A stretch of DNA of 64,000 nt from Cordylochernes scorpioides (taxonomy: Eukaryota; Arthropoda; Arachnida; Pseudoscorpiones; Chernetidae), in contig CP092870.1 of the NCBI GenBank assembly GCA_030710605.1, positions 58,151,057 through 58,215,056 on the forward strand, written 5' to 3'. Below, piece after piece: positions 1-64,000 of this stretch. The notes under the pieces were generated by a model. It was not told where the DNA came from and did no database searches. It worked only from the letters and a program-made list of their open reading frames with translations. The position numbers and the translations under genes were made by a program. Every line of letters starts with the position of its first letter. Position 1 is the first letter of the stretch.

Positions 1-279
1 ACAGAAAATGTGAGAACGTTCTGTTAGAATATCTCGAAAACAAAAAACAATACATATAAACGAGTTCACTGACATTTATTGATGCAGTGATTATAATCAA
101 TGATTACAATGAAGGGCTATATTATCTATATATATATATATAAATCACTTTCAAATTTTAACGTAACGTTCCATTCTCAATCCCGTAGGGCTTTAGATCG
201 GCTAAAACATTTTTATCTTTATAAGTGAATATTAACTTTACTGTACTGAATAGTTTAGTATAATGTTAATTTAACATAT

Positions 280-319
280 TACAATTTAGCCACAGCAACG
301 CGTGGCCGGGTTCGCTAGT
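280..319 (+). mobile_element. Helentron/Helitron-like 3' end fragment
   Basis: The stretch has a GC-rich ACGCGT palindrome followed by GGCCGGGTTCG and ends in CTAGT, the terminus style of Helentron-type rolling-circle elements. No replicase or helicase sequence is present, so only a non-autonomous 3' end can be claimed. The next element starts immediately afterwards. Confidence 0.4.
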
Positions 320-1009
320 ATATATATAAAAATGAATGTATGTGTGTGTGTCCTTTATGCCTGACCAAACCACTCATTGGAACGCCATGAAACTTTGGGA
401 AGTTATTTAGTATAGTACTGGGAAGGTTTTTGAAAAATAATTTCTTGAATATCTTGAATATCCTTAGAGTTATTTGCAGATTTGTAGATTTAACTCGAAA
501 GCAGCACCCCCATTGCGACGATGATAACAAGTTTTTTTATCTATAAGTTTTATTATCACTAAGTTTATTATCTTAAATATTATTTATCAAAAGTAAGATT
601 TTCTACCTATTAATTGCGCACAAGTCAAAGCTAGTTTTATCATTTATCTACAACATATATATTGGGAGAATAGATAAAATGATGATTTTGTAATGTAGAA
701 AATTAGGAAAGACAAAATTCAGGAAGACACGGCAATTTATTTGAGACAAGAATAATGATACAATTTCAAGGCAAAGATGCTATTCCTTTAACTTCCAATT
801 ACCGAGGGAACCAATTAATATTGATTTTATTCAACTTATCGAGTATTTTTCAAGGGACCGGGAAAAAATATTCACTTTATCGAGAGTTTCAAATTATCAA
901 AATATATCTTTTTTTTTTAATAAGTTTATAGAGAATTGTTTTAACAAATGTTCGTTAGACAAACATTTACTCGGGTAAAACCCGGGCGAAGCCGGGTACA
1001 TCCGCTAGT
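320..1009 (+). mobile_element. Non-autonomous Helentron-like element
   Basis: It begins directly after the preceding CTAGT with an AT-rich leader (TATATATAAAAATGAATG), which is common at starts of these elements. It ends with two hairpins followed by CTAGT: a 7-bp stem near 944-966 and an ACCCGG/CCGGGT stem around a GCGAA loop at 979-998. No coding capacity is seen. A TRIM-family LTR fragment appears to lie inside it at 694-760. The start is inferred from abutment, so the left boundary is uncertain. Confidence 0.4.
694..760 (-). mobile_element. TRIM-family LTR fragment
   Basis: The first ~60 bp match the outer ends of the LTR copies at 2482 and 4590 (shared words AAATTAGGAAAGACAAA and CAATTTATT), in the same orientation as the 2482 copy. 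Similarity fades after ~760, so this is a truncated remnant. Confidence 0.4.
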
Positions 1010-1375
1010 AACATATATATATTGCATGTTTATATACTACCCAAGATTTAAGTAAATATATTTCGTGATAAACTCAAAAACTACTGAACTAAAATTAGTA
1101 AATTTGATGAGGCTCTGCTATGCCATTTTTGGGATGTTCGATGTCTCAATGTTCCCAGTTAGAGGACAATCTACCTGAAGAATGTTCCCAATTTAGGGGC
1201 GTCGGCCATCTAGGCAGTAGAGACCAGTGCCATGTCACAATTAGAGGAGATGGCATTATAGCTCCTGACGTAAATTAGCCGTGCTGACAATCATGGCAGC
1301 GTTCATTGGACTCCGCCTGTCCTTTTGACCTTGCTTGGGTTATATCGATTACTTCTTGTTGGTCTGGAGGCAGGT
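1010..1375. other. Unassigned spacer
   Basis: Moderately GC-balanced sequence with no recognised coding, RNA or repeat signal. It leads into degenerate copies of the 28-bp minisatellite. Confidence 0.4.
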
Positions 1376-2185
1376 TCTTGGTTTCTGCTGGGGTTCTTGG
1401 TTTCCTTGGTATCTGCTCGGATTCTTGGTGTCTGCCTTTGTTCTTGGTTCCCTATGTGTCAGCTCAGATTTTCTGGTTACACATATGCCCGCTCTGGTTT
1501 CTGCTTCCCTGTGTGTCCAGCCGGGTTTCTGGTTCCCCGTGTGTTCAGCCGGGTTTCTGGTTCCCCGTGTGTCCACCAGGATTTCTGGTTCCCCGTGTGT
1601 CCAACCGGGTTTCTGGTTCCCCGTGTGTCCACCAGGATTTCTGGTCCCCCGTGTGTCCACCAGGATTTCTGGTTTCCCGTGTGTCCAACCGGGTTTCTGG
1701 TTCCCCGTGTGTCCAGCCGGGTTTCTGGCTCCCCGTGTGTCTAGCCGGGTTTCTGGTTCCCTGCGTGTCCAACCGGGTTTCTGGTTCCCCGTGTGTCTAG
1801 CCGGGTTTCTGGTTCCCTGTGTGTCCAACCGGGTTTCTGGTTCCCCGTGTGTCTAGCCGGGTTTCTGGTTCCCTGTGTGTCCAGCCGGGTTTCTGGTTCC
1901 CCGTGTGTCCAGCCGGGTTTCTGGTTCCCTGTGTGTCCAGCCGGGTTTCTGATTCCCCGTGTGTCCAACCGGGTTTCTAGTTCCCCGTTGTCTAGCCGGG
2001 TTTCTGGTTCCCTGTGTGTCCAGCCGGGTTTCTGGCTCCCTAGGTGATTCATCCGGGGTTCTGGTTTTCAGTGTGTCCACCAGGGTTTCTCCTTCATAGT
2101 GTATCCGCCCGGGTTTCTAGTTCCCCGTGTGTCCAGCCGGGTTTTTGGTTCCCAGTGTGTTCAACCAGGTTTCTATATTTCCATG
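1376..2185. repeat. 28-bp GC-rich minisatellite
   Basis: Tandem units of about 28 bp containing CCAGCCGGGTTTCTGGTTCC and GTGTGT. The core at ~1500-2050 is regular (about 20 units) with T/C and AGCC/AACC variants; the left ~120 bp and right ~130 bp are degenerate. Long reading frames across it on both strands arise only because units repeat without stops, so I do not call them genes. It abuts the internal end of a TRIM-family fragment at 2205. Confidence 0.9.
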
Positions 2186-2204
2186 TCCAGACATTCTTGC
2201 TACT

Positions 2205-2643
2205 GACATGGATCTGACGTGTTTCTGTCAAGTATTCCCTCGGAGTCTTGGAAGTTTGTCCCTAGTACTTTAACGTCTCTCTTATTGCGGCGTAAAGAGC
2301 GGTTTTGTCGTCATATCGTCTATAGGGAAATCGTCATCTTGGAAGGAAGTCTTGGCTTTGACACGGCAGTGGAATCCTGGAGTCAGTCGCGGAAAAATGT
2401 AGACCACAGAACCAATACCACAAGGTCTTCTCGGTGATATTCAGTTTGTCTTCCCTAATCTACCCAGCATCTCCACCAAAATGTCACGCATAAAATTAGG
2501 AAAGACAAACTTCATTATGACACAGCAATTTATTCGAGGCAAAAACAAAATAACCTATTTAAAAAAGCAGAGAGACAATAAAGGAAGTTTACGGAGTATC
2601 AAAATTAATAATCTATTCGTATATTAACAAATATTCTATTACA
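2205..2643 (-). mobile_element. TRIM-family LTR element, 5' part
   Basis: Read on the minus strand: an LTR (2643 to 2482, TG...CA), three bases, then a primer-binding-like site at 2478-2462 (TGGTGGAGATGCTGGG), then internal sequence matching the complete TRIM at 4415-4939 down to the word CTGACATGGATCTGACGTG. The internal part is longer here (about 100 extra bases). The second LTR is not found next to it; the 28-bp minisatellite lies there instead. Confidence 0.6.
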
Positions 2644-3060
2644 ATTTAACCAACATAAAAGAGTTGCGAACAAAATCCAAAATGGCAGGCATATATCCGA
2701 AGAATATATCTCGCAACATGTCCCGAGCAACAGACTTGCCAATATATTATCAATACAAAAGAGCTGCGAGCAAGATCCAAATACATGCATATATCCGAAG
2801 TGCTCTTGCACACCTACCCCTAGTAACAGTCTAGTATCAGCAATAAAAAATATCTACGAGCAAGATTTAAATACATCCGAAGTATATGCATGTATTAGCA
2901 CCCATGCCCCTAGCAACAGACTTGCCAAAATATCAGCAATATAAAAGAGCTGCGAGCAAGGTTCTATCCTGCTTATATCCGAAGTGTTCTTGCAACATAC
3001 CCCTATCAAAGAGCTAACCAATATATCAGCAAAATACAAATAACTTGAGGCGACAGTTCA
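2644..3060. repeat. Degenerate ~95-102-bp tandem repeat
   Basis: About four diverged units, marked by AAAAGAGCTGCGAGCAAG near 2655, 2757, 2848 and 2943 and by the word ATATCCGAAG. The open frames here are repeat artefacts. Confidence 0.6.
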
Positions 3061-3857
3061 CTGCGTGACAATCCCATAAACTCCATAGCAACATACTCAT
3101 TAATATATCACAGAATTGAGAAAACCCATCAGTATTCTTCTTCAACTCTCAAAGGCAGAGAACAAATTTCCTAACAAACTAGATACATACTCTTAATATC
3201 AACTTAATGAAGTAATTTTAAAAAAACTTAATAATACATTTAGTTCAAGGTCTCATTCCCCAATAATAGGTTATCTATAACATCACAGCTTCAACAAGGT
3301 GTGATTTATGGGTATAGAGAGGCCTAGAGGGGCAATAATTTAGCACATGGCATAAGAATGGATTGGGCGATAAATTGAGGCCTTATACTGTAATTTAATG
3401 GTAGTTTGTGGTGATTGAAAATAGATCAAGTCCCAAGGTTGATACTATCTAGATATTTTTACTGTAATTGATGCTTTTAACTATCGTTTAACTTGGTTGT
3501 GAAATAGTTAGTAGCAGGTGTGTGATAATTAGCTCTTAACTAGTATAAATATTTTAGTTGAATAAAGAGGAATATGGAATTGTTGAAGGCATTCTTTGTA
3601 AAGTTTTTAATTTAAAGAATTTTCTCATATTACAAATTATATATACACTCATAGACAAATGTACGCATGTATGATCAAATGCAAATTTTATTTTGAATAG
3701 CACAAATATCAACTGATAAGACAGTAAGTATATAGTGCAAGGCTCTAATGACAGTTTTGTAGGTCGTACACAGGAATATTGGTGCCAACTTGTATGAAAT
3801 TCACTTGAGAAGAAGTTATGAACATATGTGTATGAATACAAGCAAACTAGCTTTTAT
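3061..3857. other. Unassigned AT-rich spacer
   Basis: No coding or RNA signal recognised. The sequence is AT-rich with no clear repeat structure. Confidence 0.4.
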
Positions 3858-3932
3858 AAGGTTATCCCAAAAGTTCGTAAACATATTATGATTTATATTT
3901 TGCAAGTGTTTATGAACTTTTGTGACAACCTT
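3858..3932 (+). mobile_element. Mariner-like MITE, ~75 bp
   Basis: The two ends are inverted copies: AAGGTTATCCCAAAAGTTCG at the left and the reverse complement of AAGGTTGTCACAAAAGTTCA at the right, flanked on both sides by TA. The terminal motif and TA duplication are those of Tc1/mariner elements. It has no coding space, so it would depend on a transposase in trans. Confidence 0.6.
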
Positions 3933-4090
3933 GTAATTCTGAAAATTGCCCCACCTGCTGATTGGTCACCCTTGATATAGAACATCAGAGATTAAATCAT
4001 TCTTCTATAAGAATTCTGTTATAATTTTACCAAGATTACCAATGTTACTTAGGTTGTCCCAAAAGTTGGTAAACATATTATGATTTTTTT
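3933..4090 (-). repeat. Inverted partial unit of the MITE-derived tandem repeat
   Basis: Reverse complement of most of the unit found tandemly at 5944-6651 (words TTGATATAGAACATCAGAG and GATTAAATCATTCTTC), ending in another GGTTGTCCCAAAAGTT terminus near 4052. Confidence 0.6.
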
Positions 4091-4127
4091 TAACGTTGAC
4101 GTTATGTGGCGCTGAGTTTGTTGTTGA

Positions 4128-4250
4128 CACATTAATATGTTATAATACCTTGATAAAGGTTGGCGTTCAGCCAACTGAAATATTGATAGAATAAATCATA
4201 TTTTGATCCAATATATACCTTTCTAATTAAAGATGTATTTATGGGTTGCT
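4128..4250 (+). other. Retroelement 3'-end-like fragment with hairpin cassette
   Basis: Contains CTTGATAAAGGTTGGC, a short loop, GCCAACTGAAATATTG and a following AATAAA. The part from 4205 (CCAATATATACC to GTATTTATGGGTTGCTC) recurs at 39177-39230. The arrangement resembles the degenerate hammerhead-like cassettes of Penelope-type elements, but family membership is inference. Confidence 0.3.
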
Positions 4251-4414
4251 CTATTTTCAAAAAAAAAAAAATTATATATTTCACAATAACACACAAATAT
4301 CAGACATTACAAAAGTAAGGTTAAAGACCATGACTCTCTAACTTTAGCTTTGTCGGTCGTTTATAGGAAAATTGGTGTCGATTTGAATGAAAACCTTTCA
4401 CTTATAGAAGATAT

Positions 4415-4939
4415 TGTAACAAAGTATTTATTATTTTATTAGCAGAGTATTATTTTTTTATGTTTATATTTTGCTAATCTGTAAACTTCCCTCTTTGCTT
4501 ATCTTTTGTTTATCACTCATAGTTTGTTCTTGCCTGAAATAAATTGTTGTCTCCTCCTGAAGTTGGTCTTCCCTAATTTTCCAAGTGACATTTTGGTGGA
4601 GATGCTGGGTAAATTTGGCTCTTCACGCCGCAAGAAAAAGGACACAAAGCTACTAGGGACAAAGTTCCAAGACTTCGATGGAATCCTTGGCAGAAGCACG
4701 TCAGATCCATGTCAGTAACTACAATAATTGCAAGCTGTGGGTCACAGCTCCCATAGGGAAGGAGCTATGCAGCAAAGTATTTTTTATTTTATTAACAGAG
4801 TGGTCTTTTTTATGTTTATATTTTGCTGTAAACTTCCCTCTTTTGCTTATTTTTTGTTTATCATTCATAGTTTGTTCTTGCCAGAAAATAAATTGTTGTC
4901 TCTTCTCGAAGTCGGTCTTCCCTAATTTTCCACGTGGCA
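4415..4939 (+). mobile_element. TRIM: miniature LTR retrotransposon, 525 bp
   Basis: LTR 4415-4590 (TGTAAC...GTGACA) and LTR 4768-4939 (TGCAGC...GTGGCA) are related direct repeats. After the first LTR come TTT and a primer-binding-like site at 4594 (TGGTGGAGATGCTGGG). Before the second LTR is a purine-rich tract (AGGGAAGGAG). The flanks carry ATAT at 4411-4414 and 4940-4943 as a 4-bp target duplication. The ~177-bp interior includes a short frame from an ATG at 4602 but is far too small for gag or pol. A non-autonomous element mobilised in trans is the best reading. Confidence 0.7.
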
Positions 4940-5106
4940 ATATTAAAACCAGCTACTACAAAAGATTAAGGATTTAATTTATTTCTATAACTATGGTTTG
5001 GTTGTGCTGTTACCATGGCAAAAATGTTAGCAAAGAAACAGCGATAGAAATATTTATTATCGTAAAGATAGAGGCTGCCTGGCCGACATTCATAGCTCTT
5101 CAAATT

Positions 5107-5623
5107 AAAGACACTTCAGCCAGTAAATTTGTGAGTTAAATATATATATATATATTTTTTGACTCGTGCTTTATATGTTGTACAAAATTTGAAATACCGC
5201 GTGAGAACGCCCTTGCAGCCTTAGTATAATTTCTAACGCTTTGCCTAATTATGAAAAAAGGCATCTCCTTATCTTGCAACTGAAAGTTGCTGGTGGCTTG
5301 CGCCATCTATCGGAATAAATATAAACTATTCTCGTTGATTTTTAATTATTCCAGAATTGGCCAAATACCCATTCTTGGTTAATCAAGAAAAGCTAACCAC
5401 GGAAGGGCTGTTGGCCTTCATCACTTTCAGTTGCACTCTCAGTTGCAAGATAAGGAGATGCCTTTTTTTCATAATTATGCACCTTATCCCAGTACAATAT
5501 CACATTTGTACTATTTTTTCGCTTTGCCTAATGTTTTAATTTTTGTTCGCTCCTGACGAAGACAAAAAGATTTTTGTCGAAATGTCGAGATAATAAAAAG
5601 ATTTACTGGCCGAAGTGTCTTTT
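5107..5623. mobile_element. Foldback/TIR element, ~517 bp
   Basis: Ends are inverted repeats of about 22 bp (AAAGACACTTC then GCCAGTAAAT). An inner pair of inverted arms lies at 5243-5290 and 5424-5484 (GGCATCTCCTTATCTTGCAA and its complement). The right end also holds a CTGACGA-hairpin-GAAA cassette at 5553-5590. No transposase is encoded and no target duplication is clear. The class is unknown. Confidence 0.5.
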
Positions 5624-5943
5624 TTTTTTTTTAAGAGAAATATTGATGTTATATGGGATGTATTTGACATAAGAAAGACTGAAGCTATGTAAATACGGTA
5701 GGATAAACTTCCAGAAGGGCGGATGTTGGCATGTGAGGAACGCGATATGAGGCAACATATCTATTCAGGGTCACCATCACATACCCAGCCAAACCTTGGA
5801 TTAGCTTTTGTCGTCTTCCACGCAACCTATCTGAGACCCTTTCAAAATTATGAAATTCCACATTTTCTGAAGGCTTTGGTGACCATTTTTTCCTTTTGTT
5901 ATAAATCTCTCTATAGAACAGATTCGAAATTTATCAAATTTTT

Positions 5944-6651
5944 ACAAGGTTGTCACAAAAGTTCGTAAAAATGATTGTGATTTTATATTTTGCAAGTGTA
6001 ACTTGGTAACCTTGGTAAAATTTTAAAAGAATTCTTATAGAAGAATGATTTAATCTCTGATGTTCTATATCAAGGGTGGTCAATCAGCAGAAGGCCATAT
6101 TTCAGAATTACAAGGTTGTCCCAAAAGTTCGCAAACATGATTGTGATTTTATATTTTGCAAGTGTTTATGACAAGTTTCAAATGTAACTTGGTAACTTTG
6201 GTAAAATTAAAAATAAATTCTTATAGAAGAATGATTTAATCTCTGATGTTCTATATCAAGGGTGACCAATCAGCAGAAGGCCATATTTCAGAATTACAAG
6301 GTTGTCCCAAAAGTTCGCAAACATGATTGTGATTTTATATTTTGCAAGTGTTTATGACAAGTTGCAAATGTAACTTGGTAACTTTGGTAAAATTAAAAAA
6401 AAAAATCTTATAGAAGAATGATTTAATCTCTGATGTTCTATATCAAGGGTGGTCAATCAGCAGAAGGCCATATTTCAGAATTACAAGGTTGTCCCAAAAG
6501 TTCGTAAAAATGATTGAGATTTTATATTTTGCAAGTGTAACTTTGTAACCTTGGTTAAATTTTAAAAGAATTCTTATAGAAGAATGATTTAATCTCTAAT
6601 GTTCTATATCAAGGGTGGTCAATTAGCTGGTGGGCCAAGTTTCAGAATTAC
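5944..6651 (+). repeat. 166-187-bp tandem repeat built from a mariner-like MITE end
   Basis: Units start with ACAAGGTTGTC at 5944, 6110, 6296 and 6483, with the next start at 6650. Spacing is 166, 186, 187 and 167 bp. Each unit carries one mariner-like terminus plus a unique body with GATTTAATCTCTGATGTTC. The array runs into a MITE at 6652. Confidence 0.8.
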
Positions 6652-6725
6652 AAGGTTGTTCCAAATGTTCGTAAACACTTGCAGAATATAAATCATAATA
6701 TGTTTACGAACATTTGGGACAATTT
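6652..6725 (-). mobile_element. Mariner-like MITE, ~75 bp, inverted copy
   Basis: Same element as 3858-3932 in reverse orientation: AAGGTTGTTCCAAATGTTCG at the left and its complement ending CATTTGGGACAATTTT at the right. It closes the MITE-derived tandem array. Confidence 0.55.
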
Positions 6726-7849
6726 TATATGACAAACACATGGTGTAAGAAAGACACATTAGCACTCATGACATGCTGTATATTAGAAAGACACAGAAGT
6801 ATATAAAGAATTCATATCAAAGAATACGCTGTCTGTAAAAGACACATTAATATTAAGGACATGCAGTTTCTTAACAAAACACAGAAGTCTATAAATGAAT
6901 ATCTCAAAAACCATACAGTCTAATAACGATAAAACAGACGAAAAGTAATGAAATACCAAGAAAATGGATTGGACAAATATCATCAATGTTTAGTTAATTT
7001 CTGTTTCACTAGATGGTGCTCTGACATCTAAAAAGCACATGTGCTCCTAGTCAGGATATGCCTTTTTTATTTCTAACATACCTATCTTTTGACTAATTGA
7101 CCAAATAGGTATGGCCTTATAGTCTTCCATAATAGCCGTACCAAGCAGATTACCCGGGCTGACATCTAAGTTTTCTTGGTTATATTTACAATGTCAACTC
7201 CGCCTTTGCCGGTCCCAAACCCGGATGAAAAAGGAGGAGGGGGAGCAGTAACAAGTCAGAGGCGGCCATTTCTTTTGGAGCTAAGTCAGTGGCCTGCCAC
7301 TGAGTAGTGCTTCCAGTCTTAATGACAAAAGCAGACGCATTCTACATCACCCAGTGTGGAGATAAGAAAGAAGAAGAAGATTCACAATGTCAGTGGAAGT
7401 TCAATTACTGATTTTGACAGATTTATTTCTTGGGAGATTTTCTAGAGACTTAGGTTGGTGATCCCTAGGAGGTTTGAAGTCAATAGTCAAATAAATAGAA
7501 AGTAACATCATAAATTTCCTAGCAATCATTATACAGCCTCCGGTTCCAGAGAAAAGGAAAGAACAACGGAAAGCAATCTAAGTCAGCCATGTATTCCCCC
7601 ATTACAGAAAGAGGCTATAACATACTTCCTGGATCCACCCACAAACCGCCTGCCCGACCACGGCCTGGAATATTGACGCTGCCCATTAATCATCATAATG
7701 TTAACCTAGTAGCTTCTACTCAACTCATTTCTCTTTTTTTTTTATCTTTAACTACAATTTAACTTTTCTTTACAACCTATTTTTTAGGAATCCGTTTTGT
7801 ACCTATTTAAACGTAAGACAATAACGCACCATCAATATACAACAAAAAG
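6726..7849. other. Spacer with dispersed repeat fragments
   Basis: No gene recognised. The stretch 6955-7070 (ATGTTTAGTT...GCACATGTGCTCCT) recurs at 16190-16310, and 7205-7250 (GGAGGAGGGGGAGCAGTAAC) has a near match at 23175-23220. The rest is unassigned. Confidence 0.45.
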
Positions 7850-9192
7850 CTTTATTGACACCTTTAAGTCTTAAATAGATTCTCCAATAACAGAAATGTT
7901 GGGTACATACAGTAATCAACAACAATAAAAAGCTTTATTAAGACCTTTTAGTCTTATAGTGATTCTCCAAGCACAGAAATGTAGGATAGATACAGTAAAC
8001 AACAACAACAAAAAGCTTTATTAATACCTTTCAGTCTTTTACAGATTCTCCAAGCACAGAAATGTAGGGTACATACAGGAATAACAGTAATAGTACCAGT
8101 AAACAACAACAAAAAAAGCTTTATTAATACCTTTCAGTCTTTTACAGATTCTCCAAACACAGAAATGTAGGGTACATACAGGAATAACAGTAATAGTACC
8201 AGTAATCAACAACAACAAAAAGCTTTATTAATACCTTTCAGTCTTATACAGATTCTCCAAGCACAGAAATGTAGGGTACATACAGGAATAACAGTAATAG
8301 CACCAGTAATCAACAACAAAAAGCTTTATTAAGACCTTTCATTCTTATACAGATTCTCCAAGCACAGAAATGTAGGGTACATACAGGAATAACAGTAATA
8401 GTACCAGTAATCAACAACAACAAAAAGCTTTATTAAAATCTTTCAGTCTTTTACAGATTCTCCAAACACAGAAATGTAGGGTACATACAGGAATAACAGT
8501 AATAGTACCAGTAATCAACAACAACAAAAAGCTTTATTAAGACCTTTCAGTCTTATACAGATTCTCCAAGCACAGAAATGTAGGGTACATACAGGAATAA
8601 CAGTAATAGTACCAGTATTCAACAACAACAAAAAGCTTTATTAAGACCATTTAATCTTATACAGATTCTCCAAGCTCAAAAATGTAGGGTACATACAGAA
8701 ATAACAGTAATAATACCAGTAATCAACAACAACAAAAAGCTTTATTAAGACCTTTTAGTCTTATACAGATTCTCCAAACACAGAAATGTAGGATACATAC
8801 AGGAATCAACAACAACAAAAGCTTTATTAAGACAGTCTTATACAGATTCTCCAAGCACAGAAATGTAGGGTACATACAGAAATAACAGTAATACTACCAG
8901 TAATCAACAACAAAAACAAGCTATATTAAGACCTTTTAGTCTTATACAGATTCTCCAAGTACAGAAATGTAGGGTACATACAGGAATAACAGTAATAGCA
9001 CCAGTAATCAACAACAACAAGCTTTATTAAGACCTTTCAGTCTTATACAGATTCTCCAAGCACAGAAATGTAGAGTACATACCGAAATAACCGTGATAGT
9101 ACCAGTAATCAACAATAACAAAAAGCTTTATTAAGACCTTAATCTTATACAGATTATCCAAGCAGAAATGTAGGGTACATACAGGAATAACA
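7850..9192 (-). repeat. ~104-bp satellite, left half
   Basis: About 14 units, most ~104 bp and some ~80-85 bp. Read on the minus strand each unit contains AATCTGTATAAGAC, a short loop, GTCTTAATAAAGC and (TTG)n, then TACTGTTATTCCTGTATG. The stem-loop plus AATAAAG plus TTG tract resembles the 3' end of the LINE at 32064-36794. The array is interrupted by an LTR element at 9198 and resumes at 13085. Confidence 0.9.
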
Positions 9193-9197
9193 GTAAT
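9193..9197. repeat. Target-site duplication GTAAT (left) of BEL-like element
   Basis: GTAAT precedes the left LTR and is repeated at 13080-13084 after the right LTR. It derives from the satellite word CAGTAAT. Confidence 0.85.
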
Positions 9198-9511
9198 TGT
9201 TGAGATTACGCGAGGTCAAGATTGAAGGAACCTCCCCCCAACAAGTAAGACTCCGACCTGAAGTCTTGATATTGATTGGACTGCTTTGGGTGATCAAGCG
9301 AGGAAGGAAAATAACGAAGGCAGAAACCAGCGGCTACACGCGCAGAAGCTCTCGCTCTACTAAGAAACTCTTTATTTCAACAACACGGCTCAGTTATATA
9401 CAAAAGGGAAATTTACATAATAACAATTTATACACTCAATAGAAAAATCTACATCTCTAGTCATACACTCAAAAAAGGATATTTACATATTGTATGTTAC
9501 GACTTTTAACA
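9198..9511 (-). repeat. 3' LTR of BEL-like element
   Basis: 314 bp, TGTTGAGATT...TTTTAACA on the plus strand. The 217 bp from GGTGATCAAGCG onward match the other LTR with about one difference. The first ~95 bp differ at about a dozen positions, including a 2-bp indel. Confidence 0.85.
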
Positions 9512-9532
9512 TACCCCCACCTTTCTTTTTTT
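9512..9532 (-). promoter_or_regulatory. Polypurine tract of BEL-like element
   Basis: On the minus strand the sequence next to the 3' LTR is AAAGAAAGGTGGGGGTA, a purine-rich primer for plus-strand DNA synthesis. Confidence 0.7.
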
Positions 9533-9616
9533 GTAAAAAGAAAAAATCCGGCATACTGCGGCACCCTCTCCATACACACCACCGGAGGTTGCCCCTTAAG
9601 CGTCCATCTTCCTCTT

Positions 9617-10471
9617 CTAAAGAAATCGGAGGTAGTCCCAATCATTTTCCCTGATGGCCATCACCTGGAAATATCTCCTCACGTCGGCCAAAACTCCGTA
9701 CTTATTTTTCCGATATTTCATCCTTATTTCCGGGATTCTCCTCAGTAGAATGGGTCTCCTCTTCAAATACCGTCTTAAAGATAGTCCGCCGCGTCCTCGA
9801 CAGGAAGCGTCGCCAAATACTGGCCGTATAGGCGCAGCCCTGGACTCACTCTTAAACCAATCTTTTGGATCAATAATCCCTTCCTCCATCTTTGATTCAG
9901 TACCTTGTTCTGCATCCAGGTTTTCTTCCTCCACCTTTGAATCAGTACCCTGTTCTGCATCCAGCTTTTCCCCCACCGTCGAATCAGTACCTTGTTCTGC
10001 ATCTATATTTTTCGCTTCATTTCCATCATGATCATCAATCGATTCAGTTTCATCTGAAATCTTTACTTGGTCAGCGCCTTCAGCTATCGCTCTAGAATTG
10101 TTTACCGGTTCATAACCTTTAATTGCCGTCTCAGAATCCTTCACTCCGTCGCCCTTAGGCTCATCTTCAAAATCCTTTATTCCGTCGCCCTTAGGCTTAT
10201 CCTTAGAATCCTTTATTCCTTCGTCCTTAGGATTCGCTTCAGATTCCTTTACGCCTTCGCCCTTTGGCTCCTCTTCAGAATCCTTTACTCCGTCTTTGAG
10301 CTCAGCTTCAGAATCCTTTTCTTTAATATCATTCGCAGCACCTTTTTTGCCCTCATATTCAATATCTACCATAGAGGGAGCTGGACAAGCTTCCTTTAGC
10401 ATTCTAGCTTTAGCTAGAGTAGGCTTCACATCCGTAGCTCTAGCAGTTTTTACTGAATCCTCTTTTTCCAC
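9617..10471 (-). pseudogene. Gag C-terminal acidic repeats fused to truncated BEL/Pao-like RT
   Basis: The ~284-residue frame starts inside the gag frame, not at a real start (GTG at 10471). Residues ~45-115 are acidic repeats of about 14 residues of the type KDSEDEPKGDGV. Residues ~155-200 carry three copies of DAEQGTDSK-like repeats. From ~210 the sequence changes to the N-terminal RT region of BEL/Pao elements: RPVF.DAS, LSLRRYL, IPEIRMKYRKNKYGVLADV, then ENDWDYLRFL. The frame then meets TAG where the family has a tryptophan codon. The YxDD motif and everything later are absent. The join between gag and RT looks like an internal deletion. Family assignment rests on motif recognition only. 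Confidence 0.6.
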
Positions 10472-10929
10472 GCCTTCAATTTCATTTTCACGGACTCTTC
10501 CGGGCTTTTCGATAGAGACGTAGAAGTATTCTGAAGTTTGATAACTTTCTGATTATCGGCCTCTGAATTCGGAGAGGCACTAGACGCCCCTGGTGGAATT
10601 TGAGAAGACTTGACCTGAGCATCCCTATCCTGCTCACGCATTATGCGAATTCTAGTCTTTAAATAATATCTTTCCGTGATGTAGGGTTCACACTCCTCAA
10701 ACTCCCTATCTATTTCATCATCGGTAGCCTCAGCTTTGGCTAATAAAATGGCCTGGCATCGTTCATTCAATACCACCAGCTCCAAATAGAGAGCTTCCAA
10801 TCTATCAAATTTGGCATATATGCCACTTTTGTCAATAAGAGGATCCCTTAACTCTGTATTCATATCATTTACCACCTCGGTAAAAACGCCTCTTATCGCC
10901 TCTCTACGCCTTCTGCTAACATCCTCCAT
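10450..10929 (-). pseudogene. Gag-like N-terminal frame (DUF1759-like) of BEL-like element
   Basis: 159 residues from an ATG at 10929. The helical, charged N-terminus (KFDRLEALYLELVVLNERC, later EFEECEPYITERYYLKTRI) resembles the DUF1759 region at the start of Pao/BEL gag proteins, which build the particle. It ends at 10450 in VKMKLKAWKKRIQ. The next frame, 21 bases of overlap away, continues the acidic gag region, so a single-base frameshift near 10490 most likely split one longer gag. It lies downstream of two leader minisatellites. A non-BEL origin cannot be excluded. Confidence 0.5.
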
Positions 10930-11460
10930 CTCACCTTGTAGTTATCCTTTCGCCTTGTAGGTATCCTTTTTACCTTGTAGGTAGCCTTTCACCCTGTAGC
11001 TTCTTCAACTTTTTTGCCCTTGAGCTCCTTTAAACCTTTAACAAAGGGCCTCTTGAGCTCCTTTGAACCTTTAACAAAGGGCCTCTTGAGCTCCTTTAAA
11101 CCTTGAGCTTCACTGAGCTCTTTTTAACCTTTAACAAAGGGCTTCTTGAGCTCCTTTAAACCTTGAGCTTCACTGAGCTCTTTTTAACCTTTAACAAAGG
11201 GCCTCTTGAGCTCCTTTAAACCTTGAGCTTCACTGAGCTCTTTTTAACCTTTAACAAAGGGCCTTTTGAGCTCCTTTAAACCTTGAGCTTCACTGAGCTC
11301 TTTTTAACCTTTAACAAAGGGCTTCTTGAGCTCCTTTAAACCTTGAGCTTCTTTAGCTTCTTTTACCCTGAGCTTCTTTAGCTTGAGCTTCTTGAGCTTC
11401 TGTTCCCTTGAGCTTCTTTAGCTTCTTTCACCTTGAGCTTCTTTAGATTCTTTTACCTTG
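10930..11460 (-). repeat. 60-bp tandem repeat in the element leader
   Basis: At 11041-11400 the sequence repeats every 60 bp (CTTGAGCTCCTTTAAACC...TTTAACAAAGGGC), about six units. It is flanked at 10930-11000 by short ~20-bp repeats of ACCTTGTAGGTATCC and at 11360-11460 by GAGCTTCTTTAGC repeats. It sits between PBS and gag. Confidence 0.85.
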
Positions 11461-11496
11461 AGCTTCTTAATTCTTTTCCGATCTGCAGGCTCTCCC

Positions 11497-12732
11497 ACTT
11501 CCTCTGCTACTCGGCAGGCTAATACTTCCTCTGCACTCGGCAGGCTAATACTTCCTCTGCACTCGGCAGGCCAATACTTCCTCTGCACTCGGCAGGCTAA
11601 TACTTCCTCTGCACTCGGCAGGCTAATACTTCCTCTGCACTCGGCAGGCCAATACTTCCTCTGCACTCGGCAGGCTAATACTTCCTCTGCTACTCGGCAG
11701 GCTAATTCTTCCTCTGCTACTCGGCAGGCTAATTCTTCCTCTGCTACTCGGCAGGCTAATTCTTCCTCTGCTACTCGGCAGGCTAATACTTCCTCTGCAC
11801 TCGGCAGGCTAATACTTCCTCTGCACTCGGCAGGCCAATACTTCCTCTGCACTCGGCAGGCTAATACTTCCTCTGCACTCGGCAGGCTAATACTTCCTCT
11901 GCACTCGGCAGGCCAATACTTCCTCTGCACTCGGCAGGCTAATACTTCCTCTGCTACTCGGCAGGCTAATTCTTCCTCTGCTACTCGGCAGGCTAATTCT
12001 TCCTCTGCTACTCGGCAGGCTAATTCTTCCTCTGCTACTCGGCAGGCTAATTCTTCCTCTGCTACTCGGCAGGCTAATTCTTCCTCTGCTACTCGGTAGG
12101 CTAATTCTTCCTCTGCTACTCGGCAGGCTAATTCTTCCTCTGCTACTCGGCAGGCTAATTCTTCCTCTGCTACTCGGCAGGCTAATTCTTCCTCTGCTAC
12201 TCGGCAGGCTAATACTTCCTCTGCACTCGGCAGGCCAATACTTCCTCTGCACTCGGCAGGCTAATACTTCCTCTGCACTCGGCAGGCTAATACTTCCTCT
12301 GCACTCGGCAGGCTAATACTTCCTCTGCACTCGGCAGGCCAATACTTCCTCTGCACTCGGCAGGCTAATACTTCCTCTGCTACTCGGCAGGCTAATTCTT
12401 CCTCTGCTACTCGGCAGGCTAATTCTTCCTCTGCTACTCGGCAGGCTAATTCTTCCTCTGCTACTCGGCAGGCTAATTCTTCCTCTGCTACTCGGCAGGC
12501 TAATTCTTCCTCTGCTACTCGGCAGGCTAATTCTTCCTCTGCTACTCGGCAGGCTAATTCTTCCTCTGCTACTCGGCAGGCTAATTCTTCCTCTGCTACT
12601 CGGCAGGCTAATACTTCCTCTGCACTCGGCAGGCTAATACTTCCTCTGCACTCGGCAGGCTAATTCTTCCTCTGCTACTCGGCAGGCTAATTCTTCCTCT
12701 GCTACTCGGCAGGCTAATTCTTCCTCTGCTAG
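11497..12732 (-). repeat. 26/27-bp minisatellite in the element leader
   Basis: About 46 units of two types: a 26-bp form (CACTCGGCAGGCTAATACTT...) and a 27-bp form (CTACTCGGCAGGCTAATTCT...). Types occur in runs, 6-7 of the short form then 4 to >10 of the long form, so the array has block structure. The long reading frames here are artefacts: the 27-bp form translates as a 9-residue repeat and each 26-bp unit shifts the frame. Confidence 0.9.
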
Positions 12733-12745
12733 ACCAGCCCACGCA

Positions 12746-12763
12746 GCCCACCCGGGGACGCCA
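12746..12763 (-). promoter_or_regulatory. tRNA primer-binding site of BEL-like element
   Basis: Reading inward from the 5' LTR on the minus strand, four bases are followed by TGGCGTCCCCGGGTGGGC, the form expected for pairing with a tRNA 3' end in CCA. I cannot name the tRNA with confidence. Confidence 0.65.
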
Positions 12764-12767
12764 TTAA

Positions 12768-13079
12768 TGTTAAGATTACGAGGTCAAGATTGAAGAATCT
12801 CCTCCCAACAAGTAAGACCTCTACCTGAAGTCTTGATATCAGTTTGGACTGCCTTGGGTGATCAAGCGAGGAAGGAAAATAACGAAGGCAGAAACCAGCG
12901 GCTACACGCGCAGAAGCTCTCGCTCTACTCAGAAACTCTTTATTTCAACAACACGGCTCAGTTATATACAAAAGGGAAATTTACATAATAACAATTTATA
13001 CACTCAATAGAAAAATCTACATCTCTAGTCATACACTCAAAAAAGGATATTTACATATTGTATGTTACGACTTTTAACA
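12768..13079 (-). repeat. 5' LTR of BEL-like element
   Basis: 312 bp, TGTTAAGATT...TTTTAACA on the plus strand. See the partner LTR for the uneven divergence. Confidence 0.85.
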
Positions 13080-13084
13080 GTAAT

Positions 13085-13745
13085 AGTACCAGTAATCAAC
13101 AATAACAAAAAGCTTTATTAAGACCTTAATCTTATACAGATTCTCCAAGCAGAAATGTATGGTAGATACAGGAATAACAGTAATAGTACCAGTAATCAAC
13201 AACAACAAAAAACTTTATTAAGACTTTTAGTCTTATACAGATTCTCCAAGCATAGAAATGTAGGATACATACAGGAATAACAGTAATAGTACCAGTAATC
13301 AACAACAACAAAAAACTTTATTAAGACCTTTCAGTCTTATACAGATTCCCCAAGCACAGAAATGTAGGGTACATACAGGAATAACAGTAATAGTACCAGT
13401 AATCAACAACAACAAAAAACTTTATTAAGACCTTTCAGTCTTATACAGATTCCTCAAGCACAGAAATGTAGGGTACATACAGGAATAACAGTAATAGTAC
13501 CAGTAATCAACAACAACAAAAAGCTTTATTAAGACCTTTCAGTCTTTTACACATTCTCCGAGCACAGAAATGTAGGGTACATACAGGAATAACAGTAATA
13601 GTACCAGTAATCAACAACAACAAAAAACTTTATTAAGACCTTTCAGTCTTATACAGATTCCCCAAGCACAGAAATGTAGGGTACATACAGGAATAACAGT
13701 AATAGTACCAGTAATCAACAACAACAAAAATCTTTATTAAGACCT
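13085..13745 (-). repeat. ~104-bp satellite, right half
   Basis: About seven units continuing the array at 7850-9192, beginning directly after the GTAAT duplication at 13080-13084. Units here are more regular (~104 bp). Confidence 0.9.
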
Positions 13746-13860
13746 TCTAGCCACACGAGATAACCAAGTGTGTATACACTCATGGACAAAACTTAAGGAA
13801 GTTGTATCTTTTTGCATGTATATCGGGATTGAGACAAAAACTCTGAAAGATACTCTCATG
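13746..13860 (+). repeat. Single unit of the 120-bp satellite
   Basis: Contains CACGAGATAACCAAGTGTG, ACTCATGGACAAAACTTAAG and TATATCGGGATTGAGAC, the marker words of the arrays at 18775, 23240, 38535 and 62616. It is joined directly to the 104-bp array. Confidence 0.8.
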
Positions 13861-15147
13861 AGTAACAGAATATATCAAAATGAATATTCTATAAATAAAT
13901 TTTTAAAAATATTCTTCATAGAAGGACATCTTCTGATACCATCAACTAGAAGTTGCCAATAAGCTTGCTTTAGTTACACAATCAGTAAATAACATTTTCT
14001 TAATTTATCAATCTAATCCCAATACAATATCACCTTTCTACTATTTTTCAATACACATTATGATATATTATTGTAAAATTATAAAATATGATGGTTATTT
14101 CAAATACTAAATACAAAAATATATTTTCAAATAACTTTCTATTAGATTTTTTTTAAGTTGAGTCATGAAATCCTTTCTTAAAAAGTGATATTAGTTATGT
14201 GTGTGTGTGTGTGGCACAATTTTTCACTTAAAACCATTAATTTCTCTATAATAAATGGATTGACAATTGATACTTACGCAAACCCTACCAATGATTATAA
14301 ATAACCAAAACGGGGCCCTTTTTTTATGATGTTTTTTACTATTATTTTTACAAAAAGAACATTTTTTCCTAACTCCTGTCGATTTATATTGTAGCGTAGA
14401 AATCAAGTCTTTGTATATCTGAAGATGTGAAAGTATTTATTGATGACGTCACGGCGACTAGTCGACAAATATTAACCAAACGATTTGAACAAGCAAGCAA
14501 AGAAATATTTTATAGATTATTTTACAAATACAGAGTAATATATATTCAAAATTATATTTGAAAAAGATGCATATATTGGTTTTATAATGAATTTATTGTT
14601 CCAATATTTCGAGGGGCAACTCGCCTCTCTTTATCGAGGATGTTTGTGTTTTTCACTAAAACATGCGAGCACGCGTACACCACTCTCGTTCTACAAGGCC
14701 AATAAAAGAATTGTATCTTTGATTTAAACATTAAATTCAGTATATATACAGCCAACAATTATATATAATATTACAGATCAACACCATTATTATTATTTTG
14801 TCTACACATTGTGCTTGAAAGAGAGATTTATATACAACAATGTAAATAATTGTGTGTATACATATTAATTCTAAATTAATGATAAAATTTTGAAGGTAAT
14901 ATATATTTTTATAATCTGTTAAATATTTTCATTGAATAATTATAAATTAAATAATAAATTATTTCTTCGCCATAAAATATTTTTTAAAAATATTTTTTAT
15001 TTTAATATTTTTGTGTTTTTATAATAATCTTTAAAATTATAAGAGAAAAAAGGAATTTCCTAATCGTTGCTGATGGCTTGCGCCATCTATCGGAATAAAT
15101 ATCAACTTCTACTCTGAGCTCTTTTTGATTAAGACGGATCTTATCTA
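13861..15147. other. AT-rich spacer, partly retroelement-derived
   Basis: No gene recognised. At 14590-14640 the minus strand has CTCGATAAAG, a hairpin (GAGGC...GCCCCTC) and CGAAATATTG followed by AATAAA, matching the cassette at 4128 and 17690. At 15068-15105 the words TGGCTTGCGCCATCTATCGG and AATAAATAT recur from 5293-5325. Confidence 0.4.
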
Positions 15148-15216
15148 AATATATATCACTCGGGTAGATATGCATTCGGGTCAATCCCGGGGCGAAGCCC
15201 GGGTCACCCGTCTAGT
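15148..15216 (+). mobile_element. Helentron-like 3' end
   Basis: CACTCGGGTAGATATGCATT leads to a CCCGGG...CCCGGG hairpin with a GCGAA loop and ends in CTAGT at 15212-15216, closely matching the end at 960-1009. The left boundary of the element is not defined. Confidence 0.45.
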
Positions 15217-15349
15217 ATATTATATAAATAAAAATGATAAGATTTTCTGTTGTATTTTTGATCGTCCTGAGGATTATACTATGGAGTTATTTGTTGGTTC
15301 TTTTTAGTACTAAATGGTAATGGTGATGCAGTCGTGGTTAAAATCTTGA

Positions 15350-16108
15350 AAGAATAATAATAAAAATGGTTTTGATCAGATATTGCTTTAATTGAACTTA
15401 TGGAATATGTAAAAAACAATTTGATAAAAGTAATGCCTGGCTTAAGGCGGGTAGAACAAGGAAAAACAAAAGATTATTTACATAATGTACAAAAGATTTG
15501 AGCCGGCCATCGGGAATATTTATATATTTCGTCTCAATTGACAGGTGTTACATTCGAGCACAGCTCGCGAGTCACCTTGTCCTGGCTATTTACACATGGC
15601 GAGTTGGTGGAGTAGAGGTGGTCCCCCCGGACCTTGCAGGAGGGCACGTTTCAGCCATCGGGATACAACAACAATGAGTTTTATAGGGGAAGAGTGATCT
15701 CTGGCGGTCGATTTAGCAGAGTATTTGAATCTATGAAATAACAATTTTTTAAATAAAATAATTTTTAATATAACATATATGCATATTATATAAAAATGTT
15801 ATTCTATTTTAAAATTATAATTTATAAAGCAAACTACAGTTTTCAGTCAATGCCTTCAAAATTTGCTATAATTAGTTACTCTTTTCAGACGACCACCAGA
15901 TGTCGCGACTTTCCCTATATAAGTCCATTGTTGTTTGACCTTGGTCTGCTCAAATCTTTTATAATTATGTAAATATTCTTCTGTTTTCCTAATTCTACTC
16001 GCCTTAAGTCAGGAAATACTTTATCAAATTCTGTTTTTTTTTTTAATATAAATTCCTTAATCTCAATTAAAGCTAATTCTGATTTAAACTATTTTTATTT
16101 TATTATCA
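15350..16108. mobile_element. Long-TIR (foldback) element, ~760 bp
   Basis: Left arm 15350-15500 and right arm 15950-16108 are inverted relatives about 150 bp long: left CTTAAGGCGGGTAGAA and GATTATTTACATAATG, right complements TTCTACTCGCCTTAAG and ATAATTATGTAAATATTC. The ~450-bp centre has no coding signal. No target duplication is evident. Confidence 0.5.
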
Positions 16109-16111
16109 CAG

Positions 16112-16165
16112 CCTACTCCACGCTGACAAGCGTCAACAACGCGAAACGCGTTCGTGGATGGCTTT
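16112..16165 (+). other. CTGACA-hairpin-GAAAC cassette
   Basis: CGCTGACAAGCGT, loop CAACA, ACGCGAAACGCG: a perfect 4-bp stem between CTGACAA and GAAA. The layout is like a degenerate hammerhead core with one core substitution. Function is inference. Confidence 0.3.
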
Positions 16166-16636
16166 TCTTAATTTATCGAGAAATTGGGTTGGCCAAATAT
16201 CAGGGAACAGGTAAAATCAATGTTTAGTTGATTTCTGTTCCACCAGATAGTGCTCTGCCTTCTGTAAAGCACATGTGCTCCTGGTCAGGATATGTCTACT
16301 TTGTTTTTAATATCACGACTGCAAAACAATATTGAAAAATACTCCTCATGTATACCAAAATTACGCAACAGCTAATAATTCTATAAAACTCTAATTACAA
16401 AATCAATAGAAGAACATTTTTTAAAATATAATATGTATACATATTATTATTTATTTACACATCATATATTTACATATACACATCATATATTTACATATAC
16501 ACATCATATATTTATCCATCCATCCATCCACCACGCATGTATATTTTCAAAATATTTTGATTTTCAAACAGAAATAATGTATGAATTAACACAAAGCAAT
16601 AACGCGATATCTATATATATAAAATGAAAGGATATA

Positions 16637-17042
16637 AAAGCACGAATGTTTCTTTTATACATAATACAAACTTCTACTGTCCTTACTGCGATGAAAAAAA
16701 TATATTGGGAGGGCTTGGCTCATCAGTGGTGAAACCTCCCAGCGGTTTCGCCAATTTAATCCACCAGACCGCTTCTCAGAGCTCTAATACTGTATTGGAT
16801 CATTCTGTTTATATATGCTACACTGAAGGATGGAATCTCAGAAATGGTTTTCAAGAAAACTATGGACATAAGCTTATAGGACAGTAGAATTACATTCAAA
16901 TATTTGCATCGAGCAATACTCTTCCGCAAACAATAAAGACAAGGCCAGTTAGGCATGATGAGCCAGGCCCTCTCAATAATGTTTCCATTACAGTAAGGGC
17001 AGTAGAAATTATTTCATTTTAAAAAGAAACATACGCGTCTAA
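16637..17042. mobile_element. TIR element, ~406 bp
   Basis: Ends CACGAATGTTTCTTTT and AAAAGAAACATACGCGTC are inverted copies, with a second inverted layer (TTCTACTGTCCTTACTG / CAGTAAGGGCAGTAGAA). The interior has GGGCTTGGCTCATCAGTGG and a hairpin GGTGAAACC...GGTTTCGCC. Related copies lie at 21998-22485 and a remnant at 39375-39445. The 87-residue frame across it is not conserved between copies, so I do not call a gene. Confidence 0.6.
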
Positions 17043-17364
17043 AATAGTTTGTATTTTGATATAATAACGTGTATATAAAAATCGTATTTATTATTAAGTT
17101 GTTAACGTGATAATCCTGTTGAAGGACTGACAAGTCTGAAAGCTTGAAAATAAAAAAGTTGTACAAGAAACTTAACCCTGGAAGCTTCATTTGTTGTATA
17201 ATTTATGAATATATAATCTTATTTATTCATATTTATATTTATTCTGTATTTAACCTTATATAATCTTATATGGACATTGTAATAAATCAGTTTCAATCTC
17301 TCTTTCTTAACTTCCCTGTTCTTGAAGAATCTAACCTTTTTGAACAACCTTTTTTTACATTTTA

Positions 17365-17660
17365 TTAATCAACCAGACGCGATATTGAAATATTTGCGTC
17401 TAATACACACACACACAGAGGAAACAAACAAAACAACAAATTATAACTTTGAATTAAATATTTACAAATTTACATGTATTATTCGACAGAGTTCATAAAA
17501 TGTATATAGACAAAGATGTAAGAAACATTTATATCAGGAAACAATCTCACTTCTGTAAAGTTCGGACAGTCATAGATAAGGTGAAGTTTGTTCAGTTTCT
17601 CCGCAGGAACAATTTGGTGTTTCTGATAGACCTCTTTTATGTAAGTATTTCTGGCAGTGT
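17365..17660 (-). pseudogene. LINE ORF2 C-terminal fragment and 3'UTR
   Basis: The minus strand matches 46927-47240 over nearly its whole length. In that copy the frame reads NCSCGETKLNKLHLIYDC, the C-x-C...H-x4-C knuckle found at the C-terminus of many LINE reverse transcriptases. Here a 3-4 base difference breaks the frame between GET and HLIYDC. The fragment ends in GGTTGATTAATAAA. It is a 5'-truncated dead copy. Confidence 0.6.
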
Positions 17661-17689
17661 GATGCGTGATTATCAATGTTTTTGTTCTT

Positions 17690-17745
17690 TGACAAAGGTT
17701 AACGTTAGACCAACTGGAATATTGGCATTATGTAACTTTTATTAT
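17690..17745 (+). other. Retroelement hairpin cassette
   Basis: TTTGACAAAGGTTAACG, short loop, GACCAACTGGAATATTGG: the same arrangement as at 4128-4190, with a weak GGTTAAC/GACCAAC stem. Confidence 0.3.
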
Positions 17746-17814
17746 CCAATCGATGCCTTTTTTATTACTTAAAGAATACTCTTTAGACTGTTAAAAGCAA
17801 ACGACGCTAAAATA

Positions 17815-18180
17815 TTTAGTTCTCAACTGACCGAATATGTCCATTATGTAATAAAAAGAACAGACTTGGAACTGGAGCACCACATGTTTTTCTGTCTAAG
17901 GTTAATAAGTGAAAAGGAACTTATTTTGCATAAAATTGGATCAAATCATCTTGTTCTGGAGACTCTGTTGTCTAGGACGACAAAGAATAAATCCAATACA
18001 TTTGTCCTGTACAAGTTTTACAGGCTGTACAAGAGAAGAAACATTGAGAAAAGAGAGCCGTATGTAAATAGATATGTAAATAAACGATGTATGTAAATAA
18101 CTCATCTTTTCTAACCAATTATACACCTGGATGAATCCTGTGTAGGACATAGGTCCCCAATAAAAGGTTTGTTGTTGTAT
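17815..18180 (+). pseudogene. LINE 3' fragment: ORF2 C-terminus, 3'UTR and tail
   Basis: The frame contains CPLCNKKNRLELEHHMFFC, a C-x2-C...H-x4-C knuckle like that of the full LINE at 36363. It continues to about 18096 (ending NKRCM) before a stop. The 3'UTR ends in GGATGAATCCTGTGTAGGAC, loop, GGTCCCCAATAAAAGG and TTGTTGTTG, the shared tail module. This is a different LINE family from the full-length one. A close copy lies at 24700-24975. Confidence 0.65.
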
Positions 18181-18189
18181 ATATAGAGT

Positions 18190-18420
18190 TTAACAGGGCT
18201 GTACAAGAGAAGAAACATTGAGAAAACAGAGCCGTATGTAAATAGATATGTAAATAAACGATGTTTGTAAATAACTCATCTTTTCTAACCAATTATACAC
18301 CTGGTTGAATCCTGTGTAGGACATAGGTCCCCAATAAGAGGCTTGTTGTTGTATATATAGAGTTTTACAGGGCTGTACAAGAGAAGAAACATTGAGAAAA
18401 CAGAGCCGTATGTAAATGGG
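18190..18420 (+). repeat. Tandem copies of the same LINE 3'UTR/tail
   Basis: One complete tail (18195-18358: GGGCTGTACAAGAGAAGAAA...CCCCAATAAGAGG, TTGTTGTTG) and the start of another (18368-18420) follow directly after the first fragment. This shows head-to-tail amplification of a LINE tail, unit ~175 bp. Confidence 0.7.
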
Positions 18421-18774
18421 CAGTCATAGATAAGGTGGAAATCCTATAAGAAAAAAAAGTTAAAAAATCAAAACATATCTTGGGTTGAAAAATGAATTTT
18501 CACTTACAACGAAATTTCAATGATCATATTTTCCTTTATCGAATTTCTCAGTAGCTACATCAATGACGCTTTAAACAGCATTTGGAAATATTTCAAATAA
18601 ATACATTTAAAACTGATTTATTTGATGCCATTGTTGTCCTCCCCGGGCTATCTTGAAAAATGAGCGTCGAGATATCGGTACCTATAATAGAATTTACACT
18701 CATGGACACAAGGAAGTGAAAAGTATTTGATGTCGCCCGCTGTCTATTTTTTAAAAAGAGACAAAGGCTGTTCA
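18421..18774. other. Unassigned spacer
   Basis: AT-rich, no recognised feature. A partial ACTCATGGACA word near 18700 hints at a degenerate 120-bp unit. Confidence 0.4.
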
Positions 18775-19250
18775 CACTAGGTTATCTGGTGTGTCTTCAA
18801 TAAAGGTCACTGTAATATCTTTCAGAGTTATTGTCTCAATCCCGATATACATGCTAAAAAGTACAACTTCCTTAAGTTTTGTCCATGAGTGTATACACAC
18901 TTGGTTATCTCGTGTGTCTTCAATAAAGGTCACTGTAATATCTTTCAGAGTTATTGTCTCAATCCCGATATACATGCTAAAAGGTACAACTTCCTTAAGT
19001 TTTGTCCATGAGTGTATACACACTTGGTTATCTCGTGTGTCTTCAATAAAGGTCACTGTAATATCTTTCAGAGTTATTGTCTCAATCCCGATATACATGT
19101 TAAAAGGTACAACTTCCTTAAATTTTGTCCATGAGTATATACACACTTGGTTATCTCGTGTCTTCAATAAAGGTCACTGTAATATCTTTCAGAGTTATTG
19201 TCTCAATCCCGATATACATGCTAAAAGGTACAACTTCCTTAAGTTTTAAT
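18775..19250 (-). repeat. 120-bp satellite, four units
   Basis: Four near-identical units at exactly 120-bp spacing with TCAATAAAGGTCACTG, TTCAGAGTTATTGTCTC and CTTAAGTTTTGTCC. Because 120 is a multiple of 3, both strands show long open frames; they are not genes. Confidence 0.9.
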
Positions 19251-20224
19251 AGGTAATCCCATAATAGTTTTGGCAATGGGTGTAAAAAAGATATATTTAC
19301 ATTAACTGTTTTTTTTTTTATTTATTCACTTTTTGACGTTTGGGTAGCTCCCTATAATAATACTTTGCTACAATATAGACCAAAAAGAAGACCTTGATCA
19401 GACAATTGTATTCATTCAGTTATATATTTGTTGACTAATCATATATTAATACAAAGTGTAGCTCAAAATATATTTCGAATAATCCATTGTAGTTTATATT
19501 TCTATTTAGAAATTAACTCTTTTTAGTATTGTTTTAACTGAATAATTCTCTAATATCTAGCATATTTTCATTCTAAAATATTCCTTAAACCTTTTTTTTT
19601 TTAATCTGTAAATTGTTTTTCTCGAATACATACAATACTTTATAAATTGATTTCATATTACTAAATTTGCATATCAACCCTTTGTACATATATCAATTGT
19701 GTTGATATTTTTTTCTATCTTTTCATCTAACTTGCATACTAATTCTGTACATATTTAAAATATCTTTAAAGTGCAAGTGTCCCTAGGGGGACATAGCGCT
19801 CTAAGTCGAAATAAAGAATCGTGGTTAAAGAATGTATTGGTTGAAAAATATTTGAAGCTATCAATGAAAGGTTAATTCATCTTGAAGCTTTGTTGAGTCA
19901 CTTCATGTCCCAGAATGTCTGAAAATCATCAAAAAACGCCACAAATTTGTCATGATGATGTATGGTATAAGGAACTTAGCTATCGGTGTGTTCAAAGAGG
20001 TCAAGGTGATTGGTGATGTAATCAATTTTGGAGCATCGTCTGATATTTTTTATCTCACAGAAAAATATCAATTTAGATAATACACTCACAGAGGTTTTAG
20101 TTGTAAAGTTTTAAGTATTATTTTCCAAAGATACTAAACTATACTCAGCGATATATATGCAAATTTAATCGCTATTTTTACTTCATACGTCTATATTACT
20201 ATTTATTGTTGGTAATATATTCTC
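19251..20224. other. AT-rich spacer
   Basis: No gene recognised. At 19770-19815 GTCCC TAGG GGGAC followed by CGAAATAAAG may be another retroelement 3' hairpin-plus-AATAAA tail. Confidence 0.4.
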
Positions 20225-20580
20225 ATACCCAGCAATGACCGCAGACTTGCAGAAAATTAACATGGACCCAGAACAACAACTTTACACACCAAAGATAGTG
20301 GACATTGCGACTGCTGTGATAGAGATGCACGGAGACATCTGAGGCTCTTCATTGGACACGACTACAGATAATTGACCCAGAACAGCACCTTTACACACCC
20401 AAGAACATTACGACTGCTGTGATAGAGATGTATGTAGACATCTGAGGCTCTTCATTTGACACAATAACATAAAATTGACCCAGAACAGCAGCTTTACACA
20501 CCCAAGAACATAGCGACTTCTGTGATAGAGATGTATGGAGACATCTGAAGTTCTTCATTGGACACAACAACAACATTGTT
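20225..20580 (+). repeat. 106-bp satellite locus, three units with leader
   Basis: Leader word CAGCAATGACCGCAG followed by three diverged units (GACCCAGAACAGCA, CAAGAACATTACGACTGC, TGTGATAGAGATG, CTTCATTGGACACG) and ending in a CAACAACAAC tract. Same organisation as 37300-38182 and 45364-46925. Confidence 0.8.
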
Positions 20581-20649
20581 CTTAATAAAAACATTTTGTA
20601 GCTCTTTAAAAACTTAAAATTTTGTAAATTGCAATCTTTAACTCTTCCT

Positions 20650-20705
20650 ACTCAAAAGATTGCCGACCTCATGTTTAGACCATCCTTCCACCGACCTCTA
20701 TAATT
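20650..20705 (-). mobile_element. SINE fragment (tRNA-like 5' part)
   Basis: Minus strand matches the 5' tRNA-like part of the SINE copy at 47872-48068 (GGTGGAAGGATGGTCTAAAC, which contains the A-box-like TGGTCTAAACTG region). The rest of the element is absent. Confidence 0.5.
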
Positions 20706-20943
20706 AAGGGAAAAAAAGGTCTAAGGTTCGTATCCAACCGTCATACTAACTTTAACAATAGAATGTCAACGGGTATCGTTTGTCTTTATCTAGATACCGC
20801 CCAAACGACCTTAATACGTTGACAACAATCTTTTGATAAATGTCACCAAGATGACCTTCAAAATACGACATTTATTATGGTGTCGTATATACACAAGAAA
20901 TCTTTGTTGAATTTTCAATTCTATATGTTCATGATAAAATTGT
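20706..20943. other. Unassigned spacer
   Basis: AT-rich; no recognised feature. Confidence 0.4.
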
Positions 20944-21104
20944 GAAAAAATTTTTAAAATTACAAATATTTTCTCACAATGAGATTCTTTTTATTAAAAA
21001 ACGCCAGCTTTCAAGGGATAATCGCTCTTCAATCGCTTGAAAGCTAGCGTTTTTTAAAAAGAAACTCATTGTGAGAAAATATTTGCAATTTTAAAAATTC
21101 TTTC
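20944..21104. mobile_element. 161-bp near-perfect hairpin (foldback MITE candidate)
   Basis: Arms of about 70-75 bp: left AATTTTTAAAATTACAAAT...AACGCCAGCTTTCAAG, right CTTGAAAGCTAGCGTT...ATTTGCAATTTTAAAAATT, with a loop of about 18 bases. There are only a handful of mismatches. No target duplication is obvious. It could instead be a hairpin RNA precursor. Confidence 0.65.
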
Positions 21105-21244
21105 TGTATTGAAACACTTCAAGTTCTATTGCAACATTTAACACTAAATCATATATTTTTTTATTTATTTGAAGCTATTGATATATTTTCAACGTTTGGT
21201 ATGAAATATTTTTAAAAAATAATTTATAGGTTTTTAACTTTTAA

Positions 21245-21540
21245 TTAAACAATTTTAATTTATATTTAGACATTTTTCATTTTTTTAGACACTTTCATTT
21301 TTATTTAGACATTTTCAATCCTAATTTAGACGTTTTTAAATAAAAAGTCCATGTGTCTAAATTAAAATGAAAAATGTCTAAATTAAAACGGAAAATGTCT
21401 ATATTAAAATGAAAAATGTCTAAATAAAAATGAAAGTGTCTAAATTAAAATGAAAAATGTCTTAATTAAAATTGAAAATGTCTAAATAAAAATGAAAGTG
21501 TCTTAATTAAAATTAAAAACGTCTATTTAAAATTAAAAAA
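21245..21540. repeat. Inverted ~21-bp minisatellite
   Basis: ATTTAGACATTTTTCATTTT-type units at 21255-21340 switch to the complement (GTCTAAATTAAAATGAAAAA) at 21352-21535, giving a hairpin-prone inverted array around AAAAAGTCCATGT. Confidence 0.75.
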
Positions 21541-21997
21541 CCTATATCTGCAATCGTTTGGTGTGAAATATTTTTTTATCATTTATATCAATATCAATAT
21601 ATTGGTTATCAATTATATTTTGGGATAATTCCAAGATGATTCTATTTGAATGGTAGAAACTTAATCAATTCTTACTGTTATGTACTCTTCTACCTAATAT
21701 TCAATAAACTTAGGTAGTGTAGTCTTTCATTAAAAGAAATTTTATGCTACTGTTATAAATTTGTATAATATTTTATTATTACAGAATTATCATAAGAACT
21801 AAAAACATCGTCGTCGTCTTGAAATTCCGGGCTAATTGGCCTATCAAATAAGGTCTTTTAGCCCTGAGAACTAAAAACATGAATATCTCACGCTATATAT
21901 TGATTACATCACACAACAACAACCAAGTCCTTGGTCAAAATCATATAAACATATTATATATTACAATTACAAAGCAAGAACGTGTCATCTAAATATA
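21541..21997. other. Unassigned AT-rich spacer
   Basis: No recognised gene or repeat. Confidence 0.4.
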
Positions 21998-22485
21998 TCA
22001 AATGAAGACATTAAGACGTGAATGTTTCTTTTCACAAAGGAGAGTAAGGACAGTAGAAGTTTGATTTATTTATGAAAAGAAACATTCGCGTCTTAATGTT
22101 TTCATTTGTTATAAATAGATGGCGCGTTATTGATTTGTATTAATTTATGCCTAACTGGGCTTGTAATTATTGTTTGCGGAAGAACATTGCTTGTTGCAAA
22201 TATTTATATGTGATTCTACTGTCTTAAAAGCTTATGTTCATAGTCTGCTTGAATACCAATTCTAAGATTCCACCCTTCAGTGTAGCATATATAAACAGAA
22301 TGATTCAATACAGTATTAGAGCTCTAAATAAACGGTCTGGTAGATCAAATTGGTGAAACCGCTGGGAGGGTTCACCACTGATAAGCCAAGCCCTCCTAAT
22401 ATTTTTTCATCGCAGTAAGGACAGAAGAAGTTTGATTTATTTGTGAAAAGAAACATTTGCGTCTTAATGTCTTCATTTGTTAGTA
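21998..22485. mobile_element. TIR element, ~488 bp, with internal foldback
   Basis: Ends AAATGAAGACATTAAGACG and its complement near 22465-22485 are inverted. Interior matches 16637-17042 in reverse orientation (GATAAGCCAAGCCCTCC, TCGCAGTAAGGACAG). The first 113 bp (21998-22110) already form a near-perfect small foldback, suggesting a nested or rearranged terminus. Confidence 0.6.
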
Positions 22486-22548
22486 AATTCTAACTATATT
22501 TTTATCTACTCTGTGAGTTTATATTATCAATAAAAACCTTTTGCTATA

Positions 22549-22735
22549 AAGGTTGGAGGTGAGTGAAATGAACCGTCTATTTTTGACACCATGACCCGGG
22601 ATCGAATCCCGTATTGGACACTTTTTTTCTAATAATAAAAAATGCTCCAATAGCCCTCAATTCTTGCAAAAGCCCAATCCCACCAGCGAGTGCAAGTAAA
22701 CAAACGGGGCACTGGCACATTTGTAAGTGCAAAGT
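22549..22735 (+). mobile_element. tRNA-derived SINE copy
   Basis: Matches 47872-48068 (opposite strand) through the tRNA-like part, the T-run and the body to ATTTGTAAGTGCAAAG. B-box-like GGATCGAATCC is at 22604. Body marker: CAGCGAGTGCAAGTAAAC. The tRNA-like part does not fold as an intact tRNA. A T7 run follows directly after it, at ~22621. Confidence 0.6.
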
Positions 22736-23239
22736 CGAATTGCTTTTTAGATGTCTAGACATGTGGTGTACTTAGAGTAAAAGCAGTCGCCAACTTCTAC
22801 TTAGCAGGAGTATCATGGCCTTTATCACGTGTGCAATGGATAATAAAAAAAAAAGATAAGACAAAATCCTTAAATGATAATTAAACAGTACATGACGTTC
22901 TAATCTATAATCCAAATTATACCTTATCATAGAAATCATATTTGACATTTTTCTAGTGTTATCACATTATGATTACATAATCCACACATTCCTTCTCTAA
23001 GCTATAAATACATATCCGCGACCTTCACGTACTTCTGGGCGTGAGTTGACGAAAGGATTAAAGATATCGCAACTTCACACAAAAACGTCCGGTAAAAAAG
23101 CTCGGGAAGTTAAAAGGAGGTCAGTTGGTCATCTTGTCTACAATCATTTATCATCTTCAATAAGCTCTTTGCCGAATCAAGCCCGGATGAAATAGAAGGA
23201 GGGGGAGCAGTAACAATCTTGCTAAAAACCTGGGTTCAA
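22736..23239. other. Unassigned spacer
   Basis: No gene. 23175-23220 (GCCCGGATGAAATAGAAGG) repeats a motif from 7205-7250. Confidence 0.4.
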
Positions 23240-23537
23240 CTGGCCATGCTAATAGTGTGTATACACTCATGGACAAAACTTAAGGAAGTTGTACCTTTTA
23301 GCATGCAAATCGGGATTGAGACAATAACTCTGAAAGATACACTAATAGACAAAACTTAAGGAAGTTGTACCTTTTAGCACGTTTATCGGGATTCAGACAA
23401 TAACTCTGAAAGATATTACAGTGACCTTTATTGAAGACACACGAGATAACCAAGTGTGTATACACCCATGGACAAAACTTAAGGAAGTTGTACCTTTTAG
23501 CATGTATATCGGGATTGAGACAATAACTCTGAAAGAT
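23240..23537 (+). repeat. 120-bp satellite, left part
   Basis: Two to three units, including one short ~82-bp form lacking the ACGAGATAACCAAG segment. The array is interrupted at 23538 by a truncated LINE and resumes at 24228. The word TAACTCTGAAAGAT (23524-23537) is the target-site duplication. Confidence 0.85.
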
Positions 23538-24227
23538 ATCACACACACACACACAAAAGCCTTTATTAAGACACACAGGTCTTACAGAGGATTCTCCTTG
23601 GGGTTACAAGACGGAGAAACCTATGAAAGTGGGAAATATACAAAGGGGTAAAAATGGAGAAACATTATATACACATGGTAAATATATACAGATTATTATT
23701 TGAATAATCCTATGGAAAATAAGAAAAAAAAAAGGAAATATGGATGGGAGAAGTGGAGAGCGAAAAAAGGAAAGAAAACAGGTATTTACATATGGAACAT
23801 ACATATAATGAAACAAGTCAATTTGAGCTCTTCTGCTCACACAGCACAGGTGGAACATGGCTTTTTCAAGAAATCTTTAAGAGATTTCCAGGAAAATCCG
23901 AGTGTTCAGAGTTGTAAGGTAAACACCGTTTTATCAGTGTGGGGGGTTAACTTATCGTACCTGCCCAAACAAATAATTGGATATTGGCTCTGTCCTCCTC
24001 ATCAAACAGAAATTTTTGGTATGTTTGGATGTTCGGTTAAGTCTTTCTTTTTTTACAGCATTTTTATGGAAGTTATATAGATTCAAAGCTACTGAACTAT
24101 TGTCTATAAAGTTGGATAATAAAGAATATAATGTGAGGTGTGTATGGCCTATCTTAGAAAAAAGTATTTTTCTTTCCGTTTCAAGAGGCATGCATTCAAA
24201 TATATAATGTTCTAATTCATTTTCGGT
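23538..24227 (-). pseudogene. 5'-truncated LINE insertion
   Basis: The minus strand starts near 24222 in frame: TENELEHYIFECMPLETER, the last half of a C-terminal CCHC knuckle of a LINE reverse transcriptase. The frame then continues ~80 residues to 23952. The 3'UTR ends in GAGAATCCTCTGTAAGACC, loop, GTCTTAATAAAGGC and a (TG)n tract. A 14-bp duplication (TAACTCTGAAAGAT, 23524-23537 and 24228-24241) flanks it. All upstream ORF2 domains are missing. Sequence differs from the full LINE at 32064, so it is another family with the same tail design. Confidence 0.75.
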
Positions 24228-24405
24228 TAACTCTGAAAGATTTTACAGTGACCTTTATTGAAGACACACGAGATAACCAAGTGTGTATACACTCATGGAT
24301 AAAACTTAAGGAAGCTGTACCTTTTAGCATGTATATCGGGATTGAGACAATAACTCTGAAAGATATTACAGTGACCTTTATTAAAGAAACACGAGATAAC
24401 CAAGT
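24228..24405 (+). repeat. 120-bp satellite, right part
   Basis: Continuation of the array at 23240, one and a half units, ending in CACGAGATAACCAAGTGTG. Confidence 0.85.
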
Positions 24406-24699
24406 GTGAACATAATTAGCTCTGTCTCCTTAAAAAAAAAAAAAAAAACATGATAAAAACAGATGACTGGCATTAAATATTTTTACTTCCTTAAGTTTTG
24501 TCCAAAAGTATCTCTGAATTGAAGAACTCTCTCTCTAATGCATCGAACACACAAAATGCTCTTTTGCAGTATCACAAAAGAAGACTTGTTATATTCATGG
24601 TAATTTGGGTATTTTTAATTATATTTTTGAAAATCTCTTTGTAAAACGTTGAAACTCTATAATATTTTAATGACGATCCATTTGCTTTTTAAAGTTAAG
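24406..24699. other. Unassigned AT-rich spacer
   Basis: Contains a 16-base A run and AT-rich unique sequence; no gene recognised. Confidence 0.4.
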
Positions 24700-24975
24700 A
24701 AGTAAAAATAAACTTATTTTACATAAAATGTGATCAAATCATCTTGTTCTGGAGGCTCTGTTGTCTAGGACGACAAAGAATAAATCCAATACATTGGCCC
24801 TGTACAAGTTTTACAGGGCTGTACAAGAGAAGAAACATTGAGAAAAGAGAGCCGTATGTAAATAGATATGTAAATGAACGATGTATGTAAATAACAAATA
24901 TTTTCTAAACAATTATACACCTGGGTGAATCCTGTGTAGGACATAGGTCCCCAATAAAAGGTTTGTTGTTGTTGA
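24700..24975 (+). pseudogene. LINE 3' fragment
   Basis: Close copy of the last part of 17815-18180: the end of the ORF2 frame, 3'UTR with GTGAATCCTGTGTAGGAC, the stem-loop, CCCCAATAAAAGG and TTGTTGTTGTTG. The knuckle is not included, so this copy is more 5'-truncated. Confidence 0.65.
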
Positions 24976-25435
24976 CATTTTGATGACGTTCCCTTTGCTA
25001 CACCGAAGTCAGCGCATGTTCCACTTCCCCACAGTTGCGAAGGTCATTAGTACAATTAGGTGTAAAAAGAGGTATAATTAATGATAATCATGGGTGCTAC
25101 GCGTTTTATGACAATCTTTTTTCTCTAATTAGGGGATTGAAAATCATAATAATTAATTATCAAAAAATATATATTTATTTATGACATCTTTTAAAAAAAG
25201 TATTTTGATTTTTATTTTTGAAAATGTTCTTACGCAAAGATTTTTTGCAGAGTATTATAAATATTTTGATAATATCTAAGTATTTTTATATAATTCCTTA
25301 TTAAGAACTTGAAGTTGTAATGGTATCAAATTATTTTATTATTTTGAAACGAAAAAGGTGAATTTCAGAGAAAATCAGTCCATTACAAGGAATTCAATGA
25401 TTTGAGATATAAATTCAAATAATAAGAATCCTGTA
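24976..25435. other. Unassigned AT-rich spacer
   Basis: No recognised gene or repeat. Confidence 0.4.
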
Positions 25436-26695
25436 AAGAATTCTACAAAGTCAATAACTACCGTAGATGAAGCCAATCACCAAGATGACGGAGTACAAGT
25501 ATCCTGTAAAGAATTCTACAAAGGCAATCACTACTGTAGATGAAGCCAATCACCAAGATGACGGAGTACAAGTATCCTGTAAAGAATTTTACAAAGGCAA
25601 TAACTACCGTAGATAAAGCCAATAACCAAGATGTCTGAGTACAAGAATCCTGTAAAGAATTCTACAAAGGCAATAACTACCGTAGATAAAGCCAATAACC
25701 AAGATGACTGAGTACAATAATCCTGTAAAGAATTCTACAAAGTCAATAACTACCGTAGATAAAGCCATAACCAAGATGACTGAGTACAAGAATCATGTAG
25801 AGAAATTTACAAAGGCAATAACTACCGTAGATAAAGCCATAACCAAGATAACTGAGTACAAGAATCCTATAAACAATTCTACAAAGGCAATAACTACCGT
25901 AGTTAAACAAATAAGCAAGATGACCGACTCAAGAATCATGTAAAGAATTCTACAAAGTCAATAACTACCGTTGATAAAGCCCAATAACCAAGATGACTGA
26001 GTACAAGAATCCTGTAAAGAATTTTACAAAGTCAATAACTACCGTAGATAAAACCCAATAACCAAGATGACTGAGTACAAGAATCCTGTAAACAATTCTA
26101 CAAAGGCAATAACTACCGTAGTTAAAGCTCAATAACCAAGGTGACTGAGTACAAGAATCCTGTAGAGAATTTACAAAGGCAATAACTACCGTAGATAAAG
26201 CCAATAACCAAGATGAGGGAGTGAGAGATAAATTTCTGTAAAGAAATCTACAATAACTACCGTAGATAAAGCCAATAACCAAGATGAGGGAGTGAGAGAG
26301 AAATTTCTGTAAAGAAATCTACAATAACTACCGTAGATAAAGCCAATAACCAAGATGAGGGAGTGAGAGAGAAATTTCTGTAAAGAAATCTACAATAACT
26401 ACCGTAGATAAAGCCAATAACCAAGATGAGGGAGTGAGAGAGAAATTTCTGTAAAGAAATCTACAATAACTACCGTAGATAAAGCCAATAACCAAGATGA
26501 CGGAGTGAGAGATAAATTTCTGTAAAGAAATCTACAATAACTACCGTAGATAAAGCCAATAACCAAGATGACGGAGTGAGTGAGAAATTTCTGTAAAGAA
26601 ATCTACAATAACTACCGTAGATAAAGCCTAACCAAGATGACGGAGTGAGAGAGAAATTTCTGTAAAGAAATCTACAATAACTACCGTAGATAAAT
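25436..26695 (+). repeat. ~70-bp satellite with a ~63-bp derived block
   Basis: 25436-26200: about ten units of ~70 bp with ACTACCGTAGATAAAGCC and AACCAAGATGACTGAGTAC. 26200-26695: about eight units of a shorter form with GGGAGTGAGAGAGAAATTTC. Adjacent units in the second block are almost identical, so it was homogenised more recently. Confidence 0.9.
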
Positions 26696-26892
26696 TCAAT
26701 AATCCCACTGACCTACTTCACCAGCCACCTTCTCCTGTCAGACAAACGACCTTCAGGCTTCAGATTCCAAGCTGAATTCTTGTGGCTTTTCTCATTCTTC
26801 CGGCCTTTTCTCACAATTTTTTATTTCGTCTTTCTTCTCCACACCTAGCCCAACCCAAGGCATTTACAGCAGACGAAACTTTCCCTAAAAAT
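26696..26892. other. Unassigned spacer
   Basis: Unique sequence between two repeat regions, no coding signal recognised. Confidence 0.4.
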
Positions 26893-27170
26893 TCTCAAAT
26901 ATAACGAGTATTAATCAACAAATAACTTTAAATTTCAGATACGTTTTTATTTTTGATAGTTTTGAATGATTTAATTGAAAAATTCTCGTTTTGTTTATAT
27001 TATATAAACCAATAATTTATTATATTTACATTATAATTTCTCATAAATTACGAGTAATAATCAACAAATGGCTTTAAATTTCAGATACATTTTTATTTTT
27101 GATAGTTTTGAATGACTTAATTGAAAAAATCTCGTTTTGTTTATATCAAACATGCTAATAATTTATATTT
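26893..27170 (+). repeat. ~145-bp direct duplication
   Basis: Two copies sharing TTTAAATTTCAGATAC, GATAGTTTTGAATGA and TCTCGTTTTGTTTATAT in the same order. Confidence 0.7.
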
Positions 27171-27462
27171 TATTAACGAACATTTTAAAATCTAAAAAAT
27201 AATTATCAATATATTTAGAGGTATATATATTTCACATTATATTATTTGATATTTTATTCAGAAAATACTCGTGTTAGTGATAAAGATATGCCTATTTTGT
27301 TTTCAGATATTTTAATATATTTAGCCTTAATATGGTCAAATTTAAATAAAATATAAATCACAGAGGAAAAAAAAAAACGTTTACTTCAGTGATTCGTATT
27401 TTATTTATAATATACTGAAAGGTTTATAATATGAATATATTCTAACAGGTATAATAAATATA

Positions 27463-28656
27463 TTAAAAGCTCGTTTCTTTTTCTTTGCCCTCACTAAACT
27501 TAATTCCTTTTTCTTCGCTTTCACTAAAGAGCATTTTCTTATTTTTTATTCGCTTTCACTAAATCGTAACACTTTTTTTTGCTGCCCTCACTAAACTCAA
27601 TTCTTTTTTTACTTTGCACTCACTAAACCCAATTCCTTTTACATTGGCCTTACAGAACTCGATTCCGTTTACTTTGCTCTCACTAAACTCAATTCCTTTT
27701 ACTTTGGCCTTACAGAACTCAATTCCTTTTACTTTGGTCTCTCTAAACTCCATTATTTTTAATATCAACACCTGACCCTTTTATTTTTTATTTTCTATAA
27801 TGTTTTTTTTTTTCATATATATACATTGTGCGTACCTGTGCGTACGCGAACTAATAATTTATTTATTTTATTTTTACTATAGTTTAATATTTCTAGTCAT
27901 ATTTGTAGTCACCCTTTTTTGAGTTTAGTAAGAGCAAAATAAAAGGAATTGAGTTCAGTGGGGGCAAAGATAAAGGAATTTAGTTTAGTGAGAGCAAAGT
28001 AAAAGGAATTGAGTTTAGAGAGACCAAAGTAAAAGGAATTGAGTTTAGAGAGACCAAAGTAAAAGGAATTGAGTTTAGTGAGTGCAAAGTAAACGGAATT
28101 GAGTTCTGTAAGGCCAAAGTAAAAGGGATTGAATTTAGAGAGACCAAAGTAAAAGGAATTGAGTTTTGTAAGGCCAAAGTAAAAGGAATTGAGTTTAGTG
28201 AGAGCAAAGTAAACGGAATTGAGTTCTGTAAGGCCAAAGTAAAAGGAATTGAGTTTAGAGAGACCAAAGTAAAAGGAATTGAGTTCCGTAAGGCCAAAGT
28301 AAAAGGAATTGAGTTTAGTGAGAGCAAAGAAAACGGAATTGAGTTCTGTAAGGCCAAAGTAAAAGGAATTGAGTTTAGAGAGACCAAAGTAAAAGGAATT
28401 GAGTTCTGTAAGGCCAAAGTAAAAGGAATTGAGTTTAGTGAGAGCAAAGTAAACGGAATCGAGTTCTGTAAGGCCAATGTAAAAGGAATTGGGTTTAGTG
28501 AGTGCAAAGTAAAAAAAGAATTGAGTTTAGTGAGGGCAGCAAAAAAAAAGTGTTACGATTTAGTGAAAGCGAATAAAAAATAAGAAAATGCTCTTTAGTG
28601 AAAGCGAAGAAAAAGGAATTAAGTTTAGTGAGGGCAAAGAAAAAGAAACGAGCTTT
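27463..28656. repeat. 30-bp minisatellite arranged as a large inverted repeat
   Basis: Left arm 27463-~27755 is the near-perfect reverse complement of ~28365-28656, including unique landmarks such as AAAGAGCATTTTC and CGTAACAC. The right side continues as a 30/60-bp array from ~27930 (GAGTTTAGTGAGAGCAAAG alternating with GAGTTCTGTAAGGCCAAAG). The spacer is AT-rich. The 175-residue frame on the minus strand (IPFTLxSLNS repeats) is an array artefact. Confidence 0.85.
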
Positions 28657-28779
28657 AAAATATTCAGAGAAAATAGTCGAAAGTGATTTGTCTCCTTCTG
28701 ACAACCTGTAATTTGTAAAATGACGGCTGTCTCTCACTCAATGTGTCAGGATGGCCCTACAGCTGCTGGGAGGTGCTGA

Positions 28780-29730
28780 CGGACAAAATGGATGCTCCAG
28801 GAATTCGAATGTTCCTTCTTCTACATTCAACTTGAATCCAGCCTCTTTCATACTTATTTTTATACAATCTTTATTGAATGGGAGAATGCTACAGGAATCC
28901 AAGTGTTCCTTTTCTACGTTGAACTTGAATCCAGCCTCTTTCATACTTATTTTTATACAATCTTTATTGAATGGGAGAATGCTACAGGATCCAAATGTTC
29001 CTTTTCTACATTGAACTTGAATCCAGTCTATTTCATACTTATTTTTATACAATCTTTATTGAATGGGAGAATGCTACAGGATCCAAATGTCCCTTTTCTA
29101 CATTGAACTTGAATCCAGTCTATTTCTCATACTTATATTTTTATACAATATTTATTGAATGGGAGAATGCTACAGGATACAAGTGTTCCTTTTCTACATT
29201 CAACTTGAATTCAGCCTCTTTCATACTTATTTTTATACAATCCTTATTGATTGGGAGAATGCTACAGGATCCAAATGTTCCTTTTCTACATTCAACTTGA
29301 ATCCAGTCTATATAATTCTTATTTTTCTACAATCTTTATTGAATGGGTGAATACTACAGGATCCAAATGTTCCTTTTCTACATTCAACTTGAATCCAGCC
29401 TCTTTCATACTTATTTTTATACAATCCTTATTGAATGGGAGAATTCTACAGGATACAAGTGTTCCTTTTCTACATTGAACTTGAATCAAGTCTGTTTAAT
29501 TCTTATTTTTCTACAATCCTTATTGAATGGGAGAATGCTACAAGAACCAAGTGTTCCTTTTCTACATTGAACTTGAATCCAGTCTATTTAATTCTTAGTT
29601 TTCTACAATCTTTATTGAATGAGAGAATGCTACAGGATACAAGTGTTCCTTTTCTACATTGAACTTGAATCCAGTCTATTTAATTCTTAGTTTTATAAAA
29701 TCTTTATTAAATGGGAGAATGCTACAGGTT
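28780..29730 (+). repeat. 92-bp satellite
   Basis: About ten units with GTTCCTTTTCTACATT, CTTGAATCCAG and CTTTATTGAATGGGAGAATG. Staggered open frames at exact 92-bp offsets show it is non-coding. Confidence 0.9.
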
Positions 29731-30555
29731 GAAATCGTTCAATTCAGTCTATAATGGTATCAAGCCTTAAAAAGTCAAATTATTCAATCCAGTCTACAAT
29801 GGTATCAAGCATAAAATGTTAAACTCATTCAATTTATTCAATAATGGCATTAAAAGCCCAAAAGGTTCAACTTATTCAATCCAGTCTATATTAGTATCAA
29901 GCCTGAAAAGTTGAAATCTTTCAATATATCCAATATAAATGGTATCAAACCTAAAAAGATGGAATTATGCAATACAATCTATAATGGTATCAGGTCCAAA
30001 AAAATGAAATAATCCATTCTATATGGTTTCAAGCCTAAAAGGTTGAAATCATTCAAGACAGTTCATTATGGTTTCAAGCCTAAAAAGTTGAAATCATTCA
30101 TTCTAATCTATAACAGTATCAGGTCCAAAAAAAGTTTAAACCAATCATTCTTGTCAATTGATCCATTCTATAACAGTATCCAACTTAAAAAGCTGAAATG
30201 GCTCAATCCATTCTATAATGGTATCAGGCCTAAAAATTTGAAATCATTCATTCCAATGGTATCAGGCCCAAAAAAAGTTGAAATCATTCAATCCAATCTA
30301 TATTAGTATCAGGCCGGAAAAGTTGAAGATATTCAATAAAATGGTATATCAGGCTCAAAAGAAAAGTTGAAATCATTCGATCCAGTTCATAATGGTATCA
30401 AGCCAAAAAGGCTGAAATAATTTCAATGGTATCAAGCCGAAAAGGCTGAAATCATTCAATCCAATGGTATCAGGTCCAAAAAAGATGAAATCATTCGATC
30501 CAGTTCATAATGGTATCAAACCAAAAAGGCTGAAATAATTTCAATTGTATCAAGC

Positions 30556-30586
<31 letters not shown>

Positions 30587-30965
30587 AAAAAGCTGAAATC
30601 ATTCAATCCTATCTATAATGGTATTAAGCCTAAAAAGTTGAAATCATTCAATCAAGCTTATAATGGTATTAAGTCCAAAAAATTAAAATCATTCAATCCA
30701 GTTCATAATGGTATCAAGTCAAAAAGGCTGAAATAATTTCAATGGTATCAGGTCCTAAAAAGTTGAAATCATTCAATTCAGTCTACAATGGTATCAAGCC
30801 TGAAAATTTGAAATCATTCAATCCAGTCTATAATGGTATCAAGCCAAAAAATTAAAATCATTCAATCCAATGGTATCAGGCCAAAAAGGCTGAAATCATT
30901 CATTCTAAATGGTGCCAAGCCTAAAAAGTTGAAATCATTCAATCCAGTCTATAATGGTATCAAAA
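29731..30965 (+). repeat. Degenerate ~40-45-bp repeat
   Basis: Diverged units with GTTGAAATCATTCAATCC, TATAATGGTATCAAGCC and runs of A. Includes a C22 homopolymer at 30555-30576 followed by A15. Confidence 0.8.
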
Positions 30966-31289
30966 GACATTTATAGATACGCCTTTTAAGAATAGTTTTT
31001 TAAAATGATTGTCGAAAGAGTCTTTTTAGCTTGAAAGAGTTTGTTTTTTGAAAGTTGCCGTAAGCAATGGCCTTCAATGTTGTTAAGCAAGTTAGTTTAA
31101 TCTCATCAGTCCGTGGACCTATGACGTAAGGTCCAACGATGGGTGCAGAACTTCAAGGCGAAATGGCGAAGAGTTTCGCAAGTTTCACCACGCCCTTTCG
31201 ATTGTTCGACCAAGCAGGAATTCCGCTGCCATTCCTCTTGTATTAGGTAACCATTGTTCTAGCCCTACTTGATTGAAAAATTTGTTGGG
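30966..31289. other. Unassigned spacer
   Basis: Unique-looking sequence with moderate GC (around 31100-31210). No gene recognised. Confidence 0.4.
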
Positions 31290-32063
31290 TGTTTCAGCCA
31301 AACGGAAAATAAGAATGGAAGAATTTGCATAACCTGAGAAAGTAGACCATATATGCATTTAAGTATTTATAGTATTGACCAAACGGCAAAAAGGAAGATA
31401 GAAATGATAGAGGATGTTTTACTTTATTTGCCTTTTTTTTTTTTCAAAGTCAGGAACTACTTTAGATTTGGGTCTTTCTCCGAGGGAATTATTCTGAAAT
31501 CCTCTTTGATAGGGTGACGTCCAAATATCCTTCAAGCCTGGTGGCAGCTGGACTCTTATGGCATCGGCCGAACGGCAAATAAGAATGGAAGAATTTGCAT
31601 AACCTGGGAAGATAGACCATATATGCATTTAAGTATTATAGTGTCGGTCAAATGGCAAATAAGAATAGAAGAATTTGCATAACCTGGGAAGGTAGCCCAT
31701 ATATGCATATAAGTATTATTTATAGTGATGGCTAAACGGCAAATAAGAATGGAAGAATTTGCATAACCTGGGAAGGTAGAACATATATGTATTTAAGTAT
31801 TATTTATAGTGTTGGCCAAACGGCAAATAGGAATGGAAGAATTTGCATAACCTGGGAAGGTAGATCATATATGCATTTAAGTATTATAGTGTCGACAAAA
31901 CGGCAAATATAAATGGAAGAATTTGCATAACCTGGGAAGGTAGATCATATATGCATTTAAGTATTATTTATAGCGTTGGCCAAACGGCAAATAGGAATGA
32001 AAGAATTTGCATAACCTGGGAAGGTAGATCATATATGCATTTAAGTATTATTTATAGTGTCGG
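31290..32063 (+). repeat. ~83-bp satellite, left half
   Basis: Units with CCAAACGGCAAATAAGAATG, GAATTTGCATAACCTGGG and ATATATGCATTTAAGTATT at ~83-bp spacing. A ~175-bp unrelated stretch (31386-31560) interrupts it. It resumes at 36796 after the LINE insertion. Confidence 0.85.
32049..32063. repeat. 15-bp target-site duplication of the LINE (left)
   Basis: TATTTATAGTGTCGG here and again at 36795-36809, directly flanking the element. Confidence 0.85.
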
Positions 32064-32163
32064 ATTCGCCGCTAGGTGGCCGGACAATAAACAACACGTG
32101 CAGCACCGCTCCGGTAAATATAGTTTATATTACTAATATTTCAGTGTATATTTGCCTTATACT

Positions 32164-33123
32164 ATGAAAGGGATAATACTGTTACTCTTAGTACTCGTGG
32201 TATGCAACAATAAATATGCAAATTTACTCAAGGTAACGCACTATACAAAAAACTCAGTACGAAGGGATAATGATGGACAATGTGGCCTAAATATAAACTT
32301 ACCATCTGGGAATATATCTGGTAACCAAAAAAGACTGCTATGTATCATTCTGGCTCTATTATTTATCTCAGGCATTGAACAAAACCCAGGCGCTCCAACC
32401 AAAAAGCAAACTACATTGACTGCGCCAGTACACTCTGGAGAGAGAGAATCAATGGATGGCGAGCTAAAAATGCTAATCTTAAACATGGCGACGGAAATAA
32501 AGAGTCTAGGAGAGAGAATTGACATCAGACTTACCAAAATAGAGACTCGAATGGACGATTGGGACAAGCGATTCTGCAATATAGAGGAGAAGCTAACTAA
32601 ATGTATAGAGTCGCAACAGGCTACCGAAAAACTGGCTTCATGTAATTCGTTAAAGGTAAATGAACTGGAGGCTAGAGTCGAATTTTTTTAGACGAGACTG
32701 CGTGAGCCCAATCTAGTGTTCTATGGTATTGAGAGGGAGGGTGACGAAAATCAGGCAGATTGTAACTTAAAGATTCAAAACATAATTAGAGATAAAATGG
32801 AAATCGGAGATGATTTAAAAATAACAAAATGTCACCGACTTTCACGCGGATCCAATGCACCAGTTCTTGTTGTGGTGCCTGATTATGCTTATAGAGCAAA
32901 AATATTTTAAAATGCCTACAAACTCAGAGATACTAAAATTTCGATAAGTAAAGATTATAGTAAAAATGTTAGAGAGCAACGGCGCATCCTAATTGCAAAA
33001 AGGAAAGAATTGGGTGAAAGGGGAATAAAATCGAAGTTGAGAGATAACAAGCTTTTTTTAAATGATAAAGTCTGTAAAGTGATGAATGGCCAAGTTGTTG
33101 ATAGCACAGGAGTTGCTATATAG
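32164..33123 (+). pseudogene. LINE ORF1-like protein with 2A-like motif, coiled coil and RRM-like region
   Basis: First ATG at 32164. Residues 4-13 are a hydrophobic signal-like stretch. Residues 57-77 are hydrophobic then SGIEQNPGA, a 2A-like motif. Residues ~95-175 are a heptad-rich coiled coil (ATEIKSLGERIDIRL...). TAG at 32689 follows a T7 run; the same frame then gives REPNLVFYGIEREGDEN, like the RNA-binding core of L1-type ORF1 proteins, until TAA at 32908. It continues with KELGERGIKSKLRDNKLFL to TAG at 33121. The last stop may be the natural end; the first two are likely mutations. The protein family binds LINE RNA. Confidence 0.7.
32371..32394 (+). other. Degenerate 2A-like ribosome-skipping motif
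   Basis: Codons for G-I-E-Q-N-P-G-A preceded by a leucine-rich stretch (residues 58-69). The 2A consensus is D-(V/I)-E-x-N-P-G followed by P. Two consensus positions differ (D to G and final P to A), so skipping is probably lost in this copy. Such motifs at LINE N-termini are established for several invertebrate elements. Confidence 0.65.
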
Positions 33124-36100
33124 CAAAAACCTTGTAGAAACAATTGTGTAAATAGAAGAAATACGACATCAAAATCACAAATTAATTCTCCGCCCCATAA
33201 TCAAATAACGGAAAGTTACTACGACATAAATACATGTAAATATGATTCTCAAGACGATGACAATGCAAATTTTTCTGAAAATTCGCGAGACATCGCGGAA
33301 AAAATAATATGTTGGAATATAAATGGTTTCTATAGGATTCTTTCGATATTTCCACTCCTCGAGCACATAAAGAACTACGAAATTTTTGCTCTACTTGAAA
33401 CATGGTGCCTGAACAGGACTAACATAACACTAAAAGATTATCAAATTATCGAATTACCTGCCACCAAAGAATCTGGAAGGGGAAGAGGGTCAGGGGGTAT
33501 AATTGTCGGTTTTAGGGAAGGCGGGAAATATAGAGTAGAGAGTTCAGAAAAGGATGGCACTTGGTTATCTATTTTCTTATCAACAAACACAAGAGCCCCC
33601 CAACATGTTATCTGTTTAATATTTGTATACCTTCCTCCAAACCAAATACAGCTGCATAACTTAGATAAACTGTTCACATACATTCAAAAGCAAATAGCAG
33701 ATGGAAAAGAAATTATTTTACTTGGAGATTTAAACATCAGAACTGGGAAGTTGGGAGGACTACACAATCCACTTAATTTCCAGCTCCCTCTAACATCGGA
33801 AAGAAGGGCCAAAGATCATATAATATCATCTCTGTCTAATAAACTTCTTGATTTCCTGGAAGATAATTCTTTGACAATAGTTAATGGAAGATCTAGAGGT
33901 GATAAAGATGGAGATTTTACATACATATCTGAAAGAGGCTCTTCAACTATTGACTATTGCATACTCTCACAGGGTTCACTACAAATTTTACTGGACTTCA
34001 AAGTCGATGACCAACTGTACTCTGACCACCACCCTTTGGTTTTAACGATAAAAGGCCAAAACTTCAATGAGAAAAAAACCAAACGGGAAGATTATAATAT
34101 TACGAGATATAGATGGTCAGCCGATGGACTCGCAATGTTTAAAATGAAACTGGAAGAATTGCGGGAAAAAAACATACCAGCCTCCGATGACCTTGTATAC
34201 ACTTTCAATCAGCGAATTTTGGAAGCAATGTCATCTGCAAAAATAACCTACTCAATTAAGGGCGGCCCCAGGAAATCTAAGCCGTGGTTCGATAAGGACT
34301 GCTATGATATGAAAAAAACTGGCAAAAGAAAGTCTGAAGAAATATCGTAAAACAAATAGATTGGAAGATAGAGAATGTTATGCTTCTTCCAGAAATAAAT
34401 ATCTCGCTTTATTGGATCTAAAAAGAAAGGCTTTGATAATGAAAAACAGGAAATACTCAGAAATGCTAAAGACTCAAAGACCTTCTGGAAAACTATTGCG
34501 CTCTACAAAAGCACATCTATAATCCAAGGAGAAATATCTATACAGGACTGGCTGAACTTTTACCGCGAACTAATGACTACAGAGAAAAATTTAAGAATTT
34601 GTAATTTACATAATGTGATTTCTCAGAACGATCCTATATTGGACTCAGAGATAACCAATGCAGACATATACAAGGAGATAGCTGGTTTGAGGAGTAACAA
34701 GGCATGCGGGCCCGATGGCATCCCCAATGAAGTATTAAAAACACTCCCTGATTCGTACATACTGCTGTTGAAACAACTCTACAATAGTGTTATGACGACT
34801 GGAAAATACCCAGCAATTTGGACTAATTCCACCATACGCCCAATCTTTAAAAATGGTTATAAGAACAGCCCCTCTAACTACCGAGGTATTGCACTGATTA
34901 GCAATGCATCAAAGCTTTTCACATCAATCCTAAGATCACGACTGGAGGAATGGGTCGAAGGAAGAAGGGTTATACCCGAAAACCAAGCGGGATTTAGAAA
35001 AGGAAGATCATGTATTGACCACATATTTACACTAACTACTTTAATCCAACTTTCATTAAGAAAAAAGAGGGGAAAACTATATGTCTTTTTTGTCGATCTA
35101 AGGAAGGCATTTGATACTGTACCTCACTCAATACTTTGGAAAAAACTTTACAACCTAGGCATAAGTTACCAATTCATAAGTACGATCAGAAGTTACTACG
35201 AACAAGCAACTATAGCTATCGATGGAAGGGATCATTTACGGAAAATATTAAGATAAACTCGGGAGTCCTCCAGGGAGAACCACTTTCCCCACTGCTATTT
35301 ATATTATTTATCACGGACTTAATCGAAATTTATAATAACTCAGACCTGCCGAGTGTAAATTTGCCAGAATTTGGAGATATCCATTTATTGCTGTACGCCG
35401 ACGACATAGCAATTATAGGTGAGTCCAGGATGAACCTCCAAAAGAAGATCAAAATACTGAAAGAATATCTCGATGAGAACTTAATGACACTAAATGAGTC
35501 CAAGTCAAAGATTATGGTGTTCCGTAATGGAGGTAAACCCTCAAATAAGGATAGATGGTTCTGGAATGATAAACCCATAACAATAACTTCAAGATATACA
35601 TACTTGGGATTCCCTCTGACACCAACAATAACAACTACTCACCCGGCAAATTACTTTAAAGGAAAAGCACTTACAGCAATTAACGCCACACACCCAATAT
35701 TAATAAAATCAAAAGCAAAGTCAATAAATTTATCAATCAAACTCTTTGATACAATAGTGAGAGCTGTCCTGATGTATGCCGCTCCATTGTGGGCAACAGA
35801 GCATAAAGACTTACTGGACAATATACAAGACATATTTATCCGTAGGTTCCTGAATCTGCCCAGATACACTCCAGGTTACCTAATCAGATTAGAAACCGGT
35901 CGTATCTCATTGAGTGTAACAGCCTTAAAATTAACCCTGAAGTATTGGCTGCGGGTGTTGAATATGAGCAGTGACAGATTGCCACGTATATGTTTTAATA
36001 GAACACGGGAACTGTCTAATGCTTCGGGCACACCCATCGGTTTCATTAAAAAGCTCACCAATCTGCTTAACAATAATGGATCCCCTGCACTTGTTTCCTG

Positions 36101-36548
36101 TGATGACCCTGAAACGCTGAGGAGCGCGATTACAGCGCTCTTAAAAACAGCGGCAGACCAATCTATACAAAACGACCTTACAAGAATGGATAAATCTAAG
36201 CTATACTCTCACTACAAAGACATTCACATATCTTTCATGACGGAGGGATACCTTTTAGGGGATTTTCCTTTCCCGGTTGTAAGACTACTCGCACAAGTTA
36301 GAATACTTTCAAGTTTTTTTAGAGAAAACCACACCAAGATGCTCTGCGGTGAGGACCCGACTTGTACCTTCTGTAATTCAAAACTAAAAAATGAAATCAC
36401 TCACTATATTTTTTATTGCTCTGCTCTGAAAGAAGAAAGAAGAACCCTTATGCTCAAAACTGGGCAACTCTGTGCTTCACTTCCATCAATAATTGACAAT
36501 ATGACCCAGAATAAGTATATTGCTACGGCGTTTTATGGTTTCCACTAG
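33124..36548 (+). pseudogene. LINE ORF2: APE endonuclease and reverse transcriptase
   Basis: Nicks target DNA and primes reverse transcription. Same frame as ORF1, open from 33124 without an ATG. Endonuclease: IICWNING (33304), LLETW, LLGDLNIR (33718), IDYCILS, SDHHPL (34021). Frame moves +1 at ~34320 and back at ~34430, then again at ~35235. RT: KACGPDGIPNEV (34702), YRGIALISNASKLF, NQAGFRKGRS, FVDLRKAFDT (catalytic Asp), GVLQGEPLSPLLF, LLLYADDIAI (catalytic YADD at ~35394). C-terminal knuckle CTFC...THYIFYC starts at 36363; stop at 36546. Catalytic residues survive, so decay is recent and due to indels. Joined translation is interrupted and not functional as read. Confidence 0.85.
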
Positions 36549-36738
36549 TCCATATCTCAGAAGAAGGCCAAGTTATACTCACTTTCTTGCTGCTACTCTT
36601 TTTGTGTTGATTTCTTGCTTCCCTCTTTCTTCTTATTATTTTTTTCCTTTTCTTGTTTTTTTTTTTCTCTTTCGCTTTTTAATCTGTATATATCGTTATT
36701 TCCTTTGTCTCACTGCTTTGTTCTTATGCATACCTCTG

Positions 36739-36794
36739 GTGAATCCTGTATAGGGTCAGTGACCCTAAATAAAGGCTTTTTGTTGTTGTTGTTG
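36739..36794 (+). promoter_or_regulatory. LINE 3' terminal stem-loop, AATAAA and (TTG)n tail
   Basis: GTGAATCCTGTA, a perfect 7-bp hairpin TAGGGTC-AGT-GACCCTA (36751-36767), AATAAA (36768-36773), then GGCTTTTTG(TTG)n. LINEs with stringent 3' recognition use such terminal hairpins as the RT binding site; that role here is inferred. Confidence 0.7.
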
Positions 36795-36955
36795 TATTTA
36801 TAGTGTCGGCCAAACGGCAAATAAGAATGGAGGAATTTGCATAACCTGGGAAGGTAGGCCATATATGCATATAAGTATTATTTATAGTGTTGCCCAAACG
36901 GCAAATAAGAATGGAAGAATTTGCATAAGCTGGGAAAGTAGGCCATTAAAAGAAT
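36795..36955 (+). repeat. ~83-bp satellite, right half, with LINE target duplication
   Basis: Starts with the 15-bp duplication (36795-36809) and continues with CCAAACGGCAAATAAGAATG units, about two copies. Confidence 0.85.
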
Positions 36956-37299
36956 CTTACCACATTACCCTGTTTTTCTTTGAATATTACAGCGTGGCGA
37001 TATGATGCCATATATTCATATATTTAACCAAATAATAATTATTTTTAACCTATTATAGCAAAGGTGTTTCTTAGAATAGCGAATAAATGTTTCTTTTAGC
37101 ACACAAAAGACTTTATTAAAACGTATAGTCTCATACGGAGTCTGCAAAGGCTTCCACAGACTTTTTTTCGTTAAGTTATTGTTTAATTCTTATATATCTG
37201 TGATTATAAATATAAGATCAAATATGTGAAATAAACTCTGAGAGAAAACTGACAAAAACTATAACAAGACTAAGAACAAAACACTATAAAGGAATGGCA
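36956..37299. other. Spacer with a degenerate retroelement tail
   Basis: At 37085-37145 the minus strand reads GCAGACTCCGTATGAGAC...TTTTAATAAAGTC, a weak copy of the stem-loop/AATAAAG tail. The rest is unassigned AT-rich sequence. Confidence 0.4.
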
Positions 37300-38182
37300 A
37301 TATATCCAGATGGCACAAGAACCTACAGGACAACTGTCCTGGTGTGGAACTAACACCTACTCACATATTCTCAGGCCAAGCAATGGCCGCAGCCTTGCAG
37401 AAAATTGACATAGACCCAGAGCAGCAGCTTTACACATCCAAGCTAGTGGACATAGCTGCTCCTGTGATAGAGATGTATGGAGACATCTGAGGCTCTTCAT
37501 TGGACACGACAACAACAACAACAGAAATTTGACCCAGAACAGCAGCTTTGCACACCCAAGAACATTACGACTGCTGTGATAGAGATGTATAGAGATATCT
37601 GAGGCTCTTCATTGGACACGACAACAACAACAACAACAGAAATTTGACCCAGAACAGCAGCTTTGCACACCCAAGAACATTACGACTGCTGTGATAGAGA
37701 TGTATGGAGACATCTGAGGCGCTTCATTGGACACGACAACAACAACAGAAATTTGACCCAGAACAGCAGCTTTGCACACCCAAGAACATTACGACTGCTG
37801 TGATAGAGATGTATGGAGACACATCTGAGGCTCTTCATTGGACACGACAACAACAGAAATTTGACCCAGAACAGCAGCTTTGCACACCCAAGAACATCAC
37901 GACTGCTGTGATAGAGATGTATAGAGATATCTGAGGCTCTTCATTGGACACGACAACAACAGAAAATTGACCCAGAACAGCAGCTTTACACACTCAAGAA
38001 CATTGCGACTGCTATGATAGAGATGTATGGAGACATCTGAGGCTCTTCATTGGACACGACAACAACAGAAAATTGACCCAGAACAGCAGCTTTACACACC
38101 CAAGAACATTACGACTGCTGTGATAGAGATGCATGGAGACATCTGAGGCTCTTCATTGGACACGACAACAACAACAACATTA
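37300..38182 (+). repeat. 106-bp satellite locus with leader and CAA tail
   Basis: A ~90-bp leader (GAACCTACAGGAC...AGCAATGGCCGCAG) shared with 46836-46925, then about seven units (GACCCAGAACAGCAGC, AAGAACATTACGACTGC, TGAGGCTCTTCATTGGACAC), each joined by (CAA)n, ending in a longer CAA tract at ~38163. Confidence 0.85.
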
Positions 38183-38534
38183 GATATTTTGATTAAAAAT
38201 ACTAATCTCTACAATTCCAAACAGTGTTAAATTCATCGTTTGAACTTCAAATAACCTTTCAAATATAAAGAAGGGCCTCTAATTAGATCATCTGGCAACG
38301 AACATTTTGATTCTTTGTTCGAACATCCACCCAAAAAGACGGATGAAGATTGAGAAGATTGCTTAAGATTGACGACTTCATTCCTTGATGGTGAAGATTC
38401 CAAAATCAGCTCTTTTAATTGCCCTGCTTGACTGAAATTAAAAAGCTATGCCGATTTGACCTTTGTTTAACATTTGTTCCATTTTCCCCTTTATAACGTC
38501 ATTTATTTCAATATATAGACATTCATAAATATAA
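38183..38534. other. Unassigned AT-rich spacer
   Basis: No recognised gene or repeat. Confidence 0.4.
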
Positions 38535-38830
38535 TTTAATGAAGTTGTACCTTTTACCATGTATATCGGGATTCAGATAATAACTCTGAAAGATACACTC
38601 ATGGACAAAACTTAAGGAAGTTGTACTTTTTAGAATGTATATCGGGATTCAGACAATAACTCTGAAAGATACACCCATGGACAAAACTTAAGGAAGTTGT
38701 ACTTTTTATAATGTATATCGGGATTCAGACAATAACTCTGAAAGATACACTCATGGACAAAACTTAAGAAAGTTGTACCTTTTAGCATGTATATCGGGAT
38801 TCAGACAATAACTCCGTGAAATATACGCTC
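38535..38830 (+). repeat. Short (~82-bp) form of the 120-bp satellite
   Basis: About 3.5 units with GTATATCGGGATTCAGAC and CTCATGGACAAAACTTAAG but lacking the ACGAGATAACCAAG segment of the 120-bp form. Confidence 0.85.
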
Positions 38831-39445
38831 ATTATCAAATTTAAAATATTTGTGACTTTTGTTTATTATTAAAATTGTTGCACCAGGTTGTCGTTTGGCA
38901 GATTCTTCAGCCTTGATTTTCTCCTCAGACATGTCTTGTATCTTACCAGAACATGTTTCAACCCTCCTACAAGGTTAGATAAGGGAATAATGAGATAACC
39001 CTACTTTAAGTAGCCTCCAGAATAATTTATTTATTTCTCACATCAAAGTTAAGAGAGCTGTGAAGTCACACAGTGTATTAAAACACAAATGGTGATTTTT
39101 ATAGTACATAATCTATTTATAACACATACTCTTTAATTAAAAAGGCATATATTGGATAAAAAAATAATTTACTTTACCAATATATGCCTTTTTAATTAAA
39201 GATTTATTTATGGATTGCTCTAGTTTCAAATACATATTCTGTTTATTAAAATAAAAATATATACAGAATTTCAATTTCTTCAAAATATATGAAAAATAAT
39301 ATTACAAATTAAAATAAAATAGGTGCATTAGCCATGACGCAACAATATAATGCATTAAGAAGGTTCATCACTGATAAGCCAGGCCCCAACCCATTATATT
39401 TTATCTTCGAAGTAAGAATAAAATTATTTTATTTTTAAAATATAC
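38831..39445. other. AT-rich spacer with a 25-bp perfect inverted repeat and TIR-element remnant
   Basis: CTTTAATTAAAAAGGCATAT (39131-39155 arm) is perfectly complementary to 39177-39201, loop 21 bases; the right arm and its flank recur at 4205-4250. 39375-39445 (TTCATCACTGATAAGCCAGG) is a decayed copy of the TIR element at 21998-22485. The Copia element inserted just beyond it. Confidence 0.5.
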
Positions 39446-39450
39446 ATAAC
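39446..39450. repeat. Target-site duplication ATAAC (left) of Copia element
   Basis: ATAAC here and at 44060-44064. Confidence 0.9.
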
Positions 39451-39711
39451 TGATATAGGCTTAGCAAAATACGGTTATTCTTTTTGAGGATTTCTGGTTG
39501 TTTTTGTACTCACGTATGTTGTAGTTACGAGGACATCCCTTTAGATAAAAACAAATATATATTTATTTAAGGAACGACTTGTTCCATTACATATATTGTT
39601 AAGACAAGTTAGCGGTAAACAATAACAGCAAGGTTGAAGGTAGAAGTTGGAAGTTACGTCATAGTAGTGACGTCAGCATCTATGATGATTAAAGTCAAAG
39701 TCTGTGTAACA
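39451..39711 (-). repeat. 3' LTR of Copia element
   Basis: TGATATAGGC...TGTGTAACA on the plus strand; ends in TG and CA. Contains TGACGTCA at 39668-39675 and TTACGTCA at 39654-39661. Confidence 0.95.
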
Positions 39712-39723
39712 ATTCCCTCCTTA
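39712..39723 (-). promoter_or_regulatory. Polypurine tract of Copia element
   Basis: Minus strand AAGGAGGGAATT lies directly before the 3' LTR and overlaps the pol stop codon at 39721-39723. Confidence 0.75.
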
Positions 39724-41739
39724 CTTTGTCTTTATTCCCACGATGCTGAGGCTCTCCAGGTGTTTCTTCATCTGGTCTCGGGATAGGTCCTTTGTGAAGA
39801 TATCCGCCTCCAGGTCCTGAGATGGCTTGTACAGAAGGCAGATGTCTCTGGATTCATAACAGTCTCTCAAGAAGTGGTACTTTCTGTTGATATGTCTACA
39901 GCGACTGCTTTGTTTAGGGCTGGAGATCCAGTTGATCAATGACTGACTGTCTGTATAGATCGCAGTTGGTTTTTCCATGAAATTCCATTCTCCCAGCTCT
40001 CGTAGCAGGTTTATTATCCACTTGATTTGACAGCAGCTTTCACAAGCAGCTATCATTTCCGCTTCCATTATGGAGAGGGCGACGAGTGGTTGTTTACTAC
40101 TTTTCCAGTCTATAGTTGCTTCGCCGAGCTTCAATACATATCCGCCGTAGGATTTTCCATCATGAGTGGTCGACCAGCTGGCATCGGCGTAGGACTTCAG
40201 GATTCCAGTCTTCCCTCTATCAAATTTCACTCCTAGGTCAATTGTTCCTCGTAGGTATCTCATCACTCTTTTGATTGCTGTCCAGTGCATCTGTTTTGGT
40301 TGTCTGGAGTACTGTGAAAGTTTGCTAGTGATGTAAGCGATGTCGGGTCTGGTGTTAACAGCTAGAAACATTAGCATTCCAAGGGCTTCCTGGTAAGTGT
40401 GCTGTTCACAATTGTCATCTTCAATATGATTATCCAAATTGATTTCTTTGGAACCTGGTGTTGGAACTTCCTTACAATTTTCCATTCCATATTTCTGCAA
40501 TATTTGTTGTACATAGTGGCTTTGCTGTAGCGAAATTCCCTCCTTGTCTTGTATGATCTTGATACCCAAAAACATGCCTTCACATGTTACATCCTTTATT
40601 TCCAGGTGATGTCTCAATTTATTGATGAATCTGTTTGAGGTATCTTCAGAATCTGAGACAGTGATAAAGTCATCAACATATATCCCTACATAGAAGTATT
40701 TGTCTTCATTCTTCCATTTAAATAGGCAAGGATCAGATTTAAGTTTTTCCAGTCCACAGTCATGAAGTATTTGACTGAATTTCTCATACCACGATCTTCC
40801 GGATTGAGGTAGACCGTAAATACTTTTGTTGAGTTTGCAAACTTTGTTTCTGTCTTGGACAAATCCAGCAGGTTGTTCCATGAATATTGTATTTTCAATG
40901 TTTCCATTTAGATAGGCTGCTTTTACATCAAATAGTTTAATGACTGAATCTTTTGTTGCTGCCATTGACAAAATAGTCCTGAGGGTGGCATTTTTAATTA
41001 CAGGGCTGAAACTTTCGTTGTAATCTCTTCCTGGGATTTGGTTGTATCCCATTGCAACAAGTCTAGCTTTGTAAGTTTTGTTTTCTTGGTCTTTAGATAT
41101 TTTGAACACCCATTTACTTTTGACAACTTTAGCGTTTACAGGTCTAGGTACCAGTTCCCATACTTGATGCGAGTACATGTTCTGTATTTCCTCAAGCATT
41201 GCGTTCTCCCAATGTTTCTTGTCTTCGCATGTGATGGCTTCTTCATAGTCTTTCGGAATGGTTTCATTCGTAGTAGCCAGAACGTAGTCATCGAATCTTT
41301 TAGGTATTGTTCGAGTTCTTTGTGGTCTGTCTGATTCACTTAACTCTGTCTGTCTGTTGATCATGGTATCTGGTGCTGGCTCTTCAATATCAACATCTGA
41401 TAGAACATGATTGTTCAGTTGTTCATCCTCCTGAATGAAGAAATATGTGTCAGTGTCCGTATTATTATCATTTTGTTTTTCTTCCGAGATGACATTATTG
41501 TTCTCTCTGAAGTGAATGTCTGCGGTTTCAAGAATGACTCTCGCTGTGATATCAAATACTCGATAAGCTCTTCTGCATCTTGAATAGCCTACAAATATTC
41601 CTCTCTTGGATTTAGCTTCTAGTTTGTGTCTTTGATGATTCTCGAGTTTATAGAAGACTTCACAACCAAATCTCATGATGTGAGAGACGGATGGCTTTTT
41701 TACCTTTCCATTTCTCCATAGGGGTAGTGTCTGGGTCAT
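39721..41739 (-). CDS. Copia pol C-terminal part: reverse transcriptase and RNase H
   Basis: 672-residue open frame; its first ATG is not the true start, because residues 1-15 overlap the end of the upstream frame and homology begins at KKPSVSHIMRFGCEVF, the end of the integrase region. Residues ~205-400 are RVT_2: KLFDVKAAYLNG (Asp 271) and YVDDF (354-358) with both catalytic aspartates. RNase H follows: YADASW (Asp 519), EAEMIA (Glu 559), YTDSQS (Asp 597), EADIFTK (Asp 646). All catalytic residues are present, and the stop lies inside the PPT. It copies element RNA to DNA in the particle. Expressed only if the frameshift upstream is bypassed or is an assembly error. Confidence 0.9.
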   Translation of the reverse strand: MTQTLPLWRNGKVKKPSVSHIMRFGCEVFYKLENHQRHKLEAKSKRGIFVGYSRCRRAYRVFDITARVILETADIHFRENNNVISEEKQNDNNTDTDTYFFIQEDEQLNNHVLSDVDIEEPAPDTMINRQTELSESDRPQRTRTIPKRFDDYVLATTNETIPKDYEEAITCEDKKHWENAMLEEIQNMYSHQVWELVPRPVNAKVVKSKWVFKISKDQENKTYKARLVAMGYNQIPGRDYNESFSPVIKNATLRTILSMAATKDSVIKLFDVKAAYLNGNIENTIFMEQPAGFVQDRNKVCKLNKSIYGLPQSGRSWYEKFSQILHDCGLEKLKSDPCLFKWKNEDKYFYVGIYVDDFITVSDSEDTSNRFINKLRHHLEIKDVTCEGMFLGIKIIQDKEGISLQQSHYVQQILQKYGMENCKEVPTPGSKEINLDNHIEDDNCEQHTYQEALGMLMFLAVNTRPDIAYITSKLSQYSRQPKQMHWTAIKRVMRYLRGTIDLGVKFDRGKTGILKSYADASWSTTHDGKSYGGYVLKLGEATIDWKSSKQPLVALSIMEAEMIAACESCCQIKWIINLLRELGEWNFMEKPTAIYTDSQSLINWISSPKQSSRCRHINRKYHFLRDCYESRDICLLYKPSQDLEADIFTKDLSRDQMKKHLESLSIVGIKTK

Positions 41740-43675
41740 TGGTTGTGGGAGTTAGATTGTACAGATATGCAGCTGTATTCACAGCTTCTGCCCAGAAGTG
41801 TAGGGGTAATTGGGAGTCTGCCAGAAGTGTTCGGCCTTTGTCTAATAGTGTTCTGTTAGCTCTTTCAACTCTCCCATTGCTTCTTGGGGTGTACGGTGTA
41901 GTTAGTTCATGTTTAATTCCTCTGGATTCTATGAAGGTTTCAAGGTTTTTATTGATAAATTCTGTTCCGTTATCTGTTCTAAGTCGTTTTAGTTTTGAGT
42001 TTAGCTCGTTTTCTCTCTTTACAATAAACTTCTTCAAAACTTCTGCTGCTGAGAGTTTATCTTTCAGAAATTCTACAAATATTCTCCTAGAGAATCCATC
42101 TACGATGGTCAAGAAATATTTACTTCCGCCCAAGGAGTTTATTCTCATTGGACCACAGAGATCGACATAAATGTCTTCAAATGGGTAGCTTTCCTGATTG
42201 CCATTTGTGTGAACATAGGGTACTTTGGTCATTTTTCCCAAGGAGCAAGCATCACATTGATCAAGGGTACCATTTATAGAGTTCAAGCCTTTTAGAAGAT
42301 TGTTCTTCAAAATCAGGTCTAGTTTGTTGTTACTAGGATGTCCTAACCTTCTGTGCCAAGCAGTCCTAGAATTGTCCTTTGAAATCAAGCAATGTTCGTT
42401 TGGGACATGAGTTGCTTCAGATAAACGTGATAGGTTCAATGTGTACATGTTACCATCAAAGTTGCCTGTTCCTATTAGCTTGTCATCAGAAGAGTATATG
42501 TATGCTCCTTCAGAGTTCAAAAGAACAGAGTTCCCTCTTCTTACTACGCTTGGAATGGACATTAGATTTCCTTTCAGGTGTGGTACATGGAGGACATTAT
42601 GCAGGGTTACAGCGTTGTTAAGTTTGTCCTTACCTTGTACAGTAGCTTGGATTAATCCCGATGAGGTAGATTCGATGTGCCTCCCTTCTTCTGCCACTTG
42701 TATGCTTCTTCTCTCCTCCGTCTTGTGCTCGATCCAATCACCATGGGAAGTCATGTGGCTTGTGCACGCAGAATCAATTATCCACACGTCCTGAGTTGTC
42801 GGGCGTTCCTCCCTTGTGCTTGCATGTAGTGCGTATTCTGAAGTGGAGTCTCTTCGTTGGGATGGTTCCTCCGTTCGTTCTTGGATTGCTGACCTGGCTG
42901 TGTCTTTGTTTTGTTTTGGTCCTTTATGGTAGTTCCTTGTACTGGCCATGTTATTTTTGTTTGTTGTATTCTTTTGATTTCCTTTGTTGTCAGGGTTGAA
43001 CCAACAGTCTTTCTTGAAATGTCCTTTTCTTTTGCAAATGAAGCATGATTTTTCTTTGAATTGGTTGCCTGATGATCTGAAAGCATTTTCAGGATTTTTG
43101 CTTCTGTCCTGTCTTTTCTTCTCGAAATCCAGTAGAGTTTGTCTCAAGTCTGGTAAGGAGATTTCTCTGTTTATTGACAGTGCTGCTGTGATCGTGTCAA
43201 AGTTAGGTGTGAGTCCTTCAACAATGTATCGTACAAGTTCTCTTTCTGTTACAGTCTTTCCTAGCTGGGTGATCTCTTGTGCCAGTTTCTGTGCTCGTAC
43301 AATATACATGTTGACATTTTCATTTGGGTTCAATTTTAGTCTGGCTAGATCCAACATTAGGTCTATCCTTTTATTTTCTAGAGATCCTTCAAACCTTTTC
43401 TTTATGTCGTACCAAATTCTTTTGGCTCTTTTATCGCCTCGAAAGATGATTGTTAAGTCATCCGAAAGTGACAATATTATTAGGCTGTATGCTTCCCGAT
43501 TCTTTTTCTTCCAAATATCATATTCTAGTTTATTTTTTGTAAAGTCTGGCTCGTCATTAACAATTACGTCCTCGAAGAGATCTTTTGAATCTAGAATTGC
43601 TTCTATTTTCATGGACCACGTGGTATAGTTGTTTTCTGTTAACTGTTCGATTTTTGCTAAGTTATGTGTATCCAT
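41660..43675 (-). CDS. Copia gag, protease and integrase
   Basis: 671 residues from an ATG at 43675, 123 bp inside the 5' LTR. Gag UBN2-like region at residues ~15-190; zinc knuckle C211-x2-C214-x4-H219-x4-C224; aspartic protease active site IIDSACTSH (Asp 301); GAG_pre-integrase zinc site H441/H446/C474/C477; integrase core Asp 505, Asp 568, Glu 604 (exact D-x35-E spacing) with TPRSNGRVERANRT. The last ~10 residues (AIRLSHHEIWL) are out-of-frame reading after a run of six A on the sense strand (41696-41701 plus-strand T6); one base too many breaks the join to RT. All visible catalytic residues are intact. Confidence 0.92.
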   Translation of the reverse strand: MDTHNLAKIEQLTENNYTTWSMKIEAILDSKDLFEDVIVNDEPDFTKNKLEYDIWKKKNREAYSLIILSLSDDLTIIFRGDKRAKRIWYDIKKRFEGSLENKRIDLMLDLARLKLNPNENVNMYIVRAQKLAQEITQLGKTVTERELVRYIVEGLTPNFDTITAALSINREISLPDLRQTLLDFEKKRQDRSKNPENAFRSSGNQFKEKSCFICKRKGHFKKDCWFNPDNKGNQKNTTNKNNMASTRNYHKGPKQNKDTARSAIQERTEEPSQRRDSTSEYALHASTREERPTTQDVWIIDSACTSHMTSHGDWIEHKTEERRSIQVAEEGRHIESTSSGLIQATVQGKDKLNNAVTLHNVLHVPHLKGNLMSIPSVVRRGNSVLLNSEGAYIYSSDDKLIGTGNFDGNMYTLNLSRLSEATHVPNEHCLISKDNSRTAWHRRLGHPSNNKLDLILKNNLLKGLNSINGTLDQCDACSLGKMTKVPYVHTNGNQESYPFEDIYVDLCGPMRINSLGGSKYFLTIVDGFSRRIFVEFLKDKLSAAEVLKKFIVKRENELNSKLKRLRTDNGTEFINKNLETFIESRGIKHELTTPYTPRSNGRVERANRTLLDKGRTLLADSQLPLHFWAEAVNTAAYLYNLTPTTNDPDTTPMEKWKGKKAIRLSHHEIWL

Positions 43676-43784
43676 TTTTATTCAATTTTTATTTTCTAAA
43701 TTGGCGGTTAGTCCAATTATTTATTTTCTTTATGATTTAAATGGATCAATTGGCGGTTAGTCCAATTCGCGCGCCCAAACAACG

Positions 43785-43798
43785 GTCAGCTACCAAAT
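43785..43798 (-). promoter_or_regulatory. Primer-binding site of Copia element
   Basis: Just inside the 5' LTR the minus strand reads ATTTGGTAGCTGACC. TGGTAGC matches the complement of an initiator-Met tRNA 3' end, the usual Copia/Ty1 primer; the match stops after seven bases. Confidence 0.6.
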
Positions 43799-44059
43799 TG
43801 ATATAGGCTTAGCAAAATACGGTTATTCTTTTTGAGGATTTCTGGTTGTTTTTGTACTCACGTATGTTGTAGTTACGAGGACATCCCTTTAGATAAAAAC
43901 AAATATATATTTATTTAAGGAACGACTTGTTCCATTACATATATTGTTAAGACAAGTTAGCGGTAAACAATAACAGCAAGGTTGAAGGTAGAAGTTGGAA
44001 GTTACGTCATAGTAGTGACGTCAGCATCTATGATGATTAAAGTCAAAGTCTGTGTAACA
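43799..44059 (-). repeat. 5' LTR of Copia element
   Basis: Identical to 39451-39711 by eye over all 261 bp. In sense orientation TGACGTCA lies ~40 bases from the LTR start, TGACGTAA 14 bases further on, and an AAATAAATATATA box around the middle. Confidence 0.95.
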
Positions 44060-44064
44060 ATAAC

Positions 44065-45363
44065 GTCAAAAATAATTTAATTTTCTTATATATACAAAGA
44101 TTAAATTCTTAATTTTAACCGAAGTTAAAAGTTGAGATAATATATTTAACTAATTATTTTAAAATACACAAACGCTAAATGTAAACACACACATTAAATA
44201 TATATTAAAAAAAAACAAGAACACATTAATAAAACTAGAATTGAACAAAAAGTGTATAAATTAAGTAAAAAACACACTAATTATCTGACAAAAAATGCAA
44301 TAGATTATAGTATAATAAACAAAATAATTTAAAAACATATATTAAGATAAATTATAAATTAGATTTTTTATGAGATAAACATATGTATAATTGGTATAAT
44401 TTCGACACAATTTGAAATAATAATAAAAAAAACGACATCAAAAATATAAATAAATATAAATATATTCCTTTATTTAATATATGGAACACATTAAAAATAT
44501 ATATTTCTAATAAGGCTTAATCACATATGATCTTTTGTTCATTTGTCAAGAGATAATTATTTCAGGCATTTTTTTTCTTTAAGGCCTCCCCCCTTCTTTT
44601 GAAACAAAAGAAAATATTTTAAAAAAAAATACTTAACAAGGGGAAAGGGTCATCAATAAATTAGACCTCAAATGGCAGGTGATGTCCTAGATAAAAAAAA
44701 CGCCACTCTCGATTTCGACGAGATAAAAAGGGTTAGTCGTCTGCTAGTTTAACGGGATGGCGCCATGGCCTTGCAAGGTCGTTTGGTTTCAATGGCGTGG
44801 AATGTGGGTGCCCCTGTAGACCTTAAGAAAATATGGCAGCAGAACTTGTTCTCTAGAGCTCCATTTTAATATATTCATAGCAGCATCCTTGCTGGAATTT
44901 TCACGTACACAAAGCTTTTTATTGATATATACAATCTTATAAATAAATCCATCATTGAATATGCAAATAAATAAAAAAGAATAAAAATATACGAAAAAAA
45001 ATTGTTTAAAAAGTGAATTTGTAATGGATTATATAGTTGATATTTTAATAAAAAATTATCGTCTGAATTTGCAACTGAAATTTGTTAATGACTTACACTT
45101 ATCTTATTGGTAAAACTAATTATATTTATATTGATAAAAATATAGTATATTTATGCAGGAAAATTTTATATTTTAAGATAATTAATCTTGGATTTGGTAT
45201 GGTAAATACGAAAATAAAATAGAAAAATAAATAAATAAGATATTTACATGTAATACTAACAAACATAACCCTTTAATACCACTCGTTTTATGCAAATATT
45301 TATCTATTGAAGAACGAGGGCTTTAAAATTTGAAACTATACTAGTTAATAGTATATACTTATA
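44065..45363. other. AT-rich spacer
   Basis: Mostly >75% AT by eye, with a moderately GC-rich island at 44690-44850. No gene or repeat recognised. Confidence 0.45.
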
Positions 45364-46925
45364 TGTTGTTGTTGTCGTGTCCAATGAAGAGTCTCAGATG
45401 TCTCCGTACATCTCTATCACAGCAGTCGTAATGTTCTTGGGTGTGTAGAGCTGCTGTTCTGGGTCAATTTTCTGTTGTTGTCGTGTCCAATGAAGAGCCT
45501 CAGATGTCTCCATACATCTCTATCACAGCAGTCGTAATGTTCTTGGGTGTGTAAAGCTGCTGTTCTGGGTCAATTTTATGTTGTTGTCGTGTCCAATGAA
45601 GAGCCTCAGATGTCTCCATACATCTCTATCACAGCAGTCGTAATGTTCTTGGGTGTGTAAAGCTGCTGTTCTGGGTCAATTTTATGCTGTTGTCGTGTCC
45701 AATGAAGAGCCTCAGATGTCTCCATACATCTCTATCACAGCAGTCGTAATGTTCTTGGGTGTGTAAAGCTGCTGTTCTGGGTCAATTTTATGTTGTTGTC
45801 GTGTCCAATGAAGAGCCTCAGATGTCTCCATACATCTCTATCACAGCAGTCGTAATGTTCTTGGGTGTGTAAAGCTGCTGGGTCAATTTTATGTTGTTGT
45901 CGTGTCCAATGAAGAGCCTCAGATGTCTCCATACATCTCTATCACAGCAGTCGTAATGTTCTTGGGTGTGTAAAGCTGCTGTTCTGGGTCAATTTTATGT
46001 TGTTGTCGTGTCCAATGAAGAGCCTCAGATGTCTCCATACATCTCTATCACAGCAGTCGTAATGTTCTTGGGTGTGTAAAGCTGCTGTTCTGGGTCAATT
46101 TTCTGTTGTTGTCGTGTCCAATGAAGAGCCTCAGATGTCTCCATACATCTCTATCACAGCAGTCGTAATGTTCTTGGGTGTGTAAAGCTGCTGTTCTGGG
46201 TCAATTTTATGTTGTTGTCGTGTCCAATGAAGAGCCTCAGATGTCTCCATACATCTCTATCACAGCAGTCGTAATGTTCTTGGGTGTGTAAAGCTGCTGT
46301 TCTGGGTCAATTTTATGTTGTTGTCGTGTCCAATGAAGAGCCTCAGATGTCTCCATACATCTCTATCACAGCAGTCGTAATGTTCTTGGGTGTGTAAAGC
46401 TGCTGTTCTGGGTCAATTTTATGTTGTTGTCGTGTCCAATGAAGAGCCTCAGATGTCTCCATACATCTCTATCACAGCAGTCGTAATGTTCTTGGGTGTG
46501 TAAAGCTGCTGGGTCAATTTTATGTTGTTGTCGTGTCCAATGAAGAGCCTTAGATGTCTCCATACATCTCTATCACAGCAGTCGTAATGTTCTTGGGTGT
46601 GTAAAGCTGCTGTTCTGGGTCAATTTTCTGTTGTTGTCGTGTCCAATGAAGAGCCTCAGATGTCTCCATACATCTCTATCACAGCAGTCGTAATGTTCTT
46701 GGGTGTGTAAAGCTGCTGTTCTGGGTCAATTTTCTGTTGTTGTCGTGTCCAATGAAGAGCCTCAGATGTCTCCATACATCTCTATCACAGCAGTCGTAAT
46801 GTTCTTGGGTGTGTAAAGCTGCTGGGTCAATTTTCTGTAAGGCTGCGACCATTGCTGGACATGAGAATATGTGGGTAGGTGTATTTTAGTTTCACACAAT
46901 TAATATATGTCCTGTAGGTTCTTAT
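45364..46925 (-). repeat. 106-bp satellite locus, ~14 units, with leader
   Basis: Reverse orientation of the 37300 locus. Units of 106 bp (TTGTTGTCGTGTCCAATG, CATCTCTATCACAGCAGTCG, TTCTGGGTCAATTTT), a few lacking TTCT. Leader at 46836-46925 matches 37300-37400; the other end has TTGTTGTTG at 45364. Units are nearly identical. Confidence 0.9.
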
Positions 46926-46926
46926 T

Positions 46927-47240
46927 TTATTTATTAATCAACCAGGCGTGACATTGAAATATTTGCGTCTGTTACAGAGCAAACAAACAAAACATCAAAC
47001 AATTTAGAACTTAGAATTAAATATTTACAAATTTACATGTATATATTAATCGACAGAGTTCATAAAATATATATAAACAAAGATGTAAGAGAATAAAATC
47101 ATTTAGATCAGGGAACAATCTCACTTCTGTAAAGTTCGTACAGTCATAGATAAGGTGAAGTTTGTTCAGTTTCGTTTCTCCGCAGGAACAATTTGGTGTT
47201 TCTGATAGACCTCTTTTATGTAAGTTTTTCTGGCCGTTTT
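46927..47240 (-). pseudogene. LINE ORF2 C-terminal fragment and 3'UTR
   Basis: Minus strand encodes GQKNLHKRGLSETPNCSCGETKLNKLHLIYDC then TNFTEVRLFPD, a C-x-C...H-x4-C knuckle at the C-terminus of a LINE reverse transcriptase, followed by a 3'UTR ending in GGTTGATTAATAAATAAA. No upstream RT motifs remain. It is a better preserved copy of 17365-17660. Confidence 0.6.
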
Positions 47241-47516
47241 ATGTGACAATTGGGGATAGTGTCTTGTAGAGATTGTGTTGCTCCATGGAAAGTGGGGATG
47301 CCCCGTTAGTCAGCCACATTTCAGAGATCCCTGTTCACGGTTACTGTAGCAGCTCACGACACCGTACTACAGAGCAGTCCCTCACTTGTGCTGCTTCTCC
47401 CGCCCGCCACGTAGAGGAGGACTTCTGGACAGGGATGTGACAAATCAAAAAACGATAAAATCCAGATAAAACTGCGCGCGCGTATTTAAACAAATTATAA
47501 TAAAGACATCAATCGT
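47241..47516. other. Unassigned spacer
   Basis: More GC-rich than surroundings. No gene or repeat recognised. Confidence 0.4.
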
Positions 47517-47870
47517 AAAGACGCTGTTGTTGGGTTCTGTGATGCCTGGAGCTCTATCTATGCTTCCTTCCTGTGGTGAATCTGTATAAGACCGGTGGTC
47601 TTAATAAAGCTGTATGTGTGTATTCTGTTATAACGTCGGACCTGGAGGCTGTTGTTGTGTTCTGTGCTGTCTGGAGTATAGGAGCTCCATCTAAGTTTCC
47701 CTTGTGTGGTGAATTTGTATAAGACCGGTGGTCTTAATAAAGCTGTATGTGTGTATTCTGTTATAACGTCGGAACTGGAGGCTGCTGTTGGGTTCTGTGC
47801 TGCCTGGAGTATAGGAGCTCTAACTATGCTTCCTTCCTGTGGTGAATCTGTATAAGACCGGTTGTGTTGA
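47517..47870 (+). repeat. ~120-bp tail-derived tandem repeat
   Basis: Three units: CCTGGAG...GGAGCTC, CTTCCTGTGGTGAATCTG, TATAAGACC-GGT-GGTCTTA hairpin, AATAAAGC and GTGTGT. The hairpin/AATAAAG module matches LINE tails. The same family is inverted at 48690-49125. Confidence 0.8.
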
Positions 47871-47871
47871 T

Positions 47872-48068
47872 CTTTGTACTTACAAATGCTCCAGAGCCCC
47901 TTTAGTTTACTTTCACTCGCTGGTTAGGTTGGAATTTTGCAAGAATCGGAGGCCATTGGAGTTTTTTTTTTAATTTTTCTATCAGAAAAAAGTGCCTAAT
48001 GCGGGAATCGAACCCGGGTCGTAGCGGTTGAAAACCAACAGTTTAGACCATCCTTCCACCGATCCTCT
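47872..48068 (-). mobile_element. tRNA-derived SINE copy
   Basis: Minus strand: tRNA-like start (GATCGGTGGAAGGATGGTC) with A-box-like TGGTCTAAACTG, B-box-like GGTTCGATTCC, then T6 and a body with CAGCGAGTGAAAGTAAAC ending ATTTGTAAGTACAAAG. The acceptor ends do not pair, so it is not a tRNA gene. It matches 22549-22735 end to end. Confidence 0.65.
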
Positions 48069-48689
48069 TTTAAGATCTTGATAAATTTTCTACCTAAACC
48101 TAATTTTGATAGTTTCTGCCATAGTATCATATATTTGTTGTATTATATACCTCAAATAAATTATTTTTTATATAAAATTCCATAGCGCACAAAAAAAGAG
48201 AATCTTTTAAAGTAGAAATTTCTCATAGGAACGTGTACAGAAGCAATTCTACACTGAAATGTAACCTTGAGATTATTTTAAGAACCGTTCTTTAGGTAAA
48301 AAGTGGAGGTATGTCTTTTTGTTTTTCACCAAATCAGACGTTTTAAAAAACGGTTACAATCCCCCCTGGGGACAGGAATCTCTCCCATTGTCTAGTTTTA
48401 CAAGACAAAGAACGGCGTTCCGAACTGATGAGATCGTTTTTTTTAGATATGGTTAACGTTTTGAAGAAAGTCTTGTTGTAAAGGAGACAAAACATAACGG
48501 TTCTCTTCGTGTTTTTTTTTTTTTTTTTGTGTTTTTTGACCGCACACAAATGTTTATATTAGAATTTTCGTGTCTTTCTAGGCCACGAAACCACTCTTAT
48601 ACTTCAAACAAATATTCTTTATTTGTCAATCCAGAGAACCTAGCATTTTCTTGTCTATGGAAGGAAGATGGAGCTACTATACTCCAGGC
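48069..48689. other. Unassigned spacer
   Basis: No convincing gene; short frames on both strands lack any recognisable domain. Contains a T16-17 run near 48511. Confidence 0.4.
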
Positions 48690-49125
48690 AGCACAGAACC
48701 CAACAACAGCCTCCAGGTCCGACGTTATAACTGAATACACACATATACAGCTTTATTAAGACCACAGGTACTATACAGATTCACCACAGGAAGGAAGCAT
48801 AGATAGAGCTCCTATACTTCAGGCAGCACAGAACCCAACAACAGCCCCCAGGTCCGACGTTATAACAGAATAAACACATACAGCTTTATTAAGACCACCG
48901 GTCTTATACAGATTCACCACAGGAAGGAAGCATAGATGGACCTCCTATACTCCAGGCAGCACAGAGCCCAACAACACTCTCCAGGTCCGACGTTATAACA
49001 GAATACACATATACAGCTTTATTAAGACCACCGGTCTTATACAGATTCACCACAGGAAGGAAGCATAGATGGAGCTCCTATACTCCAGGCAGCACAGAAC
49101 CCAACAACAGCCTCCAGGTAACAAG
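48690..49125 (-). repeat. ~120-bp tail-derived tandem repeat, inverted relative to 47517
   Basis: About four units with ACAGCTTTATTAAGACC, CACCACAGGAAGGAAGC and CAGCACAGAACCCAAC, the complement of the 47517-47870 family. Confidence 0.8.
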
Positions 49126-49639
49126 ACTACTCTATTCCTAACGCTAGACTGGACTCTTCAACTTGATTCATACGTCCTATAGCACAAATACGTTAGATTG
49201 AAACTATGCAAATTGTGATATTCTCTCTCTCAATGAACAAATATGCAAAAAGTAAATATGCAAAGATACAACAAGAATCATTGTGAGTTATATAAGTGAA
49301 TTAAAAAAAACTAAGGATATAATCTGAATTGTTTTTTTTTAAATTTAGATTACAATTATAATTATTTTATTTCCAAAGCGCTATATCCCGCAAGGGATAC
49401 TTGCGCCAAACAAGGAGAAAAGTTCATTTACATAAGTTATTTACATTATTCAACGCATGAAAACATTAGAGATCCAGATTTTGTAGTAAGTTCAGAATGT
49501 ATTTACAAAATGAATTGAACTTTAAATATATATTTTTTTTATCGGAAATCAAATCGTTAAGTTCACAAACACCTAGTTCATTCTTCATTCTATAATCTTG
49601 AAATATAGATGAATTTGTGTATTTTGATGGAAAGGAAAT
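49126..49639. other. Unassigned AT-rich spacer
   Basis: No gene. AGCGCTATATCCCGCAAGGG at 49378 forms a short hairpin reminiscent of 19770-19800. Confidence 0.4.
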
Positions 49640-50749
49640 TTATTTATAAGAATAAAGGTTGTCTTTTAACTCAATAGACGTTAAATTTAGATGCCATTTA
49701 TTGACCGTCCTTGCAAAGTGACGGATTCAGGTTGGTGACAAAGACACAACACCAGCTTTGGCAAACTGAGAAGTGTCCACCTAGAGAACATGGTTTCAGG
49801 CTAATAGCCCTTTTCAGTTCATGATGGAATAAATTCATGTGATTCACAAGGGATCTAATGAAATCTCCACTATCTGCCAAAGAGATGTTTAGCTGAAAGA
49901 GTGGTTAAGCCAAATCTATGGGGAAAATATTGGTGGAAATTTTCCAGAAGGAAATTGATCGATATAAAAAAGAGGTTCTCTCTTATCTCAATGTACGTCA
50001 AAGTTAGATGCTATCTATTGACCGTCCTTGCAAAGTAACAGATTCAGGTCGGTAACAAAGCCACAACATCAGTTTGGCAAACTGAGAAGTGTCCACCTGA
50101 CGACCATGGTATCAGCCTAATGGCCTGTGAAGATTCCATTAGATGTTTTTGGATCTTCTGTAATAAAGTCCGCCCTGGACTGAACTGAGAAGCGTCCATC
50201 TGAAGACCATTCGTTTTCCTTCTAATGGCCCTCTTTAGTCCAGGGTGGACTTTATTTCATGAAATTCAAAGGGATCAAATGAAATCGTCACAATCTGCCT
50301 TAGAATGGCTAGCCCAAATCTATGGGCACAATATTGATGCAAATTTTGCCGGGAGGAAATTGATCTATAGAAATTCTTGTCAAAATAGACGTTAAAGTAA
50401 AGCATCATCTATTGACCGTCGCCGCAAACTAGCGGCCTCAGGTTGGTAACAAAGCCACAACACCAGCTTTGGTAAACTGAGAGGTGTCCACCTAGAAAAT
50501 ATGGTTTCAGGCTAATGGCCCTCTTCAGTTCATGATGGACTAATTTCATGTAATCCACAAGGGATCAAATCAAATCTTCACAATCTGCCAAAAAGGTGTT
50601 TAGCTGAAAGATGGTTAAGCCAAATCTATGGGGAAAATATTGATGAAAAATTTTCCGGGAGGAAATTGATCTATACAAATTACTGTCAAAATAGAAGCTG
50701 AAACTAGACACTATTTATTCACTGTCTCCACAAACTAGCAGACTCAGAT
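49640..50749 (+). repeat. ~300-390-bp tandem repeat, parent of the 31-bp satellite
   Basis: Three full units and the beginning of a fourth. ATTGACCGTCC-type starts lie at about 49702, 50018, 50409 and 50711. Each unit contains GGTAACAAAGCCACAACACC once, followed by AACTGAGAAGTGTCCACCT and a longer body ending GGAAATTGATC. The fourth unit is split by the satellite and ends at 61768-61950. Confidence 0.8.
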
Positions 50750-53700
50750 CGGTAACAAAGCCACAACACCAGCTTTAGCATGGTAACAAAGCCACAACAC
50801 CAGTTTTAGCATGGTAACAAAGCCACAACACCAGCTTTAGCATGGTAACAAAGCCACAACACCAGTTTTAGCATGGTAACAAAGCCACAACACCAGCTTT
50901 AGCATGGTAACAAAGCCACAACACCAGTTTTAGCATGGTGACAAAGCCACAACACCAGTTTTAGCATGGTAACAAAGCCACAACACCAGTTTTAGCATGG
51001 TAACAAAGCCACAACACCAGCTTTAGCATGGTAACAAAGCCACAACACCAGCTTTAGCATGGTAACAAAGCCACAACACCAGCTTTAGCATGGTAACAAA
51101 GCCACAACACCAGTTTTAGCATGGTAACAAAGCCACAACACCAGCTTTAGCATGGTAACAAAGCCACAACACCAGCTTTAGCATGGTAACAAAGCCACAA
51201 CACCAGTTTTAGCATGGTAACAAAGCCACAACACCAGCTTTAGCATGGTAACAAAGCCACAACACCAGTTTTAGCATGGTAACAAAGCCACAACACCAGT
51301 TTTAGCACGGTAACAAAGCCACAACACCAGCTTTAGCATGGTAACAAAGCCACAACACCAGTTTTAGCATGGTAACAAAGCCACAACACCAGTTTTAGCA
51401 TGGTAACAAAGCCACAACACCAGCTTTAGCATGGTAACAAAGCCACAACACCAGTTTTAGCATGGTAACAAAGCCACAACACCAGTTTTAGCATGGTAAC
51501 AAAGCCACAACACCAGCTTTAGCATGGTAACAAAGCCACAACACCAGTTTTAGCATGGTAACAAAGCCACAACACCAGTTTTAGCATGGTAACAAAGCCA
51601 CAACACCAGTTTTAGCACGGTAACAAAGCCACAACACCAGCTTTAGCATGGTAACAAAGCCACAACACCAGCTTTAGCATGGTAACAAAGCCACAACACC
51701 AGTTTTAGCACGGTAACAAAGCCACAACACCAGTTTTAGCATGGTAACAAAGCCACAACACCAGTTTTAGCATGGTAACAAAGCCACAACACCAGCTTTA
51801 GCATGGTAACAAAGCCACAACACCAGTTTTAGCATGGTAACAAAGCCACAACACCAGCTTTAGCATGGTAACAAAGCCACAACACCAGCTTTAGCATGGT
51901 AACAAAGCCACAACACCAGTTTTAGCATGGTAACAAAGCCACAACACCAGTTTTAGCACGGTAACAAAGCCACAACACCAGCTTTAGCATGGTAACAAAG
52001 CCACAACACCAGCTTTAGCATGGTAACAAAGCCACAACACCAGTTTTAGCATGGTAACAAAGCCACAACACCAGCTTTAGCACGGTAACAAAGCCACAAC
52101 ACCAGCTTTAGCATGGTAACAAAGCCACAACACCAGCTTTAGCATGGTAACAAAGCCACAACACCAGTTTTAGCATGGTAACAAAGCCACAACACCAGTT
52201 TTAGCATGGTAACAAAGCCACAACACCAGTTTTAGCACGGTAACAAAGCCACAACACCAGCTTTAGCATGGTAACAAAGCCACAACACCAGTTTTAGCAT
52301 GGTAACAAAGCCACAACACCAGTTTTAGCACGGTAACAAAGCCACAACACCAGCTTTAGCACGGTAACAAAGCCACAACACCAGTTTTAGCATGGTAACA
52401 AAGCCACAACACCAGTTTTAGCATGGTAACAAAGCCACAACACCAGCTTTAGCATGGTAACAAAGCCACAACACCAGTTTTAGCATGGTAACAAAGCCAC
52501 AACACCAGTTTTAGCATGGTAACAAAGCCACAACACCAGCTTTAGCATGGTAACAAAGCCACAACACCAGTTTTAGCATGGTAACAAAGCCACAACACCA
52601 GTTTTAGCACGGTAACAAAGCCACAACACCAGCTTTAGCATGGTAACAAAGCCACAACACCAGCTTTAGCATGGTAACAAAGCCACAACACCAGTTTTAG
52701 CACGGTAACAAAGCCACAACACCAGCTTTAGCACGGTAACAAAGCCACAACACCAGTTTTAGCATGGTAACAAAGCCACAACACCAGTTTTAGCATGGTA
52801 ACAAAGCCACAACACCAGTTTTAGCACGGTAACAAAGCCACAACATCAGCTTTAGCATGGTAACAAAGCCACAACACCAGTTTTAGCACGGTAACAAAGC
52901 CACAACACCAGCTTTAGCACGGTAACAAAGCCACAACACCAGCTTTAGCATGGTAACAAAGCCACAACACCAGCTTTAGCATGGTAACAAAGCCACAACA
53001 CCAGTTTTAGCATGGTAACAAAGCCACAACACCAGTTTTAGCATGGTAACAAAGCCACAACACCAGCTTTTAGCATGGTAACAAAGCCACAACACCAGTT
53101 TTAGCATGGTAACAAAGCCACAACACCAGTTTTAGCATGGTAACAAAGCCACAACACCAGTTTTAGCATGGTAACAAAGCCACAACACCAGTTTTAGCAT
53201 GGTAACCAAGCCACAACACCAGTTTTAGCATGGTAACAAAGCCACAACACCAGCTTTAGCATGGTAACAAAGCCACAACACCAGTTTTAGCATGGTAACA
53301 AAGCCACAACACCAGTTTTAGCATGGTAACAAAGCCACAACACCAGCTTTAGCATGGTAACAAAGCCACAACACCAGTTTTAGCATGGTAACAAAGCCAC
53401 AACACCAGTTTTAGCACGGTAACAAAGCCACAACACCAGCTTTAGCATGGTAACAAAGCCACAACACCAGCTTTAGCATGGTAACAAAGCCACAACACCA
53501 GTTTTAGCACGGTAACAAAGCCACAACACCAGCTTTAGCACGGTAACAAAGCCACAACACCAGTTTTAGCATGGTAACAAAGCCACAACACCAGTTTTAG
53601 CATGGTAACAAAGCCACAACACCAGTTTTAGCACGGTAACAAAGCCACAACATCAGCTTTAGCATGGTAACAAAGCCACAACACCAGTTTTAGCACGGTA

Positions 53701-56700
53701 ACAAAGCCACAACACCAGCTTTAGCACGGTAACAAAGCCACAACACCAGCTTTAGCATGGTAACAAAGCCACAACACCAGCTTTAGCATGGTAACAAAGC
53801 CACACACCAGTTTTAGCATGGTAACAAAGCCACAACACCAGCTTTTAGCATGGTAACAAAGCCACAACACCAGTTTTAGCATGGTAACAAAGCCACAACA
53901 CCAGCTTTAGCACGGTAACAAAGCCACAACACCAGCTTTTAGCACTGGTAACAAGCCACAACACCAGTTTTAGCATGGTAACAAAGCCACAACACCAGTT
54001 TTAGCATGGTAACAAAGCCACAACCACCAGCTTTAGCATGGTAACAAAGCCACAACACCAGTTTTAGCATGGTAACAAAGCCACAACACCAGTCTTTAGC
54101 ATGGTAACAAAGCCACAACACCAGCTTTAGCATGGTAACAAAGCCACAACACCAGTTTTAGCATGGTAACAAAGCCACAACACCAGTTTTAGCATGGTAA
54201 CAAAGCCACAACACCAGTTTTAGCACGGTAACAAAGCCACAACACCAGTTTTAGCATGGTAACAAAGCCACAACACCAGTTTTAGCATGGTAACAAAGCC
54301 ACAACACCAGCTTTAGCATGGTAACAAAGCCACAACACCAGTTTTAGCATGGTAACAAAGCCACAACACCAGTTTTAGAATGTAAGCAGTAACAAAGCCA
54401 CAACACCAGCTTTAGCATGGTAACAAAGCCACAACACCAGTTTTAGCATGGTAACAAAGCCACAACACCAGTTTTAGCACGGTAACAAAGCCACAACACC
54501 AGCTTTAGCATGGTAACAAAGCCACAACACCAGCTTTAGCATGGTAACAAAGCCACAACACCAGTTTTAGCACGGTAACAAAGCCACAACACCAGCTTTA
54601 GCACGGTAACAAAGCCACAACACCAGTTATAGCATGGTAACAAAGCCACAACACCAGTTTTAGCATGGTAACAAAGCCACAACACCAGTTTTAGCACGGT
54701 AACAAAGCCACAACATCAGCTTTAGCATGGTAACAAAGCCACACACACCAGTTTTAGCACGGTAACAAAGCCACAACACCAGCTTTAGCACGGTAACAAA
54801 GCCACAACACCAGCTTTAGCAATGGTAACAAAGCCACAACACCAGCTTTAGCATGGTAACAAAGCCACAACACCAGTTTTAGCATGGTAACAAAGCCACA
54901 ACACCAGTTTTAGCATGGTAACAAAGCCACAACACCAGCTTTAGCATGGTAACAAAGCCACAACACCAGCTTTAGCATGGTAACAAAGCCACAACACCAG
55001 TTTTAGCATGGTAACAAAGCCACAACACCAGTTTTAGCATGGTAACAAAGCCACAACACCAGCTTTTAGCATGGTAACAAAGCCACAACACCAGTTTTAG
55101 CACGGTAACAAAGCCACAACACCAGTTTTAGCACGGTAACAAAGCCACAACACCAGCTTTAGCACGGTAACAAAGCCACAACACCAGTTTAGCATGGTAA
55201 CAAAGCCACAACACCAGTTTTAGCATGGTAACAAAGCCACAACACCAGCTTTAGCATGGTAACAAAGCCACAACACCAGTTTTAGCATGGTAACAAAGCC
55301 ACAACACCAGTTTTAGCATGGTAACAAAGCCACAACACCAGCTTTAGCATGGTAACAAAGCCACAACACCAGTTTTAGCATGGTAACAAAGCCACAACAC
55401 CAGTTTTAGCACGGTAACAAAGCCACAACACCAGCTTTAGCATGGTAACAAAGCCACAACACCAGCTTTAGCATGGTAACAAAGCCACAACACCAGTTTT
55501 AGCACGGTAACAAAGCCACAACACCAGCTTTAGCACGGTAACAAAGCCACAACACCAGTTTTAGCACGGTAACAAAGCCACAACACCAGCTTTAGCATGG
55601 TAACAAAGCCACAACACCAGCTTTAGCATGGTAACAAAGCCACAACACCAGTTTTAGCACGGTAACAAAGCCACAACACCAGCTTTAGCACGGTAACAAA
55701 GCCACAACACCAGTTTTAGCACGGTAACAAAGCCACAACACCAGCTTTAGCATGGTAACAAAGCCACAACACCAGCTTTAGCATGGTAACAAAGCCACAA
55801 CACCAGTTTTAGCACGGTAACAAAGCCACAACACCAGCTTTAGCACGGTAACAAAGCCACAACACCAGTTTTAGCACGGTAACAAAGCCACAACACCAGC
55901 TTTAGCACGGTAACAAAGCCACAACACCAGCTTTAGCATGGTAACAAAGCCACAACACCAGCTTTAGCATGGTAACAAAGCCACAACACCAGTTTTAGCA
56001 TGGTAACAAAGCCACAACACCAGTTTTAGCATGGTAACAAAGCCACAACACCAGTTTTAGCATGGTAACAAAGCCACAACACCATCTTTAGCATGGTAAC
56101 AAAGCCACAACACCAGTTTTAGCATGGTAACAAAGCCACAACACCAGTTTTAGCATGGTAACAAAGCCACAACACCAGTTTTAGCATGGTAACAAAGCCA
56201 CAACACCAGTTTTAGCATGGTAACAAAGCCACAACACCAGTTTTAGCATGGTAACAAAGCCACAACACCAGCTTTAGCATGGTAACAAAGCCACAACACC
56301 AGTTTTAGCATGGTAACAAAGCCACAACACCAGTTTTAGCATGGTAACAAAGCCACAACACCAGCTTTAGCAAGGTAACAAAGCCACAACACCAGTTTTA
56401 GCATGGTAACAAAGCCACAACACCAGTTTTAGCACGGTAACAAAGCCACAACACCAGCTTTAGCATGGTAACAAAGCCACAACACCAGCTTTAGCATGGT
56501 AACAAAGCCACAACACCAGTTTTAGCACGGTAACAAAGCCACAACACCAGCTTTAGCACTGGTAACAAAGCCACAACACCAGTTTTAGCACGGTAACAAA
56601 GCCACAACACCAGCTTTAGCATGGTAACAAAGCCACAACACCAGCTTTAGCATGGTAACAAAGCCACAACACCAGTTTTAGCACGGTAACAAAGCCACAA

Positions 56701-59700
56701 CACCAGCTTTAGCACGGTAACAAAGCCACAACACCAGTTTTAGCATGGTAACAAAGCCACAACACCAGTTTTAGCATGGTAACAAAGCCACAACACCAGT
56801 TTTAGCACGGTAACAAAGCCACAACATCAGCTTTAGCATGGTAACAAAAGCCACAACAACCAGTTTTAGCACGGTAACAAAGCCACAACACCAGCTTTAG
56901 CACGGTAACAAAGCCACAACACCAGCTTTTAGCATGGTAACAAAGCCACAACACCAGCTTTAGCATGGTAACAAAGCCACAACACCAGTTTTAGCATGGT
57001 AACAAAGCCACAACACCAGTTTTAGCATGGTAACAAAGCCACAACACCAGCTTTTAGCATGGTAACAAAGCCACAACACCAGCTTTTAGCATGGTAACAA
57101 AGCCACACACCAGTTTTAGCATGGTAACAAAGCCACAACACCAGTTTTAGCATGGTAACAAAGCCACAACACCAGCTTTTAGCACGGTAACAAAGCCACA
57201 ACACCAGTTTAGCATGGTAACAAAGCACAACACCAGTTTAGCGGTAACAAAGCCACAACACAGCTTTAGCACGGTAACAAAGCCACAACACCAGCTTTAG
57301 CATGGTAACAAAGCCACAACACCAGCTTTAGCATGGTAACAAAGCCACAACACCAGCTTTAGCATGGTAACAAAGCCACAACACCAGTTTTAGCATGGTA
57401 ACAAAGCCACAACACCAGTTTTAGCATGGTAACAAAGCCACAACAACCAGTTTTAGCATGGTAACAAAGCCACAACACCAGCTTTAGCATGGTAACAAAG
57501 CCACAACACCAGTTTTAGCATGGTAACAAAGCCACAACACCAGTTTTAGCATGGTAACAAAGCCACAACACCAGTTTTAGCATGGTAACAAAGCCACAAC
57601 ACCAGCTTTAGCATGGTAACAAAGCCACAACACCAGTTTTTAGCATGGTAACAAAGCCACAACACCAGTTTTAGCATGGTAACAAAGCCACAACACCAGT
57701 TTAGCACGGTAACAAAGCCACAACATCAGCTTTAGCATGGTAACAAAGCCACAACACCAGTTTTAGCACGGTAACAAAGCCACAACACCAGCTTTAGCAC
57801 GGTAACAAAGCCACAACACCAGCTTTAGCATGGTAACAAAGCCACAACACCAGCTTTAGCATGGTAACAAAGCCACAACACCAGTTTTAGCATGGTAACA
57901 AAGCCACAACACCAGTTTTAGCATGGTAACAAAGCCACAACACCAGTTTTAGCATGGTAACAAAGCCACAACACCAGCTTTAGCATGGTAACAAAGCCAC
58001 AACACCAGTTTTAGCATGGTAACAAAGCCACAACACCAGTTTTAGCATGGTAACAAAGCCACAACACCAGTTTTAGCACGGTAACAAAGCCACAACATCA
58101 GCTTTAGCATGGTAACAAAGCCACAACACCAGTTTTAGCACGGTAACAAAGCCACAACACCAGCTTTAGCACGGTAACAAAGCCACAACACCAGCTTTAG
58201 CATGGTAACAAAGCCACAACACCAGCTTTAGCATGGTAACAAAGCCACAACACCAGTTTTAGCATGGTAACAAAGCCACAACACCAGTTTTAGCATGGTA
58301 ACAAAGCCACAACACCAGTTTTAGCATGGTAACAAAGCCACAACACCAGCTTTAGCATGGTAACAAAGCCACAACACCAGTTTTAGCATGGTAACAAAGC
58401 CACAACACCAGTTTTAGCATGGTAACAAAGCCACAACACCAGTTTTAGCATGGTAACAAAGCCACAACACCAGTTTTAGCACGGTAACAAAGCCACAACA
58501 TCAGCTTTAGCATGGTAACAAAGCCACAACACCAGTTTTAGCACGGTAACAAAGCCACAACACCAGCTTTAGCACGGTAACAAAGCCACAACACCAGCTT
58601 TAGCATGGTAACAAAGCCACAACACCAGCTTTAGCATGGTAACAAAGCCACAACACCAGTTTTAGCATGGTAACAAAGCCACAACACCAGTTTTAGCATG
58701 GTAACAAAGCCACAACACCAGCTTTAGCATGGTAACAAAGCCACAACACCAGCTTTAGCATGGTAACAAAGCCACAACACCAGTTTTAGCATGGTAACAA
58801 AGCCACAACACCAGTTTTAGCATGGTAACAAAGCCACAACACCAGCTTTAGCATGGTAACAAAGCCACAACACCAGTTTTAGCATGGTAACAAAGCCACA
58901 ACACCAGTTTTAGCACGGTAACAAAGCCACAACACCAGCTTTAGCACGGTAACAAAGCCACAACACCAGTTTTAGCATGGTAACAAAGCCACAACACCAG
59001 TTTTAGCATGGTAACAAAGCCACAACACCAGCTTTAGCATGGTAACAAAGCCACAACACCAGTTTTAGCATGGTAACAAAGCCACAACACCAGTTTTAGC
59101 ATGGTAACAAAGCCACAACACCAGCTTTAGCATGGTAACAAAGCCACAACACCAGTTTTAGCATGGTAACAAAGCCACAACACCAGTTTTAGCACGGTAA
59201 CAAAGCCACAACACCAGCTTTAGCATGGTAACAAAGCCACAACACCAGCTTTAGCATGGTAACAAAGCCACAACACCAGTTTTAGCACGGTAACAAAGCC
59301 ACAACACCAGCTTTAGCACGGTAACAAAGCCACAACACCAGTTTTAGCACGGTAACAAAGCCACAACACCAGCTTTAGCATGGTAACAAAGCCACAACAC
59401 CAGCTTTAGCATGGTAACAAAGCCACAACACCAGTTTTAGCACGGTAACAAAGCCACAACACCAGCTTTAGCACGGTAACAAAGCCACAACACCAGTTTT
59501 AGCATGGTAACAAAGCCACAACACCAGTTTTAGCATGGTAACAAAGCCACAACACCAGTTTTAGCACGGTAACAAAGCCACAACATCAGCTTTAGCATGG
59601 TAACAAAGCCACAACACCAGTTTTAGCACGGTAACAAAGCCACAACACCAGCTTTAGCACGGTAACAAAGCCACAACACCAGCTTTAGCATGGTAACAAA

Positions 59701-61767
59701 GCCACAACACCAGCTTTAGCATGGTAACAAAGCCACAACACCAGTTTTAGCATGGTAACAAAGCCACAACACCAGTTTTAGCATGGTAACAAAGCCACAA
59801 CACCAGTTTTAGCATGGTAACAAAGCCACAACACCAGCTTTAGCATGGTAACAAAGCCACAACACCAGTTTTAGCATGGTAACAAAGCCACAACACCAGT
59901 TTTAGCATGGTAACAAAGCCACAACACCAGTTTTAGCATGGTAACAAAGCCACAACACCAGTTTTAGCATGGTAACAAAGCCACAACACCAGTTTTAGCA
60001 TGGTAACAAAGCCACAACACCAGCTTTAGCATGGTAACAAAGCCACCACACCAGTTTTAGCATGGTAACAAAGCCACAACACCAGTTTTAGCATGGTAAC
60101 AAAGCCACAACACCAGCTTTAGCATGGTAACAAAGCCACAACACCAGTTTTAGCATGGTAACAAAGCCACAACACCAGTTTTAGCACGGTAACAAAGCCA
60201 CAACACCAGCTTTAGCATGGTAACAAAGCCACAACACCAGCTTTAGCATGGTAACAAAGCCACAACACCAGTTTTAGCACGGTAACAAAGCCACAACACC
60301 AGCTTTAGCACGGTAACAAAGCCACAACACCAGTTTTAGCATGGTAACAAAGCCACAACACCAGTTTTAGCATGGTAACAAAGCCACAACACCAGTTTTA
60401 GCACGGTAACAAAGCCACAACATCAGCTTTAGCATGGTAACAAAGCCACAACACCAGTTTTAGCACGGTAACAAAGCCACAACACCAGCTTTAGCACGGT
60501 AACAAAGCCACAACACCAGCTTTAGCATGGTAACAAAGCCACAACACCAGCTTTAGCATGGTAACAAAGCCACAACACCAGTTTTAGCATGGTAACAAAG
60601 CCACAACACCAGTTTTAGCATGGTAACAAAGCCACAACACCAGTTTTAGCATGGTAACAAAGCCACAACACCAGCTTTAGCATGGTAACAAAGCCACAAC
60701 ACCAGTTTTAGCATGGTAACAAAGCCACAACACCAGTTTTAGCACGGTAACAAAGCCACAACACCAGCTTTAGCACGGTAACAAAGCCACAACACCAGTT
60801 TTAGCATGGTAACAAAGCCACAACACCAGTTTTAGCATGGTAACAAAGCCACAACACCAGCTTTAGCATGGTAACAAAGCCACAACACCAGTTTTAGCAT
60901 GGTAACAAAGCCACAACACCAGTTTTAGCATGGTAACAAAGCCACAACACCAGCTTTAGCATGGTAACAAAGCCACAACACCAGTTTTAGCATGGTAACA
61001 AAGCCACAACACCAGTTTTAGCACGGTAACAAAGCCACAACACCAGCTTTAGCATGGTAACAAAGCCACAACACCAGCTTTAGCATGGTAACAAAGCCAC
61101 AACACCAGTTTTAGCACGGTAACAAAGCCACAACACCAGCTTTAGCACGGTAACAAAGCCACAACACCAGTTTTAGCATGGTAACAAAGCCACAACACCA
61201 GTTTTAGCATGGTAACAAAGCCACAACACCAGTTTTAGCACGGTAACAAAGCCACAACATCAGCTTTAGCATGGTAACAAAGCCACAACACCAGTTTTAG
61301 CACGGTAACAAAGCCACAACACCAGCTTTAGCACGGTAACAAAGCCACAACACCAGCTTTAGCATGGTAACAAAGCCACAACACCAGCTTTAGCATGGTA
61401 ACAAAGCCACAACACCAGTTTTAGCATGGTAACAAAGCCACAACACCAGTTTTAGCATGGTAACAAAGCCACAACACCAGTTTTAGCATGGTAACAAAGC
61501 CACAACACCAGCTTTAGCATGGTAACAAAGCCACAACACCAGTTTTAGCATGGTAACAAAGCCACAACACCAGTTTTAGCATGGTAACAAAGCCACAACA
61601 CCAGTTTTAGCATGGTAACCAAGCCACAACACCAGTTTTAGCATGGTAACAAAGCCACAACACCAGTTTTAGCATGGTAACAAAGCCACAACACCAGCTT
61701 TAGCATGGTAACAAAGCCGCAACACCAGTTTTAGCATGGTAACAAAGCCACAACACCAGTTTTAGCA
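50750..61767 (+). repeat. 31-bp satellite, ~11 kb, ~355 copies
   Basis: Head-to-tail 31-bp units, GGTAACAAAGCCACAACACC plus AGYTTTAGCAY. Two main variable sites (CAGT/CAGC and ATGG/ACGG), plus a rarer CATCAG variant, mark unit types. The rare variant recurs at exact multiples of 31 bp, showing higher-order structure. Small indels cluster at ~53.8-54.8 kb and ~56.8-57.7 kb. No coding potential; 31 is not a multiple of 3. Confidence 0.97.
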
Positions 61768-61950
61768 TGTTTGTCAAGCGTCCACGTGGAGACTCTTCCG
61801 TTCAGGGTATACTCTTTTTTCATGAGATCCACATGGGATCAAATGATATCTTCACAAGCTATCAAAGAGGTTTAGCTGGTAAAGTTGTTAATCCAAATCT
61901 TTGACAAAAATAAAGATAAAATTTGCCGGGAGTATATTGATCTAAAAAAT
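61768..61950 (+). repeat. Right part of the split parent repeat unit
   Basis: Directly after the satellite, AAGCGTCCACGTGGAGAC, TCCACATGGGATCAAATG, TTCACAAGCTATC and GCCGGGAGTATATTGATC follow the same order as the second half of the 50350-50690 unit. Confidence 0.75.
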
Positions 61951-61983
61951 ATTTTGTGAACTAGACGTGAAGTGCACCACGTG

Positions 61984-62195
61984 TCTATACAACAACAAAA
62001 AGCTTTATTAAGACCTTTTGGTCTTTTACAGATTCTCTGAGCAGAAATGTAGGGTACATACAGGAATAACAGTAATAGTACCAATAATCAACAACAACAA
62101 AGAGCTTTATTAAGACAATTCAGTCTTATACAGATTCTCCAAACACAGAAATGTAGGGTACATACAGGAATAACAGCAATAGTACCAGTAATTAG
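61984..62195 (-). repeat. ~104-bp satellite, two units
   Basis: Two units of the family at 7850 and 13085, including the TAAGACC...GGTCTT stem and AATAAAGC on the minus strand. Confidence 0.85.
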
Positions 62196-62615
62196 CAATG
62201 TTATTTACAATGTATCAAATAAGGGGGGGAAATAAAGGAAAAGCTTAGCATAAATTTAATATACAAGCAGATTTCTTTCTAATTTGCCTAATTTGATTTG
62301 CATATTTGCGTTTGATTATTTGAGTTACCTTATTTACAAATAAGTAATATTCTTCATTATAAATACCATTTTATAATCCTAGTTGTTTAGTCGTCTGCTT
62401 TATCTAGTAGACAATTGTTACCTGAAAGAATGAGCCTTTGTTGTCGCCATGTTTTCTCGTGGCCTTTTAGAACGTAAGTACAATAGTGATTTTCTTAAAA
62501 CCTTTTTAATATTACTAAATATATAAAGATTAGAATTTTAAAAGATATTGTAAGCAAAAATAAATAAGTATTTTCGAAAATAATTATAGAGAATATAAGG
62601 TTCTCCAAAAAGTTC
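62196..62615. other. Unassigned AT-rich spacer
   Basis: No gene or repeat recognised; contains a G8 run near 62226. Confidence 0.4.
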
Positions 62616-63205
62616 TGGAATAAAGGTCACTGTAATATCTTTTAGAGTTATTGTCTCAATCCCGATATACATGGTAAAAGGTACAACTTCCTCAGGTTTT
62701 GTACATGAGTGTATACACACTTGGGTATCTCGCGTGTCTTCAATAAAGGGCACTGTAATATCTTTTAGAGTTATTGTCTCAATCCCGATATACATGGTAA
62801 AAGGTACAACTTCCTCAGGTTTTGTACATGAGTGTATACACACTTGGTTATCTCGCGTGTCTTCAATAAAGGTCACTGTAATATCTTTCAGAGTTATTGT
62901 CTCAATCCCGATATACATGGTAAAAGGTAGAACTTCCTTAAATTTTGTCCATGAGTGTATACACACCCGGTTATCTCGTATGTCTTCAATAAAGGTCACT
63001 GTAATATCTTTCAGAGTTATTGTCTCAATCCCGATATACATGCTAAAAGGTACAACATCCTTAAGTATTGTCCATGAGTGTATACACACTTGGGTATCTC
63101 GTGTCTTCAATAAAGGTCACTGTAATATCTTTCAGAGGTATTGTCTCAATACCGATATACATGCTAAAAGGTACAACCTCCTTAAGTATTGTCCATGAGT
63201 GTATT
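62616..63205 (-). repeat. 120-bp satellite, five units
   Basis: Same family and orientation as 18775-19250, units at ~120-bp spacing; open frames on both strands are array artefacts. Confidence 0.9.
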
Positions 63206-63445
63206 TATAAAGGTTATTCGGGAATGAAATATTGAGTTCTGAAATGACCTTCAAACAACCCGGTCGTTATTTATGGGACAACCCAATATTTGAAACGGTT
63301 AATGGGTGTCGTCCCCAAACCACCTGTCAACTTAGCTAAACGGCACCGTTACAGAATACCATTCTTCTAGATTTATCTTGGCTCAAGGTCAGGAAGTTGT
63401 CCTCAAAATATTTCTTTAGTAGGTTGACATATATCATACTATATA
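63206..63445. other. Unassigned spacer
   Basis: Unique-looking sequence without recognised features. Confidence 0.4.
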
Positions 63446-63828
63446 CATGTTGTCGTTGTTGTCGTGTCCAATGAAGAGCCTCAGATGTCTCCATACCTCT
63501 CTATCACAGCAGTCGTAATGTTCTTGGGTCTATAAAGCTGCTGTTCTGGGTCAATTTTCTGTTGTTGTCGTGTCCAATGAAGAGCCTCAGATGTCTCCAT
63601 ACCTCTCTATCACAGCAGTCGTAATGTTCTTGGGTCTGTAAAGCTGCTGTTCTGGGTCAATTTTCTGTTGTTGTCGTGTCCAATGAAGAACCTCAGATGT
63701 CTCCATACATCTCTATCACAGCAGTCGCAATGTTCTTGGGTCTGTAAAGCTGCTGTTCTGGGTCAATTTTCTGTTGTTGTCGTGTGCAATGAAGAACCTC
63801 AGATGTCTCCATACATCTCTATCACAGT
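63446..63828 (-). repeat. 106-bp satellite, ~3.6 units, truncated
   Basis: Starts with TTGTCGTTGTTGTCGTGTCC and breaks off after CTCTATCACAG, where the 104-bp satellite begins. The leader seen at the other loci is missing. Confidence 0.85.
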
Positions 63829-64000
63829 CTTATACAGATTCTCCAAGCACAGAAATGTAGGTTACATACAGGAATAACAGTAATAGCACCAGTAATCAAC
63901 AACAACAAAAAGCTCTATTAAGATCTTTCAGTCTTATACAGATTCTCCAAGCACAGAAATGTAGGGTACATACAGGAATAACAGCAATAGTACCAGTAAT
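63829..64000 (-). repeat. ~104-bp satellite, runs off the window
   Basis: Begins mid-unit at TCTTATACAGATTCTCC and continues to the window end. Confidence 0.85.

Follow-up and report, generated by a model that had tools for sequence, protein, structure and literature searches.

Known LINE 3′ Ends and Retroposon-Derived Satellites

UnaL2, ZfL2-1 and ZfL2-2 are stringent-type LINEs of the L2 clade that carry a 3′ stem-loop (PMC4176376). As described in the relevant sections of that source, they resemble the elements reported here, from the pseudoscorpion Cordylochernes scorpioides, in that the 3′ stem-loop stands near a short-repeat tail and each LINE has its own stem-loop, a likeness drawn from the tail sequence. 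Unlike in UnaL2 and ZfL2 as presented there, the hairpin here is flanked by a conserved lead-in and an AATAAA, and its loops vary in sequence and length. In maize and sorghum, an L1 lineage and SINEs have a conserved 3′ end (PMC3747384, section 4.3): as here, some 50 nt are conserved at the 3′ end of diverged elements, with a variable, compensatory stem and a fixed flank, but the lineage belongs to the plant L1 clade, and section 4.3 mentions neither an AATAAA with a G/T microsatellite nor satellites. The TS SINE and its RTE partner LINE, in the passage of the same source that treats them, have TTG-repeat ends like the tails described below, but they represent the RTE clade in Solanaceae.

Satellites have also been traced to retroposons. 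The SINE-derived satellites of squamates consist of retroposon parts and often have a longer terminal unit, as here (PMC10702118); several units here contain the target site, whereas the terms “target site duplication” and “TSD” are absent from the main text of that paper. The chicken CR1 HinfI repeat and a cetacean L1 satellite stem, as here, from a LINE 3′UTR (as outlined in PMC9659126), while in C. scorpioides one tail design gave rise to satellites several times, with spacers made of the target site and, possibly, renewed mobility. The tandem P elements treated in PMC9659126 have TSD-sized junctions, as here; the passage concerned attributes those to multiple insertion at one site, whereas the common truncation point of our units argues for duplication after insertion.

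What we describe is a LINE system of the stringent type, known in kind; its satellite offshoot is unusually clear and possibly mobile. The tail probably serves a group of related LINEs, APE-type and stringent-type, as their 3′ recognition end, and the satellites were probably born from truncated insertions of these LINEs.

A Common Tail in Several LINE Families

The window, i.e., the whole stretch of 64,000 nt that was analysed, contains a full-length LINE with broken ORFs, called family A (32064..36794, plus strand). It encodes both an endonuclease and a reverse transcriptase (Pfam Exo_endo_phos_2 and RVT_1), as befits a LINE, and is matched by L1 ORF2 (E 9.3e-15); from their appearance, we take its reverse-transcriptase motifs not to be RTE-like. 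The element is inserted in an 84-bp satellite, and an exact target site duplication (TSD) of 15 bp, TATTTATAGTGTCGG, is present at both edges (32049..32063 and 36795..36809). Its tail (36741..36794, plus strand; folding MFE and z-score were computed) consists of the lead-in GAATCCTGTATA, the hairpin TAGGGTC-AGT-GACCCTA (36751-36767), AATAAA (36768-36773), a T-rich section and (TTG)n.

All LINE and satellite tails quoted in the first-pass annotation were found, with the common design GAATC[C]TGTATA, hairpin, AATAAAG and TTG or TG repeat. The lead-in form GAATCYTGTRTA given there stands, except in the 104-bp satellites and the family at 47.5/48.7 kb, which have one C fewer (GAATC-TGTATA). Likewise, (TTG)n applies to families A, B, C and D, whereas (TG)n is the end of the family at 47.5/48.7 kb as well as of the 23.6 kb element, family H (tail at 23540..23594, minus strand). 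A single family, C, accounts for the fragments at 18137 and 24925; its stem, GGAC/GTCC, is shorter and less certain. The first fragment has its tail at 18133..18177 and the second is a single copy (24927..24974), both on the plus strand.

The proposal that several LINE families have a single tail design in common holds for at least seven with related ORF ends before the tail. In tblastn comparisons with LINE A, the identity was 65% for family B (over 321-364 aa), 38% for O (151-174 aa), 33-37% for F (60-82 aa), 40% for C (45 aa) and 40% for H (53 aa; the H ORF end, at 24066..24224 on the minus strand upstream of the tail, also aligns with family F at 38%). For family M′, the figures are 38% with LINE A (42 aa) and 55% with O (84 aa); for N, they are 32% with LINE A (47 aa, E 0.006) and 36% with O (E 4e-10). 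No ORF match was obtained by tblastn for families D, E and G. Among ten family representatives (45 pairs), the 60 nt upstream of the tail are unalignable (58% identity versus 57% when shuffled), whereas the tail reaches 77% versus 55%; tail identity exceeds upstream identity in all 45 pairs.

The conserved 3′ tail ends in short repeats rather than poly(A), as in stringent-type LINEs. Dispersed tail copies are 5′-truncated insertions with TSDs: exact repeats of at least 14 bp flank 26 of 86 sampled places, compared with 1 of 418 combinations with swapped flanks, and repeats of at least 11 bp flank 38 of 86, compared with 10 of 418. Three copies (L080, L102 and L106), considered as possible SINEs with this tail, have repeats of 11-15 bp and another head, common to all three, joined to the family F 3′UTR; the head has no tRNA or 5S match in Rfam. 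Family E was also considered as a SINE, some 250 bp long, tRNA-derived and with promoter-like boxes. This reading was dropped because there is no Rfam tRNA match and because longer copies (L117, L143, L146 and L147) run, by eye, into an apparent LINE ORF end, although pieces of A, O, F and N, used as tblastn queries, matched nothing in these four.

Genome-wide, GAATCYTGTRTA occurs 7318 + 7308 times on the two strands (693 + 645 for the reversed pattern). Lead-in, gap, AATAAA, gap and TTGTTG were found 6100 times on the forward strand and never with the control pattern; the reverse-strand figure of 20838 counts the same place several times. The pattern GAATCTGTATAN{8,22}AATAAA yielded 12949 + 12947 matches and its reversal 4 + 11, that is, 25,896 for GAATCTGTATA...AATAAA as against 15. 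The tail design is not due to chance. The invariance of AATAAA is partly a product of how the copies were selected, since every search pattern but the GAATCYTGTRTA count demanded it. A scan for any hairpin followed by AATAAA and a microsatellite, in the loci up to L108 and the window, gave 88 matches (some of them repeats of one place), as against 1 when the sequence was reversed, and brought up no family that lacks the lead-in; it is a weak scan, as most of these loci had been picked by the lead-in. The microsatellites of the loci read are rich in G and T; among them are (TATG)n and (TTGA)n besides (TTG)n and (TG)n.

Satellites Formed from LINE 3′ Ends

With units of 48-174 bp, the satellites repeat the 3′ ends of these elements in tandem, and their proposed descent from LINE tails is borne out. 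What is repeated corresponds to a section of a retroposon that also occurs dispersed, with ORF support for B and C and through the dispersed parent only for D and E. In the window, 3′ ends of family D make up the 104-bp arrays at 7831..9197, 13075..13746, 61989..62192 (two units, the 5′-most reaching further into family D) and 63829..64000 (continuing past the window end), all on the minus strand. Family E forms an array with a 13-nt spacer, TATTCTGTTATAA, at 47548..47862 (plus strand) and another with a closely similar spacer at 48659..49119 (minus strand); their period is 133 bp, not the “~120” estimated at first. Besides the 23550 fragment, the one labelled as minus, the minus strand thus carries the 48.7 kb array and the 104-bp satellites as well. 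Family C 3′ ends constitute a 174-bp tandem with the spacer TATATATAGA and a partial third unit (18014..18417, plus strand).

How such arrays grew can be read from unit boundaries and edges. In the 67-bp and 113-114-bp arrays and in one dimer, and less clearly in the 112-bp array, the unit comprises a truncated insertion together with a single copy of the target site; these are the arrays whose edges survive best. In L131, L073 and L137, the target site lies inside the unit and the edge repeat is also the internal spacer. Exact direct repeats of at least 9 bp flank seven of nine hand-picked arrays, compared with none of 72 cross-locus controls; no convincing edge repeat of that length was found for L085, L155 and L157, nor for the window’s own arrays. 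No target site was seen in units of the 48-bp C, 70-74-bp D and 104-bp D arrays. Of the two modes of growth suggested originally, repeated insertion hardly applies: units of one array have the same truncation point, which favours duplication after a single insertion. Exchange at TTG tracts applies in part, as the 104-bp and 48-bp satellites fit it; outside the clearest arrays, units can have a TTG tract joined to internal sequence. In two satellites (67-bp and 142-bp arrays), the homogenised form has a broken stem.

Five arrays (L136, L145, L146, L148 and L156) have nearly the same spacer at different loci, with different TSDs and different 5′ lengths; a spacer common to other loci, combined with flanking duplications of their own, suggests that whole arrays were retrotransposed. 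Arrays built of tails would stay mobile because each unit carries the hairpin, AATAAA and the priming repeat: we give an even chance to multi-unit transcripts being reverse transcribed and inserted as ready-made arrays, with unequal exchange contributing to the spread. It is plausible, if short of probable, that the arrays with private TSDs are instead resident single insertions expanded by ectopic gene conversion or unequal exchange. Conversion would preserve the TSD of the resident, and all five cases, chosen among matches listed as far as 68 Mb, lie in the array-dense C1:48-68 Mb; this account sits less well with near-identical spacers in insertions that differ in TSD and 5′ length, or with the L157 array (without TSD), which by eye starts within the microsatellite of a preceding unit, like a truncated multi-unit copy. 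In the literature searched, which took in few subscription journals, we found no report of retrotransposed satellite arrays.

The Hairpin and Its Possible Roles

A hairpin between the lead-in and AATAAA folds in 12 of 14 families; none forms in K, and that of O is weak and lies at another position, while that of C has 4 bp and a rival, different fold in longer context. The stem AAGAC/GTCTT is common to seven of the 14 (D-J), so the independent compensatory events are few. That stem changes are compensatory between families had been surmised by eye, and the arms indeed fit their own partner better than swapped ones. The observed number of Watson–Crick pairs between arms was reached by 2 of 720 permutations (registers of C and K hand-chosen), and the folding energy of own versus swapped halves, with families P and M′ left out, by 325 of 100,000 permutations for eight distinct stems and by 13 of 720 for six. 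In an alignment that had been fitted to structure, 16 cells show a two-sided change (4.5 ± 1.7 when shuffled; reached in none of 500 shuffles), three pairs do so, a number reached by 172 of 500 shuffles, and pair types are fewer than in every shuffle. The MAFFT alignments A2 and A3, with the 3′ arms out of register, were left unused. An outer helix, CCT/AGG, suggested by folding, was ruled out: F and G combine a single C with two Gs.

From the conservation of the tail and the zebrafish L2 precedent, the hairpin would be recognised by the reverse transcriptase. It is rather unlikely that what is conserved serves mainly as a poly(A) signal for polymerase II, with the hairpin as a processing aid. 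Such a signal consists of AAUAAA and a G/U-rich downstream element, and the tail has AATAAA directly 3′ of the stem and G/T-rich microsatellites that could be a built-in downstream element; the insertions read, however, terminate with the G/T repeat instead of poly(A), which would place the start of reverse transcription within the presumed downstream element, and we know of no role for the lead-in in polyadenylation. That the tail is kept as DNA, or through recent common descent only, around a functionless hairpin is improbable: the families are related, half of them have the AAGAC stem, and K and O do without the hairpin, but the tail persists where ORF ends are down to 32-65% identity and the adjacent UTR is unalignable, the arms change together, and the lead-in (CC or C) and the stem class (GGG or AAG) are found in each of their four combinations, in A/B, H, N and D-G.

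The members of this LINE group finish in GAATC[C]TGTATA, a hairpin of 4-7 bp (in most families), AATAAAG or AATAAAAG, and a G/T-rich microsatellite. If the tail is a recognition end, the reverse transcriptase would bind the lead-in and the hairpin and start copying in the G/T repeat, while AAUAAA and the G/U-rich stretch after it may double as a poly(A) signal. A satellite would start from one truncated insertion. Its 3′ end would be duplicated when the two copies of the target site, or else the TTG tract and a TTG-like stretch inside the element, recombine or slip against each other; unequal exchange would then lengthen the array, which would no longer need the hairpin.

Significance for Satellite Birth

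The birth of satellite DNA is mostly inferred from old arrays whose origins are lost. In this genome, the stages coexist: the single truncated insertion with its TSD, the dimer in which the target site is present three times, short arrays, arrays whose homogenised units have a broken hairpin, and arrays elsewhere with other TSDs. If arrays do retrotranspose, this would account for the arrival of one satellite variant at many places. The tails themselves provide a natural set of hairpin variants for studying how a LINE protein reads its RNA.

The family A LINE and its 3′ tail

The full-length LINE of the window (family A; 32064-36794, + strand) carries Pfam endonuclease and reverse-transcriptase domains in broken ORFs, ends in a TTG tail and is flanked by an exact target-site duplication (TSD) of 15 bp; its insertion site lies inside an 84-bp satellite. 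In genome coordinates the window spans C8:58151057-58215056. In the N-terminal part of its product (32137-32688, + strand), GIEQNPGA follows a hydrophobic stretch, resembling in sequence a degraded form of the 2A-like motif D[V/I]ExNPGP, which occurs in APE-type LINEs (PMC4981915).

All the tails quoted in the first-pass annotation were located in the window sequence. In the RNA sense, the tail opens with the lead-in GAATC[C]TGTATA; a hairpin comes next, then AATAAAG, a short run of T or C/T, and finally (TTG)n or (TG)n. Together, AAUAAA and the G/U-rich stretch behind it look like a complete poly(A) signal within the element. The family C tail departs from this design, with TGTGTA and AATAAAAG; the one-C lead-in is present in the 104-bp and 133-bp satellites.

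The genome (24 contigs, 2.62 Gb) was searched with tail patterns, each read backwards as a control and counted as forward + reverse strand; all patterns demanded AATAAA except the CC/CT lead-in alone, which occurs 7318 + 7308 times (693 + 645 backwards). The whole CC/CT tail with TTGTTG was found 6100 times on the forward strand (0 backwards), the one-C lead-in with AATAAA 12949 + 12947 times (4 + 11), and variants with other first stem bases 169 + 167 (8 + 8), 698 + 629 (4 + 5) and 100 + 159 (0 + 1) times. Among the matches listed, single tails are present from the start of contig C1.

Stem and upstream sequence set apart families A to O among the matches listed, up to 100 for each pattern search, and the retrieved loci. 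By tblastn, an ORF end related to that of LINE A precedes the tail in B (65% over 321-364 amino acids), O (38% over 151-174), F (33-37% over 60-82), H (40% over 53), C (40% over 45) and M′ (38% over 42; 55% to O over 84), and N matches A weakly (32% over 47, E 0.006) and O at 36% (E 4e-10). Compared with A, the C-terminal pieces show identities of 55% (B), 32% (F) and 40% (H). The candidate ORF end in E was read by eye alone, with no ORF match at the E loci by tblastn, and no ORF end was seen before the tail in D, G, I, J and K. Within D, E, F and G, the copies have 3′ ends in common that differ in length.

Conservation of the tail and covariation in the hairpin

Representatives of ten families (A-H, N and O) were aligned globally in all 45 pairings: the tail is 77% identical (55% in shuffled sequence) and the 60 nt upstream of it 58% (57% shuffled); the tail is the more similar part in 45 of 45 pairs. 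The compensatory stem changes between families, as claimed in the first-pass annotation, are borne out: two-sided changes occur at stem pairs 3, 5 and 6 (G-C/A-U, G-C/A-U and U-A/C-G), and the arms match their own partners, 2 of 720 permutations of the 3′ arms among six distinct stems reaching the observed Watson-Crick pair count. In a second test, hairpin halves were swapped and folded. When each distinct stem was represented by a single family (n = 8), 325 of 100,000 permutations attained the observed total; when K and O were dropped (n = 6), 13 of 720 did so, and when all 14 families were used, seven of which (D-J) have one stem in common, 13 of 100,000. No fold was obtained from the hairpin region of K, O folds into a different, weak helix instead of the expected hairpin, and for family C a different hairpin is favoured once more of the surrounding sequence is folded.

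Covariation was also scored on an alignment fitted to the model, which holds 55 matches in 25 distinct rows; two of the 55 show a hairpin that is already included, read from the other strand. Here 96.9% of cells are paired and 16 cells show two-sided change, against 4.5 ± 1.7 after shuffling, with none of 500 shuffles reaching 16. Against covariation, only three stem pairs change on both sides, a figure reached in 172 of 500 shuffles, and the pair-type count falls below that of every shuffle. Each lead-in class is found with each stem class, CC with GGG (A, B), CC with AAG (H), C with GGG (N) and C with AAG (D-G), so that at least one of the two changed repeatedly or was exchanged. We take the hairpin structure to be real for most families, and the independent events to be few.

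In zebrafish L2 elements, each protein binds its own stem-loop via a segment that links its endonuclease and its reverse transcriptase (PMC4176376). By analogy, the recognition site here would be the lead-in plus hairpin, and priming would occur inside the G/T repeat.

Dispersed insertions

TSDs were scored as exact repeats starting at most 25 nt from AATAAA and recurring upstream, with 3′ flanks swapped between loci as the control. Repeats of at least 14 bp were found at 26 of 86 distinct places (1 of 418 controls), among them loci L059 and L060, probable duplicates whose repeat is one and the same, and L053, another satellite; at a threshold of at least 11 bp, the counts are 38 of 86 and 10 of 418. 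Locus L105 comprises little beyond the tail and has a repeat of 11 bp. Three family F loci (L080, L102, L106) have a common different 5′ head (ATGGCGAACTAAATAACTTAGTCCC...), with no match in Rfam; it is joined to the family F 3′UTR some 112 bp upstream of the tail, and all three loci show a target-site repeat of 11-15 bp. This SINE-like element is probably a non-autonomous partner. Separately, L106 contains a tRNA covariance-model match away from the tail (807-874, + strand; 30.1 bits, cut-off 29), and in locus L070 a family E tail lies at the centre of an inverted duplication that forms a long palindrome.

Tandem arrays of tail-bearing units

The 104-bp and 133-bp units of the window are the 3′ ends of the dispersed families D and E, respectively. 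Outside the window, tail arrays have units of 48 bp (C), 67 bp (B), 70-74 and about 110 bp (D), and 112, 113-114, 118 and 142 bp (E). AAGAC-type neighbouring tails 60-90 nt apart, a spacing that leaves out longer and shorter units, number 1844 + 1998 (0 in the control); the 100 such pairs listed are all on C1, one before 48 Mb and 99 within 48.7-68.1 Mb, the matches listed ending at 68.1 Mb. A 142-bp array also occurs at C1:2.2 Mb, and the arrays are therefore not confined to that stretch. Two 70-74-bp family D arrays (L109, L118; C1:106-111 Mb), roughly midway along the 223.7-Mb contig, are possibly pericentromeric. Stems are mismatched in the units of the 67-bp array and in those 142-bp units that were among the matches listed, which implies that arrays do not need the hairpin in order to spread; in the 112-118-bp arrays the hairpin is mostly kept.

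Other repeats were seen alongside. A 123-bp satellite containing AATAAAGG (18773-19247 and 62619-63204, and in the flanks of L102 and L106) is also dispersed with CACTCATGGACAAAACTTAAGGAAG-like sequence and adjoins family D and H tails; it is not clearly a tail of the present kind. The 106-bp satellite (37462-38173, 45367-46824, 63455-63827) has TTGTTG and the inverted repeat AGATGT-CTCCAT-ACATCT, without AATAAA, and may be another retroposon end. The window further holds a 31-bp satellite (50751-61769; about 355 copies, 96% matches), a 27-bp minisatellite with several frames open (11497-12731; 46.5 copies) and, at 39721-43681 (- strand), two long ORFs with zinc-knuckle, integrase and reverse-transcriptase motifs recognised by eye, which look like a Ty1/copia-type gag-pol.

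Origin of the arrays

The dimer L073 reads TSD-unit-TSD-unit-TSD, with the identical 14 nt each time. In L131 (67-bp array), TTGATATTCTTTCTT stands at the left and right edges and the junctions are GATATTCTTTCTT, with one variant; its unit combines 6 bp of LINE sequence with the tail and the target site. Array L137 has the same arrangement with GATATCAAATTAGTC, and L138 approximately so. The spacers between the 118-, 133- and 142-bp E units measure 13-15 nt, the size of a TSD, the original edges being lost or unclear.

The first-pass annotation had satellites growing from tails by repeated insertion or unequal exchange at TTG tracts. Exchange fits the junctions of the 104-bp D satellite, where (TTG)n is joined to ATTACTGG (dispersed D has TTGCTG-ATTACTGG), and of the 48-bp C satellite, where TTGT is joined to CACCAGG; repeated insertion, however, is unlikely, because the units of an array have one common truncation point. 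The simplest reading is duplication between TSD copies after a single insertion: one truncated insertion would have been duplicated between its TSD copies, giving rise to the array.

Possible re-mobilisation of arrays

The internal spacer of array L136 is that of L137 with one base changed, but the 13-bp repeat at its edges is a different one. Arrays L145, L146, L148 and L156 have a common spacer, TATATTCAGAACAA (one base off in L145, shortened in L156), yet their edge repeats all differ: three are exact, of 14, 12 and 9 bp, and that of L146 measures 11 bp with a single mismatch, 7 bp of it exact. Nine arrays were chosen by eye because their edges can be seen, and the edges were placed by hand; L151 and L152 were left out as repeats of L131 and L145. 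Of the nine, seven (L131, L073, L137, L136, L145, L148, L156) have an exact edge repeat of at least 9 bp, compared with 0 of 72 cross-locus pairs (maximum 8). With one mismatch allowed, controls reach 10, and L146 and L138 (11 each) are both marginal. No such repeat was found at the visible edges of L085, L155 and L157 (the latter two judged by eye); most other retrieved arrays have one edge missing.

Retrotransposition of a multi-unit RNA best explains the five arrays with shared spacers and private TSDs, and it is favoured because the start signal sits in each unit. Gene conversion into a resident copy would also give arrays with private TSDs, and all five come from the array-rich C1 stretch within which the matches listed fall; we consider this alternative quite plausible, at somewhat below an even chance.

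Conserved LINE/SINE 3′ ends with compensatory stems, as well as TTG-ended pairs, are already known (PMC3747384), as are satellites derived from LINEs and SINEs (PMC9659126; PMC10702118) and TSD-sized junctions in tandem P elements (PMC9659126). Among the papers listed by searches of an open-licence library, we found no report of arrays with private TSDs. What is new here is the combination of features, the repeated birth of satellites whose units contain the target site, and the existence of arrays that have private TSDs.
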